DNA of 64,000 bases from Daucus carota subsp. sativus (Eukaryota > Streptophyta > Magnoliopsida > Apiales > Apiaceae), in assembly GCF_001625215.2 (NCBI RefSeq), contig NC_030386.2, positions 36,149,296-36,213,295 on the forward strand, written 5' to 3'. Shown piece by piece: positions 1 to 64,000 of the stretch. How positions within the stretch are numbered: the stretch's first letter is position 1; every line of letters begins with the position of its first letter. The notes under the pieces are model-generated. The model did no database searches. It saw only the letters and a list, made by a program, of their open reading frames with translations, and was not told the origin of the DNA. A program made the translations under genes and the position numbers.

Positions 1-101
1 ATTGTGTGTAAAATATAGACAGAATGAGAGAGACTTGACCAGCATCATGCTCAATGCTCAAAAATCTACAATCTCAGTTACCCTCACTTAACACATGCAA
101 G

Positions 102-846
102 TAGGCATGAGCATGATTCGGTTTGGTGCGGTTTTGAGTCAAAACCGCACCATAACCACATTAATTCGGTTTCTAAAATCAGAAACCAAAACCAAACCAT
201 AAGTAAATGGTACGGTTCGATTTTTGAAATTCGGTTTCGGTTTCAAATGGTGCGGTTTCGGTTTCAAAACCAAATATATATAAAATATTTTAAATATATT
301 TATTTACATAATTTTAGTAAAGAATGTTTCCAAGTTTTAAAATGTACTCATCTTCATTGTGTCTCAATCAGTTAATTTGTCACCAATAACTTGAATGCAC
401 CAGACAACATATAGTTTCTAGGTATGTGATCTGCAGCTAAAATCAAGAAGAGCAGTAGTATCCAACTTCATTTTTCAACAAAATTCAAACCACACACATA
501 AGGTCTCAGCCAAGTCTCAGCCTCCTGTTATTGTTGTTGTAGACACTGCCTTCATAATTTATATTCAAACTAGTTCTATAATAAGATGTGTATATATATA
601 TATATAATATTACTTATATAATTATATTAATTTATAGAAAATAATATTTATTATAATTATTATTATGGTTCGGTTCGGTTTCTATTCGGTTTTAAAATTT
701 TGAAAACCAAACCACAACCACATTATTGGTGCGGTTTTTATTCGGTTCGGTTTTTAATTGGTGCGGTTTTATTTGGTTCGGTTTTATGCGGTTTTGTACG
801 GTTTCGATTTCGGTTTCGATTTTTGGTTCGATTTTGCTCATTCCTA
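102..846. mobile_element. hAT-type non-autonomous element (745 bp)
   Basis: The ends form a terminal inverted repeat: TAGGCATGAGCA on the left and the complement of TAGGAATGAGCA on the right. The element is bounded by a perfect 8-bp target duplication, CATGCAAG (94-101 and 847-854), which is the hAT signature. The inside has no coding capacity. Both ends are built from GGTTTCGGTTT/GGTTCGGTTTT-like runs in opposite orientation, so the element can fold back on itself. No transposase is visible. Confidence 0.85.
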
Positions 847-954
847 CATGCAAGTAATACTCTACAGAGAAAATTGCACGCAGCGAAATTTTTACGCAAG
901 ATCTCAAAGTATAATCTAGTGGTACGATAAAAGGCTAGCTGAGTTTATTTAATA

Positions 955-1213
955 CTCCCTCCGTCCCTAAATACTTTTCCTGTTTGTACTTTTCACGTTT
1001 GCCAACACACACTTTTGATCGTTAATATCTTTCATTTCGTAGTAGTATTAAATATAAAAACTTCACCGTATTAAAGTACTCGTGAATACGAATCTAACAA
1101 GAACACTCATGACTATATTTAGTTTTATAGATTAGATGTAAATTAATAATTTGTCTCATGTTATGAACAGTACCGACATTATAAATAGGAAAAGAAAAAA
1201 GATACGGAGGGAG
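955..1213. mobile_element. Stowaway MITE (259 bp)
   Basis: The ends carry the canonical Stowaway terminal repeat CTCCCTCCGTCCC and its complement (the right end reads CGGAGGGAG). A TA duplication flanks each side (953-954, 1214-1215). The interior is AT-rich and non-coding. The family is mobilised in trans by Tc1/mariner-like transposases. Confidence 0.9.
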
Positions 1214-1634
1214 TACTCATTTCTTGTCTGTTGAGAGAATCAGGTTCTTTACATAATCATAATTACATTTAGCCGAACATTGCCGGGTAGGTGCCACCTA
1301 ATATATTACTTGATAGATTACTTATTAATAATATAAAATAATAAATCCTAGTGAGTCTTATTGATTTAGGTAATCTACTTTTAATGTCAACTCCGATAGC
1401 AATTCCTATATTTGTTCTCCTAAAATTATTTTAATAATAAATTTGGGAGATAGAATGAGAAAGGGAGGGAAAAGACAAAGAAAGAAGGAGAGAGATGATT
1501 TTTTTATTTATAAATAATATATAGGTAATGGCTAGGGGTTACTTAAAAATAGGTAATGGCTAGCATATTGGAGCATGTGCTAGTGATTTAGGAGTTCACT
1601 AGGAGAGTGTTGAAGTGGTTTTTTTATTTCATTA

Positions 1635-2007
1635 GAGCATCTCTAATGGGCTCCTCAAACAATCTCTTAACTCTAAATTTTAGGAGGATATGAAAAATTA
1701 GAGCTCCAATGGACTCGTAGTAGCTCTTTAAATATTTAAGAGCTTCCTTTCTCTCCTTTCTTTTAAAGAGCATTTAGGTGCTCCTAACTTATTTTCATTG
1801 AATAAAATAATCACTTCATTCTATTTCTATTCACTTCTCTTTAATTCTCCCTCCAACTTTTCTCTTAAATAATAATAAAATATGAGTTAAGAGCAAGTAT
1901 AAAGAGCATGGTTGGAGTTGTCACGATATTCAATGTATTAACTTACTAAGAGTCATATATTATATTATTTTTTAAAGAAGAATTTAAGAGTACCATTGGA
2001 GATGCTC
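1635..2007. mobile_element. Tourist/Harbinger-like MITE (373 bp)
   Basis: The terminal repeats are GAGCATCTCTAATGG and the complement of GAGCATCTCCAATGG. The 3-bp duplication TTA (1632-1634, 2008-2010) is typical of PIF/Harbinger. The same family occurs at 18520-19166, 18653-19015 and 19447-19840. There is no coding capacity. Confidence 0.8.
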
Positions 2008-2150
2008 TTACCTAAATGTGAATTTAGGAGTTCATATAAGTAACCTATTGGACTTGCTCTAACCCACGTCTTTTGGTACTATTTATCTTACTCGCTTTAG
2101 ATTTTGAACATTTTTTTCCCCAAAAAATTGTAATCTTCCTAATTTTCGGA

Positions 2151-2254
2151 TGTTGAATGATACATGGAAATAGAAATAAGGAAAAAAAGAGATACTTATT
2201 TCATATTTCTCATTCTCTTTCTTTTCTTATTTTTATTCCCATGTATCATTCAAA
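2151..2254. repeat. Near-perfect inverted repeat (hairpin)
   Basis: A left arm of about 40 nt starting TGTTGAATGATACATGG pairs with a right arm ending CCATGTATCATTCAA. The loop is about 22 nt (2192-2213). It could be a very short foldback MITE or a small-RNA precursor. No target duplication was identified. It lies about 1.25 kb upstream of the mapped 5' end of CID A. Confidence 0.6.
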
Positions 2255-3495
2255 ATTTCAAACATCTTCTTACACATAATAAAATATTAATGAGAAATAG
2301 AGGAGTTATTTAAGTTTAAGCATGAATATACATAATTATTTTGATCAATATATGACACAGTGCTAGCCCGGGGACATCATTTTCAATTTTTCATTATATT
2401 TCCAAGCATGAGCTACTTTTTCCAGTGGACCTAATAATCTAAGAAAAGGACTGGAATGATTACTTAGTTTTAAATCAACAAACTACTTACAGACCTGACC
2501 TTTTCTTTATAGTACATATCATTAGGTTGTAAACATGGTTATTTTGACTTTAGCTTATACAGGCAGAATTTATTAAACAATTCCCTGCAATATATTGTAT
2601 CTATTGTTATAGTTTTAAAATCCAGGTATAGAAATTTTATTAAATAGGGATCTTGATGAAATGATCCGGACAAGATGAGGTGAAATGATCCAGAGTTCCT
2701 GGCTATTTGGTTGATAACTAAGATGCATTGACGACTTAATAACTTTAGGTCCATGAATTTATGCTAACTTTCGAATAACAATTTAGTTGATAACTAATGT
2801 GATTATAATTAAAACAATTATCTTGATATAATAAATCCAACAATTCAATTCATACGGGAGACTTCCTGAAGAAGTAGAAAATTAACAACATGATTATACG
2901 CCTTGACAAGTTGTGAAGTGCATCGAATCACTAATTTCATCTGGGATTGTATAAATTTTTTGAATAAAATCATCTGAAACATGAGTAGTGGAATCGATTG
3001 CTTGTATATTAATAAACGCATGAAAAACCCAAATTTATTCGAAATTAATGTGTATCGCATCGTAAACTTGAGGAATTATCCATATATAAAAACTTAAAAA
3101 CTACTGTATTATACTCCTAGAATAACAAATAAGTTTGATATGGTCAACAGCTTAGTTGAGTTTGGCCTTTGGGATGTTGAGAAGAAGGTCCAAAAAGGTG
3201 GGGTGGCTAAAACGGACAATCCCATGTACCCACCCCTCTGCCCCCTCTCTCTCTTACTGCACTATATCAATTATACACACAAATTTTATTATACTATTAG
3301 TTTGGTATTGTATGGTTGCATATAAAATATAAAATATTATTATAATAATAGTAATTACAAAGAAACACAAGCAACAAAATATAGAAAGTGAAGAAAATAT
3401 GTACTTTATTTTTGTACTTTAATGTTATTTTCTTTGTTTTTACATTTCTAAACCTGAAGATCTTTATCTTTTAAAGAGGTAATGGGCATGCTTTA
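2255..3495. other. Upstream region of CID A, no gene seen
   Basis: AT-rich sequence with no open frame showing family resemblance. It should contain the CID A promoter. The transcribed leader is inferred to end with the exon that abuts the 5'-UTR intron donor at 3511. Confidence 0.4.
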
Positions 3496-3695
3496 AACTC
3501 ATTTTGGCAGGTATGTTCCTCACTTCTCATCTTGCTCTCAATTTCTTATGCATATAATTATTAAATTACATGCTTTATTTGATAAAGGTTCAGTCTTTTT
3601 GTTGTTTTGTTGTTCTTTTTTCCAAGAAATTTGTGGGTTTGATCGGAAATTAATTTTCTTGAACAGAAACTAAAAATCTGAACAAGAAATTGATC

Positions 3696-6600
3696 ATGGC
3701 TGTTGTTGAAAATGCTGGGTTTAATGTTGATAACTCGTTGAATCGGACTGAGTCACTCGTTCAAACGGACCTCGATCAGTCCAAATCTAACGGCAACGGC
3801 GCCGGAGCCCTCAGTCTCCGGTCAACTGATCGGAGTAATGGGGGTTTTGAAGCTGAGCTGAAGAGTTCAGCTAAGGAGCTGAGTCATAAGATTAATGGCG
3901 ATGGTGGGCCCCACCAGATGAATGCTGGGGATGATTTGAGGATGAATAATCATCATGATGATGATGATGGGGGAGAGGGGTTTAAGAAAGAGATGAGAGA
4001 TTTGCAAGAAATGTTGTCGAAATTGAACCCGATGGCTCAAGAGTTTGTGCCCCCTTCTTTTGTTAATAATTATGGCCCAATTTTACACAACTCAGCACCT
4101 CACTTTGGTTTTATTGCTGATGGTAACTTTTTGGTGCATCCTAACTCTCCTGTTGCAGCTGGGGGAAATTCCGCGAGACGGGTATGTGGAAATTCTTGAT
4201 CTTTTTATTGTTGGGTGCTGTTTATGCTTGCTTTAGTCTAGAACTATAAGTTCTTGATACTTATAGTCTCTTGATTAATAATCGGATCTTGCAGATTTAT
4301 TAAACTTTCTATATTGGTTGTTAGTTGTTACACATTTTTTTTTACCTCTACAGACTAAAGTAAAGATTCTCTTTTGTTTAATTCTGTATTTCTTTGTATG
4401 GGGTTAATTTATACATGTGATTTCATTTGCAGAAGAAGATCGGGAATAACAATGGGAAACGAAGGATGAATAGTCGAACTAGTATGGCTCAGAGGGAAGA
4501 GGTTATCAAGAGGACTGTTTATGTTTCTGACATTGATCATCAGGTGAGAAATTATCTTAATTTGATGGGCAACAATATGTTGGGGTTCGCTTAGAGTAAG
4601 TTATACCGTTTAACAACTATTTTGTTGCATGGGTATTAGGTTACTGAAGAGCAACTTGCAGCTCTCTTTATTAGCTGCGGGCAGGTAACAAATACCTATA
4701 ATATATTATGCAGTTTTCATTTTTCATGCTAGTAAATTACTATATCTATGAATACTCCAAAATGCTTTTTCATACGCAAGGTTGTTGATTGTCGTATCTG
4801 CGGTGACCCAAATTCTGTTCTCCGGTTTGCATTTGTCGAGTTCACTGATGAGGGTAAGTTGATAGAAATCACTTTTACACATGTGCTGATGAATTGAATG
4901 CTCATATATATTGTGTATGCTACATTTGCAGAAGGTGCAAGAAATGCTTTAAGTCTTGCAGGGACAATGCTTGGTTTTTACCCAGTGAGGGTGCTGCCCT
5001 CGAAAACGGCAATTGCACCTGTCAACCCTACATTTTTACCCAGGGTTAGTATTTCATGCCAACATGTTTATATACTTTACATTATTATTTTGTATTCAAT
5101 AGGATTAGAGATCATGTGACTGAGAGGCCGAGTTCTAAATTTTATTGCCTTTTGCTATGCTTTTTTCTAGTCTGAAGATGAAAGGGAGATGTGCGCAAGG
5201 ACAATTTACTGTACCAATATAGACAAGAAGGTTACTTAGAATAAATGTTGTCTCTTTTCTGGTGGGCTGGAAGCTTTGATAGTATTCTTTTTACCATTTC
5301 CATGATCTTCTTTTTCAGGTTACTCAAGCAGATGTCAAGCTCTTTTTTGAGACCGTCTGTGGAGAGGTTTGTAACTTTCTGAACATGCTCTTATCCTTAA
5401 TTTATAATTGTCATAACTAACTTTTTGTTGGTTATAGGTTCTTCGCTTGAGGCTGCTTGGAGATTATCATCATTCAACTCGTATTGCATTTGTGGAGTTT
5501 GTGATGGTAAGTAAATCTTCCCAAAACTTTGGAAGATCCATATCGCGTTTATGTTTTGTACTACAAGTACATGGCTTAGTTCTCTCCAAAGTATTTGGTA
5601 ATGAGTTGAGTTTAAAGAAGTATTACATAAATAGTGCTCCATAATATATTGAGGTTGCCTTCTCATAATATTATTTTGTACAAAATATTCATTTGTTTGA
5701 AAATCATACATTTGTGTTTCGGTCAAAAAGGTGAAGAGTCTCGGGTTAAAGGCAGGTGGCTGTCTATAAGCATTACTGGGTCGGTTTGAGTAATTTTAAC
5801 CATTTATTAGAACTGTGTTTAGATCTTTAATTACATCTGAGTTCTGAAATAAGAGTTTGAGTTGATAAAAATGTATGGCATCAGATACTATTCCTTTCTT
5901 CCTTTCACGTTCTTATACATATTTTTGGGTAAGATCTAGAGATCTAAAATTGTAAAATAGTTTTTCTTTTAACAAGGTAGCGAGAATCCAGGTGGAGAAT
6001 AAAATGCTTGATATCAGGCTTGTTACAACTGAATATAAATGGCAATAACTGACAGACAACAATCAATTGTTTAGTCCGCGATTCCGTTTTAGCTTGGTTA
6101 GGTTTAACAAATATCATTCTAATTCAATGCTTGTACTGTATCTCTGACTAGATTACACAGACTATCTAGTATCTACCTATTCATTAATAACGTGTAAATT
6201 AGGGGAAAATTCATTTCAAGAATTATACAGAACTCTTTCCTAATGCAGCAAAAGTAAGCATTTCGATGACGGGACTGGAGGAAAGCATTATGCTGAAACA
6301 AGCATGGTGCAAGCATAGTGAGGTTCCATGTGTGCTTAATAGAGAGACTCTGTAACTGTTGAATTAGATAACTGATTCTAATTAATTACTATTATGCTTG
6401 TGTGTAGAAATTAAAATGATTAGTTTAAACACCAATTTAAATCAGAATGTGAATGAAATCTAACAGATTACATTAATGATTGTTGATTAATGATGCCTCC
6501 TGACTGATTAGATAATATTAATAATGCAGACAGATCAAAACTTCTACAACTTACACCTAATACTGATCAATGATCGGTACTATAATATACAATCTTGCAA

Positions 6601-7779
6601 GTTCTAGAAACCCAATTTATGTAATAGGCATTACGTCAATACGAAGACGTCAGTAGTGGTTTGTTTCCTTATTTAGGCTGCTTAATATTACAGGTTTATA
6701 TGATTTACACATTATTGATATAATATTTATAATTGACACAAGTTTGTAAAGAATAATGATAGAATAATGATCTAAGGAGTTTATACTTTATATTTCTCTG
6801 CGGGCTTAAGTCTGGTCTATAACACAATAATTCCCTCCCCCCTCCTTTTTCCTTGCTCATAGCATCTTCTACTCCAAATCCATTTAATACATGTATATTC
6901 ATCAAACTCATCACAGTTGGAAACTGGCATGGGTTTGAAGGTTCAATCATGCAGTCCAATCAATGTTACCTTTTTGTGGATAAATATAAACATTTTAAGC
7001 AATTAAATTCCAGATGTACATCATGTCTTGAACAAAACAGGAAAAAGAATAAAAAAGGTGTACATCATGTATTAATGCCATTAACTGTGTACAGTACGTA
7101 CATACTACTATTGACATCTTAGATTGGAAATACATCTTCATGGTGAAGTAATTACACCACCGGTCTAGTTCCAGTGAGAACCAATAAGTAACAACATATG
7201 TAATACTAAGGTTCAACAAATTAACTGTGTTAAGCTGTACCTATACTCTAACCTAGTTGTGGAACGGTGAACACCAAATGTATCGTTACTGCTAAATAAA
7301 ACTGATGAAATTCAGTATTTGAACTCAGTTGTAAGTGTGTTGAACCTTAGTGGTTCTCATTTGATCCAACCCCACTACACTTCTGTAGTTCATGTCAACA
7401 TACTTATAGTTATTTTTTTTATAGGTGTTTTTTTACAAAATATCCATCCTTCTAATTAAATAAGTTTTGCAAGATACACATCTTTTTGTTCTGTTCTCTG
7501 GTGAGTGACTATTATTGCCAGCGGAGAAGATATGATGGTAAATAAATTTGAATTCGTGCAGGCTGAGAGTGCAATTGCAGCCCTTAACTGTAGCGGTGTT
7601 GTCATGGGATCATTGCCAATAAGGTCAGTTATCCACTTAACCTTGTTTTGCGAATCTTCTTCCGACCCCCATCTCTTTTCCCCTTCTAAATAGGGTGTGG
7701 TCTGGCCAATGAGGCATGCAGGATAAGTCCATCAAAGACACCTGTCAGGCAACGCATTTCCCGCCCTGCTGCACACTGA
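3696..7779 (+). CDS. CID A: PAM2 + two-RRM polyadenylate-binding-protein-interacting protein
   Basis: Ten coding exons: 3696-4181, 4433-4543, 4640-4684, 4781-4853, 4932-5044, 5171-5230, 5319-5366, 5438-5506, 7562-7623, 7722-7779 (374 aa). A further 5'-UTR intron spans 3511-3666. The start is the first ATG after that intron. Exon 1 encodes an acidic stretch (HHDDDDGG) followed by a PAM2 motif, LNPMAQEFVPPSF (about residues 110-122), which in this family docks on the MLLE domain of poly(A)-binding protein. Exon 2 gives a basic segment, KKIGNNNGKRRMNSR, a likely nuclear signal. Two RRMs follow: RRM1 with VYVSDI and LRFAFVEF, RRM2 with IYCTNI and RIAFVEF. The architecture and length match Arabidopsis CID8-CID13, thought to act in mRNA translation or turnover. 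This copy looks the most conserved of the three. Intron 8 is unusually long (2,055 bp). The 3' UTR runs to about 8150. Confidence 0.93.
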
Positions 7780-8149
7780 GTTGCAATCTAAACCAATTTT
7801 CTGCTGATGATATCTACATATATATATACATAGATATGGAGATAGTTTAAGGTACATTTGTCCATTGCCACGTCCAGTATCTCCATGTAATAGAGCTCTT
7901 TATGAAGTTTGTTCAACATGTAGAGTTGGATGGGATTTCAAGGCAAAACCTGGCATGGATTTGCTGCATGTTAAGCTAAATTTGGTAGGCTTTATCTCAA
8001 AGTGTTATGCTTTTGGATTTCTAACACGAAACTCTTTGGAAGTCTATGTTCATGGGATTTTACCAAACTTGCTTTGTCCATGATCAAGTATTTGGGATTC
8101 TCTTATCTCTTTAAGGTTTTAAAGATGCAGTGTTATATTGTTTCAAAAG

Positions 8150-10140
8150 AGCTTTTGTATAGAATGGCTTGAAAAGCTCTAAACATAGACCAATATGACG
8201 CAATGAAAATCTAGTAGGTTCGAGAGAGTTCTGTTGGAAGAGCTACTAGTAAAGCTTTTTGTGAAATGTTTAGTGTTTACTCTCTTTAAAATTTGAAAAG
8301 ACTTGCCTGCAAACAAATAAAGCAAACTAAACCTACTCACTATATTTCCACTCCCAGATGTGGTTTAACTTTTAAGAAAGTGTTGGAACTAAAGTACATA
8401 GTAGGCACTAATCATTTTTTGTTCCTCTCTTGAGCTACATATCTCCTTCGTTTCCAATTTTCCGTCCTTCCATTTTAGTACCCTGGTTTTATAATCTCAA
8501 AATCTTGGCAATGTCATCATAAAATGCACATGAATTCTTAATAGCGGAACCGGTACAAAATTCTAACGGTTTTTTCCCCCCTTCTTTTCAATCAAACTTA
8601 GTTCAAAAAGAAAATCATTTTATATCCTAGCTTATATTAAATATCACTGGATATTTAAAATTAACTTCAGCTGTCATGTGATCTTTGGTTCCTGTCTCTT
8701 AAGTTCCATTTGATATTGCTGTTTAGATAATAATAATTTATTTATTTGTAAATTAAATGAAAAATTGTTTAGTAAACTTAAAAAGAGTTTTTCTTTTGAG
8801 GTGCCCAAAATTATTTGTTTCTAACAATTGTAGAAAATAGTTAGTACTCATATTAGTATCATTTTATGTAAAGAGGACATGTGCGTCCATGTTTCAATTA
8901 AGATCAAAAATTTATGCCCGTTGTTTGCTTAAATTTAACATATAACTATAACAAATAATATTTTAATAGGCTATAAAATAATTTATCTAACGATAACAAT
9001 TCAAGTACCCATGGTCAACTCTTCATTAATCAAATATTAATCTCTATCCACAAGCCTCTAGGTGAATAACTTGAGGTAAATAAAAAAACAAAACCAGAAA
9101 TGAAATGTTTAACTTCTTCTAAGCTTCTTTATTACTATGGATATTCTTAAAAGACCACAGAAAATCTGTGTAATAGTGACATGTATGTCGCCTATATTTC
9201 CGGTTGTGTACGAATGCTAATGATAGATAAGGCGGTGGAGAGTAATAGTGATCATACATAAGGCAACGTTTGGATAGCAAGCAAATTATTGAAAAATTTA
9301 TATCTTATTTTCACAAGTAAATATTTAATTTAGGAAAAGAAAAAGAAGTTATAAGAAAAATAGAAGTTCTCATAATATAAATAATCATAATTGTTTCTTA
9401 AATATATTTTTAAGAAAAATATGAAGAAGGGTGTACACAATTAGTCTAATTTTGATGGATTATTTTTAGCGTATGAATTTCGATAGATTATATCTGATTT
9501 TGATTTTACTCGTATTCTTGATAAAATGTACCAGAGTTTATATATTTTTTTTAGGATTTAAGGCCAGTGTTTCGAAATCTTATGAATTTTAGTGGAATTT
9601 CAAAAAAGTAAAATTACATTGAACAATATCACAAAATACATCCTTTCATGAAAGTCACCATTTTAATACCATCATATTTTAATGGATTTTAAACAATCCC
9701 AATTAAATATTACTGGATTTTTAAGCATAATTTGAAATCGCAATAAAATATCCCAAGATTCTCACACAATTTTTAAAATCGAATACACTCTTATTAGATT
9801 TTATGAATAAAAAAATACTTTAAAATTCTAATTAAATACACCCTTAGAAGACATAATGAGTATTTTTTTATCTATCAAAATTCCTTTTAACAAACAAAAT
9901 AAAAATCAAAATATTTTCGATTTATATATGACTCGCATGTTAACCCAAACAAAGCCATGACATTATCTCGTGCATTCGAGAGTGCACAAACAACTTTTTT
10001 TTTTTTTTTTTTTATCTCTATCCTAATATCTAAAAATTTAAAGCTCAAATCTTTTGGATCCTCGAAATAAAATGCAAAAAAATTAGTGTTGAGATAGAAA
10101 TACAATGTATCTAGTAACATTGGTCCAAATTTAGCTTGGA
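8150..10140. other. Intergenic, AT-rich, nothing coding
   Basis: Spacer between CID A and CID B. I see long AT-rich low-complexity stretches, a T tract near 10000, and no frame with family resemblance. Segments around 9440-9850 resemble degenerate MITE sequence, but no termini or target duplication could be defined. Confidence 0.5.
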
Positions 10141-10403
10141 TACAAGAAATCTACTTCATTCTTACTCAATTCATGGTATAAAGAAGCATTAAAGAGGGCT
10201 AAAAAGCATGCGTGGAACTCATCTGCAGGTATGTCTTCCTCCTCCTTTTTTACTCTTTTTGTTATATCAACTTGACTGTATTTACATAGATTTGTGCAAG
10301 GTTTCATTGTTTTTGCAAGATTTTTTTTTTTTTTTTTTGTGTTTGATCAAATTATTGTTTTTTTAGACAGAAACTAAAACTTTGAACAAGAAATAAACTG
10401 ATC

Positions 10404-13182
10404 ATGGCTGCTCGTGGACATGCTGAGTTTAATGTTGGGAAACCAATGAATTGGAGAGCGTTATTTGTTAAAAATGATATGAATGAGTCCGAATCGAGCA
10501 GTGCCAGAAACTTCAGCTTCTGGTCAAGTGATCAGAATGATCAGGTGCAGAATTGGAGTAATGACAGTGCTGTAGCTGAGCAGCAGGGTTTATTTCAGGA
10601 GCTGGGCTATGGTGTGGCTCATCAACATCCGGTGAATGTTGGGAATGATTTGATGCTGAATAAGTACTATGTTGATGAGGAGGAGGAAGGGTTTGAGAGA
10701 GAAATGAGAGACTTGGAACAACTCTTGTCGAATTTGGACCCTTTGGCTCAAGACTATGTGCCCCCTATGGTTGATCATGCTGTAAACCCAGTTTTACAAA
10801 ATTCTGCACCTCACTTTGGTTGTGTTGCTGATGGTAATACTTGGATGCCCACTAATTCTCGTGTTGCTGCAGCTAGAAATTACGAAAAAAAGGTATGTGC
10901 TTATGTATATAATGGTGATAACCATTGTTTACCGATTTCTGTTTGAACTATTTTTTTGTGTATGAAGTGTTTTGCTAATTTGTATATGCGCGGAATCGAG
11001 ATAGTCCTGATATTTTAATTTTATGCATTGTTTATGCTTGATTTGAGTTTCTAACTATAAGTTCTTGACAACTATTGTCTCTGCTGATTAAATAAATGGT
11101 TCACATGAATTTGGTAACTTCCCAGTTAGTTATACTAGGATATCTTGGTGTGTATAATACATGTGGGGTGAATATTTTTTTTTGACAAATATGGCTTATA
11201 GCCTTACAAATGAGTATCTGTTCTACGAAACTCTCGGAGTGAGCCAGGGTCGAACCCAGCACCTGGGACGACAGAGGACTCTTTGTATTGAATTTATTGT
11301 AATTTTTATGGTTTCATTTATTAACAACTGAAAATTTTCAGAAACAGACTGGCTCTAGTCACGGCAAGGGAAGGGCGAATGATCAAACTACAAAGGCAGA
11401 AAGGAAAGAGGCTATCAAGAGGACTGTTTTTGTTCCAGACATTAATAATCAGGTAGCAATAATATTAATCTGCCGAGTGTTAATGATTTGGTATATTGTT
11501 TTGGAAATTTCTTTGTTGGACAGCATTTCTGTAATTTTACTTTTGTTGCATCGGTATAGGTTACTGAAGAAGAACTAGCCGATCTCTTTGTTAGCTGTGG
11601 GCAGGTAATCTTGACCTTCTTCTCATTCCATTAACAGTTTATCATGCTAATGACACATTTTACATATATCAATAACACTCTATGATGTTTTTTGTACATA
11701 AGATTGCTGAAATTCGCATCTGCGGAGACCCAAAATCTATTCTCCGCTTCGCCTTTGTTGAGTTCACTGATCAGAGTAAGCCCTATAAAGCTTTTATGTT
11801 GACATACACCTGTTCATGATAGGGTGGTCTTAGTTTTGTTTATCTGACACGTGTGCAGAAGGTGCAAAAAATGCTCTGAGAGTCACAGGTAAGATGCTTC
11901 GTTGCCAAAAAGTCAAGGTTCTGCCTTCAAAAACTGCGATTGCACCCATTAACCCTAAACTTTTGCCCACGGTATATTATCTTTAAAATATATGTCGTGA
12001 TTTTCTCATACTTGCCTGCATTAGATAATAAATGAAAAGGCAAGTTATACTAATTTAAATTAACGTGTTCTGTGTTTGTTTAGTCTGAAGTTGAAAGGGA
12101 GAAATGCTCAAGGACCATCTATTGTACGAATATAGATCCTAAGGTCGTTTAGAATAAATTTGAAATTTTCTTCTATTAGTTGAAAGCTTCGTCAGGATAT
12201 CTTTTTCATTGTTTTGTACAATTTATATGGTCTTTTATTTCAGGTTATTAGAAAGGATATCAAACACTTTTTTGAATCCATCTGTGGAGAGGTTTGCGAC
12301 TTCATGCTACAAATCTATTGGTGCTGCTATTCTTGAATTTGCAAGTATATGTTATGTTATATTTGGCTGCCGTAGGTTGTTAGCATGAGGGTGCTTGGAG
12401 ACAAACAACATCCAACTCGTATTGCATTTGTGGAGTTCGTGACGGTAAGCAAAATGAACTGTTTGATATCTTAAATATCATATTTATAATTGCCGCAATT
12501 GTTTTAAGGTAATTAATCATGACGTTTGTGTTTATCTCTGGGTTTTTCTGGTCAAAAGTTACCCCCCTCCCCTCCACCCTGAACTTCAACAATCTGTGAT
12601 CTGTTTCTCCTCCACATCATCTCAATGCATGCAAACTTGTCACGTTCAACCACAGGCTGAAGTTGTGATGGTCTATTGATGTAGCCAAATTATTTTAACT
12701 TCTAAAACATTATGTTTCTGGTAATACTCTATAATGAATACATTCGGGATGTACATTGACAATGCCTTAATTTGCATCAATGGTATATTTTGTAGTTTTA
12801 TATCGAAAATATATATCATGATAATGACTTGGCCATCTCTTATAGTTAAAACGTATGTCTTGTGGCTACAGATGTGATTTTTAAAGTAGTCACCATTCTG
12901 CTATGTTCTTTAGTCTGAAATTATTATTACCAACGAGAAAAGATTTTGTAGTGACTGGATCTCAATTTGTGCAGGCTGAGAGTGCAGTCGCAGCCCTTAA
13001 CTGCAGTGGTGTTATCATTGGATCATTGCCAATAAGGTCAAATCCACTTATCATAGTTTTTTGAAATTCTCCTTTTCCAGTTAGATTCACTTTCTAAATC
13101 CATGTCGGTTTTGGACATTTGACCTTGTAGGATAAGCCCGTCGAAGACTCCTGTCAAATCACCCAATTCTATAAAGGGTTAG
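10404..13182 (+). CDS. CID B: PAM2-like + two-RRM protein, paralog of CID A
   Basis: Exons: 10404-10892, 11342-11452, 11560-11604, 11703-11775, 11859-11971, 12084-12143, 12244-12291, 12376-12444, 12975-13036, 13131-13182 (373 aa). The 5'-UTR intron is 10229-10370. Exons 2-9 have exactly the lengths of CID A. RRM1 (VFVPDI / LRFAFVEF) and RRM2 (IYCTNI / RIAFVEF) are intact. The PAM2 segment reads LDPLAQDYVPPM: the invariant Phe of the family is Tyr and the Asn is Asp, so binding to poly(A)-binding protein may be weakened. The basic stretch of exon 2 is also poorer (HGKGRANDQTTK). A 5'-truncated SINE sits in intron 1. It is a bona fide paralog, with no premature stop or broken splice site seen. 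Confidence 0.92.
11174..11288 (-). mobile_element. 5'-truncated tRNA-derived SINE in CID B intron 1
   Basis: Read on the minus strand it has a B-box-like GGTTCGACCC segment, then the same body as the full copy at 36158-36303, ending in a poly(A) tail (T run at 11174-11183 on +). The A-box head is missing. Short flanking TGAAT (11169-11173, 11289-11293) may be the target duplication. Confidence 0.7.
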
Positions 13183-13499
13183 GAACCAGTACTGGGCCCT
13201 GAATCAAATTTCAGCTAAGACGATGTTGTCATATATCTACATAGTTACCGAGATATGTGGTACAGTTGCCCAGTATCTCTTCTATGATAAGGTTTCTTTA
13301 AAGTTTGTTAGTCATGTTGAGTTTGGTTATGGTGCATGTTAAGCTAGACTTGGTAAGCTTTGTCAAAGATTTGAAGTGCTATGCTTTTGGAATGTTTTTA
13401 ACATGAAACTCCTTGGAAGTGTATGTTCAGGGGATTTTACCCACCCCACATTTTCAGTGATATGTATCTGGGATGCTCTTCGTCTTTTTCATAAGGTTT

Positions 13500-14410
13500 A
13501 TAACATGTTCTGCTTAATTGTTTCATGTGTGCTCATGTATAGAAGTGCTTGAAATCCTTTAAGCATGCACCAATTTCACATACTGAGAATCTATTAGGTT
13601 CAATAGTGTCAAGTAAAAAGAGCTAAAACTGTTGGCTGAATGTTTACTCAGCTTCTTTCTTGGTGGAATGTTTACTTCACACCTTTATTAGAAAGAACTT
13701 TGAAGAGATGGGATGGTCAGGGCATGTTGTCCTTAATCTGGATTTGATAGGACAACCTGGATTTGATTCTTATTCATCCAAAATTTATTTCACTCAGAAG
13801 GTACGGCTTAAAAAGTGTTGCAAGTAAAATATAATCAAAATTTCCCACATTTTATAAGTTATACATAAAAAGTGCAAGCAAAACCATAATCAAGGTTTTA
13901 CCATACTATTGGGCTAGAACTTGCAGCTGTGTACAGAAAATAATTTGGCATCCCATAATCAATAGTATGTCTTTCAATTTTCAAAGAACAAGGCCGCGAC
14001 CAAGCTTCTACTGTAGCTTTCTTAATTACTTTTTGTGTACTGTTTGGCATGGCAAGAGAAGTAGAATGTTTTTTTGGGATTTTTGAAGCCAGAAGTGAAG
14101 TCAAAAATGCTAGTTTTTTTAGATTTTCTTTAGTAATTTGCATTTTATTATAAAGTTTTTAAATTTTTAATGTGTAACAAATTCTATTTGTTCATAAAGT
14201 TTTTATTATTTTAATAATTTAAAATTTTAAATTTAGCACAGATCAACATCCTTGTGAGTTTTTACCAAATACTCCTAGCACACAAACAATTATAAATGTA
14301 TAACAATGTGTTTTGCCTACATTTCCCAATTACACTACCACAAGCCTCACACTTTATCACTCAATATAATTATATACTTATTTTGATTTAATTTATGGTT
14401 AATAATGTTT
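13500..14410. other. CID B downstream region, no gene seen
   Basis: It begins with the end of the CID B 3' UTR (sequence shared with the CID A 3' UTR ends near 13445). The remainder is AT-rich. The part at about 13900-14160 is compositionally MITE-like but without definable ends. Confidence 0.4.
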
Positions 14411-15700
14411 AGGATTCAAGATAGATTTAGCACAAGCATGAGATCTAATGCGTGAATGGCCAACTCTAAGAGCTATTTTGACTATTAACCATAATCACAA
14501 GTTCCATCTCTACAAACAGCTGTTCTATTCACTTGCAAACCAAATATCAAAAAGGACAACAGTTCCTATACAGATTATTTCGCATGGGATTGAAGTTCCA
14601 CGTACAACGAAACAAAATGATACATAGGATTAAAGTTCCACATACAACGAAATAAAATGATACCAGTATACATCTACCAAACCATATTCAATATAGGTTA
14701 CAATTTACATCAATCTTTGTGATACCGGTATACATCCACCGCACCCATATCCCATATGGGTTACAATTTACATCAATTCTTATTTGTCTATGATACCGCT
14801 ATACATCTACTGCATCCATATTTCATATGGGTTACAATTTACATCAATCCCTATTTGTCTACTTGGCGGAAAGGCCTCTAAGAGGCAGAGGGACTTCAAA
14901 ATTGCAAGTGAAAGAAATACATCTCGGCATTCCTGGTATTCCTCTCGTTTGGGCTTCCATCTTTATACAATTGGAAGCCATCTCTGGAGTCTGGACCATC
15001 TCTTGAATTCTCGAATAACTTGTATGATCACACAAGTTATACGGATCACTGTAGCCCAATTTAATCACTGCAGATCAAATCTTGTATTTCTGCGACCCGT
15101 CTTCTTTTAATCAGAAGTGCTGGGAGACGCGGAACACCGGAGATTTGTACTGCCGATTTGGATCATCAACTGGTCCATCCTACAAGAGAAGAAATGTTGG
15201 TTTCAAACCACAACGCTAGACAAATTGATAACACTCTGATATATAGATCATACTAACAAATAAATGAAAAACAATAAGATCTGTGAGAATCTTGAAAGAT
15301 GAATATCTTCCGCGTATAAATTTAGAAGAACGTTACCTCACTGAACCCTTTAGACGGCCGATCTTTTCGAAGCACTTTCTTCATTGTTTACTACAAATAT
15401 TCAACAAATATATGAATCACAACAGAAGGTTCTAGATTTAGAATTTCAATACAAAGTAGATCTAGATCTAAAAATTTACAACTAATCAACATATGAGATT
15501 AATGATTGTATGATTATAAATGAGTATATAGCTCAATTAGATCAACACACTGATATCTAGATTAATTGTACATATCGATTGCAGAATCGCAAGAAAGATT
15601 GAAGAACGGTGAAGAAGAAGATAGTTAATTAAGATAAGGTAGAGAAGAGATGAGAAAAGTATACAGTGGGTTGGAGGGTATAGACAGAATTTATAAACTA
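14411..15700 (-). ncRNA. S1: small spliced transcription unit, copy 1 (lncRNA or micropeptide gene)
   Basis: Not a family I recognise. On the minus strand a TATA-like TTTATAAA (15690-15697) is followed by a pyrimidine-rich leader, an apparent 5'-UTR intron ending TATTTGTAG, and then ATG at 15384. Exon 15337-15384 (donor GAG|GTAACG) joins exon 15111-15179 (acceptor CTTGTAG) to give a 38-aa frame starting MKKVLRKDRPSKGFSE and ending in VFRVSQHF, then TGA. S2 and S3 share promoter, leader, splice sites, ATG context and 3' region. The second-exon frame is not conserved, so a non-coding role is equally likely. It lies tail-to-tail with CID B. Confidence 0.35.
14659..14862. repeat. Three-copy tandem repeat (62-71 bp) in S1
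   Basis: Units 14659-14720, 14721-14791 and 14792-14862 each start GATACC(A/G)(G/C)TATACATC and contain GGTTACAATTTACATCAAT. The expansion is absent from S2 and S3, so it arose after they separated. On the minus strand it lies in the 3' part of S1. Confidence 0.85.
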
Positions 15701-17083
15701 AAGTTTGTAATTCGCAACTACCGAAATAAATGCCGCATTTAATTCTGATATAAATTAAGCTTCGTGCTTATTTACTACACCCTATGGTTCGTTACACAGC
15801 CCGTTTAATTTTTTGGGCGTGTCTTTAGAAAAATTTGACCACATATTTAAAGTTAATATTTTTAAAATTTTCTTTTTCTAAATAAAATATTTTTATTTAG
15901 AAGAAAAATTACAAAATATTAGTATTTGCTATACGGTCAAAACACCAAAAATTACAAGTAAAAGGTAAAACGTGTTATATAATGGATCCGAGGGGATACT
16001 CTTTTCATCCAAAACTCTATTTTCAGTACACATTTATCAACAATCTTTTATTCTTACCCTTTCTTATTTATCATTTTAAATGAACTCCCTTCGTATTACA
16101 ATAATAAATACTCAATGATTAGTTTTTCTTTTTATCAAATGGTGTCATTTCATATATTCAACTTATAATTGATGTTTGTGATAAAAAAAACTTATAATTG
16201 ATGTTCTTATGATTTAAATTTCGTATAGTGAATACCCCTTCTATTACTTACCGTAAATATTAGTCAAATGTTAAATCATAAGAATATAACGCGTTAAGTT
16301 CAAGAAATAAGGTTTTATCTAAAATATTAAGAGTACAGGAATACAATATAGTTTTCAGGTCTCAGAGCACGTGTATCAAAAATCAAAAAAATATGAATTT
16401 TCACTTATATTTATACGATTATTCTTTAATATGATATGAAATTATAAGCGATTGAAAAATATATAAAAATATTAATATAAATAATATTTTAATTTAATAA
16501 AAATATTCTGACATAGAGCTCTATCGGTGAATTAAGTAGATAACAAATTTTTGTAAAAGCTGAAAAACACCTTTTCTAAGTGACCGTTTGGGTGGGTTTA
16601 AAATAAGTGTTTCTTGATTAAGGTATAAAAGTAAAGTAGAAGTTAGAAGCAAGTTAAGACTTATAAGTGATTAAAGTGTTTGGGAAAGAAGCGGAAGCTA
16701 CGAGGGAAAAGCTATCATTTGTAACTTCTAAAAAGTGCAGGTTAAGAAAAGCAGAAGTCAACTTTTTTGGAAAAGAAGTGCTTCTTATGTGTTGTCAAAC
16801 AGGCCCTAAAAGTATGAGAAATCTGCTTTTTCTAAAAGCATTTTTCAACTAGAAATTACAGCTGGAAAAAGCTTTTTTTAGATCTATCAAATAATTTTTC
16901 AGTTATTTTTGTGTGTAACATGAATGCTGAATGGTACTACCTTAGTGTTTTACAAACTATCAATCGCCCCGACGTGGGGTGAATACGTGAATTATGTGTG
17001 ACCTTGCTTTTCCCACATTGTCATCGCCCTTTGCAGGGGTGAACTTTTATCACGTTTTTGCTCCACCAAGAAGCTATCATCAA
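15701..17083. other. Intergenic, no gene seen
   Basis: AT-rich spacer upstream of S1. The stretch 16590-16810 (GTTTGGGTGGG at one end, CAAACAGGCCC at the other) resembles a degenerate MITE, but the terminal match is too weak to delimit it. Confidence 0.4.
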
Positions 17084-17978
17084 GGCCTCGTTTGGTTGAC
17101 AGGATCTTGAGTTACACAGGAAGCAGAAGTTCCACGGAACTAGGTTACAATGTCCATCATTTAACATGGAACTCTAAAACCTGTGTTTGGTGTGTTATAT
17201 TTATATAAGAATGTAATTATGTAATTGAAATTTTGATAATATAAAATTAATGAATTTATATAACATATAAAAAGCAAAAATTATTTGATATGTAGTATTA
17301 AATAAAATAATATAAATTTTAACATAATATTAAAAATGAAAATTATATATTGAGATTTACAAAATATATAAAAAGATTATTAAAATGATATATTAATAAA
17401 TTAATGAAATACGTTTTTGGTATGTAAGTATAATTATATTCACCTTTTTTATCAAATTTTAAATATTATAGTAAGATAACTTAGTTATATAAAAGTATAT
17501 TATTTAAAACAACTTACTTACAAATATAATTAGTTATAGTTATATTAGAAAAAATACAAATTTAAAATTATACAAACACGAATTTAAAAATATTGACATA
17601 CGAAAATACTGTAATATAAAATTATTATAATTAGTATTGGGAAATAATTGTAACATATATAAAATATTAAGTAAAAGTTAAACTAATATTAACATATATA
17701 AATAAGTAATTTATATTAAATATTATTTATATATATAATAATTATATTATTAATAAAGAAAGTTTGAAGAAAATATCAAACATTCACACCGTAACCCAGA
17801 AAAACCACGCTTGAGCTGTGTAACTAGGTTACTGTGTTTTGCAGGAAGTTGAGATACTCAGGAACTCTGAGTTACATAATTACTTAAATAAAAAGTTGTG
17901 TAACCAAACACTGTAACTTACCTCGGTTCCAAGGAAGTTGAAGTTACAGTGTTGGGTTACATCCAACCAAACGAGGCC
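17084..17978. mobile_element. PIF/Harbinger-like non-autonomous element (895 bp)
   Basis: Terminal repeats GGCCTCGTTTGGTTG and CAACCAAACGAGGCC are perfect over 15 bp and are flanked by CAA on both sides (17081-17083, 17979-17981), a 3-bp duplication. Subterminal motifs (GTTACACA, GTTACAGTGTT and complements) are repeated in both orientations inside each end, as transposase-binding sites often are. The core is very AT-rich and non-coding. Confidence 0.8.
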
Positions 17979-18433
17979 CAAGTATTTTTTCTCATTTTCG
18001 GTTCAGGTGATGATCGCCCATGTTTACATTTAAGACATCCTAAAATGTCTACAGACGTTCGGGATACTCAATTTGTCAATAAAATGTTCTTGGTGCCTAC
18101 AAATATCCAAGAGCCCACTTTCGAATTATATTCACAAGCAGCTCTTTCTAGTTTCTAATACGTGGATTATCCTTTTTGCCTTGGTGAGAGGCTGAGAGCC
18201 ATACTCAAATATGCTAATAGTCTACCTGTTTGCATTAAACGGCCCCCAAATCCCATTGTCACTTGCATCCATCTTAACAATAAGAATAGGCTATAGTCCG
18301 ACAAAGCGAGGACCAAAATATTCATAATCTCATCCTTCAATGTGGCATATTACCCAAAGTTAAAGGTCCCTTTTAAAACCAGTGACAAGCTTCTCTATAA
18401 TTCTTCACAAATCAAGCTCCTAGTAAGTTAATA
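17979..18433 (+). pseudogene. Possible gene relic of unknown origin
   Basis: From 17979 to about 18433 one + frame reads with protein-like composition (for example RPCLHLRHPKMSTDVRD, CLGERLRAILKYANSL, RPPNPIVTCIHLNNKN) but contains two internal stops and no plausible start. The sequence before the Harbinger-like insertion (about 16960-17083) has a similar higher-GC composition, suggesting the element split it. I cannot name a family. It may be chance. Confidence 0.2.
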
Positions 18434-18519
18434 TAAAATATCAAGCTCCAAGAGTCTATTAATTGGTTCCTATATATAATATAAAATATCAAGCTCCTAG
18501 TAAGTTAATACAAAATTAA

Positions 18520-19166
18520 GAGTGCCAACTCCAACGATGCTCTTTATATTTACTCTTAACTTGTATTTTATTCATATTTTGAATTCAAACATTTGTCATG
18601 TAATGTGAGTCTAATGTAAGAATTGAAGGATATGATTATTTTATTTAGTTAAGAGCAACTCCAGCAGCTTCCCTATTTGGAGTCTTAAACCAAAATATGA
18701 GGAATATGGGAAAATAATCCACTCCAACAGTATCTTAGTGATTCCCTAAATCACTAAGATCCACTAGCCATCCCTTATCTTTAGGGAACCTCTCTCCTCT
18801 CCTAAATCTTATTTTATAATAAATTTTGAATACAAACATGTTCTCTTTCTTCACCTATTGTAATAATGGTAAATTTTAATAATAAAATAGTATATAAGGA
18901 ATGAATATAAGGAATATTGTTGGAGGTGAGAATAGCTATTATTATCTTAAGTCACTAGGATCCAATATTTTATATTATATTTAAGGAATGAGCTGAGATG
19001 CTGCTGGAGATGCTCTAAGAGCCACCTAGTAGCTCTTAAATTAGAGGAGAGAGAAGAGACTCTTAAGATTTTTAAGAGTCACTGAGAGTCTCTTGGAGCT
19101 CTATTTTTTCTCATCTGCCTCATATTTTGATTTAAGAGCTAGTTTAGGAGTCTCTTGGAGATGCTC
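18520..19166. mobile_element. Tourist-like MITE, outer member of a nested pair
   Basis: Ends GAGTGCCAACTCCAA and TTGGAGATGCTC form an imperfect terminal repeat, flanked by TAA on both sides (18517-18519, 19167-19169). Without the inner insertion (18653-19015 plus one TAA) it would be about 281 bp. Confidence 0.7.
18653..19015. mobile_element. Tourist-like MITE, inner member of a nested pair (363 bp)
   Basis: Terminal repeats GAGCAACTCCAGCAGC and GCTGCTGGAGATGCTC, with a TAA duplication (18650-18652, 19016-19018). It is inserted into the MITE 18520-19166, so it is the younger of the two. Confidence 0.82.
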
Positions 19167-19446
19167 TAAGGCTTGTAAAACCCCTAAATTATTAAAGTAG
19201 CTTTTTCGTGATTTTAGCGGTCCTCCGTGACTTGAAGTCTTGAACTCTGCAGGATCAATCGCCACATCCTCCTTTGTTATTCTAATACCATGCCTTGATT
19301 ATTCTCTGTATTGCCAAAAAAACACTTCGTTTTACGTACATTTTTTTATTTTAGGAATTTTTTTGAGATCACCCTCAAATACAAAAATATCGACAAAGAA
19401 CACTAAAAGCTTTTTTGAAGATGATGGACAAAAACACTATCCATAA

Positions 19447-19840
19447 GAGCATCTCCAACGGCGTTGGCTATAATCGTTGGCTAAATCGGACCTGTAAGAC
19501 ATTATGTAAAATTTGCTGAACCTGTAGGAATTTTGCTTCAATGGTACTGGCTATATTGGTTGGCTATAATTTAAAAATAGTATGTTATTAATATTTTAAA
19601 TTGTTAAAATAGAATATATCAGTTCAATATGGTAATAAATGATGGACAATCTTCCTACAGATTTTCTTACAGACCTGTAGAGGTTCGACAAATTTAACCA
19701 TCCATAGGAGGTTGGCTAAATTTATAGACAACAGCTGATCATGGTTGGAGTTCAGTTTTTGGAGCTGTTGGCTATATCTTTTTATTTTAAGTATGCCAAC
19801 TCACCTTTTAGCCAAGGGATTTAGATGGTTGGAGATGCTC
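19447..19840. mobile_element. Tourist-like MITE (394 bp)
   Basis: Ends GAGCATCTCCAACGG and TTGGAGATGCTC, with a TAA duplication (19444-19446, 19841-19843). Internally it repeats GTTGGCTATA-type motifs. Degenerate relatives lie at about 23725-23850 and 37395-37518. Confidence 0.8.
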
Positions 19841-19843
19841 TAA

Positions 19844-20181
19844 GTGGCTATAATAATATTAGGGCATTTTTCGGTCCAAATTATATGAGTTTAAACTCGT
19901 AAGCCATTGTGAGCTTGAAAAGTTATTTTATGTATTTCTTCTTCGGCTACCGATTGTTGGCCGCGAGGCGCGAATACCCGTTAATGGAATTCTTATATTC
20001 AAGACAAATTTTCTTTATTCTTACGATGTGGATTCAACACTCATTTGATCATTTGATTCTTGGGTTATGCAATGTAACATGTTTTCAAGATGTGTTGCTT
20101 AGTTCCTTAAATATGATGACTATTGGTCAATTTCGCGTATGTTGTAAAAAATTTTACTCATAAAATATTAAGCACTGAATT
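19844..20181. other. Intergenic, no gene seen
   Basis: About 340 bp between a MITE and the 3' end of S2. An open frame here (19909-20163) has no recognisable similarity and no splice or promoter context; I treat it as chance. Confidence 0.4.
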
Positions 20182-21325
20182 AGGATTCAGGATAGATTTA
20201 GCACAAGAATAAGATAAAACACGGTGAATGGAGCAATTTTGGCTATTAATCATAATTCAAAGTTCCATATCTACAAACAGCCGTTCTATCACTTGCAAGT
20301 TGCAAATCAAAAACGAAGACATGACATCAATAATTCGTATACAGATTTTGATCACATTGGATTGAATTTTCACATACAACAGAGTGGGAACATCTTATAC
20401 ATGATATTGGTATACATCTATCTCATCTATATTATTTCAAGCAGCACAATACACAAACAATCCCTATTCGTCTAATTGACGGAAAAGCTCTAAATTAGAC
20501 CTCTTGTTGTCCTGCGGATGGAAGAAGCTCTTCTATTGCAACAAGTTGCCCCGCCTGCTTTTTATCTGGAAAGGGAAATGCTAGCGGGAGTGGAAGAAAT
20601 ATCAAATCCCTGGTCTTCAGATGAGATTCACCAGGCTCTACCAGGAGTTTAACACCTCTTAATGCTTTCTGCTTGTGCAATATCCCCGGATGCAAGATTT
20701 AGATTAGGGATCTTATCTTGAAGGGGTCCATCCTGCGAGAAAAAAAATGATGGTATCAAATGATGATTCTGATTTATTGATCATACTTGACAGCGGTTAT
20801 ACGGATAAAATAAATGGTAACAATAAGCACAAAAGTGCGAAAAATTACCTTATTAGCGGTCTTCGATATCCGCCGTTTTTCTGGAGCATTTTCTTCATTA
20901 TTTACTGCACATATGTACGAGTAAATTATAACAGAAGGTGCTAGATCATAAATTCCAGTGCAGAGAAGATCTAGAAATTCAAAATTAATTAACACATAAG
21001 ATCAATAATTGGCTAACATTCAAAACCCTAAATTCATATTAAAGAGATGAGGGAACAAGATGATCAAATTAATTCAATTTTCTAAATATATTTGATTTGT
21101 TGATCGCAGATAAAAGAGCATCAGAGAAGATAAATTGCGCACGATTATAAATGTAGAGAGCCCAATTACGTTATATATCAATTACAAAATCTCCGAGAGG
21201 ATTGAAGAACAGCGGAGAAGAAACGGCAAAGAAGAACATGGTTGCTTAGGTTTAGCCGTTTAGGAAGGATGAATTAAAAATGAAAGACGGGTGCTACCAT
21301 CTACATTAGTTGGAGTATATAAATG
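20182..21325 (-). ncRNA. S2: small spliced transcription unit, copy 2
   Basis: Paralog of S1. A TATA-like box on the minus strand (about 21315-21323) is followed by a pyrimidine-rich leader, a 5'-UTR intron ending GTGCAG, and ATG at 20898. Exon 20849-20898 (donor AAG|GTAATT) and exon 20699-20732 (acceptor CTCGCAG) give a 27-aa frame starting MKKMLQKNGGYRRPLIR. The first exon is 2 nt longer in phase than in S1, so the second exon (starting GATGGACC as in S1) is read in another frame. The 3' block around 20235-20300 matches S1 closely. Unknown function. Confidence 0.32.
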
Positions 21326-21473
21326 GAATTCAGAAATTAAAGCTGTAATGTCCCACCTACCTTATTAAATGACATTTAATAAAAATACTCGAAATTTTTG
21401 CTAAATTATTACTGTAAATTTAAGTTGGCAGTGTCCCAACTACTAACCGAGTAAATGGCATTTTTTATTTAAA

Positions 21474-23331
21474 CTAGCTTTTAACCCGTGCGAAGCACGG
21501 GCGGGTATATAGTTCGTAATTTATTATTTATAATTTAAATTTTAACATCATTTTATTAATATTTAAGTATTAACGAATTGAATTTTAATTAAATTATATT
21601 ATTCAACTGACTATATATATAGACAAAAGTTATTTGGGATCCTATATTTTCTTGGAGTCTTGGAGTCCAAATCTAGGCCCTCCATTTTAAAAGGATCCAA
21701 CGGAGTGCATTACAACTGTTTTGTTTTTAAAAAAAATATAATATATTTAAGTTTATACAACCAGCGGCAAATTGTAACAGTTTTGTACTGTCTGTGCGGA
21801 CAGCGCGAGTCATGCGGAGGTTACAACAAGATGAGATTCTTCAGGAATTCAAACTGCAATCGTGTCCTGCATTCCTTCTATCCCCTTATAATCTGTTTTC
21901 ACCCTTTCATCCATTTGTTTGGAGGTACGAACAAATAATTCAGTCGCAGGACGGTATTCGTTTGCAGCACGTTAATGTGATGTCTGATCAGAATCATGAT
22001 ACAAGCAAGTACTGCATATCATTTGCTTCAAAGTAAGGTGTGGGACAAAAAATAAACCCCCCAACAAACAAATGCAGGACACTAGACGCAACTCGTGCTC
22101 ATCAAAGGACACTACACATGCTGCAATCACAAGTGCAGAACATACACAGGATTAAACTTTGTACTGTGCACATACAACTCCAATTACAAAATACCCAGAT
22201 GTCCACAAAATAAGAAACTAAACACCAAGATGTTCCCAAACTCAAATGTACTGAACTAACAGAAACTCATTAACCGTTTCGCAATTGATAGTCGAATTAC
22301 TCTAAATCAGATTATAGTTGCTTAGAGTGCCAATTAAACTCACACCCTCCCAAACAATTTCTTAATAAACCCCAAAATCAATAAACTCCCCTCGATTGTC
22401 TCGAGGAGCAAAATATAGGGTGACCCATTGAAGTATGATGCCACCGTACTGCAAATCTGAGATGATCGAGATCGAAAATCCGCCATGTAAACAAAAGTGA
22501 AGAACAAACAAAGTAGAATGTTGTAACTTAGGTACATCCTGCAGCGCACACCTCAGTTGTTTAAATCAGTGCGGCAAGTCCGCACCTCTGTATGATCACA
22601 GCGAAAAACAAGCCCCGGTGATAACGGAGGAAGTTTTGAGCGGATGATGCGGGATTTAGCTTTGAATTAGCGTTTAAATTTTTTTAAAATTGATTCTATA
22701 GTTTTTTTATTAATTAAAATTGATTTTACTGGATTAAATCTCAACCACAGGATCTTTTTATAATCTAATGGTGGATCTTAAGGACTCCAATTTCTCACAA
22801 AATCTAGTACCCCAAAGATCTCCACTCTTCATTTAATCCGAATTAAGTATATGCAGATTTAAAAATAAAAAAATAAGATAATTCAAATTTTTGCCAAACA
22901 TAGCTGATTGTGTAATACCTTTGAAAGATTCAGTAATCTAATCAATCGAATTTCAAACGTAATTTTGTAATCTTGGTTTTTTTTTCCGACAATAACTTTT
23001 AATATTAGAGTTAGAAAGAGTTATGTAATGGTTCGTGTTTATATTGAAATAGAACACGTTAAAATTAAAAAGAGTTATATGAAGGTTCTTGTTAAAAAAA
23101 ACATATTCAAAATATTATATTTATAATTTTATTTATAACATAATTATAATTTTTTTAATGAAATATTATATGATAATATATTGTTATGAGTGTTTTTAGT
23201 ATTTGAAACTGTTTAACAATATAATACTAATGGACTCCACATTTGTAGCTTGTAGTACCAAATCAAAAAATATAACTAAAACCTTGGACTACAAATTATA
23301 CTCATATTGGCTTATTATAGTATAATATAGA
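21474..23331 (-). mobile_element. Probable Helitron, non-autonomous (1.86 kb)
   Basis: On the minus strand the 3' end has the stem-loop CCCGTGCTTCGCACGGG, then TTAAAAG, then CTAG (the CTRR terminus, 21474-21477), followed by a host T. About 1.86 kb upstream on that strand the sequence begins TCTATATTATACTATAATA after a host A (23332), as Helitrons insert between A and T. No Rep/helicase is seen. The inside contains another inverted-repeat structure (21636-22820). The 5' boundary is less certain than the 3' one. Confidence 0.6.
21636..22820. mobile_element. Inverted-repeat element or captured segment inside the Helitron
   Basis: Imperfect arms of about 75 bp: the left contains CTTGGAGTCC and AAAAGGATCC; the right, complemented, contains ATTGGAGTCC and AAAAGATCC in the same order. 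Between them lies about 1 kb of higher-GC sequence, with a + frame at 21794-22036 and a minus frame at 22340-22549. I recognise neither. It looks like a Mutator-type element carrying captured host sequence, but no target duplication was found. Confidence 0.4.
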
Positions 23332-23359
23332 TTCCTATAGATATTAACAAATAATTTAA

Positions 23360-23541
23360 CGGTCTTTCTAATGTGTGCCCAAGAGCACACAATAAGCACG
23401 TATTTTCATGAAAAAGGCTTGTTTTAATTGGTGGAATTGGTGTGAATGCAGGGAGGCCATTAACATCTATTACTCATCCACCAATCAAAAGCTAGTATTT
23501 TCATGAGAGTTAGTGACTATTGTGTGCACATAGAAAAATCG
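23360..23541. mobile_element. Mutator-type MITE (182 bp)
   Basis: Long terminal repeats (about 65 bp, imperfect) start CGGTCTTTCTAATGTGTGC and the complement of the right end reads CGATTTTTCTATGTGCACAC. A perfect 9-bp target duplication, ATAATTTAA (23351-23359, 23542-23550), fits Mutator superfamily insertion. Confidence 0.85.
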
Positions 23542-23724
23542 ATAATTTAATATTAAAGACACCTACCTCAGTGAATGGTGTATTTGAACCGGTTAAGCTA
23601 AAATTAGTTGGTTCCATCAAACCTAGATTATGTCTAAAATTTGTTGTATTCGTAAAACATTATGTTTTGATGATAGTAATTGTATTAATTGATTATATGT
23701 TATTGATATTTAGATTGGTATAAG

Positions 23725-23850
23725 TAAAAATATATCAGTTCAATATATTAATAGGTGATGTTTAATTTTTCACAGGTATGTAGAGTTTCAATAAATATAG
23801 TCAATACGCATAGTCAATACCAAGAGAATTGGCTGTGTTTAAAGTATAAT
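23725..23850. repeat. Degenerate fragment of the 19447-type MITE
   Basis: ATATATCAGTTCAATAT and the following sequence align with the right half of the MITE at 19447-19840. No termini are preserved. Confidence 0.4.
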
Positions 23851-24123
23851 GGAGGACCCAGTAATTTTGGCAAGCGGCTTCCATATATAAATCGTGGCAA
23901 GAGTTGCAGAGAGTTGTTGTGATTGTGAGCACAAAGAAGAGATGAAGGACGCGAATTCTATGCTGCTATTTATTTACGTTATTTTTTCTCCTTATTTACG
24001 TCGCTGCTCTAAGAATTTTACACTGCTTGTTAATTTTTTGAAATGAGCCTCTGAATAATTATGGATTTCTAAATAATTTTTAAGAAGTTACTTACTAAAT
24101 TTTCGATTTATATTGGGCTTGGG

Positions 24124-24128
<5 letters not shown>

Positions 24129-24187
<59 letters not shown>
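24129..24187. repeat. (TA)n microsatellite, about 29 units
   Basis: Uninterrupted alternating TA. No other function visible. Confidence 0.95.
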
Positions 24188-24193
<6 letters not shown>

Positions 24194-24680
24194 CTCTCAA
24201 TCTCTCTTTTAAGGTTGTACCTAGCTCTCAAAAAGTAGTTCTGAAATTTTCTTCCAATATATTTGAAACTAAAATAGATGGTTTATGTTTCTGATATTTT
24301 TCATACAAAATTTTTAGAAAATTAGAAAAATAGAACGGAGCTCTCCGAGAGGCGCCACCTAGACGACCCCTGCTTCTCCTTTATATAAGTATACGATAAC
24401 TTATGAATTATTAAAAATATAATTATAAAAATAAATTTGATAGATTATCTATTTTATTGTTTTTATTAAAAGTTTTCCTTAAAATGAAAATGCCTTAAAC
24501 CGACATGCTCTAATAGATCCCAAACAGGCTATTTATATTTGTTAATTTTGGTGACCCTTGACATTATTATTACTAACTTGTAAATCCAAGTACCTTCATT
24601 TGTATACAAGAAATATGGTATATGTTGGCAACGAGCTGCTATTTTGGCTATTAATCATAATCCCAAGTTCCACCTCTATA

Positions 24681-24924
24681 GTCGTTTGGTTCATGCCTTT
24701 CTAGTATCAGGTATGGGTTTCGTTCATTCCAAACCCATACCTGGTGTTTGGTTGAATTTTTTTTTGCTTCAAACCCATGACTCAAACCTACAAGGTATGA
24801 GATTTTCATACCCAAGGGGAGGGGTGGGTATGAAACATGGGTTTGAGGAATCAACTTGTTTTCTTTTATTTTCATTTTTGTTTATATCCTTAAATTCAAA
24901 TTATTAGTACCAAATGAGATTGAT
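24681..24924. mobile_element. Hairpin-rich MITE-like insertion, left part
   Basis: Relative to S1 and S2, the S3 3' block is interrupted after CACCTCTATA. The inserted sequence contains nested palindromes: AGGTATGGGTTT (24709-24720) with AAACCCATACCT (24731-24742), TTTCATACCC with GGGTATGAAA, and a CAAACCCATG / CATGGGTTTG pair. The long-LTR element is inserted into it at the TTGAT duplication, and its right part continues at 35885-35972. Superfamily not determined. Confidence 0.5.
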
Positions 24925-27900
24925 TGTGACGGCCCGAGAATCCGGGGGCCTGGATTCTGACGTCACCACACAAAACCCTTTTAAAACACTTTTGAAACCC
25001 TGTATATTTTTTTTTCTTTTAAAGATAATGAAAATCCAAAAGAATTTAAAACTTGAAAACATTTAATAAAAACTTTGAATGAGAACATAAATCAAATGAT
25101 TTCAAGACCTGAAAGTTTAAACTTGAAACCATCATAAAAGAATTTCCAGAGAATATTTAAACTTTAATAAATGATTCAAAAGAGAACATTTAACCCCCAA
25201 AAACAACAGGATCGCTTCCAGGTTACAGTATTGAAATTAGAATCCACCACTAATACTACACAACATTTCTTACCAAGTCAGATCATCTTCGATATGAAGA
25301 ATCACTGTCAACTCTTCCAGCTATGACTTACATCTGAATCTAGATCGCACAACTCGAGCTAGCACCGACCTCATCAACTTTCCTGAACACTCCTCGACCA
25401 CTTGATCCTCAACTCTGTCTCCTCGTCTAGCATTAGTCTTATCCACAATCTCAATCAATCATCTTATCTTTCAGCCTTTCTGAAATGGTGAGAAAGGAAT
25501 AGCAAGAGTGAGCAACAATGCTCAGCAAGTAATAATAAACAATGATAACTCTGAAATGATATAACATAAGTTCACGAGTTCAAGATATAAGAAGATTCAA
25601 CCTGAGTTCACAATTTCAGGTATTGTATAAAAGAATCACAATACCTTGCAGCAATAGAAACCTGAGGAATTCAATCCTTCACAAGAGAATTATTGAATTG
25701 GACTATCACATTTTAATTAAAAACCAAGGTTAGGATGCTGATCAGTCATACCTAACCCCGAGCAGGCCCCGCCATGCTCTATCACTGGATCCAAGGCACT
25801 CATTGGCCTAGCATGACCACGAATCTGGTCTGACCACTCATTTGGTCCACATAATTTTATAAAAACAATAATCCAATTCTCTAATTCAATTCAAGAAGCC
25901 AATGTAAGTTAACAGAACATAATCATCATCATCATCAACCACTGAATAATTCCAAATCAAACTTTGATAATAACTTTCCATAAGTCACAGTCCATCCTTC
26001 CATAAATCATAGTTCAGGAAATCCCTAACTATTCAATATCCTCCATTATCGGCTAATCAACTGAATTTAGCCTGCTAAACCAGCATGACAATGGCGGTTT
26101 GAATAATCAAGAAGATCCCAATTCATTCAAAGCTCTAACTATCACTGAGCAACACATGCTTCAATGACAATCTGAACTTCGAATTAATTTGAAAAACGGA
26201 AATTATCTGAATTTTTTTCGAGGATTAGAAAAGGATGGATAAGAATATTTGCATTTGCCAAATATGAAAAAGAAAGGAACTAATATTTGCAACACATTCG
26301 AAAAGAATGGATCAGAATAATCGCAAGATATCCAAGAGAAGGGTATAGGATACTTGCCTTAAATCTGACTCCAGTCTCACATCTCAATCTCATCTTTCCA
26401 CTTTCACAATCTATGCACCTTGTAATCTCTAGACCATCTCTAGCTATACTCTATTCGCCACATTGCTTCGCTTACTCGATTCATTCTTTATTCGCTTTGG
26501 AACACCACTTGTCCTTCTGAACGTCTTCGGTCATCCTTGTCTCGTCCAAATCCTTAACGAGAATAAGATAATACTATAGTCACTAATCAATCAATCGCAT
26601 ATACATATCACGTATATCGATACCCACTTATATACCCCTTTAAACTTATCACATATCACTTAACACGTAATCATGCTTTGACTCTACCATATAGTCAAGT
26701 CATATTCCACATAACATATTACCAATCACTTATCATATGAATCCTATCGAAAATCCGACATCATCTCGTCTATTTATTAGACTATCCACCTGTTATCCTA
26801 TCTCAATCAACAATCACCCAACAAGATCCAATTACTATAATCCATATATTCTTATCCAATATCAATCAACTCACGACACTATGTCATCCAAATCTTTTAT
26901 CACACGTGTATACTATCATGAATAAACATGTATATCACGTAATCATCAATTAATAGCAATCAAATAACATATAATCACATTGTGCACATTTAACAACAAT
27001 TATTCACATTCTCGACTCCATCATATTATTATGTTATATCAAACTAGACTTTATAAGCTTCTGTCTCTCTTTCGTTTCACTTGATTCCGATTTACGGATC
27101 AAAAGTTATGATCAAAATTGTTTCCTACTTCCTCTATCAACACATAACACATCACTCTAATAACACACATCACATAACACATAAGATTTCCCATCCCGAC
27201 TAATGTCAAATCGAGTCTCGGGTTTAAAATGATTTTTCGAGAATTTTCTGGAATTTTTAAACATTTTTCGGAATGAAAATTGATAAAAGAATCACTTTTC
27301 GGATAAATAATCAAGTCCCAAATACTTGAAATTGGACTTGAAATCATTCCTAAACAATTGTCGAGCCTTGAACATAATTTAGAAAAATATTTCAAAGCTC
27401 GAAACTATTTTTCGGAATTTTTAAATAAAAAAAATAATTAAATCCAATTAATTAATCAATTAAGATCAATTAATAATTAATTAAAATAATTAATCAATTA
27501 ATATTTAAATTAATTGACCAATTAAAATAATTAATTACTAATTAAAATTAATTAATAAATCAAATTAGATTTATTTTTAAATAAAGAAATAATTAAAAAC
27601 TATTTTTGAAATTAAAGAAAATAAGTATAAAAACAATTTTTAAAAGACTTAAAAATAAAGGGTTTAATCTGCTAGTTTTGGAAACTTCTAGCAGGGTTTG
27701 ATTTGCAAAACCAGAAACTTTGGGGGTGGATTTGTAATACTGCAGTAGATGGGTGGTGAAATTGAAATTTCACCACCATCTCCCCCAATCGCCGCCGGCA
27801 GCCATGGCTGCCGCCTTGGAGCTCGTCGGACAACGCCACCACTGACCAGAAACCCTCCAAACTCTCCAGATCTCTTCCCTTATCTCCCCACAACTCCACC

Positions 27901-29473
27901 ACGCTTTCAGTTTCAAGAAACAAGCAACGAGGTGGCCGGAAAAAGCTTGGAAACCTCGCCGCCGGCGAGTTTCTTTCAAACTCCGGTGACCCCTTTCCGG
28001 GAATCCCACATAACTTTTGAACATACCCACAAGTTCCTCTCTTCACACTCTTTCTAATGGTATAAGCCATGCATACCCAGAATTAACAGAACGCAATCTC
28101 CGGCCAAAAATCAATATTTTCCGGCGAAAAACGCAAGAACACCAAGAACACTCAATTTCAAAGATTAAACTGACTTTTCGAGGTGTTATTGAACTCAAAA
28201 ATTGACATATGATATACCAAAACGACGAGAAAAACATGCTCTACAACATGGAATCATCAAAACAATCAAACAAACACGTTTACAAAAATCCACTATTTAA
28301 ATCTTAATAACTCGAATTTTAAAACTTCAATTACTCCCTACCTGTGAATCTCATGTTGTTTTTGATTGCAGATATAGATTCTACTCTTCGATATCTTCGA
28401 TTTGACTATTCGCACGCTTGATTCTGACTCCAATAACGCCTTCAAATCCACGTTTGATTATGAAGAACACGAAGAACGCAGCTCGGTTTCTCTCGGTATT
28501 CGTGCAGAGAAACTGGTGAAATGATTTTTACGGGTGAAAATAAGCTCTAGAAAGGTATATTTATATTTACAACTAATTGGTACCCCTTTGGATCGTATAT
28601 GACATGAAAATACGTATTTACTAGCTTTATATTAATAAAGCGGGGTCCAATCGGTACTGGTTTTCAAGATAATCATCAAAACGGGGCTTTTTAACTCAAT
28701 TATTGGTCTGCGGGTCCCACTGCAATTATTACATGATAAGGATGACGAAAATATCTCGTTTCACGTTTATCGAGACAAACTGGATAATTATCGATAATTT
28801 TAGTACCCGAAAAACTCCGCCGGACCGACTACGGGGAAAACCGTACTCCGGATCGAAAAAGTCAAAACACGAAAAATGTCCGGAATATTCAAATTAGGCT
28901 AAAGGTGAGTTTTCTCGAAACTTCCGGAAAGAAAATTTGCTACACCGTTACGAGTGGACGGTTTTACGGAAATCAAATAATCAATAATTAAATATAAATA
29001 TACGCAATTAAATCCGTAAATCAATTATAAAATCATCTAACATTCCATAAATCGATATGAAAATATCCAAATAAACTATATTTTCTCCTGAGCCTATAGA
29101 AATTGAAATATCTCAAATACGAACACATCTGAGCAGTTAACGCAATAAACCATATAATATAAAATTCACAAAAATTCATATATTAATCATATAATACTCA
29201 TAATTAACCATAATTAATTAACCAACAAATTCACCAATACCACTTAATCACATAACACATATATTCCCATAATACTCATCTAGAATTTTCGAAACAATAT
29301 ATGAAAATCAGTTTTAAAAATACAATTATTTATTAATAACACAATAACCCGGGTTTAAGTATAAAACCTTGAAAATTCATTAAACTGGGATAAAATATTA
29401 AATCTTATTCCTTTCTTTTTAAGAAAATCATTTATAATATTAATAAAATATTTTTAAAATCCGGGTTATTACA
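24925..29473 (-). repeat. LTR, downstream (3') copy of the long-LTR element
   Basis: 4,549 bp, collinear with 31336-35884 at a constant offset of 6,411. Contains an AATTAATTAA-rich tract (about 27430-27560) and a GC-richer block (about 27740-28010). Open frames inside it are identical between both LTRs and are not protein genes I recognise. Confidence 0.95.
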
Positions 29474-29489
29474 ATCTACCCTCCTTATA
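29474..29489 (-). other. Polypurine tract of the long-LTR element
   Basis: On the minus strand, TATAAGGAGGGTAGAT immediately precedes the 3' LTR. It is the expected plus-strand primer position. Confidence 0.75.
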
Positions 29490-29672
29490 GGGATTCCGTC
29501 CTCGGAATCAGAAAAAGAAGGAGGACGCATAATCTGTAAAATCCATATTAATCCACATAACAAGTATAATCACATACACACTATTCACATAATCACATCA
29601 ATATTCAACTAGAGACAACAATAATATCTAGACAAATAGATGTATAATAATCAAATCTGAATTTAATAGTAT

Positions 29673-29720
29673 GGGATATTACATTCTACCCCCCTTATAA
29701 GGATTCCGCCCTCGGAATCC
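29673..29720 (-). repeat. Second polypurine-tract/LTR-start unit inside the element
   Basis: About 210 bp inside the true junction the same arrangement recurs: a purine run (GGGGGGTAGAA on minus), then TGTAATATCCC, which resembles the LTR start TGTAATAACCC. The preceding CGAGG(A/G)CGGAATCC-type sequence is also duplicated. Confidence 0.7.
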
Positions 29721-30126
29721 GCAAAGAGAACTCAAACGTATCACTTTGAAGATTCCACTATACACTTCGTAATAACGTATCATCATTCACCTTTGATCGG
29801 CCTTGGCATACCTTTAGCTTTAAAGAAATTGGAGAATCAACTTACACAATTGCAGAATTCATTTCCCAAGAATCAATCTTTGGAAATTTCAGAGTAACAA
29901 GATGTTTTCAAAATAGGTGACATTGGAATACAAGAGTGACTGGGAGATCAATACGATCAAATGAACTTAATGTTGCGTGTCCATATTAGACACTACTAAA
30001 GGTTGTTAACCTTCTTGTAATCACAACACACACAAGTGATGGCGTCCCATCCAACTCCTATCACACAGACAGGTATACCTTGTGTCCCCTATAAATAGGG
30101 TTGTTCATCCCAATCAAATTGAATAA

Positions 30127-30250
30127 ATGTCAAGGAATATCAAAGAATGTCAAGGAATATCAAAGATATCAAAGAACATCAAGGGATACCAGGGAAGATG
30201 AAAGGGTATCAAGGAATGTCAAGAAATGTCAAACAATATCAAGGAACATC
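30127..30250. repeat. Short degenerate tandem repeat in the internal domain
   Basis: Roughly a dozen tandem variants of a 10-11-mer like TCAAGGAATA / TCAAAGAATG. Purine-rich on +, pyrimidine-rich on the element's own strand. Non-coding. Confidence 0.8.
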
Positions 30251-31321
30251 ACTATCTCTTCACAACAAACCTTTATCACACATCTTTGCTTTCCAACTCA
30301 TACCAATAATCAATATCAATGTCATCTTAGAATTTGAGAAATTGAAAATCTCGTTTATCGAAATGATATCATAATAACTCACTGATGAAAAACATATAAT
30401 CAAAAGAATCTTTAGTTGAAGAGAGGTACTGCCAAGGTCTTCTCAAATTACTGCTCTACTTCAAAAATCATCGTTCGTTGTATATCTCCTTTTCAGCCTT
30501 CTCGATAATTGATCGACGTTCAATCGTAATAGCGTCGTAAGATGTCATTGTTCGTAATAAGTCTGGCCCAAGTAGTTTACATTATTTCATCCCAATTGCC
30601 TTTGAAGTCCATAGCATGACATGTAACATATCTTCAATCGTTTGGATCGTCAACCTGTGGGTTATGGGCCCACCTTGATATCGTTTGAAATCCCGATTAG
30701 CTCGAAGCGTTGTCGTCGAGGACTAACGTTCTAACTTACTCGTAGACATCATTTCTAATAACTGGACTCAATTCCACATATTCTCTATCATTCCCTTCTC
30801 ACCTATCAACCTCTATATACCAATCTCTCCTTCTAATCCAATACAACTCATATTCTACATTCACCTTTCATATCTTCACTCAAAACCATATACATCTTCC
30901 AAATATCTGACATGGTCAACATACTATGAACCATGCATTTTTATCATTCTCAAATCAATACAATAGACCATTTTCAACTATGCAGTATAGTCAGAATAAT
31001 CTGAACACTGCATTTTCACCATTTTCAACTCAATCATTCATTATCAAACTCTTCTATATAGGTCTAATACTGACCTTTCTCACAATAGTACCATTCTCGG
31101 TTACTCGATCGCTAGAAATGAAATGTCTAAACTTAGGAATCAAAATCTCTCTAAACTTATGCACTCAACTTAGTCGTCTAACTAGATTCTATGCTTCACT
31201 CACATCACTAGACTATTCCCAAATAGTCTAACCATACCTCTATGTGAGGTTACACAACATTCTTCTCTAGAAAATCTATAACTATGATCTATATTCTAAT
31301 TTCAAATACTTATAACCTGTT

Positions 31322-31333
31322 GCTCTGATACCA
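31322..31333 (-). other. Primer-binding site (tRNA-iMet type)
   Basis: On the minus strand TGGTATCAGAGC, complementary to the 3' end of plant initiator tRNA-Met, lies two bases after the LTR end. This fixes the element's direction. Confidence 0.9.
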
Positions 31334-31335
31334 AC

Positions 31336-34300
31336 TGTGACGGCCCGAGAATCCGGGGGCCTGGATTCTGACGTCACCACACAAAACCCTTTTAAAACAC
31401 TTTTGAAACCCTGTATATTTTTTTTTCTTTTAAAGATAATGAAAATCCAAAAGAATTTAAAACTTGAAAACATTTAATAAAAACTTTGAATGAGAACATA
31501 AATCAAATGATTTCAAGACCTGAAAGTTTAAACTTGAAACCATCATAAAAGAATTTCCAGAGAATATTTAAACTTTAATAAATGATTCAAAAGAGAACAT
31601 TTAACCCCCAAAAACAACAGGATCGCTTCCAGGTTACAGTATTGAAATTAGAATCCACCACTAATACTACACAACATTTCTTACCAAGTCAGATCATCTT
31701 CGATATGAAGAATCACTGTCAACTCTTCCAGCTATGACTTACATCTGAATCTAGATCGCACAACTCGAGCTAGCACCGACCTCATCAACTTTCCTGAACA
31801 CTCCTCGACCACTTGATCCTCAACTCTGTCTCCTCGTCTAGCATTAGTCTTATCCACAATCTCAATCAATCATCTTATCTTTCAGCCTTTCTGAAATGGT
31901 GAGAAAGGAATAGCAAGAGTGAGCAACAATGCTCAGCAAGTAATAATAAACAATGATAACTCTGAAATGATATAACATAAGTTCACGAGTTCAAGATATA
32001 AGAAGATTCAACCTGAGTTCACAATTTCAGGTATTGTATAAAAGAATCACAATACCTTGCAGCAATAGAAACCTGAGGAATTCAATCCTTCACAAGAGAA
32101 TTATTGAATTGGACTATCACATTTTAATTAAAAACCAAGGTTAGGATGCTGATCAGTCATACCTAACCCCGAGCAGGCCCCGCCATGCTCTATCACTGGA
32201 TCCAAGGCACTCATTGGCCTAGCATGACCACGAATCTGGTCTGACCACTCATTTGGTCCACATAATTTTATAAAAACAATAATCCAATTCTCTAATTCAA
32301 TTCAAGAAGCCAATGTAAGTTAACAGAACATAATCATCATCATCATCAACCACTGAATAATTCCAAATCAAACTTTGATAATAACTTTCCATAAGTCACA
32401 GTCCATCCTTCCATAAATCATAGTTCAGGAAATCCCTAACTATTCAATATCCTCCATTATCGGCTAATCAACTGAATTTAGCCTGCTAAACCAGCATGAC
32501 AATGGCGGTTTGAATAATCAAGAAGATCCCAATTCATTCAAAGCTCTAACTATCACTGAGCAACACATGCTTCAATGACAATCTGAACTTCGAATTAATT
32601 TGAAAAACGGAAATTATCTGAATTTTTTTCGAGGATTAGAAAAGGATGGATAAGAATATTTGCATTTGCCAAATATGAAAAAGAAAGGAACTAATATTTG
32701 CAACACATTCGAAAAGAATGGATCAGAATAATCGCAAGATATCCAAGAGAAGGGTATAGGATACTTGCCTTAAATCTGACTCCAGTCTCACATCTCAATC
32801 TCATCTTTCCACTTTCACAATCTATGCACCTTGTAATCTCTAGACCATCTCTAGCTATACTCTATTCGCCACATTGCTTCGCTTACTCGATTCATTCTTT
32901 ATTCGCTTTGGAACACCACTTGTCCTTCTGAACGTCTTCGGTCATCCTTGTCTCGTCCAAATCCTTAACGAGAATAAGATAATACTATAGTCACTAATCA
33001 ATCAATCGCATATACATATCACGTATATCGATACCCACTTATATACCCCTTTAAACTTATCACATATCACTTAACACGTAATCATGCTTTGACTCTACCA
33101 TATAGTCAAGTCATATTCCACATAACATATTACCAATCACTTATCATATGAATCCTATCGAAAATCCGACATCATCTCGTCTATTTATTAGACTATCCAC
33201 CTGTTATCCTATCTCAATCAACAATCACCCAACAAGATCCAATTACTATAATCCATATATTCTTATCCAATATCAATCAACTCACGACACTATGTCATCC
33301 AAATCTTTTATCACACGTGTATACTATCATGAATAAACATGTATATCACGTAATCATCAATTAATAGCAATCAAATAACATATAATCACATTGTGCACAT
33401 TTAACAACAATTATTCACATTCTCGACTCCATCATATTATTATGTTATATCAAACTAGACTTTATAAGCTTCTGTCTCTCTTTCGTTTCACTTGATTCCG
33501 ATTTACGGATCAAAAGTTATGATCAAAATTGTTTCCTACTTCCTCTATCAACACATAACACATCACTCTAATAACACACATCACATAACACATAAGATTT
33601 CCCATCCCGACTAATGTCAAATCGAGTCTCGGGTTTAAAATGATTTTTCGAGAATTTTCTGGAATTTTTAAACATTTTTCGGAATGAAAATTGATAAAAG
33701 AATCACTTTTCGGATAAATAATCAAGTCCCAAATACTTGAAATTGGACTTGAAATCATTCCTAAACAATTGTCGAGCCTTGAACATAATTTAGAAAAATA
33801 TTTCAAAGCTCGAAACTATTTTTCGGAATTTTTAAATAAAAAAAATAATTAAATCCAATTAATTAATCAATTAAGATCAATTAATAATTAATTAAAATAA
33901 TTAATCAATTAATATTTAAATTAATTGACCAATTAAAATAATTAATTACTAATTAAAATTAATTAATAAATCAAATTAGATTTATTTTTAAATAAAGAAA
34001 TAATTAAAAACTATTTTTGAAATTAAAGAAAATAAGTATAAAAACAATTTTTAAAAGACTTAAAAATAAAGGGTTTAATCTGCTAGTTTTGGAAACTTCT
34101 AGCAGGGTTTGATTTGCAAAACCAGAAACTTTGGGGGTGGATTTGTAATACTGCAGTAGATGGGTGGTGAAATTGAAATTTCACCACCATCTCCCCCAAT
34201 CGCCGCCGGCAGCCATGGCTGCCGCCTTGGAGCTCGTCGGACAACGCCACCACTGACCAGAAACCCTCCAAACTCTCCAGATCTCTTCCCTTATCTCCCC

Positions 34301-35884
34301 ACAACTCCACCACGCTTTCAGTTTCAAGAAACAAGCAACGAGGTGGCCGGAAAAAGCTTGGAAACCTCGCCGCCGGCGAGTTTCTTTCAAACTCCGGTGA
34401 CCCCTTTCCGGGAATCCCACATAACTTTTGAACATACCCACAAGTTCCTCTCTTCACACTCTTTCTAATGGTATAAGCCATGCATACCCAGAATTAACAG
34501 AACGCAATCTCCGGCCAAAAATCAATATTTTCCGGCGAAAAACGCAAGAACACCAAGAACACTCAATTTCAAAGATTAAACTGACTTTTCGAGGTGTTAT
34601 TGAACTCAAAAATTGACATATGATATACCAAAACGACGAGAAAAACATGCTCTACAACATGGAATCATCAAAACAATCAAACAAACACGTTTACAAAAAT
34701 CCACTATTTAAATCTTAATAACTCGAATTTTAAAACTTCAATTACTCCCTACCTGTGAATCTCATGTTGTTTTTGATTGCAGATATAGATTCTACTCTTC
34801 GATATCTTCGATTTGACTATTCGCACGCTTGATTCTGACTCCAATAACGCCTTCAAATCCACGTTTGATTATGAAGAACACGAAGAACGCAGCTCGGTTT
34901 CTCTCGGTATTCGTGCAGAGAAACTGGTGAAATGATTTTTACGGGTGAAAATAAGCTCTAGAAAGGTATATTTATATTTACAACTAATTGGTACCCCTTT
35001 GGATCGTATATGACATGAAAATACGTATTTACTAGCTTTATATTAATAAAGCGGGGTCCAATCGGTACTGGTTTTCAAGATAATCATCAAAACGGGGCTT
35101 TTTAACTCAATTATTGGTCTGCGGGTCCCACTGCAATTATTACATGATAAGGATGACGAAAATATCTCGTTTCACGTTTATCGAGACAAACTGGATAATT
35201 ATCGATAATTTTAGTACCCGAAAAACTCCGCCGGACCGACTACGGGGAAAACCGTACTCCGGATCGAAAAAGTCAAAACACGAAAAATGTCCGGAATATT
35301 CAAATTAGGCTAAAGGTGAGTTTTCTCGAAACTTCCGGGAAGAAAATTTGCTACACCGTTACGAGTGGACGGTTTTACGGAAATCAAATAATCAATAATT
35401 AAATATAAATATACGCAATTAAATCCGTAAATCAATTATAAAATCATCTAACATTCCATAAATCGATATGAAAATATCCAAATAAACTATATTTTCTCCT
35501 GAGCCTATAGAAATTGAAATATCTCAAATACGAACACATCTGAGCAGTTAACGCAATAAACCATATAATATAAAATTCACAAAAATTCATATATTAATCA
35601 TATAATACTCATAATTAACCATAATTAATTAACCAACAAATTCACCAATACCACTTAATCACATAACACATATATTCCCATAATACTCATCTAGAATTTT
35701 CGAAACAATATATGAAAATCAGTTTTAAAAATACAATTATTTATTAATAACACAATAACCCGGGTTTAAGTATAAAACCTTGAAAATTCATTAAACTGGG
35801 ATAAAATATTAAATCTTATTCCTTTCTTTTTAAGAAAATCATTTATAATATTAATAAAATATTTTTAAAATCCGGGTTATTACA
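31336..35884 (-). repeat. LTR, upstream (5') copy of the long-LTR element
   Basis: 4,549 bp, essentially identical to 24925-29473. It carries the presumed promoter of the element, but I could not place a transcription start. Confidence 0.95.
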
Positions 35885-35972
35885 TTGATGACTCAAAAAT
35901 ATATTAAAAATTATTTCAAATTTTTTTAAAATCAATTATAATTAATCACTTATAATTATAATTATAATTATA
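35885..35972. mobile_element. Hairpin-rich MITE-like insertion, right part
   Basis: Continuation of the insertion at 24681-24919 after the long-LTR element. It ends in a (TTATAA)-like run before the S3 block resumes at TAAGTTGTTCTG. Confidence 0.45.
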
Positions 35973-37200
35973 AGTTGTTCTGTGCACTTGCAAACCAAAG
36001 ATAAAAAATGTGGACAATAGTTCCTATACACAGTATGATCACATGGGATTAAATTTTCACATACAACCCAGCGTGAACATCATTATACATGATACATAAT
36101 CCATATGTTTAAGTAATTTTAGTATTCAATTTGGTCTAGCGGGCTACTTCATGTTGAATTTTTTTTTTTTTTTGACAAATATGACTTCTAGCCTTACAAA
36201 TGAGTATCTGTTTTACGAAATTTTCGGGGTGAGCCAGGTTCGAACCCAGGACCTGGCACGACAGATCATAAGCTCTTTACCACTGAGTTATCCAACCGTG
36301 CTGTCATGTTGATCTAGTATAGCCAGTAATCATGCACTCTGGTCATTAACAGAACCGTGCCATCTTCTTCTAATCAGGAGTGCTGGAATGAGCGAGATAC
36401 CTTGTATTGCTGATTGGCATCATCAACCGGTCATACTACAAGAAAAAGAAACGTTGGTTTCAAACCACAACGCCAGACAAATTGATAACACTATGATATA
36501 TAGATCATATGAACAAATAATGAAAAACAATAAGCAAATAAGATTAGTGAAAATCATGAAAGATGAATATCTCATGAATACTAATCGAGTCCGAATAAAA
36601 AGCAACAATTCTCCACCACTTTGACATGAATATCAATGTGTGGATTTACAATTACTATAGTCCTCCGCTTATAATCAAGCAATAAATTCAAAAGAAGGTT
36701 ACCTGACAGTTCCTTTTAATGATCTCTTGGAGCACTTTCTTCATTGTTTAATACTGCAAGTATTGAACAAACATGTGAATCATTAGTTCATAACAGAAGG
36801 TGCTAGATTATGAATTTCGTAGATCTAAATCTAAAAATTCAAAATTAATCAAAATTGATTAATAATTGGACCAAATACAAAACCGTGAATTCGAATCAAA
36901 GAGATACGAGAGCAAGATGGATCAGATTATTTTGAATTTTGAAATACTTTTAATTTGTATATCGCAGATTGGAGAGCATCAGAGAAGCTGAATACCGTAT
37001 GATTAAAATGTATATAGCTCAATTAGATCAACACACTGATATCTAGCTTGATTGTATATATCGATTGCAGAATCGCCAAGAAGATTGAAGAACAGAGGAG
37101 AAGAACGGCGAAGATGAAGATGGTTAATGAGGATTAGGCAGAAAAGAGATAAGAAAAGAATACAACAGGTTGGTGAGTATAGGCAGATTTTATAAGCTAA
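35973..37200 (-). ncRNA. S3: small spliced transcription unit, copy 3, with transposon-split 3' end
   Basis: Paralog of S1. A TATA-like CTTATAAAAT on minus (37187-37196) is followed by a leader nearly identical to S1 (shared AATTGAGC and TAGATATCAGTGTG), an intron ending ACTTGCAG, and ATG at 36744. Exon 36703-36744 (donor CAG|GTAACC) and exon 36370-36435 (acceptor CTTGTAG) give a 35-aa frame starting MKKVLQEIIKRNCQ. The second exon is shifted relative to S1. The remaining 3' block lies at about 24635-24680, separated by the MITE-like and long-LTR insertions, and a SINE sits at 36158-36303. Its transcript is therefore probably truncated or altered. Confidence 0.3.
36158..36303 (-). mobile_element. 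tRNA-derived SINE, full length (146 bp)
   Basis: On the minus strand: CAGCACGGTTGGATAACTCA head with A box (AACTCAGTGGTAAAGAGC), B box GGTTCGAACC, a short unrelated body, then a poly(A) tail (T run 36159-36173 on +). The target duplication is TCATGTTGA, 9 bp (36149-36157, 36304-36312). It is transcribed by Pol III in this family and mobilised by LINE enzymes. Confidence 0.88.
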
Positions 37201-37394
37201 GAGTGTATTAAATTAAGATTTTAGAAGATTTTTTTAATTTATGAAATCAAATTGTATTCAATTTGGATCTTAGAAAATATATCATACTTTTGAGGTATTC
37301 AATTAAGATTTTAAATTATTCTACAAAATCTGGTGATATTCGATCAGGATTTTTAGTTATGTTTAAAAATTCATTTATATTCAATTAATATTGT

Positions 37395-37518
37395 TTAGAA
37401 TATCTTCAGTGAGGTTGACTATAATCGTCGACTAAATTACACCGGTAAGATATTATGTAAGATTTGCTCAAACTTGTAAGACATTGTGTTTCAGCAGTAT
37501 TGGCTATATTGGTTGGCT
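37395..37518. repeat. Degenerate fragment of the 19447-type MITE
   Basis: Shares TATAATCGT(C/T)G(A/G)CTAAAT and GGCTATATTGGTTGGCTATA with the MITE at 19447-19840. It is cut on its right by the hAT element at 37530. Confidence 0.6.
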
Positions 37519-37529
37519 ATAGTTTAGGA

Positions 37530-37860
37530 TAGAGATGCACAAAAGATCTGTTCGGGCCAGATCCAGACCGGGCCAAAAAAATTCGGATTTTTTTATAACC
37601 AGATCGGGCCGGGGTCTTTTTAAAAATCGGGCCGGGCCGGGCCGGGCTTTTCCAAAAACACTAGGCCTGATTTAGTTATAAAAAGCCCGGATTTTTCAAA
37701 AATCCGGATTTTATCCGGATTTTTTTGAAAATACTAGACCTGTTTTAGGCCCTCGGACTGGGCCGGGCCAGACCGGGTTTTTTTCGGATCGGGTTTTTCA
37801 GATTTTTTTCCAGATCGGATCGGATCGGATTTCGAATTTCAGATTTTTTGAACATCTCTA
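37530..37860. mobile_element. hAT-type MITE, GC-rich (331 bp)
   Basis: Ends TAGAGATGCACAAAA and the complement of TAGAGATGTTCAAAAA. The 8-bp duplication is GTTTAGGA (37522-37529, 37861-37868). The inside is full of GGGCCGGGCC and CGGATTTTT-type runs in both orientations, in marked contrast with the surrounding AT-rich DNA. Confidence 0.85.
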
Positions 37861-37874
37861 GTTTAGGAATAATA

Positions 37875-38364
37875 CTCCCATCCAATTCCTTACATTTCAA
37901 AACTTACCAAAAATAGTCGATGGGTCCCACCACTACCCAACCTTTCCTCCTTTTTCACACTACTTTTACTCTTTTTTCACACTACTTTTACTCCACCATC
38001 TCCCTTTTATACATTAAAAATTAACGGGTCCCACCACTCCACCCACTTTTCATTCTCTTTTTCATTACTTTATACATAATTCTTAAACCAAACGTAAAAA
38101 ATTGGCCACCAGAGAAAGGATTCATGATCTCATTAGAAACATATTCCATCCGTCCGACCAATTCTTTACGTTTGGTTTAAGAAATATGTATAAAGTAGTG
38201 GAAAAGAGAAAGAAGAGTGGGTGAAGTGGTGAGACCCATTAATTTTTAATGTATAAAAAGTTGATGGTGGAGGTAAAAGTAGTGTGTAAAGGGAGGAAAA
38301 GTTGGATAGTGGTGGGACTCATCGACTATTTTTGGTAAATTTTGAAAAATAAATAATTGGATTG
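37875..38364. mobile_element. Foldback element with about 220-bp inverted arms
   Basis: The left arm (37875 to about 38105) and right arm (about 38140-38364) are near-complementary along their length, sharing AAAATAGTCGATGGG, GGTGGGACCC-type and CTTTATACATA motifs. TA flanks both ends. It is either one long-TIR Stowaway-like MITE or two copies inserted head to head. The inner end ATTCCATCCGTCC looks like a Stowaway terminus. Confidence 0.7.
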
Positions 38365-39655
38365 TATATCACACACAGAAAACCGTAAAGAATCTGCTAG
38401 AAGTCTAGAACTGAGGAATATCTAACCATGGAATCGAGTATAACTGAAAATGAAGTAACAAATCTAAACAAAGATCCCTCAATAACAAGCCGAAGGTGGT
38501 AAAGATCGCAGAAAATAAACGTATCTACACTGAAGAGCCGCAGTCGAGTTTTGATTGAGACCCATTGTACTTAGTTTTGACCTAAAAGATGGGCGTTGGG
38601 GTTTGCGCATGTTACTGTAGACTTCCGAAGACGAGTGAATCCTGATCAGTGACACTCGATGACACCTGCACAAAATTTAAAGTTAAAAAATAGAGACAAA
38701 TCGTGGTTGAGCAACCAAAAAAGTGGATACGGATTTGTGACCTAAGGTAATTTATAATTTAATGTATATTAATTAAGAATTTAAAATCTTTGTTTGATTA
38801 ATTTTGATTTATTAATAATTTATGAGTTATTAAAAATAAAATTAATTTATGAGTAACTTATGACTTCTGAGTAAATTTTATCAAAAAAGAGTTCAAAAAA
38901 AATTTAAGTCACAAAAAATATAACTCAAACTAATTTATGACTTTAAATAAAATTTTATAATATTTAGAAATTTTTACATACAAAAACAATATTTAATCAA
39001 TATATAATCAAAGTACATCTTAATAATAATACTTGTGTCAAACAAGATGAACAAAATAAATATTTTGATTTTTCAATATAAAATCATTAGTATCCAAACT
39101 CAATTTTAATTAATCAAATTTTTATTATTTTATAATTTTATAAATTACATAACTTGATAATTGGAACATAGACCACATTAAAGATAAAATTTCAATTGTG
39201 TATGGTCGTCCTTCTAGAAGAATATTTTTTAAACATATTAAATCTAACATATAAAAATACACTATATAATCAATACATAGTCAATATATTGTCTTGAATA
39301 ATTATTATAAATTTGTAATTTGCTAGCTCCATTTGTGATATCACAATAACAAATAAAATAAAAAATTATATCTAAAATTATAATATCCCTGATACAACGG
39401 ATACTATTATAAAACATACTTCTGGTAGAAGTTGGTGGCAAAAACATATTTTGACTAAAAAAATTTAATGCTACAATGAATCTAGTATGAAAATATGGAC
39501 ATTCTTACGAAACTATTTTGAAATCAAAGACGTTTTTATGAATCTTTTGTTTTCTTCCATTTAATTCCCATGAGTGTTATTTTTCTGGAACTGGTGTCTT
39601 ATTCTAATATAATGGGCACCAACCCGCATACTTGAAACTCAACCAGCATAGTTGA
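38365..39655. other. Intergenic upstream of CID C, no gene seen
   Basis: AT-rich. A slightly GC-richer patch (38400-38690) has an acceptor-like TTTTGTGCAG on the minus strand and a 64-residue minus frame without recognisable similarity; not called as a gene. Confidence 0.4.
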
Positions 39656-39813
39656 AACTCATTCTGCAGGTATGTTTTCCTTCTCTTCTTTGCTTATTTG
39701 GTTACATATGTACATACACATATATATTTTTTGAATAAAGCTTAAGTCTTTTTTGTTTGTTATAAATTTCTTTTGTTTGAACAGAAATTGAAGTTTTGAA
39801 CAAGTAGTTGATT

Positions 39814-42725
39814 ATGGCAACTCGTGGAAATGATGATGTTACTAAGTCAATGAATCAGATGAACAGTGGAAATAATTCTGCAATGATTAATCATGATGAT
39901 GGTGGAGACGGGTTTAACCAAGAGATGAGACCTTTAGAAAAATCAAAGTCGAAGTTAAATCCTATGGCTCCAGAATTTGTGCCTACTTATGTTGCCGCTG
40001 GTGCAGAATCTGCAACAAAGGTATGTGCAACAAAGATATGGGTGTATTCGTTCCAAAAAATAGTACTCCTTCCGTCCCACCAAGTTTTTTGGCAGCTCCT
40101 ATAAAATATATTTACATCATATATTTATTTTTAAAAAAAATTGAAAAAAATTTGACGTTTAAAATTTTATTCAAAAAAAAAATTAAAAAAAACATTATAG
40201 AACTATACTTTATAAGAATAAGCATCCTTGTGGGACGGAGGGAGTAGTTTGTAACTTGAGATATAAAAAAAAAATCATATTTCTTCTATTTTTTTTAATT
40301 TGACTTTTTCACACATCTTTATGTGTGTTGACGTGATGGCAAAAATTATTATTATTTTTTAGTGAATTATAATTTTGATTTAATATTTTTATTTAGTGAA
40401 AAAAAAATAAAAAATAAATAAATTTAACTTGCTGGTCAAAGTGTGTGCCAGAAGTCAAAAGCGTCAAATAAAAAAAAATAACTGAAATATTTTCATTTAT
40501 GATTTTGCAAATTTTCTTTCTCTAAACAGAATATATAAAGTATTTACATAATTGCTAAGATTCGAATATGACCATAGTTCTGCAATTTTCCCATAGACAT
40601 CGAAGAAGTCTCTTTCTATTAGTTCTGCATTAATCTGTATGGGTCATTTATTTTTATTGTGTCCAGAACGAAAATGGCTCCCGTCGCCGGAGGCGAAGGG
40701 CTAGGCCAAGGCCAAGGAGAAGGTTTAATCCATGCGAAGCTGAAATAGAACAAGTCCGGAGGACTGTATTTGTTTCCAGCATTGATAACCGGGTAGTAAA
40801 TTTTCTTGATTTATCGAACATTTATCATTCTAGTTTTTTGTTTTGGAAATTGCTTTGTTAAACATCATTTCCTTATTCTTTTTTGTTGCATGGGTTTAGA
40901 TCTCTGAAGAGCATCTTGCAGCTCTCTTTCTCAGCTGCGGGCCGGTAATCTTTACCTACTTATTCTCATTCCATTCATATTTCATGCTAATGACACATCT
41001 TATTTTTTGATAATAATTTGAAATGTTTTTTGCACCTAAGCTTGTCGACTGTCGTATCTGTGGTGACCCAACTTCTATGCTCCGATTTGGGTTCGTCGAG
41101 TTTGCTGAGGAGGGTAAGCTTTTATGTTGACATACACATGCTCGGTGATATCTTGACAGATTGTCTCATCTCATGACATATGTGCAGAATCTGCGAGAAT
41201 TAGTTTGAGTCTTGAAAGGACCATGCTTGGTTCGCATGCTATCAGGGTGGTGCCTTCCAGATCTGCAATTGCACCCGTTGATCGGAGACTTTTGCCGAGA
41301 GTTAGTAGTTTGTTTCATTATCTTTTAATACTTCGTTATGATAATCTCATATATGCGTACAATTGGAGATTAGTTTGTAATAAGCCCATCTATACTAATT
41401 TAATTATTCGTATTCTGACAGCTAATTGTTTTTAGTTGGTTATTTGTTTTTCAACTTGGTTGTATCGTCAGTTGGGGGTTTGTCCCAATTGTATTATGAT
41501 TAATGAAATTGTTTTTATTTTGTGTCAAAAAAAAAATTATCCTATTCTGTGTTTCTTTAGTCTGCTGCTGAAAGGGAGAGATGCACAAGGACTGTCTACT
41601 GTACAAATATACAGAGAGAGGTAGTTTAGAAAAATATAGTTTCCTCTTTTGTTAATCGAAAGCTTATTCTCTTCATTATTTTAATCAATCTATATGCTTG
41701 TTCACTTTAGGTTCCTGCAGAAGAGATCATATTCTTTTTTGAATCTTTCTGTGGGAAGGTTTGTGACTTCATGCTGCTGATCTATAGGTGCTTGTATTCT
41801 TAAAATTAGAAGTACATATTAAAGAATATTTATTCTGCCATAGGTTCTTTGCTTGAGGGTGTTTGACAACCGTCATTACCCAACTTGTGCTGCATTCGTG
41901 GAGTTCGCCACGGTAAGTAAAAGGAGTTGTTTAATATCATGAATAGATTCTACTTGCAGTTGGGGATTATGTCATAATTGTCTAGGAAGTATTTGGACAT
42001 GACTTGAATTAAGAAGTATCACCTGTACTAATACATAAAGTATTGATGATACCTTATGGTAAGATTAATTTGAACTGTATTAAATGTCTGTCTGAAAAAT
42101 TTCACCTTCATTTAGCTACAAATTAAAACGAAAGAGAAAGGAAGGAACCAGTTTATCAATGGCACGAGATATGGAAACAGTTCAACAATCACATAAAATT
42201 CTTGCCTGTTAATGGAGTAGTCTGTACTTAATGATCAAACTAATTAAGATAGTAGATGACTAGTAGCTGCTTTGTTACCTTAAACTATTCAGTACTACAG
42301 TTTCATGTTAATTGAAGTGTTGATATTATACTTTTTGCTATTGCTTCTCATATATTCCGTTTATGGTTAATTGTTATAAGTGCAGTCCTTAATGGATATG
42401 CATTTCTGTCATTAGATAAAATTTTGTCAGATTGGAAATTTTCTCTTTTTCTCTATGTGCATTATATTTCTTGTCAACAAAAAAGATTTGTAGTTAACTT
42501 GATTTCAATCTCCAGTCTGAGAGTGCAGTTGCAGCCCTCAATTGTAGTGGTTTTGTCTTGGGAGCATTGCCGATTAGGTTAGTTATCTATCTATCCTACA
42601 AGTGAAAATTCCCCCGCATCCTCAGTTATTCTTTTCTTTTATTAATCAGGGTGGTTTTGCAACCATGTAGGGTAAACCCGTCGAAGACACCAATCATACT
42701 GGGTGATTTCCGCAGCAGGATTTGA
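39814..42725 (+). CDS. CID C: short PAM2 + two-RRM protein, third paralog
   Basis: Exons: 39814-40020, 40667-40792, 40900-40944, 41041-41113, 41188-41300, 41561-41620, 41711-41758, 41844-41912, 42516-42577, 42671-42725 (285 aa). The 5'-UTR intron is 39670-39784. Exon 1 is less than half as long as in CID A and B: the N-terminal serine/asparagine-rich region and the segment after PAM2 are mostly gone. The acidic HDDGGDG and PAM2 (LNPMAPEFVPTY) remain. Exon 2 is longer and extremely arginine-rich (SRRRRRARPRPRRR), unlike its paralogs. RRM1 has VFVSSI / LRFGFVEF and RRM2 has VYCTNI / CAAFVEF. Exons 3-9 keep the family lengths. Splice sites and frame are intact, so it is probably functional. A Stowaway MITE lies in intron 1. 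Confidence 0.9.
40066..40244. mobile_element. Stowaway MITE in CID C intron 1 (179 bp)
   Basis: Ends CTCCTTCCGTCCCACCAAG and its near-complement CTTGTGGGACGGAGGGAG, with TA on both sides (40064-40065, 40245-40246). Interior non-coding. Confidence 0.9.
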
Positions 42726-42949
42726 TGAGCCTTCCTGGCAGGTCTTCTCAGTTTGTAGTTCTTTCATCATGTACAAGTGAATGGAATTGAGATGCCATAG
42801 TTGGCCATGTTATGGGGCATGCTAAGCTTAACTGTGTAGGCTTTATGCCAAGGCCATTATGCTTTTGCTATGTCTTCAACATGAAACTCCTTGATAGTCT
42901 GTTATTCTCCAGTGATCTTACTTGACATGTTTCCAGAATTTAGCATGTG

Positions 42950-44390
42950 TTTGCTTAATAGTTTCCATTAAAAGTCCTTTTTATAAAGTGCTTGAACTCG
43001 TATAACTGTACTTAAATTTGTGGTTCCGAAGACCTAGCCGTTGACAGTTTGAAAATAGAAAGCAACCAGAGTTGCATAAATGAATTAGAAAGATGACTAA
43101 ACTCCCTGTCAACTGCAATATATGTACTAGTATATCATCTAGAAGATTGTTTCCGAAAGGTAAATTTTTTTACGACACCAAGTCACTGCACAAAACTACT
43201 GCCAACGTGATCTAAATGTACTGAGTATGGCTTGAAGGAGTCAACTATAATGGATACAAATTGCTGTAATGATTGAAAGTTGCAGCTTCTGGAATTACAA
43301 AATCTTGGTCTCCCCCCAAGTATTGGTTTGGTTCATCCATTTAACATCTCCTCTATGTGATTAAGACATTGTTGTTTAGTGGGGATGACCCAACAAGTCC
43401 CACATCCACTTTGATGCAGATCAAAATGAAAGGCACCCTCAAAAGGAAAAAAGTAACAATATATAATTATACAAGAATTAGGGAGAAAGATAGTACATTG
43501 TTATCTTCATATCACATTGTTTAAATATTAGCCTAAACCGTATTATTATGTCAATTGCACCTCAGCATTGCATCAACATCCACTTTGAAGCTTCAACCCC
43601 TTTGCATTTCTTTTTGTTCTACATCAGTGATAATGATTTAGACGTCCCCTCCTCTCCATCCCAATTCTTATTATCCTCCTCTGTCGGTTAAATTACGATT
43701 TTGTTTTTCGATTTCTTGGTATTAAATTTTCCTTATTAGAGAATTTAAGACGATGAATATATATACAAGTCTTGGCCTCGAGGATATAAGATGACCAGCT
43801 CTTTGAAGACAACAAGCTTAATGCAATTATAAAGATAGAAAAAAAGTCCGCAACGTCTCTATAGGGCGGATGAAGAAACGAGTAATATTTATGAAGATCT
43901 TCTAGACACCATAAATTGAAGTAGTGCCATACATAAATCTACATCGCATATTTGCAGACATAAATCTACGGAAAATATGTACATTTTCCGTAGATTAATG
44001 TCTTAAAAACATCGCATATTTGCAGACATAAATATACGGAAAATATACATATTTATGTGCTCTCTGGATTATTTCCGACAAATAAGAGGATAAAGCCATA
44101 TCAATGTAAGTACAGAAATGACGATATTGATAAATAAGAGGCTAATCCAAGCAGAAGAGAATAATGAGATGCATTAAATGGGAGGACTTGGTCTTTTACT
44201 AGATTTACCGGTACTAATATAAACAGTAAAGTATGAAAGAAGGTGAGCAATGCCAATGCGCCACCTCCCACTAACCGACCCATCTTTGCATGCGTGTTGA
44301 CAACATCTCAAAAAGATCAACTATCTTTACCACTTTCCCACTGCAATTCTTTCCCCTCTCTCATGTAACCATCATTCTTTTCACTAACCA
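42950..44390. other. Intergenic between CID C and the PADRE gene
   Basis: The CID C 3' UTR ends near 42950. The rest is promoter territory of the downstream gene, including a repeat at 43941-44050. No gene seen. Confidence 0.45.
43941..44050. repeat. Two-copy direct repeat with internal palindrome
   Basis: ACATCGCATATTTGCAGACA recurs at 43941 and 44009. Both copies continue with TAAAT(C/A)TACGGAAAATAT. The first copy also contains the palindrome CTACGGAAAAT...ATTTTCCGTAG (about 43966-43993). Confidence 0.75.
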
Positions 44391-44394
44391 ACAC

Positions 44395-44403
44395 TATATA
44401 TAA
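44395..44403 (+). promoter_or_regulatory. TATA box of the PADRE gene
   Basis: TATATATAA lies about 165 bp upstream of the ATG at 44569, with a CT-rich leader between. Position and sequence fit a Pol II core promoter. Confidence 0.55.
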
Positions 44404-44568
44404 TTTAACTATCAAACACTCCTCTAGTCCTCTTATCATCCTCCTACTCAACCAATATTTATTTTCTCACTTAACTATAAGTCTATAACTATAACTTCCT
44501 CTTTAGTCCCTCTTATTCAAACTCTTGATAACATTTATTAAGAAACCAATTTTGTTTTCTGTGTTATC

Positions 44569-45075
44569 ATGGGAAACTGCTCGGTTGTTTGCAGACGCGA
44601 TAATAATGCTCCTTGTTTTCGGGATGCTGAAAAGAGCAAGAACAAAAATGTTGTGCAGCTTGTGAAGATTGATGGGAAGGTCATGGAGTTTTCAGCACCA
44701 ATTCTTGTGAGGGATGTGCTACAAAATTTCTCTGGCTTTAATATTGCTTTGTCGAGGGAGGCTCTCCAGCATCTTCCTTTGAGTTCCAGGTTGAAGCTCG
44801 GGGACACGTACTATCTCATTCCTTCGGTTGATGGTTTAGGAATTGAGAAAGGAGCTCGAAAGGTCGACAACGAGGGCGAGGGCAGTGTCAAGAGGATAAA
44901 AGTTGTTATAACAAGGCAACAATTGCAAGATTTGCTGTCTGAACAGGGGCTGCCTGTTGATATTTTATCACAACTCAGGAGTGACACATGTTCTGAAAAT
45001 GAAAAATTTACGGCAATTTGGAAGCCGAAGTTGGAATCTATACCAGAAGATGATGAGATTAGAAGCATTTTCTAG
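44569..45075 (+). CDS. PADRE / DUF4228 family protein
   Basis: Intronless, 168 aa. The start MGNCSVVCRR is typical of the family: Gly2 is a myristoylation site and Cys4/Cys8 are potential palmitoylation sites, so the protein may be membrane-associated. The conserved domain follows: VVQLVKIDGKVMEFSAPI (residues about 28-45), then VRDVLQNF, and a motif around LKLGDTYYLIP (about residues 75-85). A variable linker leads to the C-terminal motif with W(K/R)PKLESIPE and a short EIRSIF tail. Length and motif order match small plant PADRE proteins, which are often induced by pathogens and abiotic stress. The biochemical role is unknown. Single-exon structure and promoter TATA box support an inducible gene. 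Confidence 0.92.
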   Translation: MGNCSVVCRRDNNAPCFRDAEKSKNKNVVQLVKIDGKVMEFSAPILVRDVLQNFSGFNIALSREALQHLPLSSRLKLGDTYYLIPSVDGLGIEKGARKVDNEGEGSVKRIKVVITRQQLQDLLSEQGLPVDILSQLRSDTCSENEKFTAIWKPKLESIPEDDEIRSIF

Positions 45076-46742
45076 CAGCTTAGCTATAGATATCTATACG
45101 CGTTGTGTAATAAGATAGTTTCTGTAATAACATGTTGATTTAGCGTCATGACTTATAAATCGAAAGTGGAAGGTAGGGCAGTGCCGACAGGTGATATATA
45201 GGGAAATGATATTTCCAGTATAACTGGAAACATCATCTCTCAATATAACAACTGCGTTTTGTAAAATGTAATGAAAGCTGTGACAGCTTGACATAAAGAT
45301 GTGTTGATGAAGAATGTTTGTTGCAATTTACTTGTTTCATATTTATACTGTTATATATGCTTTGATAATGCGGTATTACCTCTATAAAAGCTTCAAATTG
45401 GTGATCACGATCTGACAAATAGTTCATAATCTAAATGAAACAAGTAACAACTAGACACTTGACTGTGAATATGTCAAACATGAAATAAATAACAAGTAGA
45501 TACTTGACTATCATGTACAAAACGTGAAACAAATAACTGTTGTACACTTGATTATCATATATCAACACGAGTAATGAGAAAATAACAAGTGAGCACTTGT
45601 GTGCATCACTATTGCATAAATAGCGAATAAAATGCACAAACAAATTGTCTATGTACTGAACATTCTTAAAACAGACAGACCATGAGAAACAGGTATCACA
45701 CACTAAAATCAGCTCAAACAAGTTGCTGGTGCTTGGACGGCAGGGTGAACACATGAAAAATAATGAAAATGAATAAAATAGTAAATTCCAATAACGAGTA
45801 ACAGTTTCAAAAGACTGAAACATCAGGGAGAAGAGAATCCAAGACAGTACCTCAATCCCAAAAAGCATAAATATGTACCACAAAATACATGCTACATAAA
45901 TATATGTGCTTGCTTTCTCTTTTGAAAGCTATACAAATGACCAAGCCAAAGACTAAAACCAAGAACCCAACTGCTCTTTACTTCTTTCCTAAAGCTGCTA
46001 ACATGCTAAAGAAGGCAGCAGCACAGTACTCATAAATAAGAACCAGCCAGAGTTGAAGAAAGTATGCTGTCTGTCTAGTAACATAATTCTAAAAGGAATG
46101 GATCAGAATTGCCATAATTCGTAAAGATGGTCTAAAATATCACATTTGGTACACTTAAAAATAATGTGTTTCATGTTGAAACGACTGAGTATCTCTTGAA
46201 TGCATAATCAGGATATATAGTATATGTGGATATGAACGGAGAAAAAATGCAGAAGATAATTAAGATTCTGCGAGGAGGCAAAAAAGAAACTGGTTCTGAC
46301 TAAAAGATTTGTCACCGAGCGAGTAATTCATCTAAACTCTTAAGGTGTCATGAGAAGAACCTTCCAAGAAGCAGTATAGAATATGATAAGTTGTACTACT
46401 ATATTTTGCTTTAAATGAAAATGACATAGCTTTTCTTTTTTCTATTTTCTTTTGATTTCAAATGACATAGCTTCTGAAAACAGCCTCCTATTCGTTATGT
46501 AGATATAGCGGCACAGTCTTTGATGCTAGACTCCCCAACTATCTGACAGTACTCATGCTTTTCACTTACCACCATTATTCCTACTAAATTCAACCTGACC
46601 TGCTGCATTTACAAATGACATCTTTGCTATACTGTGTAACAACACATTGGAGTTGCAATAAGTTATCCCCTGTGTTCACTTCACTTGTATTCATGTTACT
46701 TCTTTAAATATACAAGCAACTAGCAACTAGCAACTAGCAACA
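45076..46742. other. Intergenic between PADRE and IQD genes
   Basis: PADRE 3' UTR, then AT-rich spacer with a short minisatellite (45437-45571). A 150-residue hydrophobic minus frame overlaps the repeat and is not called. The IQD leader ends in a CAACTAGCAACTAG repeat just before the ATG. Confidence 0.45.
45437..45571. repeat. Three-copy minisatellite, about 45-bp unit
   Basis: Imperfect units begin at about 45437, 45483 and 45526, each like AAA(C/T)AA(G/A)TAAC...ACTTGA(C/T)TATCAT. A fourth partial unit with the dyad CAAGTGAGCACTTG follows near 45587. Confidence 0.7.
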
Positions 46743-48568
46743 ATGGGAAAGAATCCTGCAGCTGGAAGTTCATGGTTTAATGCAGTCAAGAAAGCTTTCA
46801 GGTCTCCTACAAAATCCATCAAGTCTAGCAAAAGGAGGGAAGAACATGAACAAGAAGATGATGAAAAGGTAATAAATTTACGATGCCACATTTTACGCTT
46901 AAATGTCATCGATTTCATACTACTTCAGTGTATTTCTTATACTCTAAAAGTGTAATTTGTTTATGCAGAAGAGAGGAAAGCGGAGGTGGATTTTTAGCAA
47001 ACAATGTATTTATGAAACTACAATACAGCATTATGCACCAGCAAGTAGTGTGGTTGATACTCACCTGACTGTGAAACCCAAGGCCCTGGTTGATGATTAC
47101 GAAAGGCGAGATATTGCAAGTGCTGAGGCTGTGGCAGAAGTTGCTTCAGTCCAAGCAGCTGTGGAAGTCATCAGGCTTTCGAGTCCCTCTAAAATCACCG
47201 GTGAATATTTCCATGCTGCAATTAAGATACAATCAGCATTCAGAGCCTATCTGGTAAGTAATGTACTATTCATGCTCACAAAGCAGACAATTTTAAAATT
47301 GAAAATGAAATGACTCTGGTATTCTTAGGCGAGGAGAGCTCTGCGGGCACTTAGAGGAATTGTAAAGCTACAGGCTTTAGTAAGAGGACAAAATATCCGT
47401 AAGCAAGCAAAGATGACACTTCGATGCATTCAGTCCTTGGTCCGAGTTCAAACTAGAGTTCGTGATCAACGTAGGAGGCTTTCATATGAAGGCAGCAAGG
47501 ATTCCACATTCAATGTATCCAACAGCTTAAGGGATTATCATGCTGGGACCAGGAAATCTCGAGTAAGTTAATTTTCACATGAGTTATTAGAATATATTAG
47601 TACATGATCTTTTTCCGCTTGTTGCTTACATGATTAATTTTCCTGTCTTGACAGTCTAGAGAAGGAAGTAGCATTACAGATGAGTGGGATTGTCATCAAC
47701 ATACGCTGGAAGAAATCAAAGCTATATTGCGGAAAACTAAGGAAGCAGATTCTGACCACAGAAATCAACTCTCAACAGCTCTTTCTCTTCGGGTATTTTA
47801 GTACTCTGTATTCTTTTCTCAGATTCATACCAGTGACGTGTGTTATGTTCGTACTAAAAATATTATCAATAATTTGATGTATAGAGTTTGAGACCTGGCA
47901 AGGACCAATTTTTATGTAAGGAAGGGGAAGAAGAAAAGCCTGGATGGTCTGATCAGTGGAAAAGGATAGGCAGAAATTCTGGTGATCAAAGAGATCCAAT
48001 GAAAACGGTAGAAATTGACACTGCTCAATCATATTCGGTCCCAAGTTTACGGAGATCACATAATTCACATTACCAATACCCACAGCTAGATCCGGGTTCA
48101 GAGTCTGATTGTTCTCCAATGCACAGAACAAGTAGATATCTGTCCGGTGCCTTCCCTATAACGCCATTTCAATCCAAAATAAAACAGCTCCAAGTTCATT
48201 CAGCCAGTCCTCGTTGCCTAAAAGTTGAGAGGAACATTATGATGGCTCAGTCGCCAAATATGAGCTCAAATTACCACAAAATGGCTGGACAAGAAAATGC
48301 TGTGGCAGCTTCAGTGCCAAACTATATGGCAGCCACTGCATCAGCAATGGCTCGAAGTCGGTCTGAAAGTACACCAAGGCAGAGGCCTTTGACACCAGAG
48401 AGAGGAAGCGTGACTTCTGTGAAGAAACGATTGTCATTCGCAGCTCCTGAACCAGATGCTTGTGCTGTCATGAGTGATACAGAACTGGAAAGGAACTTGT
48501 GTAGCCCAAGTTCTAGATATGGAATGCGCGGAGAATCAAACGCACTGCTGCGAGGACAACCTTGGTAA
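46743..48568 (+). CDS. IQ67-domain (IQD) protein, calmodulin-binding scaffold
   Basis: Exons 46743-46868, 46969-47253, 47329-47562, 47655-47792 and 47885-48568 (488 aa). The basic N terminus [20 protein letters not shown] is typical of the family. The IQ67 region spans the exon 2/3 junction: [33 protein letters not shown], with further basic/hydrophobic 1-5-10-type calmodulin motifs up to RDQRRRL. The intron interrupting the IQ motif is at the conserved IQD position. The C-terminal part contains [18 protein letters not shown] and the terminal DUF4005-type motifs ([31 protein letters not shown]). This order resembles the IQD14-18 group. Such proteins tether calmodulin and kinesin light-chain-related proteins to microtubules or membranes and shape cells. 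No frame break is seen. Confidence 0.93.
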
Positions 48569-48855
48569 AGATTCTTAGTGTCTTCAGTTACACTATTGCA
48601 ATGCGGAGCATAATAAAACCAGATTATAATGTGAGGCAGAACATGTAGAGGGGAAACACTAAACAGATTGAACGAGTAAACATGTAATGCAGCATTGCAG
48701 CTTGATTAATCTTTTGCAACATCTTTTGTTTTTCGACGTTTTGTTAATCCATTAATCGTATATCATAATTACTCTTTTCTATGCCACTCGTTTACCATAA
48801 CTAATTTCAGTGATTTATTCTAAGCAACTATCTTCACCATGATTCGACCTCAACA

Positions 48856-49040
48856 AGTTCTTTTTATTTATGAATCCGGTATCCGGGCCAGTTTTCACAC
48901 ATCTTGACTAATTCGGAGAACTGCTAGCACACTCATACACACCGAGCATGGCAGTGCACTTACTTCGTGCCTTCCAGTGAAATCGAACCTGTGACCTTTC
49001 TAAAGCCACGGTCTCAACCAACATTTTAATTAGAGTGCTC
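48856..49040 (-). mobile_element. tRNA-derived SINE (Au-like)
   Basis: On the minus strand an A-box-like GTTGGTTGAGACCGTGGC is followed by a B-box-like GGTTCGATTTC, a body with GGCCCGGATACCGGATT, and an A/T-rich tail. The layout resembles Au SINEs. No target duplication was confirmed, so the ends are approximate. Confidence 0.55.
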
Positions 49041-49645
49041 AATTTTATGTGTTGGCCTAATGGATGTAGAGTGGAAAAGTGAAAGGTATTGTTAATAAAA
49101 AAGAATAAAGCCAATAGGAATATCTCGAGCATTGTTCTGGATTAGTATTACTACATAAATGGCAACATCTTTCCAGTTAAGCTACATATGTTGATCTTTT
49201 TCACAGGCCCTATCATTCAAAACATGAAAAGCAGTAGAGTGTGTGCATTACAGTTTGCAAACTTTTTCAGTAATTTCTTACTTTGGTCTAATCTGATGAT
49301 AGGGAACATGCCAATCCTATCATACTTTTCCACATTTTATAAATTCAAGAAATCCTGGTAAAAACATTCTTCAGTGAGCATGCATGTAGCTACTACATAT
49401 ATTCTATGTATAGACAGGAATTGAATAACAAACACAATCATGATTCATGCATGTCACTTTTGAAGTATACATGAGTGTTAAAAGAGGACACAGGAAAAAT
49501 AATAATAAATTCTATGAAAAAAGCCTAACTGGGCTATGTCCAATAAGTTTAATCTGGACAACGTAGCACTCGGGCCAACACGCTCTTATGCCCAGGCCCA
49601 AAAAAAATCAAATAAGACTATTAGGTGAACGAACAATTCAAGGAA

Positions 49646-50509
49646 ATGGCGGGAATTCTTGGCGCCATTAACAAGCCTTCCATACACAACTGTACCCTAC
49701 CTTTCTACCACATCTTGAAATCATCCTCTCATTCAAAACCCACAATCCTTCGCAATCTCCCCCACAAGAAATCAGAAATGGAGACCCAAAACAACACAAT
49801 CATAGCAGATAACAAAGAATCAAACAAACATGTTCCAATTCTCCGAGTTAAAAAGCTGTCCGACAAGGCTGTTTTGCCCTCCAGAGGATCCCCTCTTTCT
49901 GCTGGTTACGATCTTTCAAGGTAAAACTATATATATCTTAGTTCCAAGTTCCTAATCTAAACTTTTACTCAATGTTTATTTATTTAATTTATTTCAATTT
50001 TTTTTAGTGCTCAGGAGATTAAAGTACCCGCTAGGGGAAAAGCCCTGGTTCCAACAGATCTGAGCATCGCAATACCTGAAGGAACTTATGCTCGCATCGG
50101 TAAATAAATAAATAAAATTATACTATTATGTTTCTATTGTTATGCTTGATAAGGCGGTGAGATCGTTATTCTAAAAGTCGGTGTGATTAATTGTGAATGA
50201 TCACGATTAATTCTTGTTCTATGTCTTCATCGATTAATTTGAACTTGGGATATTGTGAATGTAGCGCCGCGATCAGGGTTGACGTGGAAGCATTCGATAG
50301 ATGTGGGAGCGGGTGTGATCGATGGCGATTACAGGGGGCCTGTTGGGGTCATATTGTTCAATCACTCTGATATTGAGTTCCAAGTGAATGTTGGAGATAG
50401 GATTGCTCAGTTGATTCTTGAGAAGATCATGACTCCTGATGTAACTGAGGTTGATGATTTGGATGATACGGTTCGAGGTGTTGGTGGCTTTGGATCTACC
50501 GGAGTGTAA
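49646..50509 (+). CDS. DUT: dUTP pyrophosphatase (dUTPase)
   Basis: Exons 49646-49920, 50008-50099 and 50265-50509 (203 aa). The trimeric dUTPase hydrolyses dUTP to dUMP and pyrophosphate, keeping uracil out of DNA and supplying dUMP for thymidylate synthesis. All five motifs are present in order: [23 protein letters not shown] (with the catalytic Asp and Tyr), RIAQLIL, and the C-terminal [10 protein letters not shown], the glycine-rich lid. The frame begins with [16 protein letters not shown], a Ser/Lys/His-rich leader of about 50 residues before a second Met (METQNN), as in plant enzymes sent to chloroplast or mitochondrion. Use of the inner Met would give a nuclear/cytosolic form; this is inference. 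Length after the leader matches the family. Confidence 0.94.
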
Positions 50510-50519
50510 CGCAACTATA

Positions 50520-51900
50520 ATTGTCTGCCATTGTCTTGTAATTGTTTCATTTGGGGCTGGTTTAAGTTCAGAAGAGCACGATTGCATAGCCAAAGTGGTA
50601 TGTTTATTCTCGGTTTTCCCGGGTTCGACTCTGCCTCATCCGAGAAGCAGTAAAACATATATTTATTTGTAAGGCATATAAGTTGGATGCGTTAGGGCTG
50701 TTTTTGTGGTTTATGCTTCTCATCTTTGATATTGTTTTATCGATTAAAATATTATGTTGTTTGATTGAAAATGAAGAACACAGTAGCAAATTATGTATTA
50801 CTGGATTGGGCTGGCTACAGCTGGGATGTTTTCCTAAAAACGAACGAGGTTCAAGAAGTTAATGGGCTGCAACTGTTATGACTTGTATGATGACTAAAAC
50901 AAGCCCAAGCCCACCTGTCTGGCTTGGGTGACTCATGACTGTCGTATGAAGCAGATGTTTCAACAAACTATGATCTATGATACAAACTTGTCATCATCTC
51001 CCATAGCAGAAAATAGAAATAAAGCAGCTTAAATGATCTCTTATACTATTATCGTTTTTTGTTTGTATCCTTATTTCGTAGATAATAGACGCAAGTACTT
51101 TACTACCATAACATCATAATATTCGAGTTTGTTCTTCCAACACAACCTAAATGATCTCACAACGAAAACTAAAATTACAAAAATAAAATGTACATCATCG
51201 AATTTATTAACCTAAATGATCTCACAACGAAAACTAATAATCAAATTTATCATGCGGTAAAGGAGAGTAAGATATACGCAAATGTTATTTTCCGTTATTG
51301 TTTTGTGATGAAATTTTTCTTAAAAAAATGATTTTGTACACGAGAGTAGTGTATTGTCAATACAATTATACAATTACACAATTACATGACATAGCAAAGA
51401 AGTAGTCCAAAGTGATAGAGATGAAAGGGAACCCCTATCCACCCATTGCCATCTAAATTTAGTTAAAATTCAAGTACACACCTATCTTTCCTCTCTGCTG
51501 TATTCAATAATCCATCTGACCCTCTGACATATATAACCAGGTCCACTTCCCCTGTTTAGGTAAAGGCAAGGAGAAGAAGGCAAGAATTTGTAGGGACGTT
51601 TTAAATGCCATGACAAATCAAAGAACAAAACAAACTCACTCCCTCCTCATTGCTTCAATTCTTGGTCCACAAACAAGCTTTTAAACCTCATTCTGCCTGT
51701 TTTTGTCAATGGCAACTTTGTGAAATTAGTAGTTTATACTTGTGTTATTGCCAGATTTATAGGTATTATTAAAGAACAAGGACAGTCTAATTTGGAAAAA
51801 CAAACTATAAAAATCTACATTAGGTGGCAAATGAAAATCAAGAAAACATAGTAAAAGATAAGACCAAGAACATCCTTAATAAAATTCCAAAAAACATGAT
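50520..51900. other. Intergenic between dUTPase and GRF (convergent)
   Basis: It holds the 3' UTRs of the two convergent genes and AT-rich spacer. A direct repeat of CCTAAATGATCTCACAACG occurs at about 51146 and 51211. No gene seen. Confidence 0.45.
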
Positions 51901-51920
51901 TCTTCCATTTGCTCAATCAT

Positions 51921-52673
51921 TTAGTTTAGCCACTGGAACCCAACAAACTCCGGTGCTGCAGCAGCTACTGTTGGGCTGTTGCAGACACTATTATCGGATA
52001 ACGATAGCATTGTTCTGTGCAAGACCCCGGACGGAGAGGTTTCCTGAGGGCTGATTGTATCGCAATTTTTTTCGGCACAAGGAGACCCTGGATTTGAATT
52101 CACAATAACATTGCTAGGCCTGAGGACCTCGGCTAATGGACCACCAGGTGCAGATGCATTCCAAGAAACAGGGCTTAACCAGCTCAGACCATTGCATTTT
52201 TGACTTGGTTCATTGCCTTCTTCCAGCATTTGAATCTGCCCCATTTCACAATCATTCACCCCCATAGCCATGGAGAGATTTAGAGAACAAGGAGAGAGAT
52301 TCATATTATTTACACCACAAGTGGCATCATTCTTGATAGTTTCTGAGTTGGGATTGTTGTCAGTAGACCAGGCATCAATAAAGTCCCTGGGGGGATTGTA
52401 TGAATTCATAAACAAATTGTAATCATCAGTGCTGGAGTCCCCAATTTGTGGAAGGGAAAGTAAACCCAGTTGCTGTTCTTCTACACCATAATTATTATGT
52501 TGAAATATAGATGGATCAGTTGGACTAGTGTTGTAAACAGAGCCTTGACTCATCATCTGATGCCATTGCTGCTCTGATGTTTCCATTGTCATCATCTTAC
52601 TCTCCATCATCCACTCCATCTCCCTTCATTAAACAAATACATGTCATCAAACACTTCCCTAAAAAAACACACA

Positions 52674-52739
<66 letters not shown>

Positions 52740-53459
52740 AAGGGGGGGAGAGAGAGAGAGAGAGACCTGTTTTGGGAATGTTGAGTGTATAAAGAAAGAG
52801 AGACATCTTCTTCAACTTTGGAGACAGTCTTGAGTAACAGTGGAGATGGGCTGTTGTTGCCAAGTTCATTAGTTGATCCCAGAAGCCCAGGGGAGCCAGG
52901 AGGTGGTGGTGCAGCAGAAACCAAGCGAGTTTTTTTGTTGCTTTTAGGAGAAGAAGAGACTTGCTGTTGATGTTGTGGTTCCACAGGCTTTCTTGAACGG
53001 GGACGGCCTCTATGCATGTGCCTCTCACAGTACTTCTGCTGAGGAGCCACATCTCTAGAGCACCTCCATTTCTTCCCATCAGTTCTCTTGCACCTGCCTG
53101 GCTCTGGATCCTTATTATCTCCATATTTCAAGTTAAATATCGAAGCATAGCCAAGTGGCCCAAGTCCCACTATCAAAACAAACAAGATTCATAAACACAC
53201 AAACGTAGATCCCACCTTTTTAAGAAAGAAAGAACAAAAGGGGTGAGTTATAATTATAATTACTAGGTGTAGTGGGAGCTGAGAAATCAGAGGAGAGGAG
53301 CTGAGGAGGGACAGGAACAGAAGCCACCATGTACTTATAAATCATGGCTTGTCTCTCAAGCTCTTTCCATTGTGCTCTTGTAAAAGCAGGGGCTTCTGTG
53401 TGTGGAGGATAAGCTGCTGTTGTGGCCATGCCTACTATTCCGCCTGCAAAAGCAACCAT
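51921..53459 (-). CDS. Growth-regulating factor (GRF) transcription factor
   Basis: Three coding exons on the minus strand: 53264-53459, 52767-53169, 51921-52623. Exon 1 carries the QLQ domain ([19 protein letters not shown]...VPVPPQLL), the surface for the GIF coactivator. Exon 2 carries the WRC domain ([17 protein letters not shown], then [14 protein letters not shown]) with a Cys3His zinc motif for DNA binding plus a nuclear signal. Exon 3 is a variable activation region ending EFVGFQWLN. The start is uncertain: ATG at 53459 gives 433 aa, but TTTTGCAG just below it looks like an acceptor, which would make ATG 53429 (MATTAAYP, 423 aa, better context) the start. A miR396 target lies in exon 2. 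GRFs promote cell proliferation in leaves and meristems. Confidence 0.93.
52668..52765. repeat. (CA)n-(GA)n compound microsatellite in GRF intron 2
   Basis: CA repeats (52668-52706), GA repeats (52707-52737), a short G run, then GA repeats again (52748-52765). The last block contains the intron's 5' splice site on the minus strand (AACAG|GTCTCT). The whole intron is 143 bp, so most of it is repeat. Confidence 0.95.
52979..52999 (-). promoter_or_regulatory. miR396 target site in the GRF mRNA
   Basis: On the minus strand CGTTCAAGAAAGCCTGTGGA (plus a final A) is the canonical GRF complement of miR396, inside the exon that encodes the end of the WRC domain (residues R-S-R-K-P-V-E). Cleavage here restricts GRF expression to young tissue in known cases. 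Confidence 0.93.
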
Positions 53460-53793
53460 TAGTCTTTACAAAATTTTGCACCATCTTTCTACATAAAAGC
53501 AAAGCAAAGCAAAGCACTTCCTGGGAAAAAAAGAATGAGAGGAGAAAAAGATAAACAAGTCATACAAGTATTAATGATGAAAGGAAAGGGTGTGATTGAC
53601 TTTTTTATCAAGTAGCTGCTGCCTGGGAGATTTTGAGTGCTTTGGTATAAGTGCAGGAGTAGTGTTTGTTTTTCAAGACTGCCTTGCCTGCAGAGAGAGA
53701 GAGAGAGATATGGTTTGAAGTTTGAAGCAAGTTTGTGTAGTACTGTATCCTGGGCTATGCAGCTGTGTAGGTGGTTTAATTTGGTGAATGGTA

Positions 53794-53802
53794 CTATATA
53801 TT
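53794..53802 (-). promoter_or_regulatory. TATA-like box upstream of GRF
   Basis: Minus-strand AATATATAG lies 335 bp before the ATG at 53459. The intervening leader is CT-rich, as in other GRF 5' UTRs, and may contain an intron ending at the TTTTGCAG near 53440. Confidence 0.4.
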
Positions 53803-53839
53803 GGTGGTGGTGTAGCTGCATCCCCACCATAACCTCGTT

Positions 53840-55780
53840 AACCCCGCTCTTTGCTTACACAACGACTGCTGGGGACCGCTCTAATTTCCTCGTCAGCACT
53901 CACGTACTTTCCATCCTGCTGATGGACGGCCATGATCATTGTGGAGTAGTATCTGTTGATTTATCAAGGCCCTGATTTTCTAGCACCCACAATAATAAAA
54001 CTTGTCCACAAATACTTTGTGCTACCTTTGTAATTAGATTTCTTTTCGACGATTGTTCTGGAGGTGCGGCTAAGCTGGTTGATGAGATCCAAGTCTCCCC
54101 AGGACCCCAGATGATCAAAGTGCATAACTTCTACCAACAAAGTGTGACTACGAAAACCATGATCTTGGTTGCATACGCCACACTATCAACAATGCCTGAC
54201 ATATATAAGGCTTCTATCACATGTTCGTTTATAAATTTCCGCTCGCCTAATAAGAAAAAACTTGTTCCATCCATCCGTTCCACTCGTTTTTATAAGAAAA
54301 AACTTATTTTCAGGCGCTGGGACAAAATCTGTTCTTGCCCCGAGCTTTTAATAATATGGTTTCGATCTAAAATCCCAACAATAAATAGGAAAAGGAATAA
54401 AGATTAAATCCACTAACAAATAAGTTTGTGTATAAACAGGTCAGTGACGAATTTGAACAAAATGGTCGCATAGAAAGATGTAACCTGTGCATGCATATAA
54501 GTAAAAACGAGTTCAGAAGCAGTACGTGATTACTGCTGGTTTGCTTGTTCGTACCGTGACCGTTATACCTACTCTTCCCAGCCACAACTCAACTGCCCCC
54601 CACCAATAATTTTCATCTCACTTATTTTTATCTACTGTATCGCCTATTTAGTTTGTTTTAACTCTGATTTAAGGTGAGTAATTGTTTCACAGACATAAAC
54701 AAATGAACAGATTCTGATTCTGAAGCAGTAGCAGTAGCATTATTTATTTATACTAGTAGATGTTTGATGTTACCAAACAAGGAACAAGGACATGAGTAGA
54801 GCATATGGGCCACGCCACATGCTCTCCTCACTCACTCACATTATTATTTGTTGCTTGTCATTTCCCAGGCTACCACCGTTAGGGAAACCACCCCATTCCT
54901 TCCCCTCTGTCCTTTCATTTTACTACCATTCTTTTATTCTCCTCTCCCTCTCTTTTCTTTATTCTCCCTGCCAATTTATATTGCACCCGGTTGATTAGTT
55001 CGCTGTGACTAATTCGTTATGTCGTAGCTCGTCTAGTTAAATCTCTGATTATTATTATCAATTATCTAAATTAATCTCTGATCAAGTCTAATTCACACTT
55101 TTTACGACTGATTAAACACGAAGAGTTAACCTGCATTCCGGACACTAGCAACATTTATGGTTTAGTTCTCGAAAGAAATGTGGGTATCAGAATAAGTGTA
55201 GCCGTCAATACTTGTTGCAAAAAAATGACAACATTTAAGGTTCACGAGTCGAAAGAAACATGTGTGCATGAATATCGAAATAAACGAAGAACAGTGGCAT
55301 TAAAACAGGGGAGCACGGCTTGTGAAGAGAACTAAAACAGGATGGAGGGAGGCCATGAATGTGACAGAAGATAGATAAAATATGGGGTGGGATGGACTTT
55401 AATATCTCCCAAGGGACCACTTCTCTCTCTTTCTCAGCCGGTCCCCTCTCTTTTCTGATCTTCCATCTTTATTCTAGGCAGCTAGGCTTTGTCATTTTTC
55501 ATATGGCTCCATGGTCCATATCTCGAATCTAATCTAGATGACCACCCCCTCTATCATCATATCTTTCTTTCTTTCTTCACTCAAATCTACTGCAAATAAA
55601 GTCAACGCATTGGGTAATACCTCAACCTCCCCATGCTCAACATATACCACAGCCCAGCCCAATTCTCCTACTGACCCATTTCTTGTACATCTATTACAAG
55701 CCCAATGCCATGTCAATTACATAAATTACAGTTTTTAAAACAGTCAATGACACTTCCACCCAGGAAAAGCAATAATTTGA
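53840..55780. other. GRF upstream region, no gene seen
   Basis: Long non-coding stretch with CT-rich patches (54890-54970, 55410-55460). Likely GRF regulatory DNA. Short frames here show no family resemblance. Confidence 0.4.
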
Positions 55781-55794
55781 TAGTCATACAACTA

Positions 55795-56166
55795 CAGTGT
55801 TCTAAAAATCCCCGATTTAACCGATTAATCCCCGATTAATCTACTGCAAAGTTGGTCACCGATTCGATTTTTGAAATCCGATTAATCTTTATATATATTT
55901 CTTAATCGAAGTATATATAATAAAATATTGAAATTAAAATATTATATTACTTTAAATATGAATAATTATAGAGTTTATGAATATAGTAAATATATTAGTT
56001 ACTAAATAGCCAATATAATAATAACTAAATATTAAATAATATTTTAATATTAAAATAAATCCGATTTTCACTCCGATTAATCCTTCCGATTAATCCCCGA
56101 TTTTCGATTAATCTCTGAATCGGTAGCTCAGCCGATTAGGTCTGATCCCCGATTTCTGTAACACTG
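55795..56166. mobile_element. hAT-type MITE (372 bp)
   Basis: Ends CAGTGTTCTAAAAATC and the complement of CAGTGTTACAGAAATC. The flanking 8-mers TACAACTA (55787-55794) and TACAATTA (56167-56174) differ by one base. The inside repeats CCGATTAATCCCCGATT-like motifs in both orientations. Confidence 0.8.
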
Positions 56167-56174
56167 TACAATTA

Positions 56175-57984
56175 GTATCGCTAAGCCCTCTGCAAGTTTT
56201 TTTTCAGAGACGAGAAAAAATGTGATAAATTAACTTATTTAAAAAAATAAAATCCGTAGTACCCTAGATTCAAGTGAAGTTGTAAAAACATACTCTATCA
56301 TCCCAGAACGGGGAAAAAAAAAAGTTTATGGATATTTTGCTAATAATTCTGCTCCTTTTCCCATAAATTATTTGCTAACCTACCCTTCTTTCAAACTCTG
56401 GGAGCACAATGTATGTTGAGTTAAACTGAACTTGATCAATTTAATTGTTTAGCACTTTCACCGAAATCAAATCAAAACACCCGCACCTGAGCAATCATTG
56501 CACACAAGTTTTGATAACATGAGTTTAAAGGCAAGAGGCACTTTGGCCATCAGAACCAAAACAAAAGCAAGCAAACAACGGATGTTTGTGGAGCATCAAA
56601 AGCAGCGGTATGCATATCATAGCAACCACAAATAAGACCATAATTCAATGGGATCATAAGTTAGGCCGATGCCAACAGTTCTAGTTCCAACTTTCAAGTT
56701 CACAAATAATTTTGAGAACCATAAGGTGCACATATTCAATTTGTGCAGCTATACACCAATTTGGATGCACTGCTTTTTTAGTATCAAGACAACAGAATTA
56801 TATATCAGCTAGAGCCTTGCAAGCTTTCTATATAACGCAAAAGGTAGGAAATTCCATCATCAAAATACATCAGCACTCTTTTCCGCAGTCCGCAGCACAA
56901 GCAATCTGAGTGTCCAGCAATTTGATCATATCTAACAATATTTCAATCATAACCTGCCAATACAAGAGTAAATGTCCTTACAAATCATGATAAAAGTAAC
57001 AAGTGGTAAATTAGCTAAATCCAACCTATGAAAATCAATACAGAGCAACACATAGTGACCATACATGCACCTCCATAATACATATAGGGGAACATTGATT
57101 TTGATGCTAATTGCCAAGAGGCAAGAGTAGATATCATTCATTTTTACCCTCAAAACTAAAACCTTGAGTCTTCAAATACAAAGAATGTGTAGCTTAGAAT
57201 ATATGCAAAGATGTTGCTTGTGTATATATAGCTGAACACACGCAAAAAATTTCATACTGGCCATTTCAGACCTTTTTGGTATATTTTATAGCTAGTACAG
57301 TTTACTGCGAACAATGCTAAATAACCTATCTGGACTCGGTGCATTACCACGGAAATTTTTAGTTTCTACTATATAGTCAAGATCACTTGGCATGTGAGAA
57401 GTGGGTTATATAGAAAACTTACAAGAAACTAAGGCATTAAATAAAAGCTTTGTTACCCAGACTCAGCTGAAAGTGTCCAACATGTACGTGTCCATGCATT
57501 GGACACAGCAACACTTCATAAAATTTACATGTTTTTGGTTTTAAAATAAGTGTCTAAGCTTTACCTACACAGGTACTTGAAGCAAAATCAAGAACCCGAG
57601 TAACAGAGAACAAAAAGCATTGAGAATAAATCTTAAAGTTTGTTTTTCAAGGTATAATGTTTCCAAATGTAGTCAAAATCCCTACTGACGGCTCCATAAC
57701 TATTTTAAAACAACCAAGTTCTGCTAGTGAAGCTATCAGACCAGACACAAATGACGTACAGGAACATATTTCTAACAACAATTGAATTCTGCATGATAAT
57801 TGGACTGCAAAGAGGGATGCTTCTCTAAAATGTGTGGAAAAAGAAACCTTAACAGAAGGGAAAATTAGAATAACTCTAGAACCAGCCAACAATTTAGTAG
57901 TTGTACGTTGTGACTACTAAACTATTAACTTTATGAAACTTTAATTAAAGTACGCAACAACATCAAGGTTGTTTGGTGAACTTA
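56175..57984. other. Region downstream of the coiled-coil gene, no gene seen
   Basis: Probably includes the 3' UTR of the minus-strand gene ending at 57985. I find no open frame with similarity, no repeat of note and no RNA gene. Confidence 0.4.
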
Positions 57985-60900
57985 CTATCTTCTTGGGTTC
58001 AACGAAGTTCCAGTTGTTCTGTCCAACAAAATTTATATTCGATAATTAGTACAAGAAGTAATTAAAACCAGGTTACAGAAAATTCTTGTGAAGCAGTTAA
58101 TTTAATACCTGTCCTGCTGCTTCACAACAAAACTTGAATTGGCCCTGCCCCGGACTGAACCCCTGATTTGAGAACCAACTACATCAGATCTATCTATAGT
58201 TGATCCATTTCCAGAAGCGAACTGTGTAGGCACCTGAGGTCTAATTTCAGTGCTACTATGTTCCGCAATGTCTTTAGATTTGCTTAAAATTTTCACTGTT
58301 GAAACAGCTCCAACAGCATATGGAACACCATTTATAAGCTGAGTCTGCGTCTGACCATCAGTAAGGTTTCCTGGTCGGCTGGTTGCCTGCTCCCTTTTTA
58401 ATCGGTGTGACTGAGCCATGGGCGTGACAGCAACAGAAGGCAACAGGGAGGAGTGCGATGTGGTTGCAGAAGCAGCTGCTTTAACTTTAGCAAAAGCTGC
58501 CGTAGCTGCAATAATCTCTTGAGCGCCTTCTCTAAGGTGAATAAAGTCTCCTTCAATAACAAACAGCTGTAGCATAATACAGTTAGTTAACATAAATAGT
58601 AGCAATTCACAATCATGTAAAGCTTGATTAGGTTCAAATATATTACTTCAGGATGACTGCCAACAAAGTCATCAAGTTTTCCGTAACTTTTCTTGTAATC
58701 ATGCCAATGTAGAGGTGAAAGCATTTTTCCAAGCCTGTTGGGTAGCTGCACATGATACAGACCATATTATTTATAAGCCAACAACGAAGAAGTTCAGCTA
58801 TTTAGAATTGTACTGGGAGTCTCGCTCACCGTTGAACTAATCCTGATTCCACCATTTGGTGGAATTGTGCGAACAATGCAGCGCAACAATGATCCTTCAT
58901 CAAGAAGAGTAATTTCTGAGCTCTTTCCAACAAGTTTAGACTTGTCCTCAGCAGAGACAAGAGCTTCAGAAGCTAACGCGGTATTAGCACCGTCATTCTC
59001 CATTAAATTTTTATTTTTCAGCTGTTCTTCAGATAATTTAGCATTGGGTTGTTCGGCCATAGAAACTCGGGCCTCTAATTTTCCCAGAGTGTTAATATTC
59101 TTCTGCACAACAACGTAAACTTTCAGTTTATGTAATGCTTATATGCCAAAAAGATGATCTGATGCTTATAAAGTAATACTACAAACCTCACTCTCGCTAT
59201 TATGCTTCAAAGAATCCAGGGTCAAACCCTCGTGAAACTGGGAAGATAAATGTTGCAAGTTGTTCTGAGATCGAGGATCTACAATGTAGCGTTTATCAAT
59301 GGATTCCAGGACCTGAATGAAATTCTTAGTGTATCATACATAATGCAAGAAGTACACATCCGATCAACTTATTAGCAATAATGAGCATTCAAATTTAGAG
59401 TTACACACCTGTGCTCCCTCGTTCTGGGTTGGAACTACCGCTTGAGGTTGTACCTCTGGATTGATTTGAGCATCGACGTATTCTGTCTGACTAGGTTGTC
59501 CATTTACAGGCACTTTATAGTCATAATTATTTTCTGCTCGTAGCAAATTTTGTTCGCTTTGTGATGGGGGATGTTGTTCCTGAGCTGGGATTTGAGAACC
59601 TTCTGATGCAGCCTAAACCCATTACAGAAATAACATTGAATGATTCAAGATACCGTAACTGCATTTATGGTTCTACAACTACAACTGCTATTACCTGTTG
59701 ATTCTGCCAATGATTTAGAGATGATACCGCTGGTACTGAGTGAAAATGTGCAGTATGTGATTGAGGAACATGCGAAGAAACAGATTGTGCAACCGCTTGT
59801 TGATGCATAATATAGGGATGCAAAGCAGCCACTTGCCCAGGGAGGTAGGTGGGCATCCGAACTAGTGACTGAGGAACAATAGGAACAGCAGCAACGTGAT
59901 TGGTCTGATAATTTGAAACAAAAAGAACCTATGTTAGTACACATTAAACAGTAGTCAGTTAAAACTTTTCTTAGCAGTTCAGAATAGTAGAGGATTCGCC
60001 TAAAATATATAGAAAGCCATTTTAAGGAACACATAAAGTGCACAACTGATAGGAGTATACATAAAACAGTTACAGTACCTTGTAGAAGTAAACAGCACCA
60101 GAATGAGGGTTACAAAGTTCATCTACCCCACTTCATCACACAGATTCTAGACTACTATCCCGTTAACATCTCATATATATCAATATATGTGTGTGTGTCT
60201 GTGTGTGTGTGTGAGCGCGTCTATAATATTAGAAGATGGGTACAATTAGCGAAGTAGACTGAATTAGAGTAAGATATTAAAGTTTCAAAACCTTACAAGG
60301 ATAAACGATATATTTTGGTGTATCTTGCCTGATGAAGACTTTCACTGTTACAGCTTGGGGGACTGTTTGCATAGTCTTATGTTAAATAGTTTCAGTACTT
60401 TATTAGTCCAAATTAATTTGAATGATTTGTTCATCAATAACAGCCTATTACTTGAAAAAAGCAAGGTACTGCATTTTTTTGGGAGTTAATTTGTGTAGTT
60501 TGATTGATCGACATTTTTACTTTGCCAAATGTAAATTCAAATTGCTTTCGTCAAATTTATATTTTGTACTAAAGAAATGCATTATCAACTGAATTATCCA
60601 AACAGATGATAACCTGTAATTAAAAATATATCTACTCACAAGCTATATAATAAAAGATTTATTAAGGTAAGCCAAATGGACATCTATATTACTTAATGCA
60701 ACTCCATGATAGCTGCAAAAAAGAGATTACATATATCTGATTGTAACTACTGATAACACTTCAAGTAACAACCCCACTCATGGTTACATGACATAGAAAC
60801 TCCCTCTTTCAGATAGAATGTTGCATAACAGTTCTTAGTAACTTAAACAGCGGTAAATAATATCTGAAAATTATCATTATCATAAGCATTCATGATGTAG

Positions 60901-63164
60901 ATTTTTAAACTAAATGGGCAAATTTTACCTGACCAGACTGTCCGGAAGCATTTCCCTGTGACATAGATGAATCATTCTCCAAGTTCCCATTAGGAAGAGT
61001 GTTGGAATCACGGGCGTGAGCATTCCCACTAACATTCAGTTGGCTTCCATTGCTGTTTCCCGACTGAGAAGCATCCTTTAAGTTTGACTGGGAAGCACGT
61101 GAGTCGTCCGAGTAGGTTCCACTTCTTTCTCTTAGTTCAGCCAGCTCGATCTGGAGTGCTTGTATGGTATGCACAAACTCGGTAAACTACAATCGTGAGT
61201 GATGATAAAATTAGACAAGTCAAAAATTTTATTGACATTTAATATTTAATGTAATTTACCTAAACTGAAAGCCAATATAAATGGAAGTTTAACTTTTAGC
61301 ATCTACAAGCTTATTATGTTGCTATAACACTATGGAAGAGATGTATATCATAGTTGAGCAATTCATAAACCAACCTGTCTTTGGCAATTCATCCACAACT
61401 GATTATACTGTTCAATACGCTCTCGAAGTTCAGCTTGTAAGGTTTGGTTTGTACTTGTTTGCAGCGCATCCATTTCCTGGGCTCGTGTAATCCATGTCTG
61501 TGCCTCCCTTAGTTGTTCATCTTTAAAGATTACAGTTTCCTGTGCTACTCTTTGCTGAAGAAAGCAACATGATCTAGACTAGTAAAAATTTTGGTTTATG
61601 TACTATTTAAGTCCAAACCGACTCTAAAACAATATACTCAACCTCCAACATAACAATGTAAATTAGACACAGAATGAAATTTCCTGCATGAAAATAAATG
61701 TTTACTGAAAGTGGGAACACAGACACACAGTGACACAGAGCTTTTGCAATGTACATTCCATTATAATGTTCAATGTGCTATCCATTATTTGACTGCAATT
61801 TAAACATAAAAAGAGAAGTAGCAAACCTGTTCCTGCAACTCCATCAACAGCTGCTCTTTTTCTTGAATGTGCTCTTGAAAATCATGAATTTGTTTAAGAT
61901 GCTGTGCTCTCTCAGCTTCTGAATTATCACGTTCTCTCCTGCGATCAAAAGGAGTCAAAGTTAGTCACAAATAACAGATCTCCCAACTCCGCTAGCCACT
62001 TAATTATATATATGCAGCTTTGTTTCGTGGCATGAAATACATCCCAAATCAGAAATGAACCAGCAATTCCAAATTTTCCAGAAACAACACCAGAATTGCC
62101 AATCATTCCAAGTTTCAACTGATAAAAGGATAATAAAAGTTTTTCCAGCACATAAGAATATTAACTCAATACGTCATGAAACAATGGATTTTTCAGTCCT
62201 GGCAAAGCCGCGAACTTAGTATAACCACCGGAAAAATATACCCATACCTAAAATTTGCCAGTTCTTTGTTTTGTTCTCTGAGAAGATCATCTTTGGCCCA
62301 CACCTGCCCAAGTCAAAAATACTATACTGAGAAATGAACTTAAATAAAGGAGGCCCCAAAACTTCATAAGAACACAAATGGTAACATACTGCTTGAGTAT
62401 CTAATCTAATTGCATGCAGCTCCCTTTCTTTCACTTCAATCTCTCTTTCAAGTTCATGTATACCCTGTTCCATTTCCCGTAATTGCTCCTTCACAAGCCA
62501 GCAAACCAAGAGTTAAAAAAACATGATCAAAGCTTCAAGTTGCAATTTTCAATTTTCATCAAAAAAAGGTGTGATTTTTAACAGTACAGACTTGAAGCTT
62601 GACATTGGCATTAACATGCTCCTTTATCTGTGAATCATAACTACTCTGCAACGCAATAATCTGCGATCGGGCAATGATCTCCGCCCTAATCTCCGTCTCT
62701 ACATGCTCCAACTCCTCCTTTTGCTTAACCACCGAACGAAGCCGCTGCTGCAACTCATTCTCCATACTTGCATCAATCGAAATCGAACAAAAGTCCACAT
62801 CCCCCGGTTGCTGTACCTTAACAAAAACCCAAACATCACGCCGTCACCACCAAAACAAAACAACACGCCATTTCCACCAAAAAGGCGAAAACCCTAGCAC
62901 ATTACCTCAAAAATTAATCTTTCATCAGACTGCCCTAACTTTGATCTTTGAAAATCCTAACAACCCGAAATAATCACAATCCAAATTCAAATCACAAAAC
63001 ACCAAACCCTAATTACTTAAAAAACAGTAAAATTAAGCTAGTACAGTCAAGGCTTCGACCTCATTGCCGGAGTCCTGTTCGGGAACAGCTCGCCACTCCT
63101 TCCGAGACGATTGCATCGGTAGAGACACGCCGCGAGCGCCTGCGACACCGCTAGGTGCCTCCAT
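57985..63164 (-). CDS. Plant-specific coiled-coil protein with conserved C-terminal domain (DUF7725-like)
   Basis: Fifteen exons on the minus strand: 63060-63164, 62906-62956, 62592-62816, 62390-62488, 62248-62303, 61827-61938, 61375-61554, 60929-61186, 59695-59904, 59409-59612, 59187-59312, 58830-59102, 58647-58745, 58109-58566, 57985-58018 (829 aa). The start MEAPSGVAGARGVSLPM matches what I recall of the family. Residues about 50-290 are a long coiled coil (KQKEELEHVETEIRAEI, EQGIHELEREIEVKEREL, AERAQHLKQIHDFQEHIQ). A Ser/Asn/Gln-rich linker follows. The C-terminal domain contains LLRCIVRTIPPNGGIRIS, LPNRLGKMLSPLHWHDY, KKSYGKLDDFVGSHPE and LFVIEGDFIHLREGA, which looks like a winged helix. 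The tail ends TTGTSLNPRR. No function is known to me; a scaffold or RNA/protein-binding role is inference. Every exon joins in frame. Confidence 0.88.
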
Positions 63165-63419
63165 TAAATTAGAAGCTTCTACACTCTGCTCCAATTAGGC
63201 GTGACCAAACAAACCCTAGAATTTAAATTAAATAAAACAAAACCGTAACAAGTGAGAAATTAAAAAACGAGGCAATTAAATTATATTTGTAAGAGAGTGA
63301 GAAGAATAAAACGAAGAGTAGAATGTGATTGTGTGTGTAGTTATAAACCTGTGTGTCTCTAGATTTGGGGGAAGAAGAGAAAGAGGGGTTTCCTAAGGTT
63401 TTATTTTTAAAATTTGTGA

Positions 63420-64000
63420 TTGGAGTGGTGCTTGTAATTGTGAGTTGTCTGAAATGGGACGAGTTAGAGCTTAGTTTTGACCTTCAATCATAGAGCACAT
63501 CAAATTGATTAGGTGCAATTTTGGAGAATCGATAAAAACTCCATTTTACAATAATACCTCGGCTAGCATATACAATTTTTTCATGTATTTTAAATTAAAT
63601 TATTGAAAAGATATTTCAGTTATAATTATTAATATAAATAGTTAAACATGGATGGGAATAGACAAATTAAGTGAGTATTATTATAAATAAGTAAAATTGA
63701 AAATAGATATAAAATTAGCAAAGTTCACAAAATCATGAAAAAGGTAATAAATATGTTTGCTTGGAGAATAGAAGTCATCATTTGGGAGAAAAAGTTAGTT
63801 ATAAATGTATTATTTCATCGGTGTTATATTATTATATTTATAATGTGCCGGTTTGACTACCATTATTTCTAAATTTTAAATTCTTATTTTCTTTTTGAAA
63901 ATGCAATTTATATTATTTTTTGAATATATGTGTCAAACATGTATTTCATATTTGACTAAAAAGCCAAGGATTTATTTTTTTCTCCAAAAGTAAATCATTA
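63420..64000. other. Promoter side of the coiled-coil gene and spacer
   Basis: AT-rich. A 5'-UTR donor-like AG|GTTTAT on the minus strand near 63348 suggests a leader intron in the coiled-coil gene. Nothing else is seen to the window end. Confidence 0.35.

Follow-up and report, generated by a model that had tools for sequence, protein, structure and literature searches.

Grass 21-PHAS and 24-PHAS loci are clustered in arrays, and introns beside the trigger site are unusual for grass PHAS loci. In the sections of PMC8368212 used here, these grass loci (21-PHAS with miR2118, 24-PHAS with miR2275) are non-coding and number in the hundreds, and pre-meiotic phasiRNAs were thought a monocot trait until some eudicots were found to make them as well, each lineage with its own trigger. 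Passages of two papers describe the trigger site in strawberry, columbine and litchi as the only conserved element or as one of 22 nt (PMC8368212, PMC6367383), and the eudicot 21-PHAS loci with miR11308 (Rosoideae) and miR14051 (columbine), of which 25 and 65 are reported, as mostly non-coding, with the miRNA target site as the conserved stretch (PMC8368212). For lettuce, an asterid, part of PMC5394340 reports many targets for a 22-nt miRNA specific to the lineage, and 565 PHAS loci, mostly protein-coding genes (430/565), with 116 kinase genes under one predicted trigger. In the TAS-like miR1509/TASL/PPR system of Panax notoginseng, siRNAs can act on related genes, according to a portion of PMC5780745.

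Here, we analyzed a window of carrot DNA (the whole stretch of 64,000 nt), in which three units, S1 to S3, carry a 22-nt motif found at about 1,000 sites in the carrot genome. The motif loci resemble those PHAS/TAS precursors that a 22-nt miRNA cleaves. With the grass loci they share large numbers and clustering in arrays; we take the carrot motif to differ from the miR2118 and miR2275 sites. With the miR11308 and miR14051 loci they share a conserved stretch limited to the site, a comparison made on the locus descriptions; unlike those loci, the carrot sites are far more numerous and sit in a short predicted exon with splice signals on either side. A lineage-specific 22-nt trigger with many targets would be common to carrot and lettuce, whose loci differ in being mostly coding. 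Panax and carrot belong to the same order. The related gene in carrot is AIPP2-like, and the triggers in Table 1 of PMC5780745 were compared by name only. We consider it likely that S1 to S3 belong to a very large family of carrot RNAs that are spliced and probably non-coding and that have nothing in common but a 22-nt sense site. One 22-nt small RNA, most likely a miRNA not yet described, with a sequence of about 5'-UGGAGCAUUUUCUUCAUUGUUU-3', would pair with this site and act, by analogy, as in PHAS/TAS.

Structure and ancestry of the S1 to S3 units

The preliminary description had proposed S1, S2 and S3 as related minus-strand units, and all three indeed align on that strand, each with a TATA-like box followed by a pyrimidine-rich leader (by eye; Table 1). 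It had also proposed a 5'-UTR intron, for which an AG ahead of the ATG exon was found in all three units, but no conserved leader donor: the best leader donors of S1, S2 and S3 scored 2.8, 4.8 and 5.4 at non-equivalent positions, and such a donor was therefore rejected as a common feature. The donor and acceptor after the ATG exon correspond in the three units (S1, GAG/GTAACG..TTGTAG; S2, AAG/GTAATT..TCGCAG; S3, CAG/GTAACC..TTGTAG), with donor scores of 7.3, 8.8 and 8.4. Of the conserved 3' block that had been described, the S3 copy is broken by a SINE-like insert.

In own-genome searches, the closest match of S1 outside itself was S3, and that of S3, the SINE-like stretch aside, was S1 (40 of 726 candidates scored). 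The top match of S2 was an AIPP2-like gene at C3 3.576 Mb (187 bits), with S3 second (180 bits). In the S3 search, again with 40 of 726 candidates scored, 39 of the 44 rows were the SINE-like stretch, 38 of these being 87 to 93% identical. The full unit exists as three tandem copies; L009, at C3 16.6 Mb, is a partial relative, and there are partial pieces at other places. Matches to Rfam families at gathering score numbered 0 in the window and 0 in seven related loci; a box C/D snoRNA considered by eye in the 3' exon of S1 and S3 (TGATGA..CTGA) was rejected, being without an Rfam match and not visible in S2.

The downstream half of S1 to S3 comes from an AIPP2-like gene, whose 3' end it retains in decayed form. 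The S2 remnant matched the AIPP2-like protein with an E value of 5e-11 (two joined pieces, composition correction off), and the other AIPP2-like copy, on C3, does not carry the motif. As raw counts, 82, 61 and 29 of the 21-mers in the spliced 3' fragments of S1, S2 and S3 match the last exon and 3'UTR of the intact AIPP2-like copy at up to 3 mismatches, and 8, 4 and 2 at up to 4 mismatches lie in the 21-nt register from the predicted cut, a likeness that descent by itself would lead one to expect.

Table 1. Features of the S1 to S3 units, in window positions
Feature	Position	Strand	Basis
S1 unit	14411..15700	(-)	alignment and own-genome search; TATA-like box 15690-15695 by eye
S2 unit	20182..21325	(-)	alignment and own-genome search; TATA-like box 21316-21321 by eye
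S3 unit	35973..37200	(-)	alignment and own-genome search; TATA-like box 37188-37194 by eye
S1 motif exon (predicted)	15337..15390	(-)	between acceptor TTTGTAG and donor GTAACG
S2 motif exon (predicted)	20849..20904	(-)	splice-signal reading
S3 motif exon (predicted)	36703..36753	(-)	splice-signal reading
S1 motif AAACAATGAAGAAAGTGCTTCG	15368..15389	(-)	two departures from consensus, both G:U-compatible
S2 motif AAATAATGAAGAAAATGCTCCA	20882..20903	(-)	exact
S3 motif AAACAATGAAGAAAGTGCTCCA	36728..36749	(-)	exact to degenerate consensus
S1 predicted intron, 157 nt	15180..15336	(-)	splice-signal scoring
S2 predicted intron, 116 nt	20733..20848	(-)	splice-signal scoring
S3 predicted intron, 267 nt	36436..36702	(-)	splice-signal scoring
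S1 collinear AIPP2-like remnants (last intron, last exon, 3'UTR)	14494..15253	(-)	against L010, pieces of 69-81% identity
S2 AIPP2-like remnant (last intron end, last exon, 3'UTR)	20263..20802	(-)	70% over 480 nt
S3 AIPP2-like remnants (last intron, exon start, 3'UTR)	35979..36670	(-)	66% and 76% pieces, SINE-like insert between
SINE-like insert in S3 (tRNA-type, by eye)	about 36159..36302	(-)	S3 own-genome search, query about 899-1042

The 22-nt motif across the carrot genome

The ATG-AAGAAA exon start shared by S1 to S3 falls within a 22-nt motif, consensus AAAYAATGAAGAAARTGCTCCA, and is best taken as an RNA-level motif, not as the start of a peptide. At up to 3 mismatches, the window holds three matches, all sense and all in S1 to S3, compared to a mean of 0.01 in shuffled windows; none of 100 shuffles reached three. 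Genome-wide, the 20-nt core at up to 1 mismatch gave 614 + 539 = 1,153 matches, compared to 1 for the reversed control. Many matches lie in arrays (among the first 100 listed per search), for example seven copies at a constant period of about 2.83 kb at C2 13.837-13.854 Mb; the counts are inflated through tandem duplication, and tandem copies are not independent. The 52 sites from 48 sources formed 27 clusters on the basis of shared 9-mers, and each cluster was given one representative. The flanks of these clusters are unrelated, and information is high at positions 1 to 22 and only 0.35 bit at position 23; C21 is present in 26/27 and A22 in 24/27 clusters, both positions lying outside the fetch pattern. 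A single conserved 22-nt site amid otherwise divergent loci, as in PHAS families, is thus found across the 27 clusters.

The way in which the motif changes is mainly G:U-compatible. A search allowing G:U-compatible transitions gave 956 matches genome-wide (control, 11), and one allowing incompatible transitions gave 632 (control, 1). Since the exact motif accounts for at most 592 of these, at least 364 extra matches over 12 sites were compatible, compared to at least 40 over 6 sites that were incompatible. From C1 to C2 3.20 Mb, the first 100 matches listed in the compatible search comprised 37 exact copies and 63 G:U variants, while those listed in the incompatible search comprised the 37 exact copies and no variant. 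On the motif strand, changes favor A-to-G and C-to-T, a preference explained by pairing to one RNA. Site variation therefore tracks pairing with G:U tolerated, as is expected of PHAS sites, tandem copies again not being independent.

Splice signals are enriched around the motif. One base ahead of it, a splice-acceptor-like AG is found in about 70% of contexts (A in 20/27 and G in 19/27 clusters, the G being missing in 8/27), and its distance to the motif varies in part of the loci. The best donor within 80 nt downstream, as scored with a donor-site table, had a median score of 7.0; the median was 3.6 both for 220 windows lying beyond this range (p 1e-8) and for 133 windows upstream (p 3e-8), the compared windows being partly dependent. 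A donor scoring at least 7 was absent in 13/27 clusters, which, like the missing G, weighs against our preferred reading.

Alternative explanations for the motif

What the sequence reveals is a pairing-like constraint, not the consequences of pairing, and the motif could be a small-RNA target that is simply cleaved or acts as a target mimic, with no secondary siRNAs made, so that the loci would form a large sponge or decoy family. We consider this unlikely. The sites pair unbroken across the center, unlike target mimics, although they were sought by ungapped patterns and bulged sites would therefore have escaped. Furthermore, 22-nt miRNAs are described as general phasiRNA triggers in the part of PMC8368212 used here. 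The splice-like signals beside the motif would also suit a 22-nt element of lncRNA exons that works on one strand, at the level of DNA, splicing or RNA binding, without a small RNA partner; the variable distance of the upstream AG and the A-to-G and C-to-T preference argue against such an element, which we regard as improbable.

It had been suggested that hundreds of dispersed copies would mark the family as a transposon. The S unit is whole in three tandem copies only and the 22-nt motif is far commoner, so that such numbers are reached by the motif alone. More than 1,000 copies, some at constant period, could point to a transposable element or satellite, but the 27 clusters have just 22 nt in common, no full-length dispersed copy of the S unit was found (all candidates scored for S1 and S2, 40 of 726 for S3), and the dispersed part in the S3 search was the SINE-like insert, making this origin very improbable. 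An LTR-element primer-binding site, considered because the motif complement starts with TGG, was dropped on general tRNA features. Even less credible are the coding readings, whether as a conserved micropeptide (MKK[VM]L...) or as a motif NNEE[NS]AP encoded in a different frame. The ATG within the motif is retained and the spliced S1 ORF has 38 aa; however, the spliced peptides of S1, S2 and S3 (38, 27 and 35 aa) share MKK[VM]L only, in line with the earlier observation that they agree at the start alone, and unspliced frames from the shared ATG run to 5-52 aa (median 15; 10 aa or fewer in 22 of 52 sites) and are dissimilar beyond about codon 6. The synonymous bias looked for was absent from the NNEE[NS]AP frame, in which no silent change other than the motif's Y position was seen among the 100 matches listed, out of 592 that a synonym-tolerant pattern gave. 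The S1 peptide had no Pfam match. Weighing against a non-coding precursor, the longest downstream ORF averaged 58 aa, compared to 44 in shuffles (26 clusters; outliers 158, 113 and 98 aa); none of six ORFs of at least 64 aa matched at the Pfam cut-off. The long non-coding RNA suggested earlier is a probable reading of S1 to S3.

A candidate trigger and its possible role

For the PHAS/TAS-like reading that we prefer, we infer transcription, splicing, the miRNA, cleavage, phasing and tissue at the motif loci. A candidate 22-nt trigger of about the sequence given above would pair with the motif in the transcript and cut inside the motif exon, at the predicted positions 15378/15377 in S1, 20892/20891 in S2 and 36738/36737 in S3. 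RDR6 and a Dicer-like enzyme would then convert the 3' fragment into phased siRNAs, as in 21-PHAS/TAS, plausibly in anthers.

No convincing MIR hairpin was found in the sampled loci (52 motif sites, 48 sources). The best flank duplexes had chance expectations of 0.25 and 0.32 among 104 flanks, and hairpin models gave 44 and 28 matches in the 48 sources at E up to 1 (best, 0.0012), which coincide with the motif, itself supplying one arm. The top candidate (L021 7604-7679, 34.1 bits) was rejected, as its putative miRNA strand folds no better than shuffles (z -0.05; other strand, -1.14). In four others (L036, L037, L043 and L049) the motif has an imperfect inverted copy on its upstream side; these were rejected with z of -1.54 to 0.79 over both strands. 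Six 16-nt strings from site and trigger had no match in the main texts of the papers searched, and no carrot report of such a system was among the literature search matches listed.

More tentatively, carrot may possess a phasiRNA system of the reproductive type that has gone unreported, with a trigger miRNA of its own. Its spliced target loci would number about 1,000, above the figures for the eudicot systems compared, and S1 to S3 would be dead AIPP2-like copies turned TAS-like, their siRNAs able to act back on the intact copy. In rice, losing an Argonaute that binds such siRNAs leads to male sterility, as described in part of PMC8368212, and the pathway could therefore matter to carrot fertility. 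A system of a thousand sites, read in an asterid crop from its DNA alone, yields a named candidate trigger and, if true, would show a route by which decayed gene copies turn into siRNA precursors.

Structure and AIPP2-like relatives of the S units

Alignment showed that S1, S2, and S3, the three spliced-looking units of the window, are homologous to one another and all lie on the minus strand. On visual inspection, all three carry a pyrimidine-rich leader and a TATA-like box. An AG precedes the ATG exon in every unit and the second intron matches among all three, as the preliminary description had it. For the apparent 5'-UTR intron that it also listed as a common feature, no conserved donor was found in S1-S3. 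The main parts of the earlier observation stand, and its core proved more extensive than it had seemed and different in nature.

Features of the window around the S units
Feature	Position	Strand	Remark
S1	14411-15700	minus	
S2	20182-21325	minus	
S3	35973-37200	minus	
SINE-like insert inside S3	36159-36302	minus	tRNA-type by eye; from own-genome matches to S3
Repeat in S1 3' block	about 14657-14872	minus	three copies of a unit about 60-80 nt long
PAM2 (CID) type gene	3663-4199		Pfam PAM2 match
PAM2 (CID) type gene	10386-10946		
PAM2 (CID) type gene	39808-40104		short
Direct copies of 4,549 bp	24925-29473 and 31336-35884		99.98% identical; starts 6,411 bases apart
Gene which we take to be an IQD gene	47.9-48.6 kb		

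The downstream halves of the units align collinearly with the 3' end of an AIPP2-like gene (L010, contig C3, 3.576 Mb), from its last intron through its last exon to the 3'UTR. A 77-aa piece of this gene matches Pfam SPOC_AIPP2 (E = 3e-22), and its C-terminus is still matched by S2 (E = 5e-11, two joined pieces). The 22-nt motif that opens the ATG exon of the units is absent from the gene, where the closest match on the sense strand differs at 6 positions. A fourth relative, L009 (C3, 16.6 Mb), carries two exons with the motif and shares the decayed tail, and 143 nt of the 3' block recur at C8 27.9 Mb, a locus (L016) with no motif at up to 2 mismatches. Each of the three repeat copies in the S1 3' block matches one and the same stretch of L009, and likewise of L010. 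Copies of the SINE-like insert, at 87 to 93% identity, made up 38 of the 44 matches listed for S3.

Contig C6, which contains the window, belongs to an 11-contig genome of 441 Mb. The 36-nt carrot centromere probe given in PMC8259371 matched this genome 41,223 + 30,159 times at up to 2 mismatches (control, 0); as other Daucus species share the repeat, this places the DNA in carrot or a near relative. Outside the locus, the best match of the PAM2 gene at 3.7 kb is at C3 3.226 Mb and that of the presumed IQD gene at C3 3.209 Mb, which suggests, from sequence comparison, that the two segments are duplicates; the AIPP2-like gene is on C3 as well, some 0.35 Mb beyond these matches. Between S2 and S3, the 4,549-bp direct copies probably represent the two LTRs of an LTR element that is very young and has little internal sequence.

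A 22-nt motif in otherwise unrelated loci

The ATG exon common to S1-S3 opens with AAAYAATGAAGAAARTGCTCCA, starting one base past the AG in S1 and S2 and four bases past it in S3. Its 20-nt core, with up to 1 mismatch, gave 1,153 matches in the genome, compared to 1 for the reversed control. Loci were cut out of several contigs, and in these 48 sources (the window and L009-L055) we found 52 sites at up to 2 mismatches, falling into 27 clusters whose flanks are unrelated. Across the clusters, information is high at positions 1-22 and low elsewhere except for acceptor-like bases directly upstream. The first 20 bases of the motif served to select the loci, so that C21, A22, and the fall at position 23 are the only features independent of this sampling.

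The best donor within 80 nt downstream of the motif had a median score of 7.0 (27 clusters), compared to 3.6 in both 220 windows further downstream and 133 upstream, and a score of 7 was reached in 14 of 27, 20 of 220, and 11 of 133 cases, respectively, using an approximate donor scoring table on the motif strand alone.

Seven copies with a constant spacing of 2,833 to 2,836 bases at C2 13.837-13.854 Mb are a young tandem expansion. Paired copies, full or partial, lie within tens of bases in L018, L029, and L040, 417 bases apart in L041, and 1.6 kb apart in L009, and might fit two-hit precursors.

Peptide coding and RNA pairing

A micropeptide starting at the motif ATG was one of two readings proposed earlier. 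Unspliced, the frames from this ATG span 5 to 52 aa (median 15), and the spliced frames of S1, S2, and S3 (38, 27, and 35 aa) are alike only in MKK[VM]L, in line with the earlier remark that the predicted peptides agree only at the start; on these grounds we rejected the motif as peptide-coding. For coding further downstream the evidence is mixed: the longest ORF averaged 58 aa compared to 44 aa in shuffles (26 clusters), and none of six downstream ORFs of at least 64 aa reached the Pfam cut-off, with one weak match (E = 0.025).

Substitutions were then sorted by whether pairing to a single complementary RNA is kept. A pattern admitting only G:U-compatible transitions had 956 genome matches (control, 11), and one admitting only the remaining, incompatible transitions had 632 (control, 1). 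Because exact matches number at most 592, the G:U-compatible pattern has at least 364 additional matches, spread over 12 sites, and the incompatible pattern at least 40, over 6 sites; these are not independent events, because tandem copies share changes. The first 100 G:U-pattern matches listed comprised 37 exact matches and 63 G:U variants, and no incompatible variant was found in the stretch they span among the incompatible-pattern matches listed; one, at C2 11.41 Mb, lies past that stretch among the first 100 of the latter. The S1 motif departs from the consensus twice, by C to T and A to G, and both changes keep G:U pairing. Read in the NNEE[NS]AP frame, the first 100 listed of 592 matches, many of them tandem copies, showed no silent substitution apart from that at the Y position of the motif. 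From the frame and the substitution pattern, we read the constraint as one that would act through RNA pairing.

Comparison with known PHAS precursors

No convincing precursor hairpin for a trigger miRNA was found in the window and L009-L055. An imperfect inverted motif copy lies just upstream of the motif in one related cluster (L036, L037, L043, L044, and L049; C2 18.4 and 20.4 Mb, C3, and C5), and the resulting hairpin is weak, near background. Six 16-nt strings of site or trigger were absent from the text of open-access PMC papers, and none of the top-ranked papers there on phasiRNAs of carrot, Apiaceae, asterids, or other eudicots reported this system. The sRNAanno database, described in PMC7917102 in passages that do not name carrot, may contain relevant PHAS data.

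PHAS precursors of strawberry and columbine are described as numerous divergent loci, for the most part non-coding, that have just a 22-nt site in common (PMC8368212), and those of litchi are likewise described by a conserved 22-nt site (PMC6367383). The carrot loci, known from their DNA, resemble these in keeping the site alone. Reported numbers of PHAS loci are 565 for lettuce (PMC5394340) and 204 plus 90 for Panax (PMC5780745). Because a lone 22-nt site in divergent loci is the described PHAS pattern, we propose that the motif loci are transcribed, possibly in anthers, that an undescribed 22-nt miRNA with a 5'-U would cleave the transcripts, and that phased siRNAs would be produced after cleavage. 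The motif loci are probably a genome-wide set of miRNA-triggered siRNA precursors.
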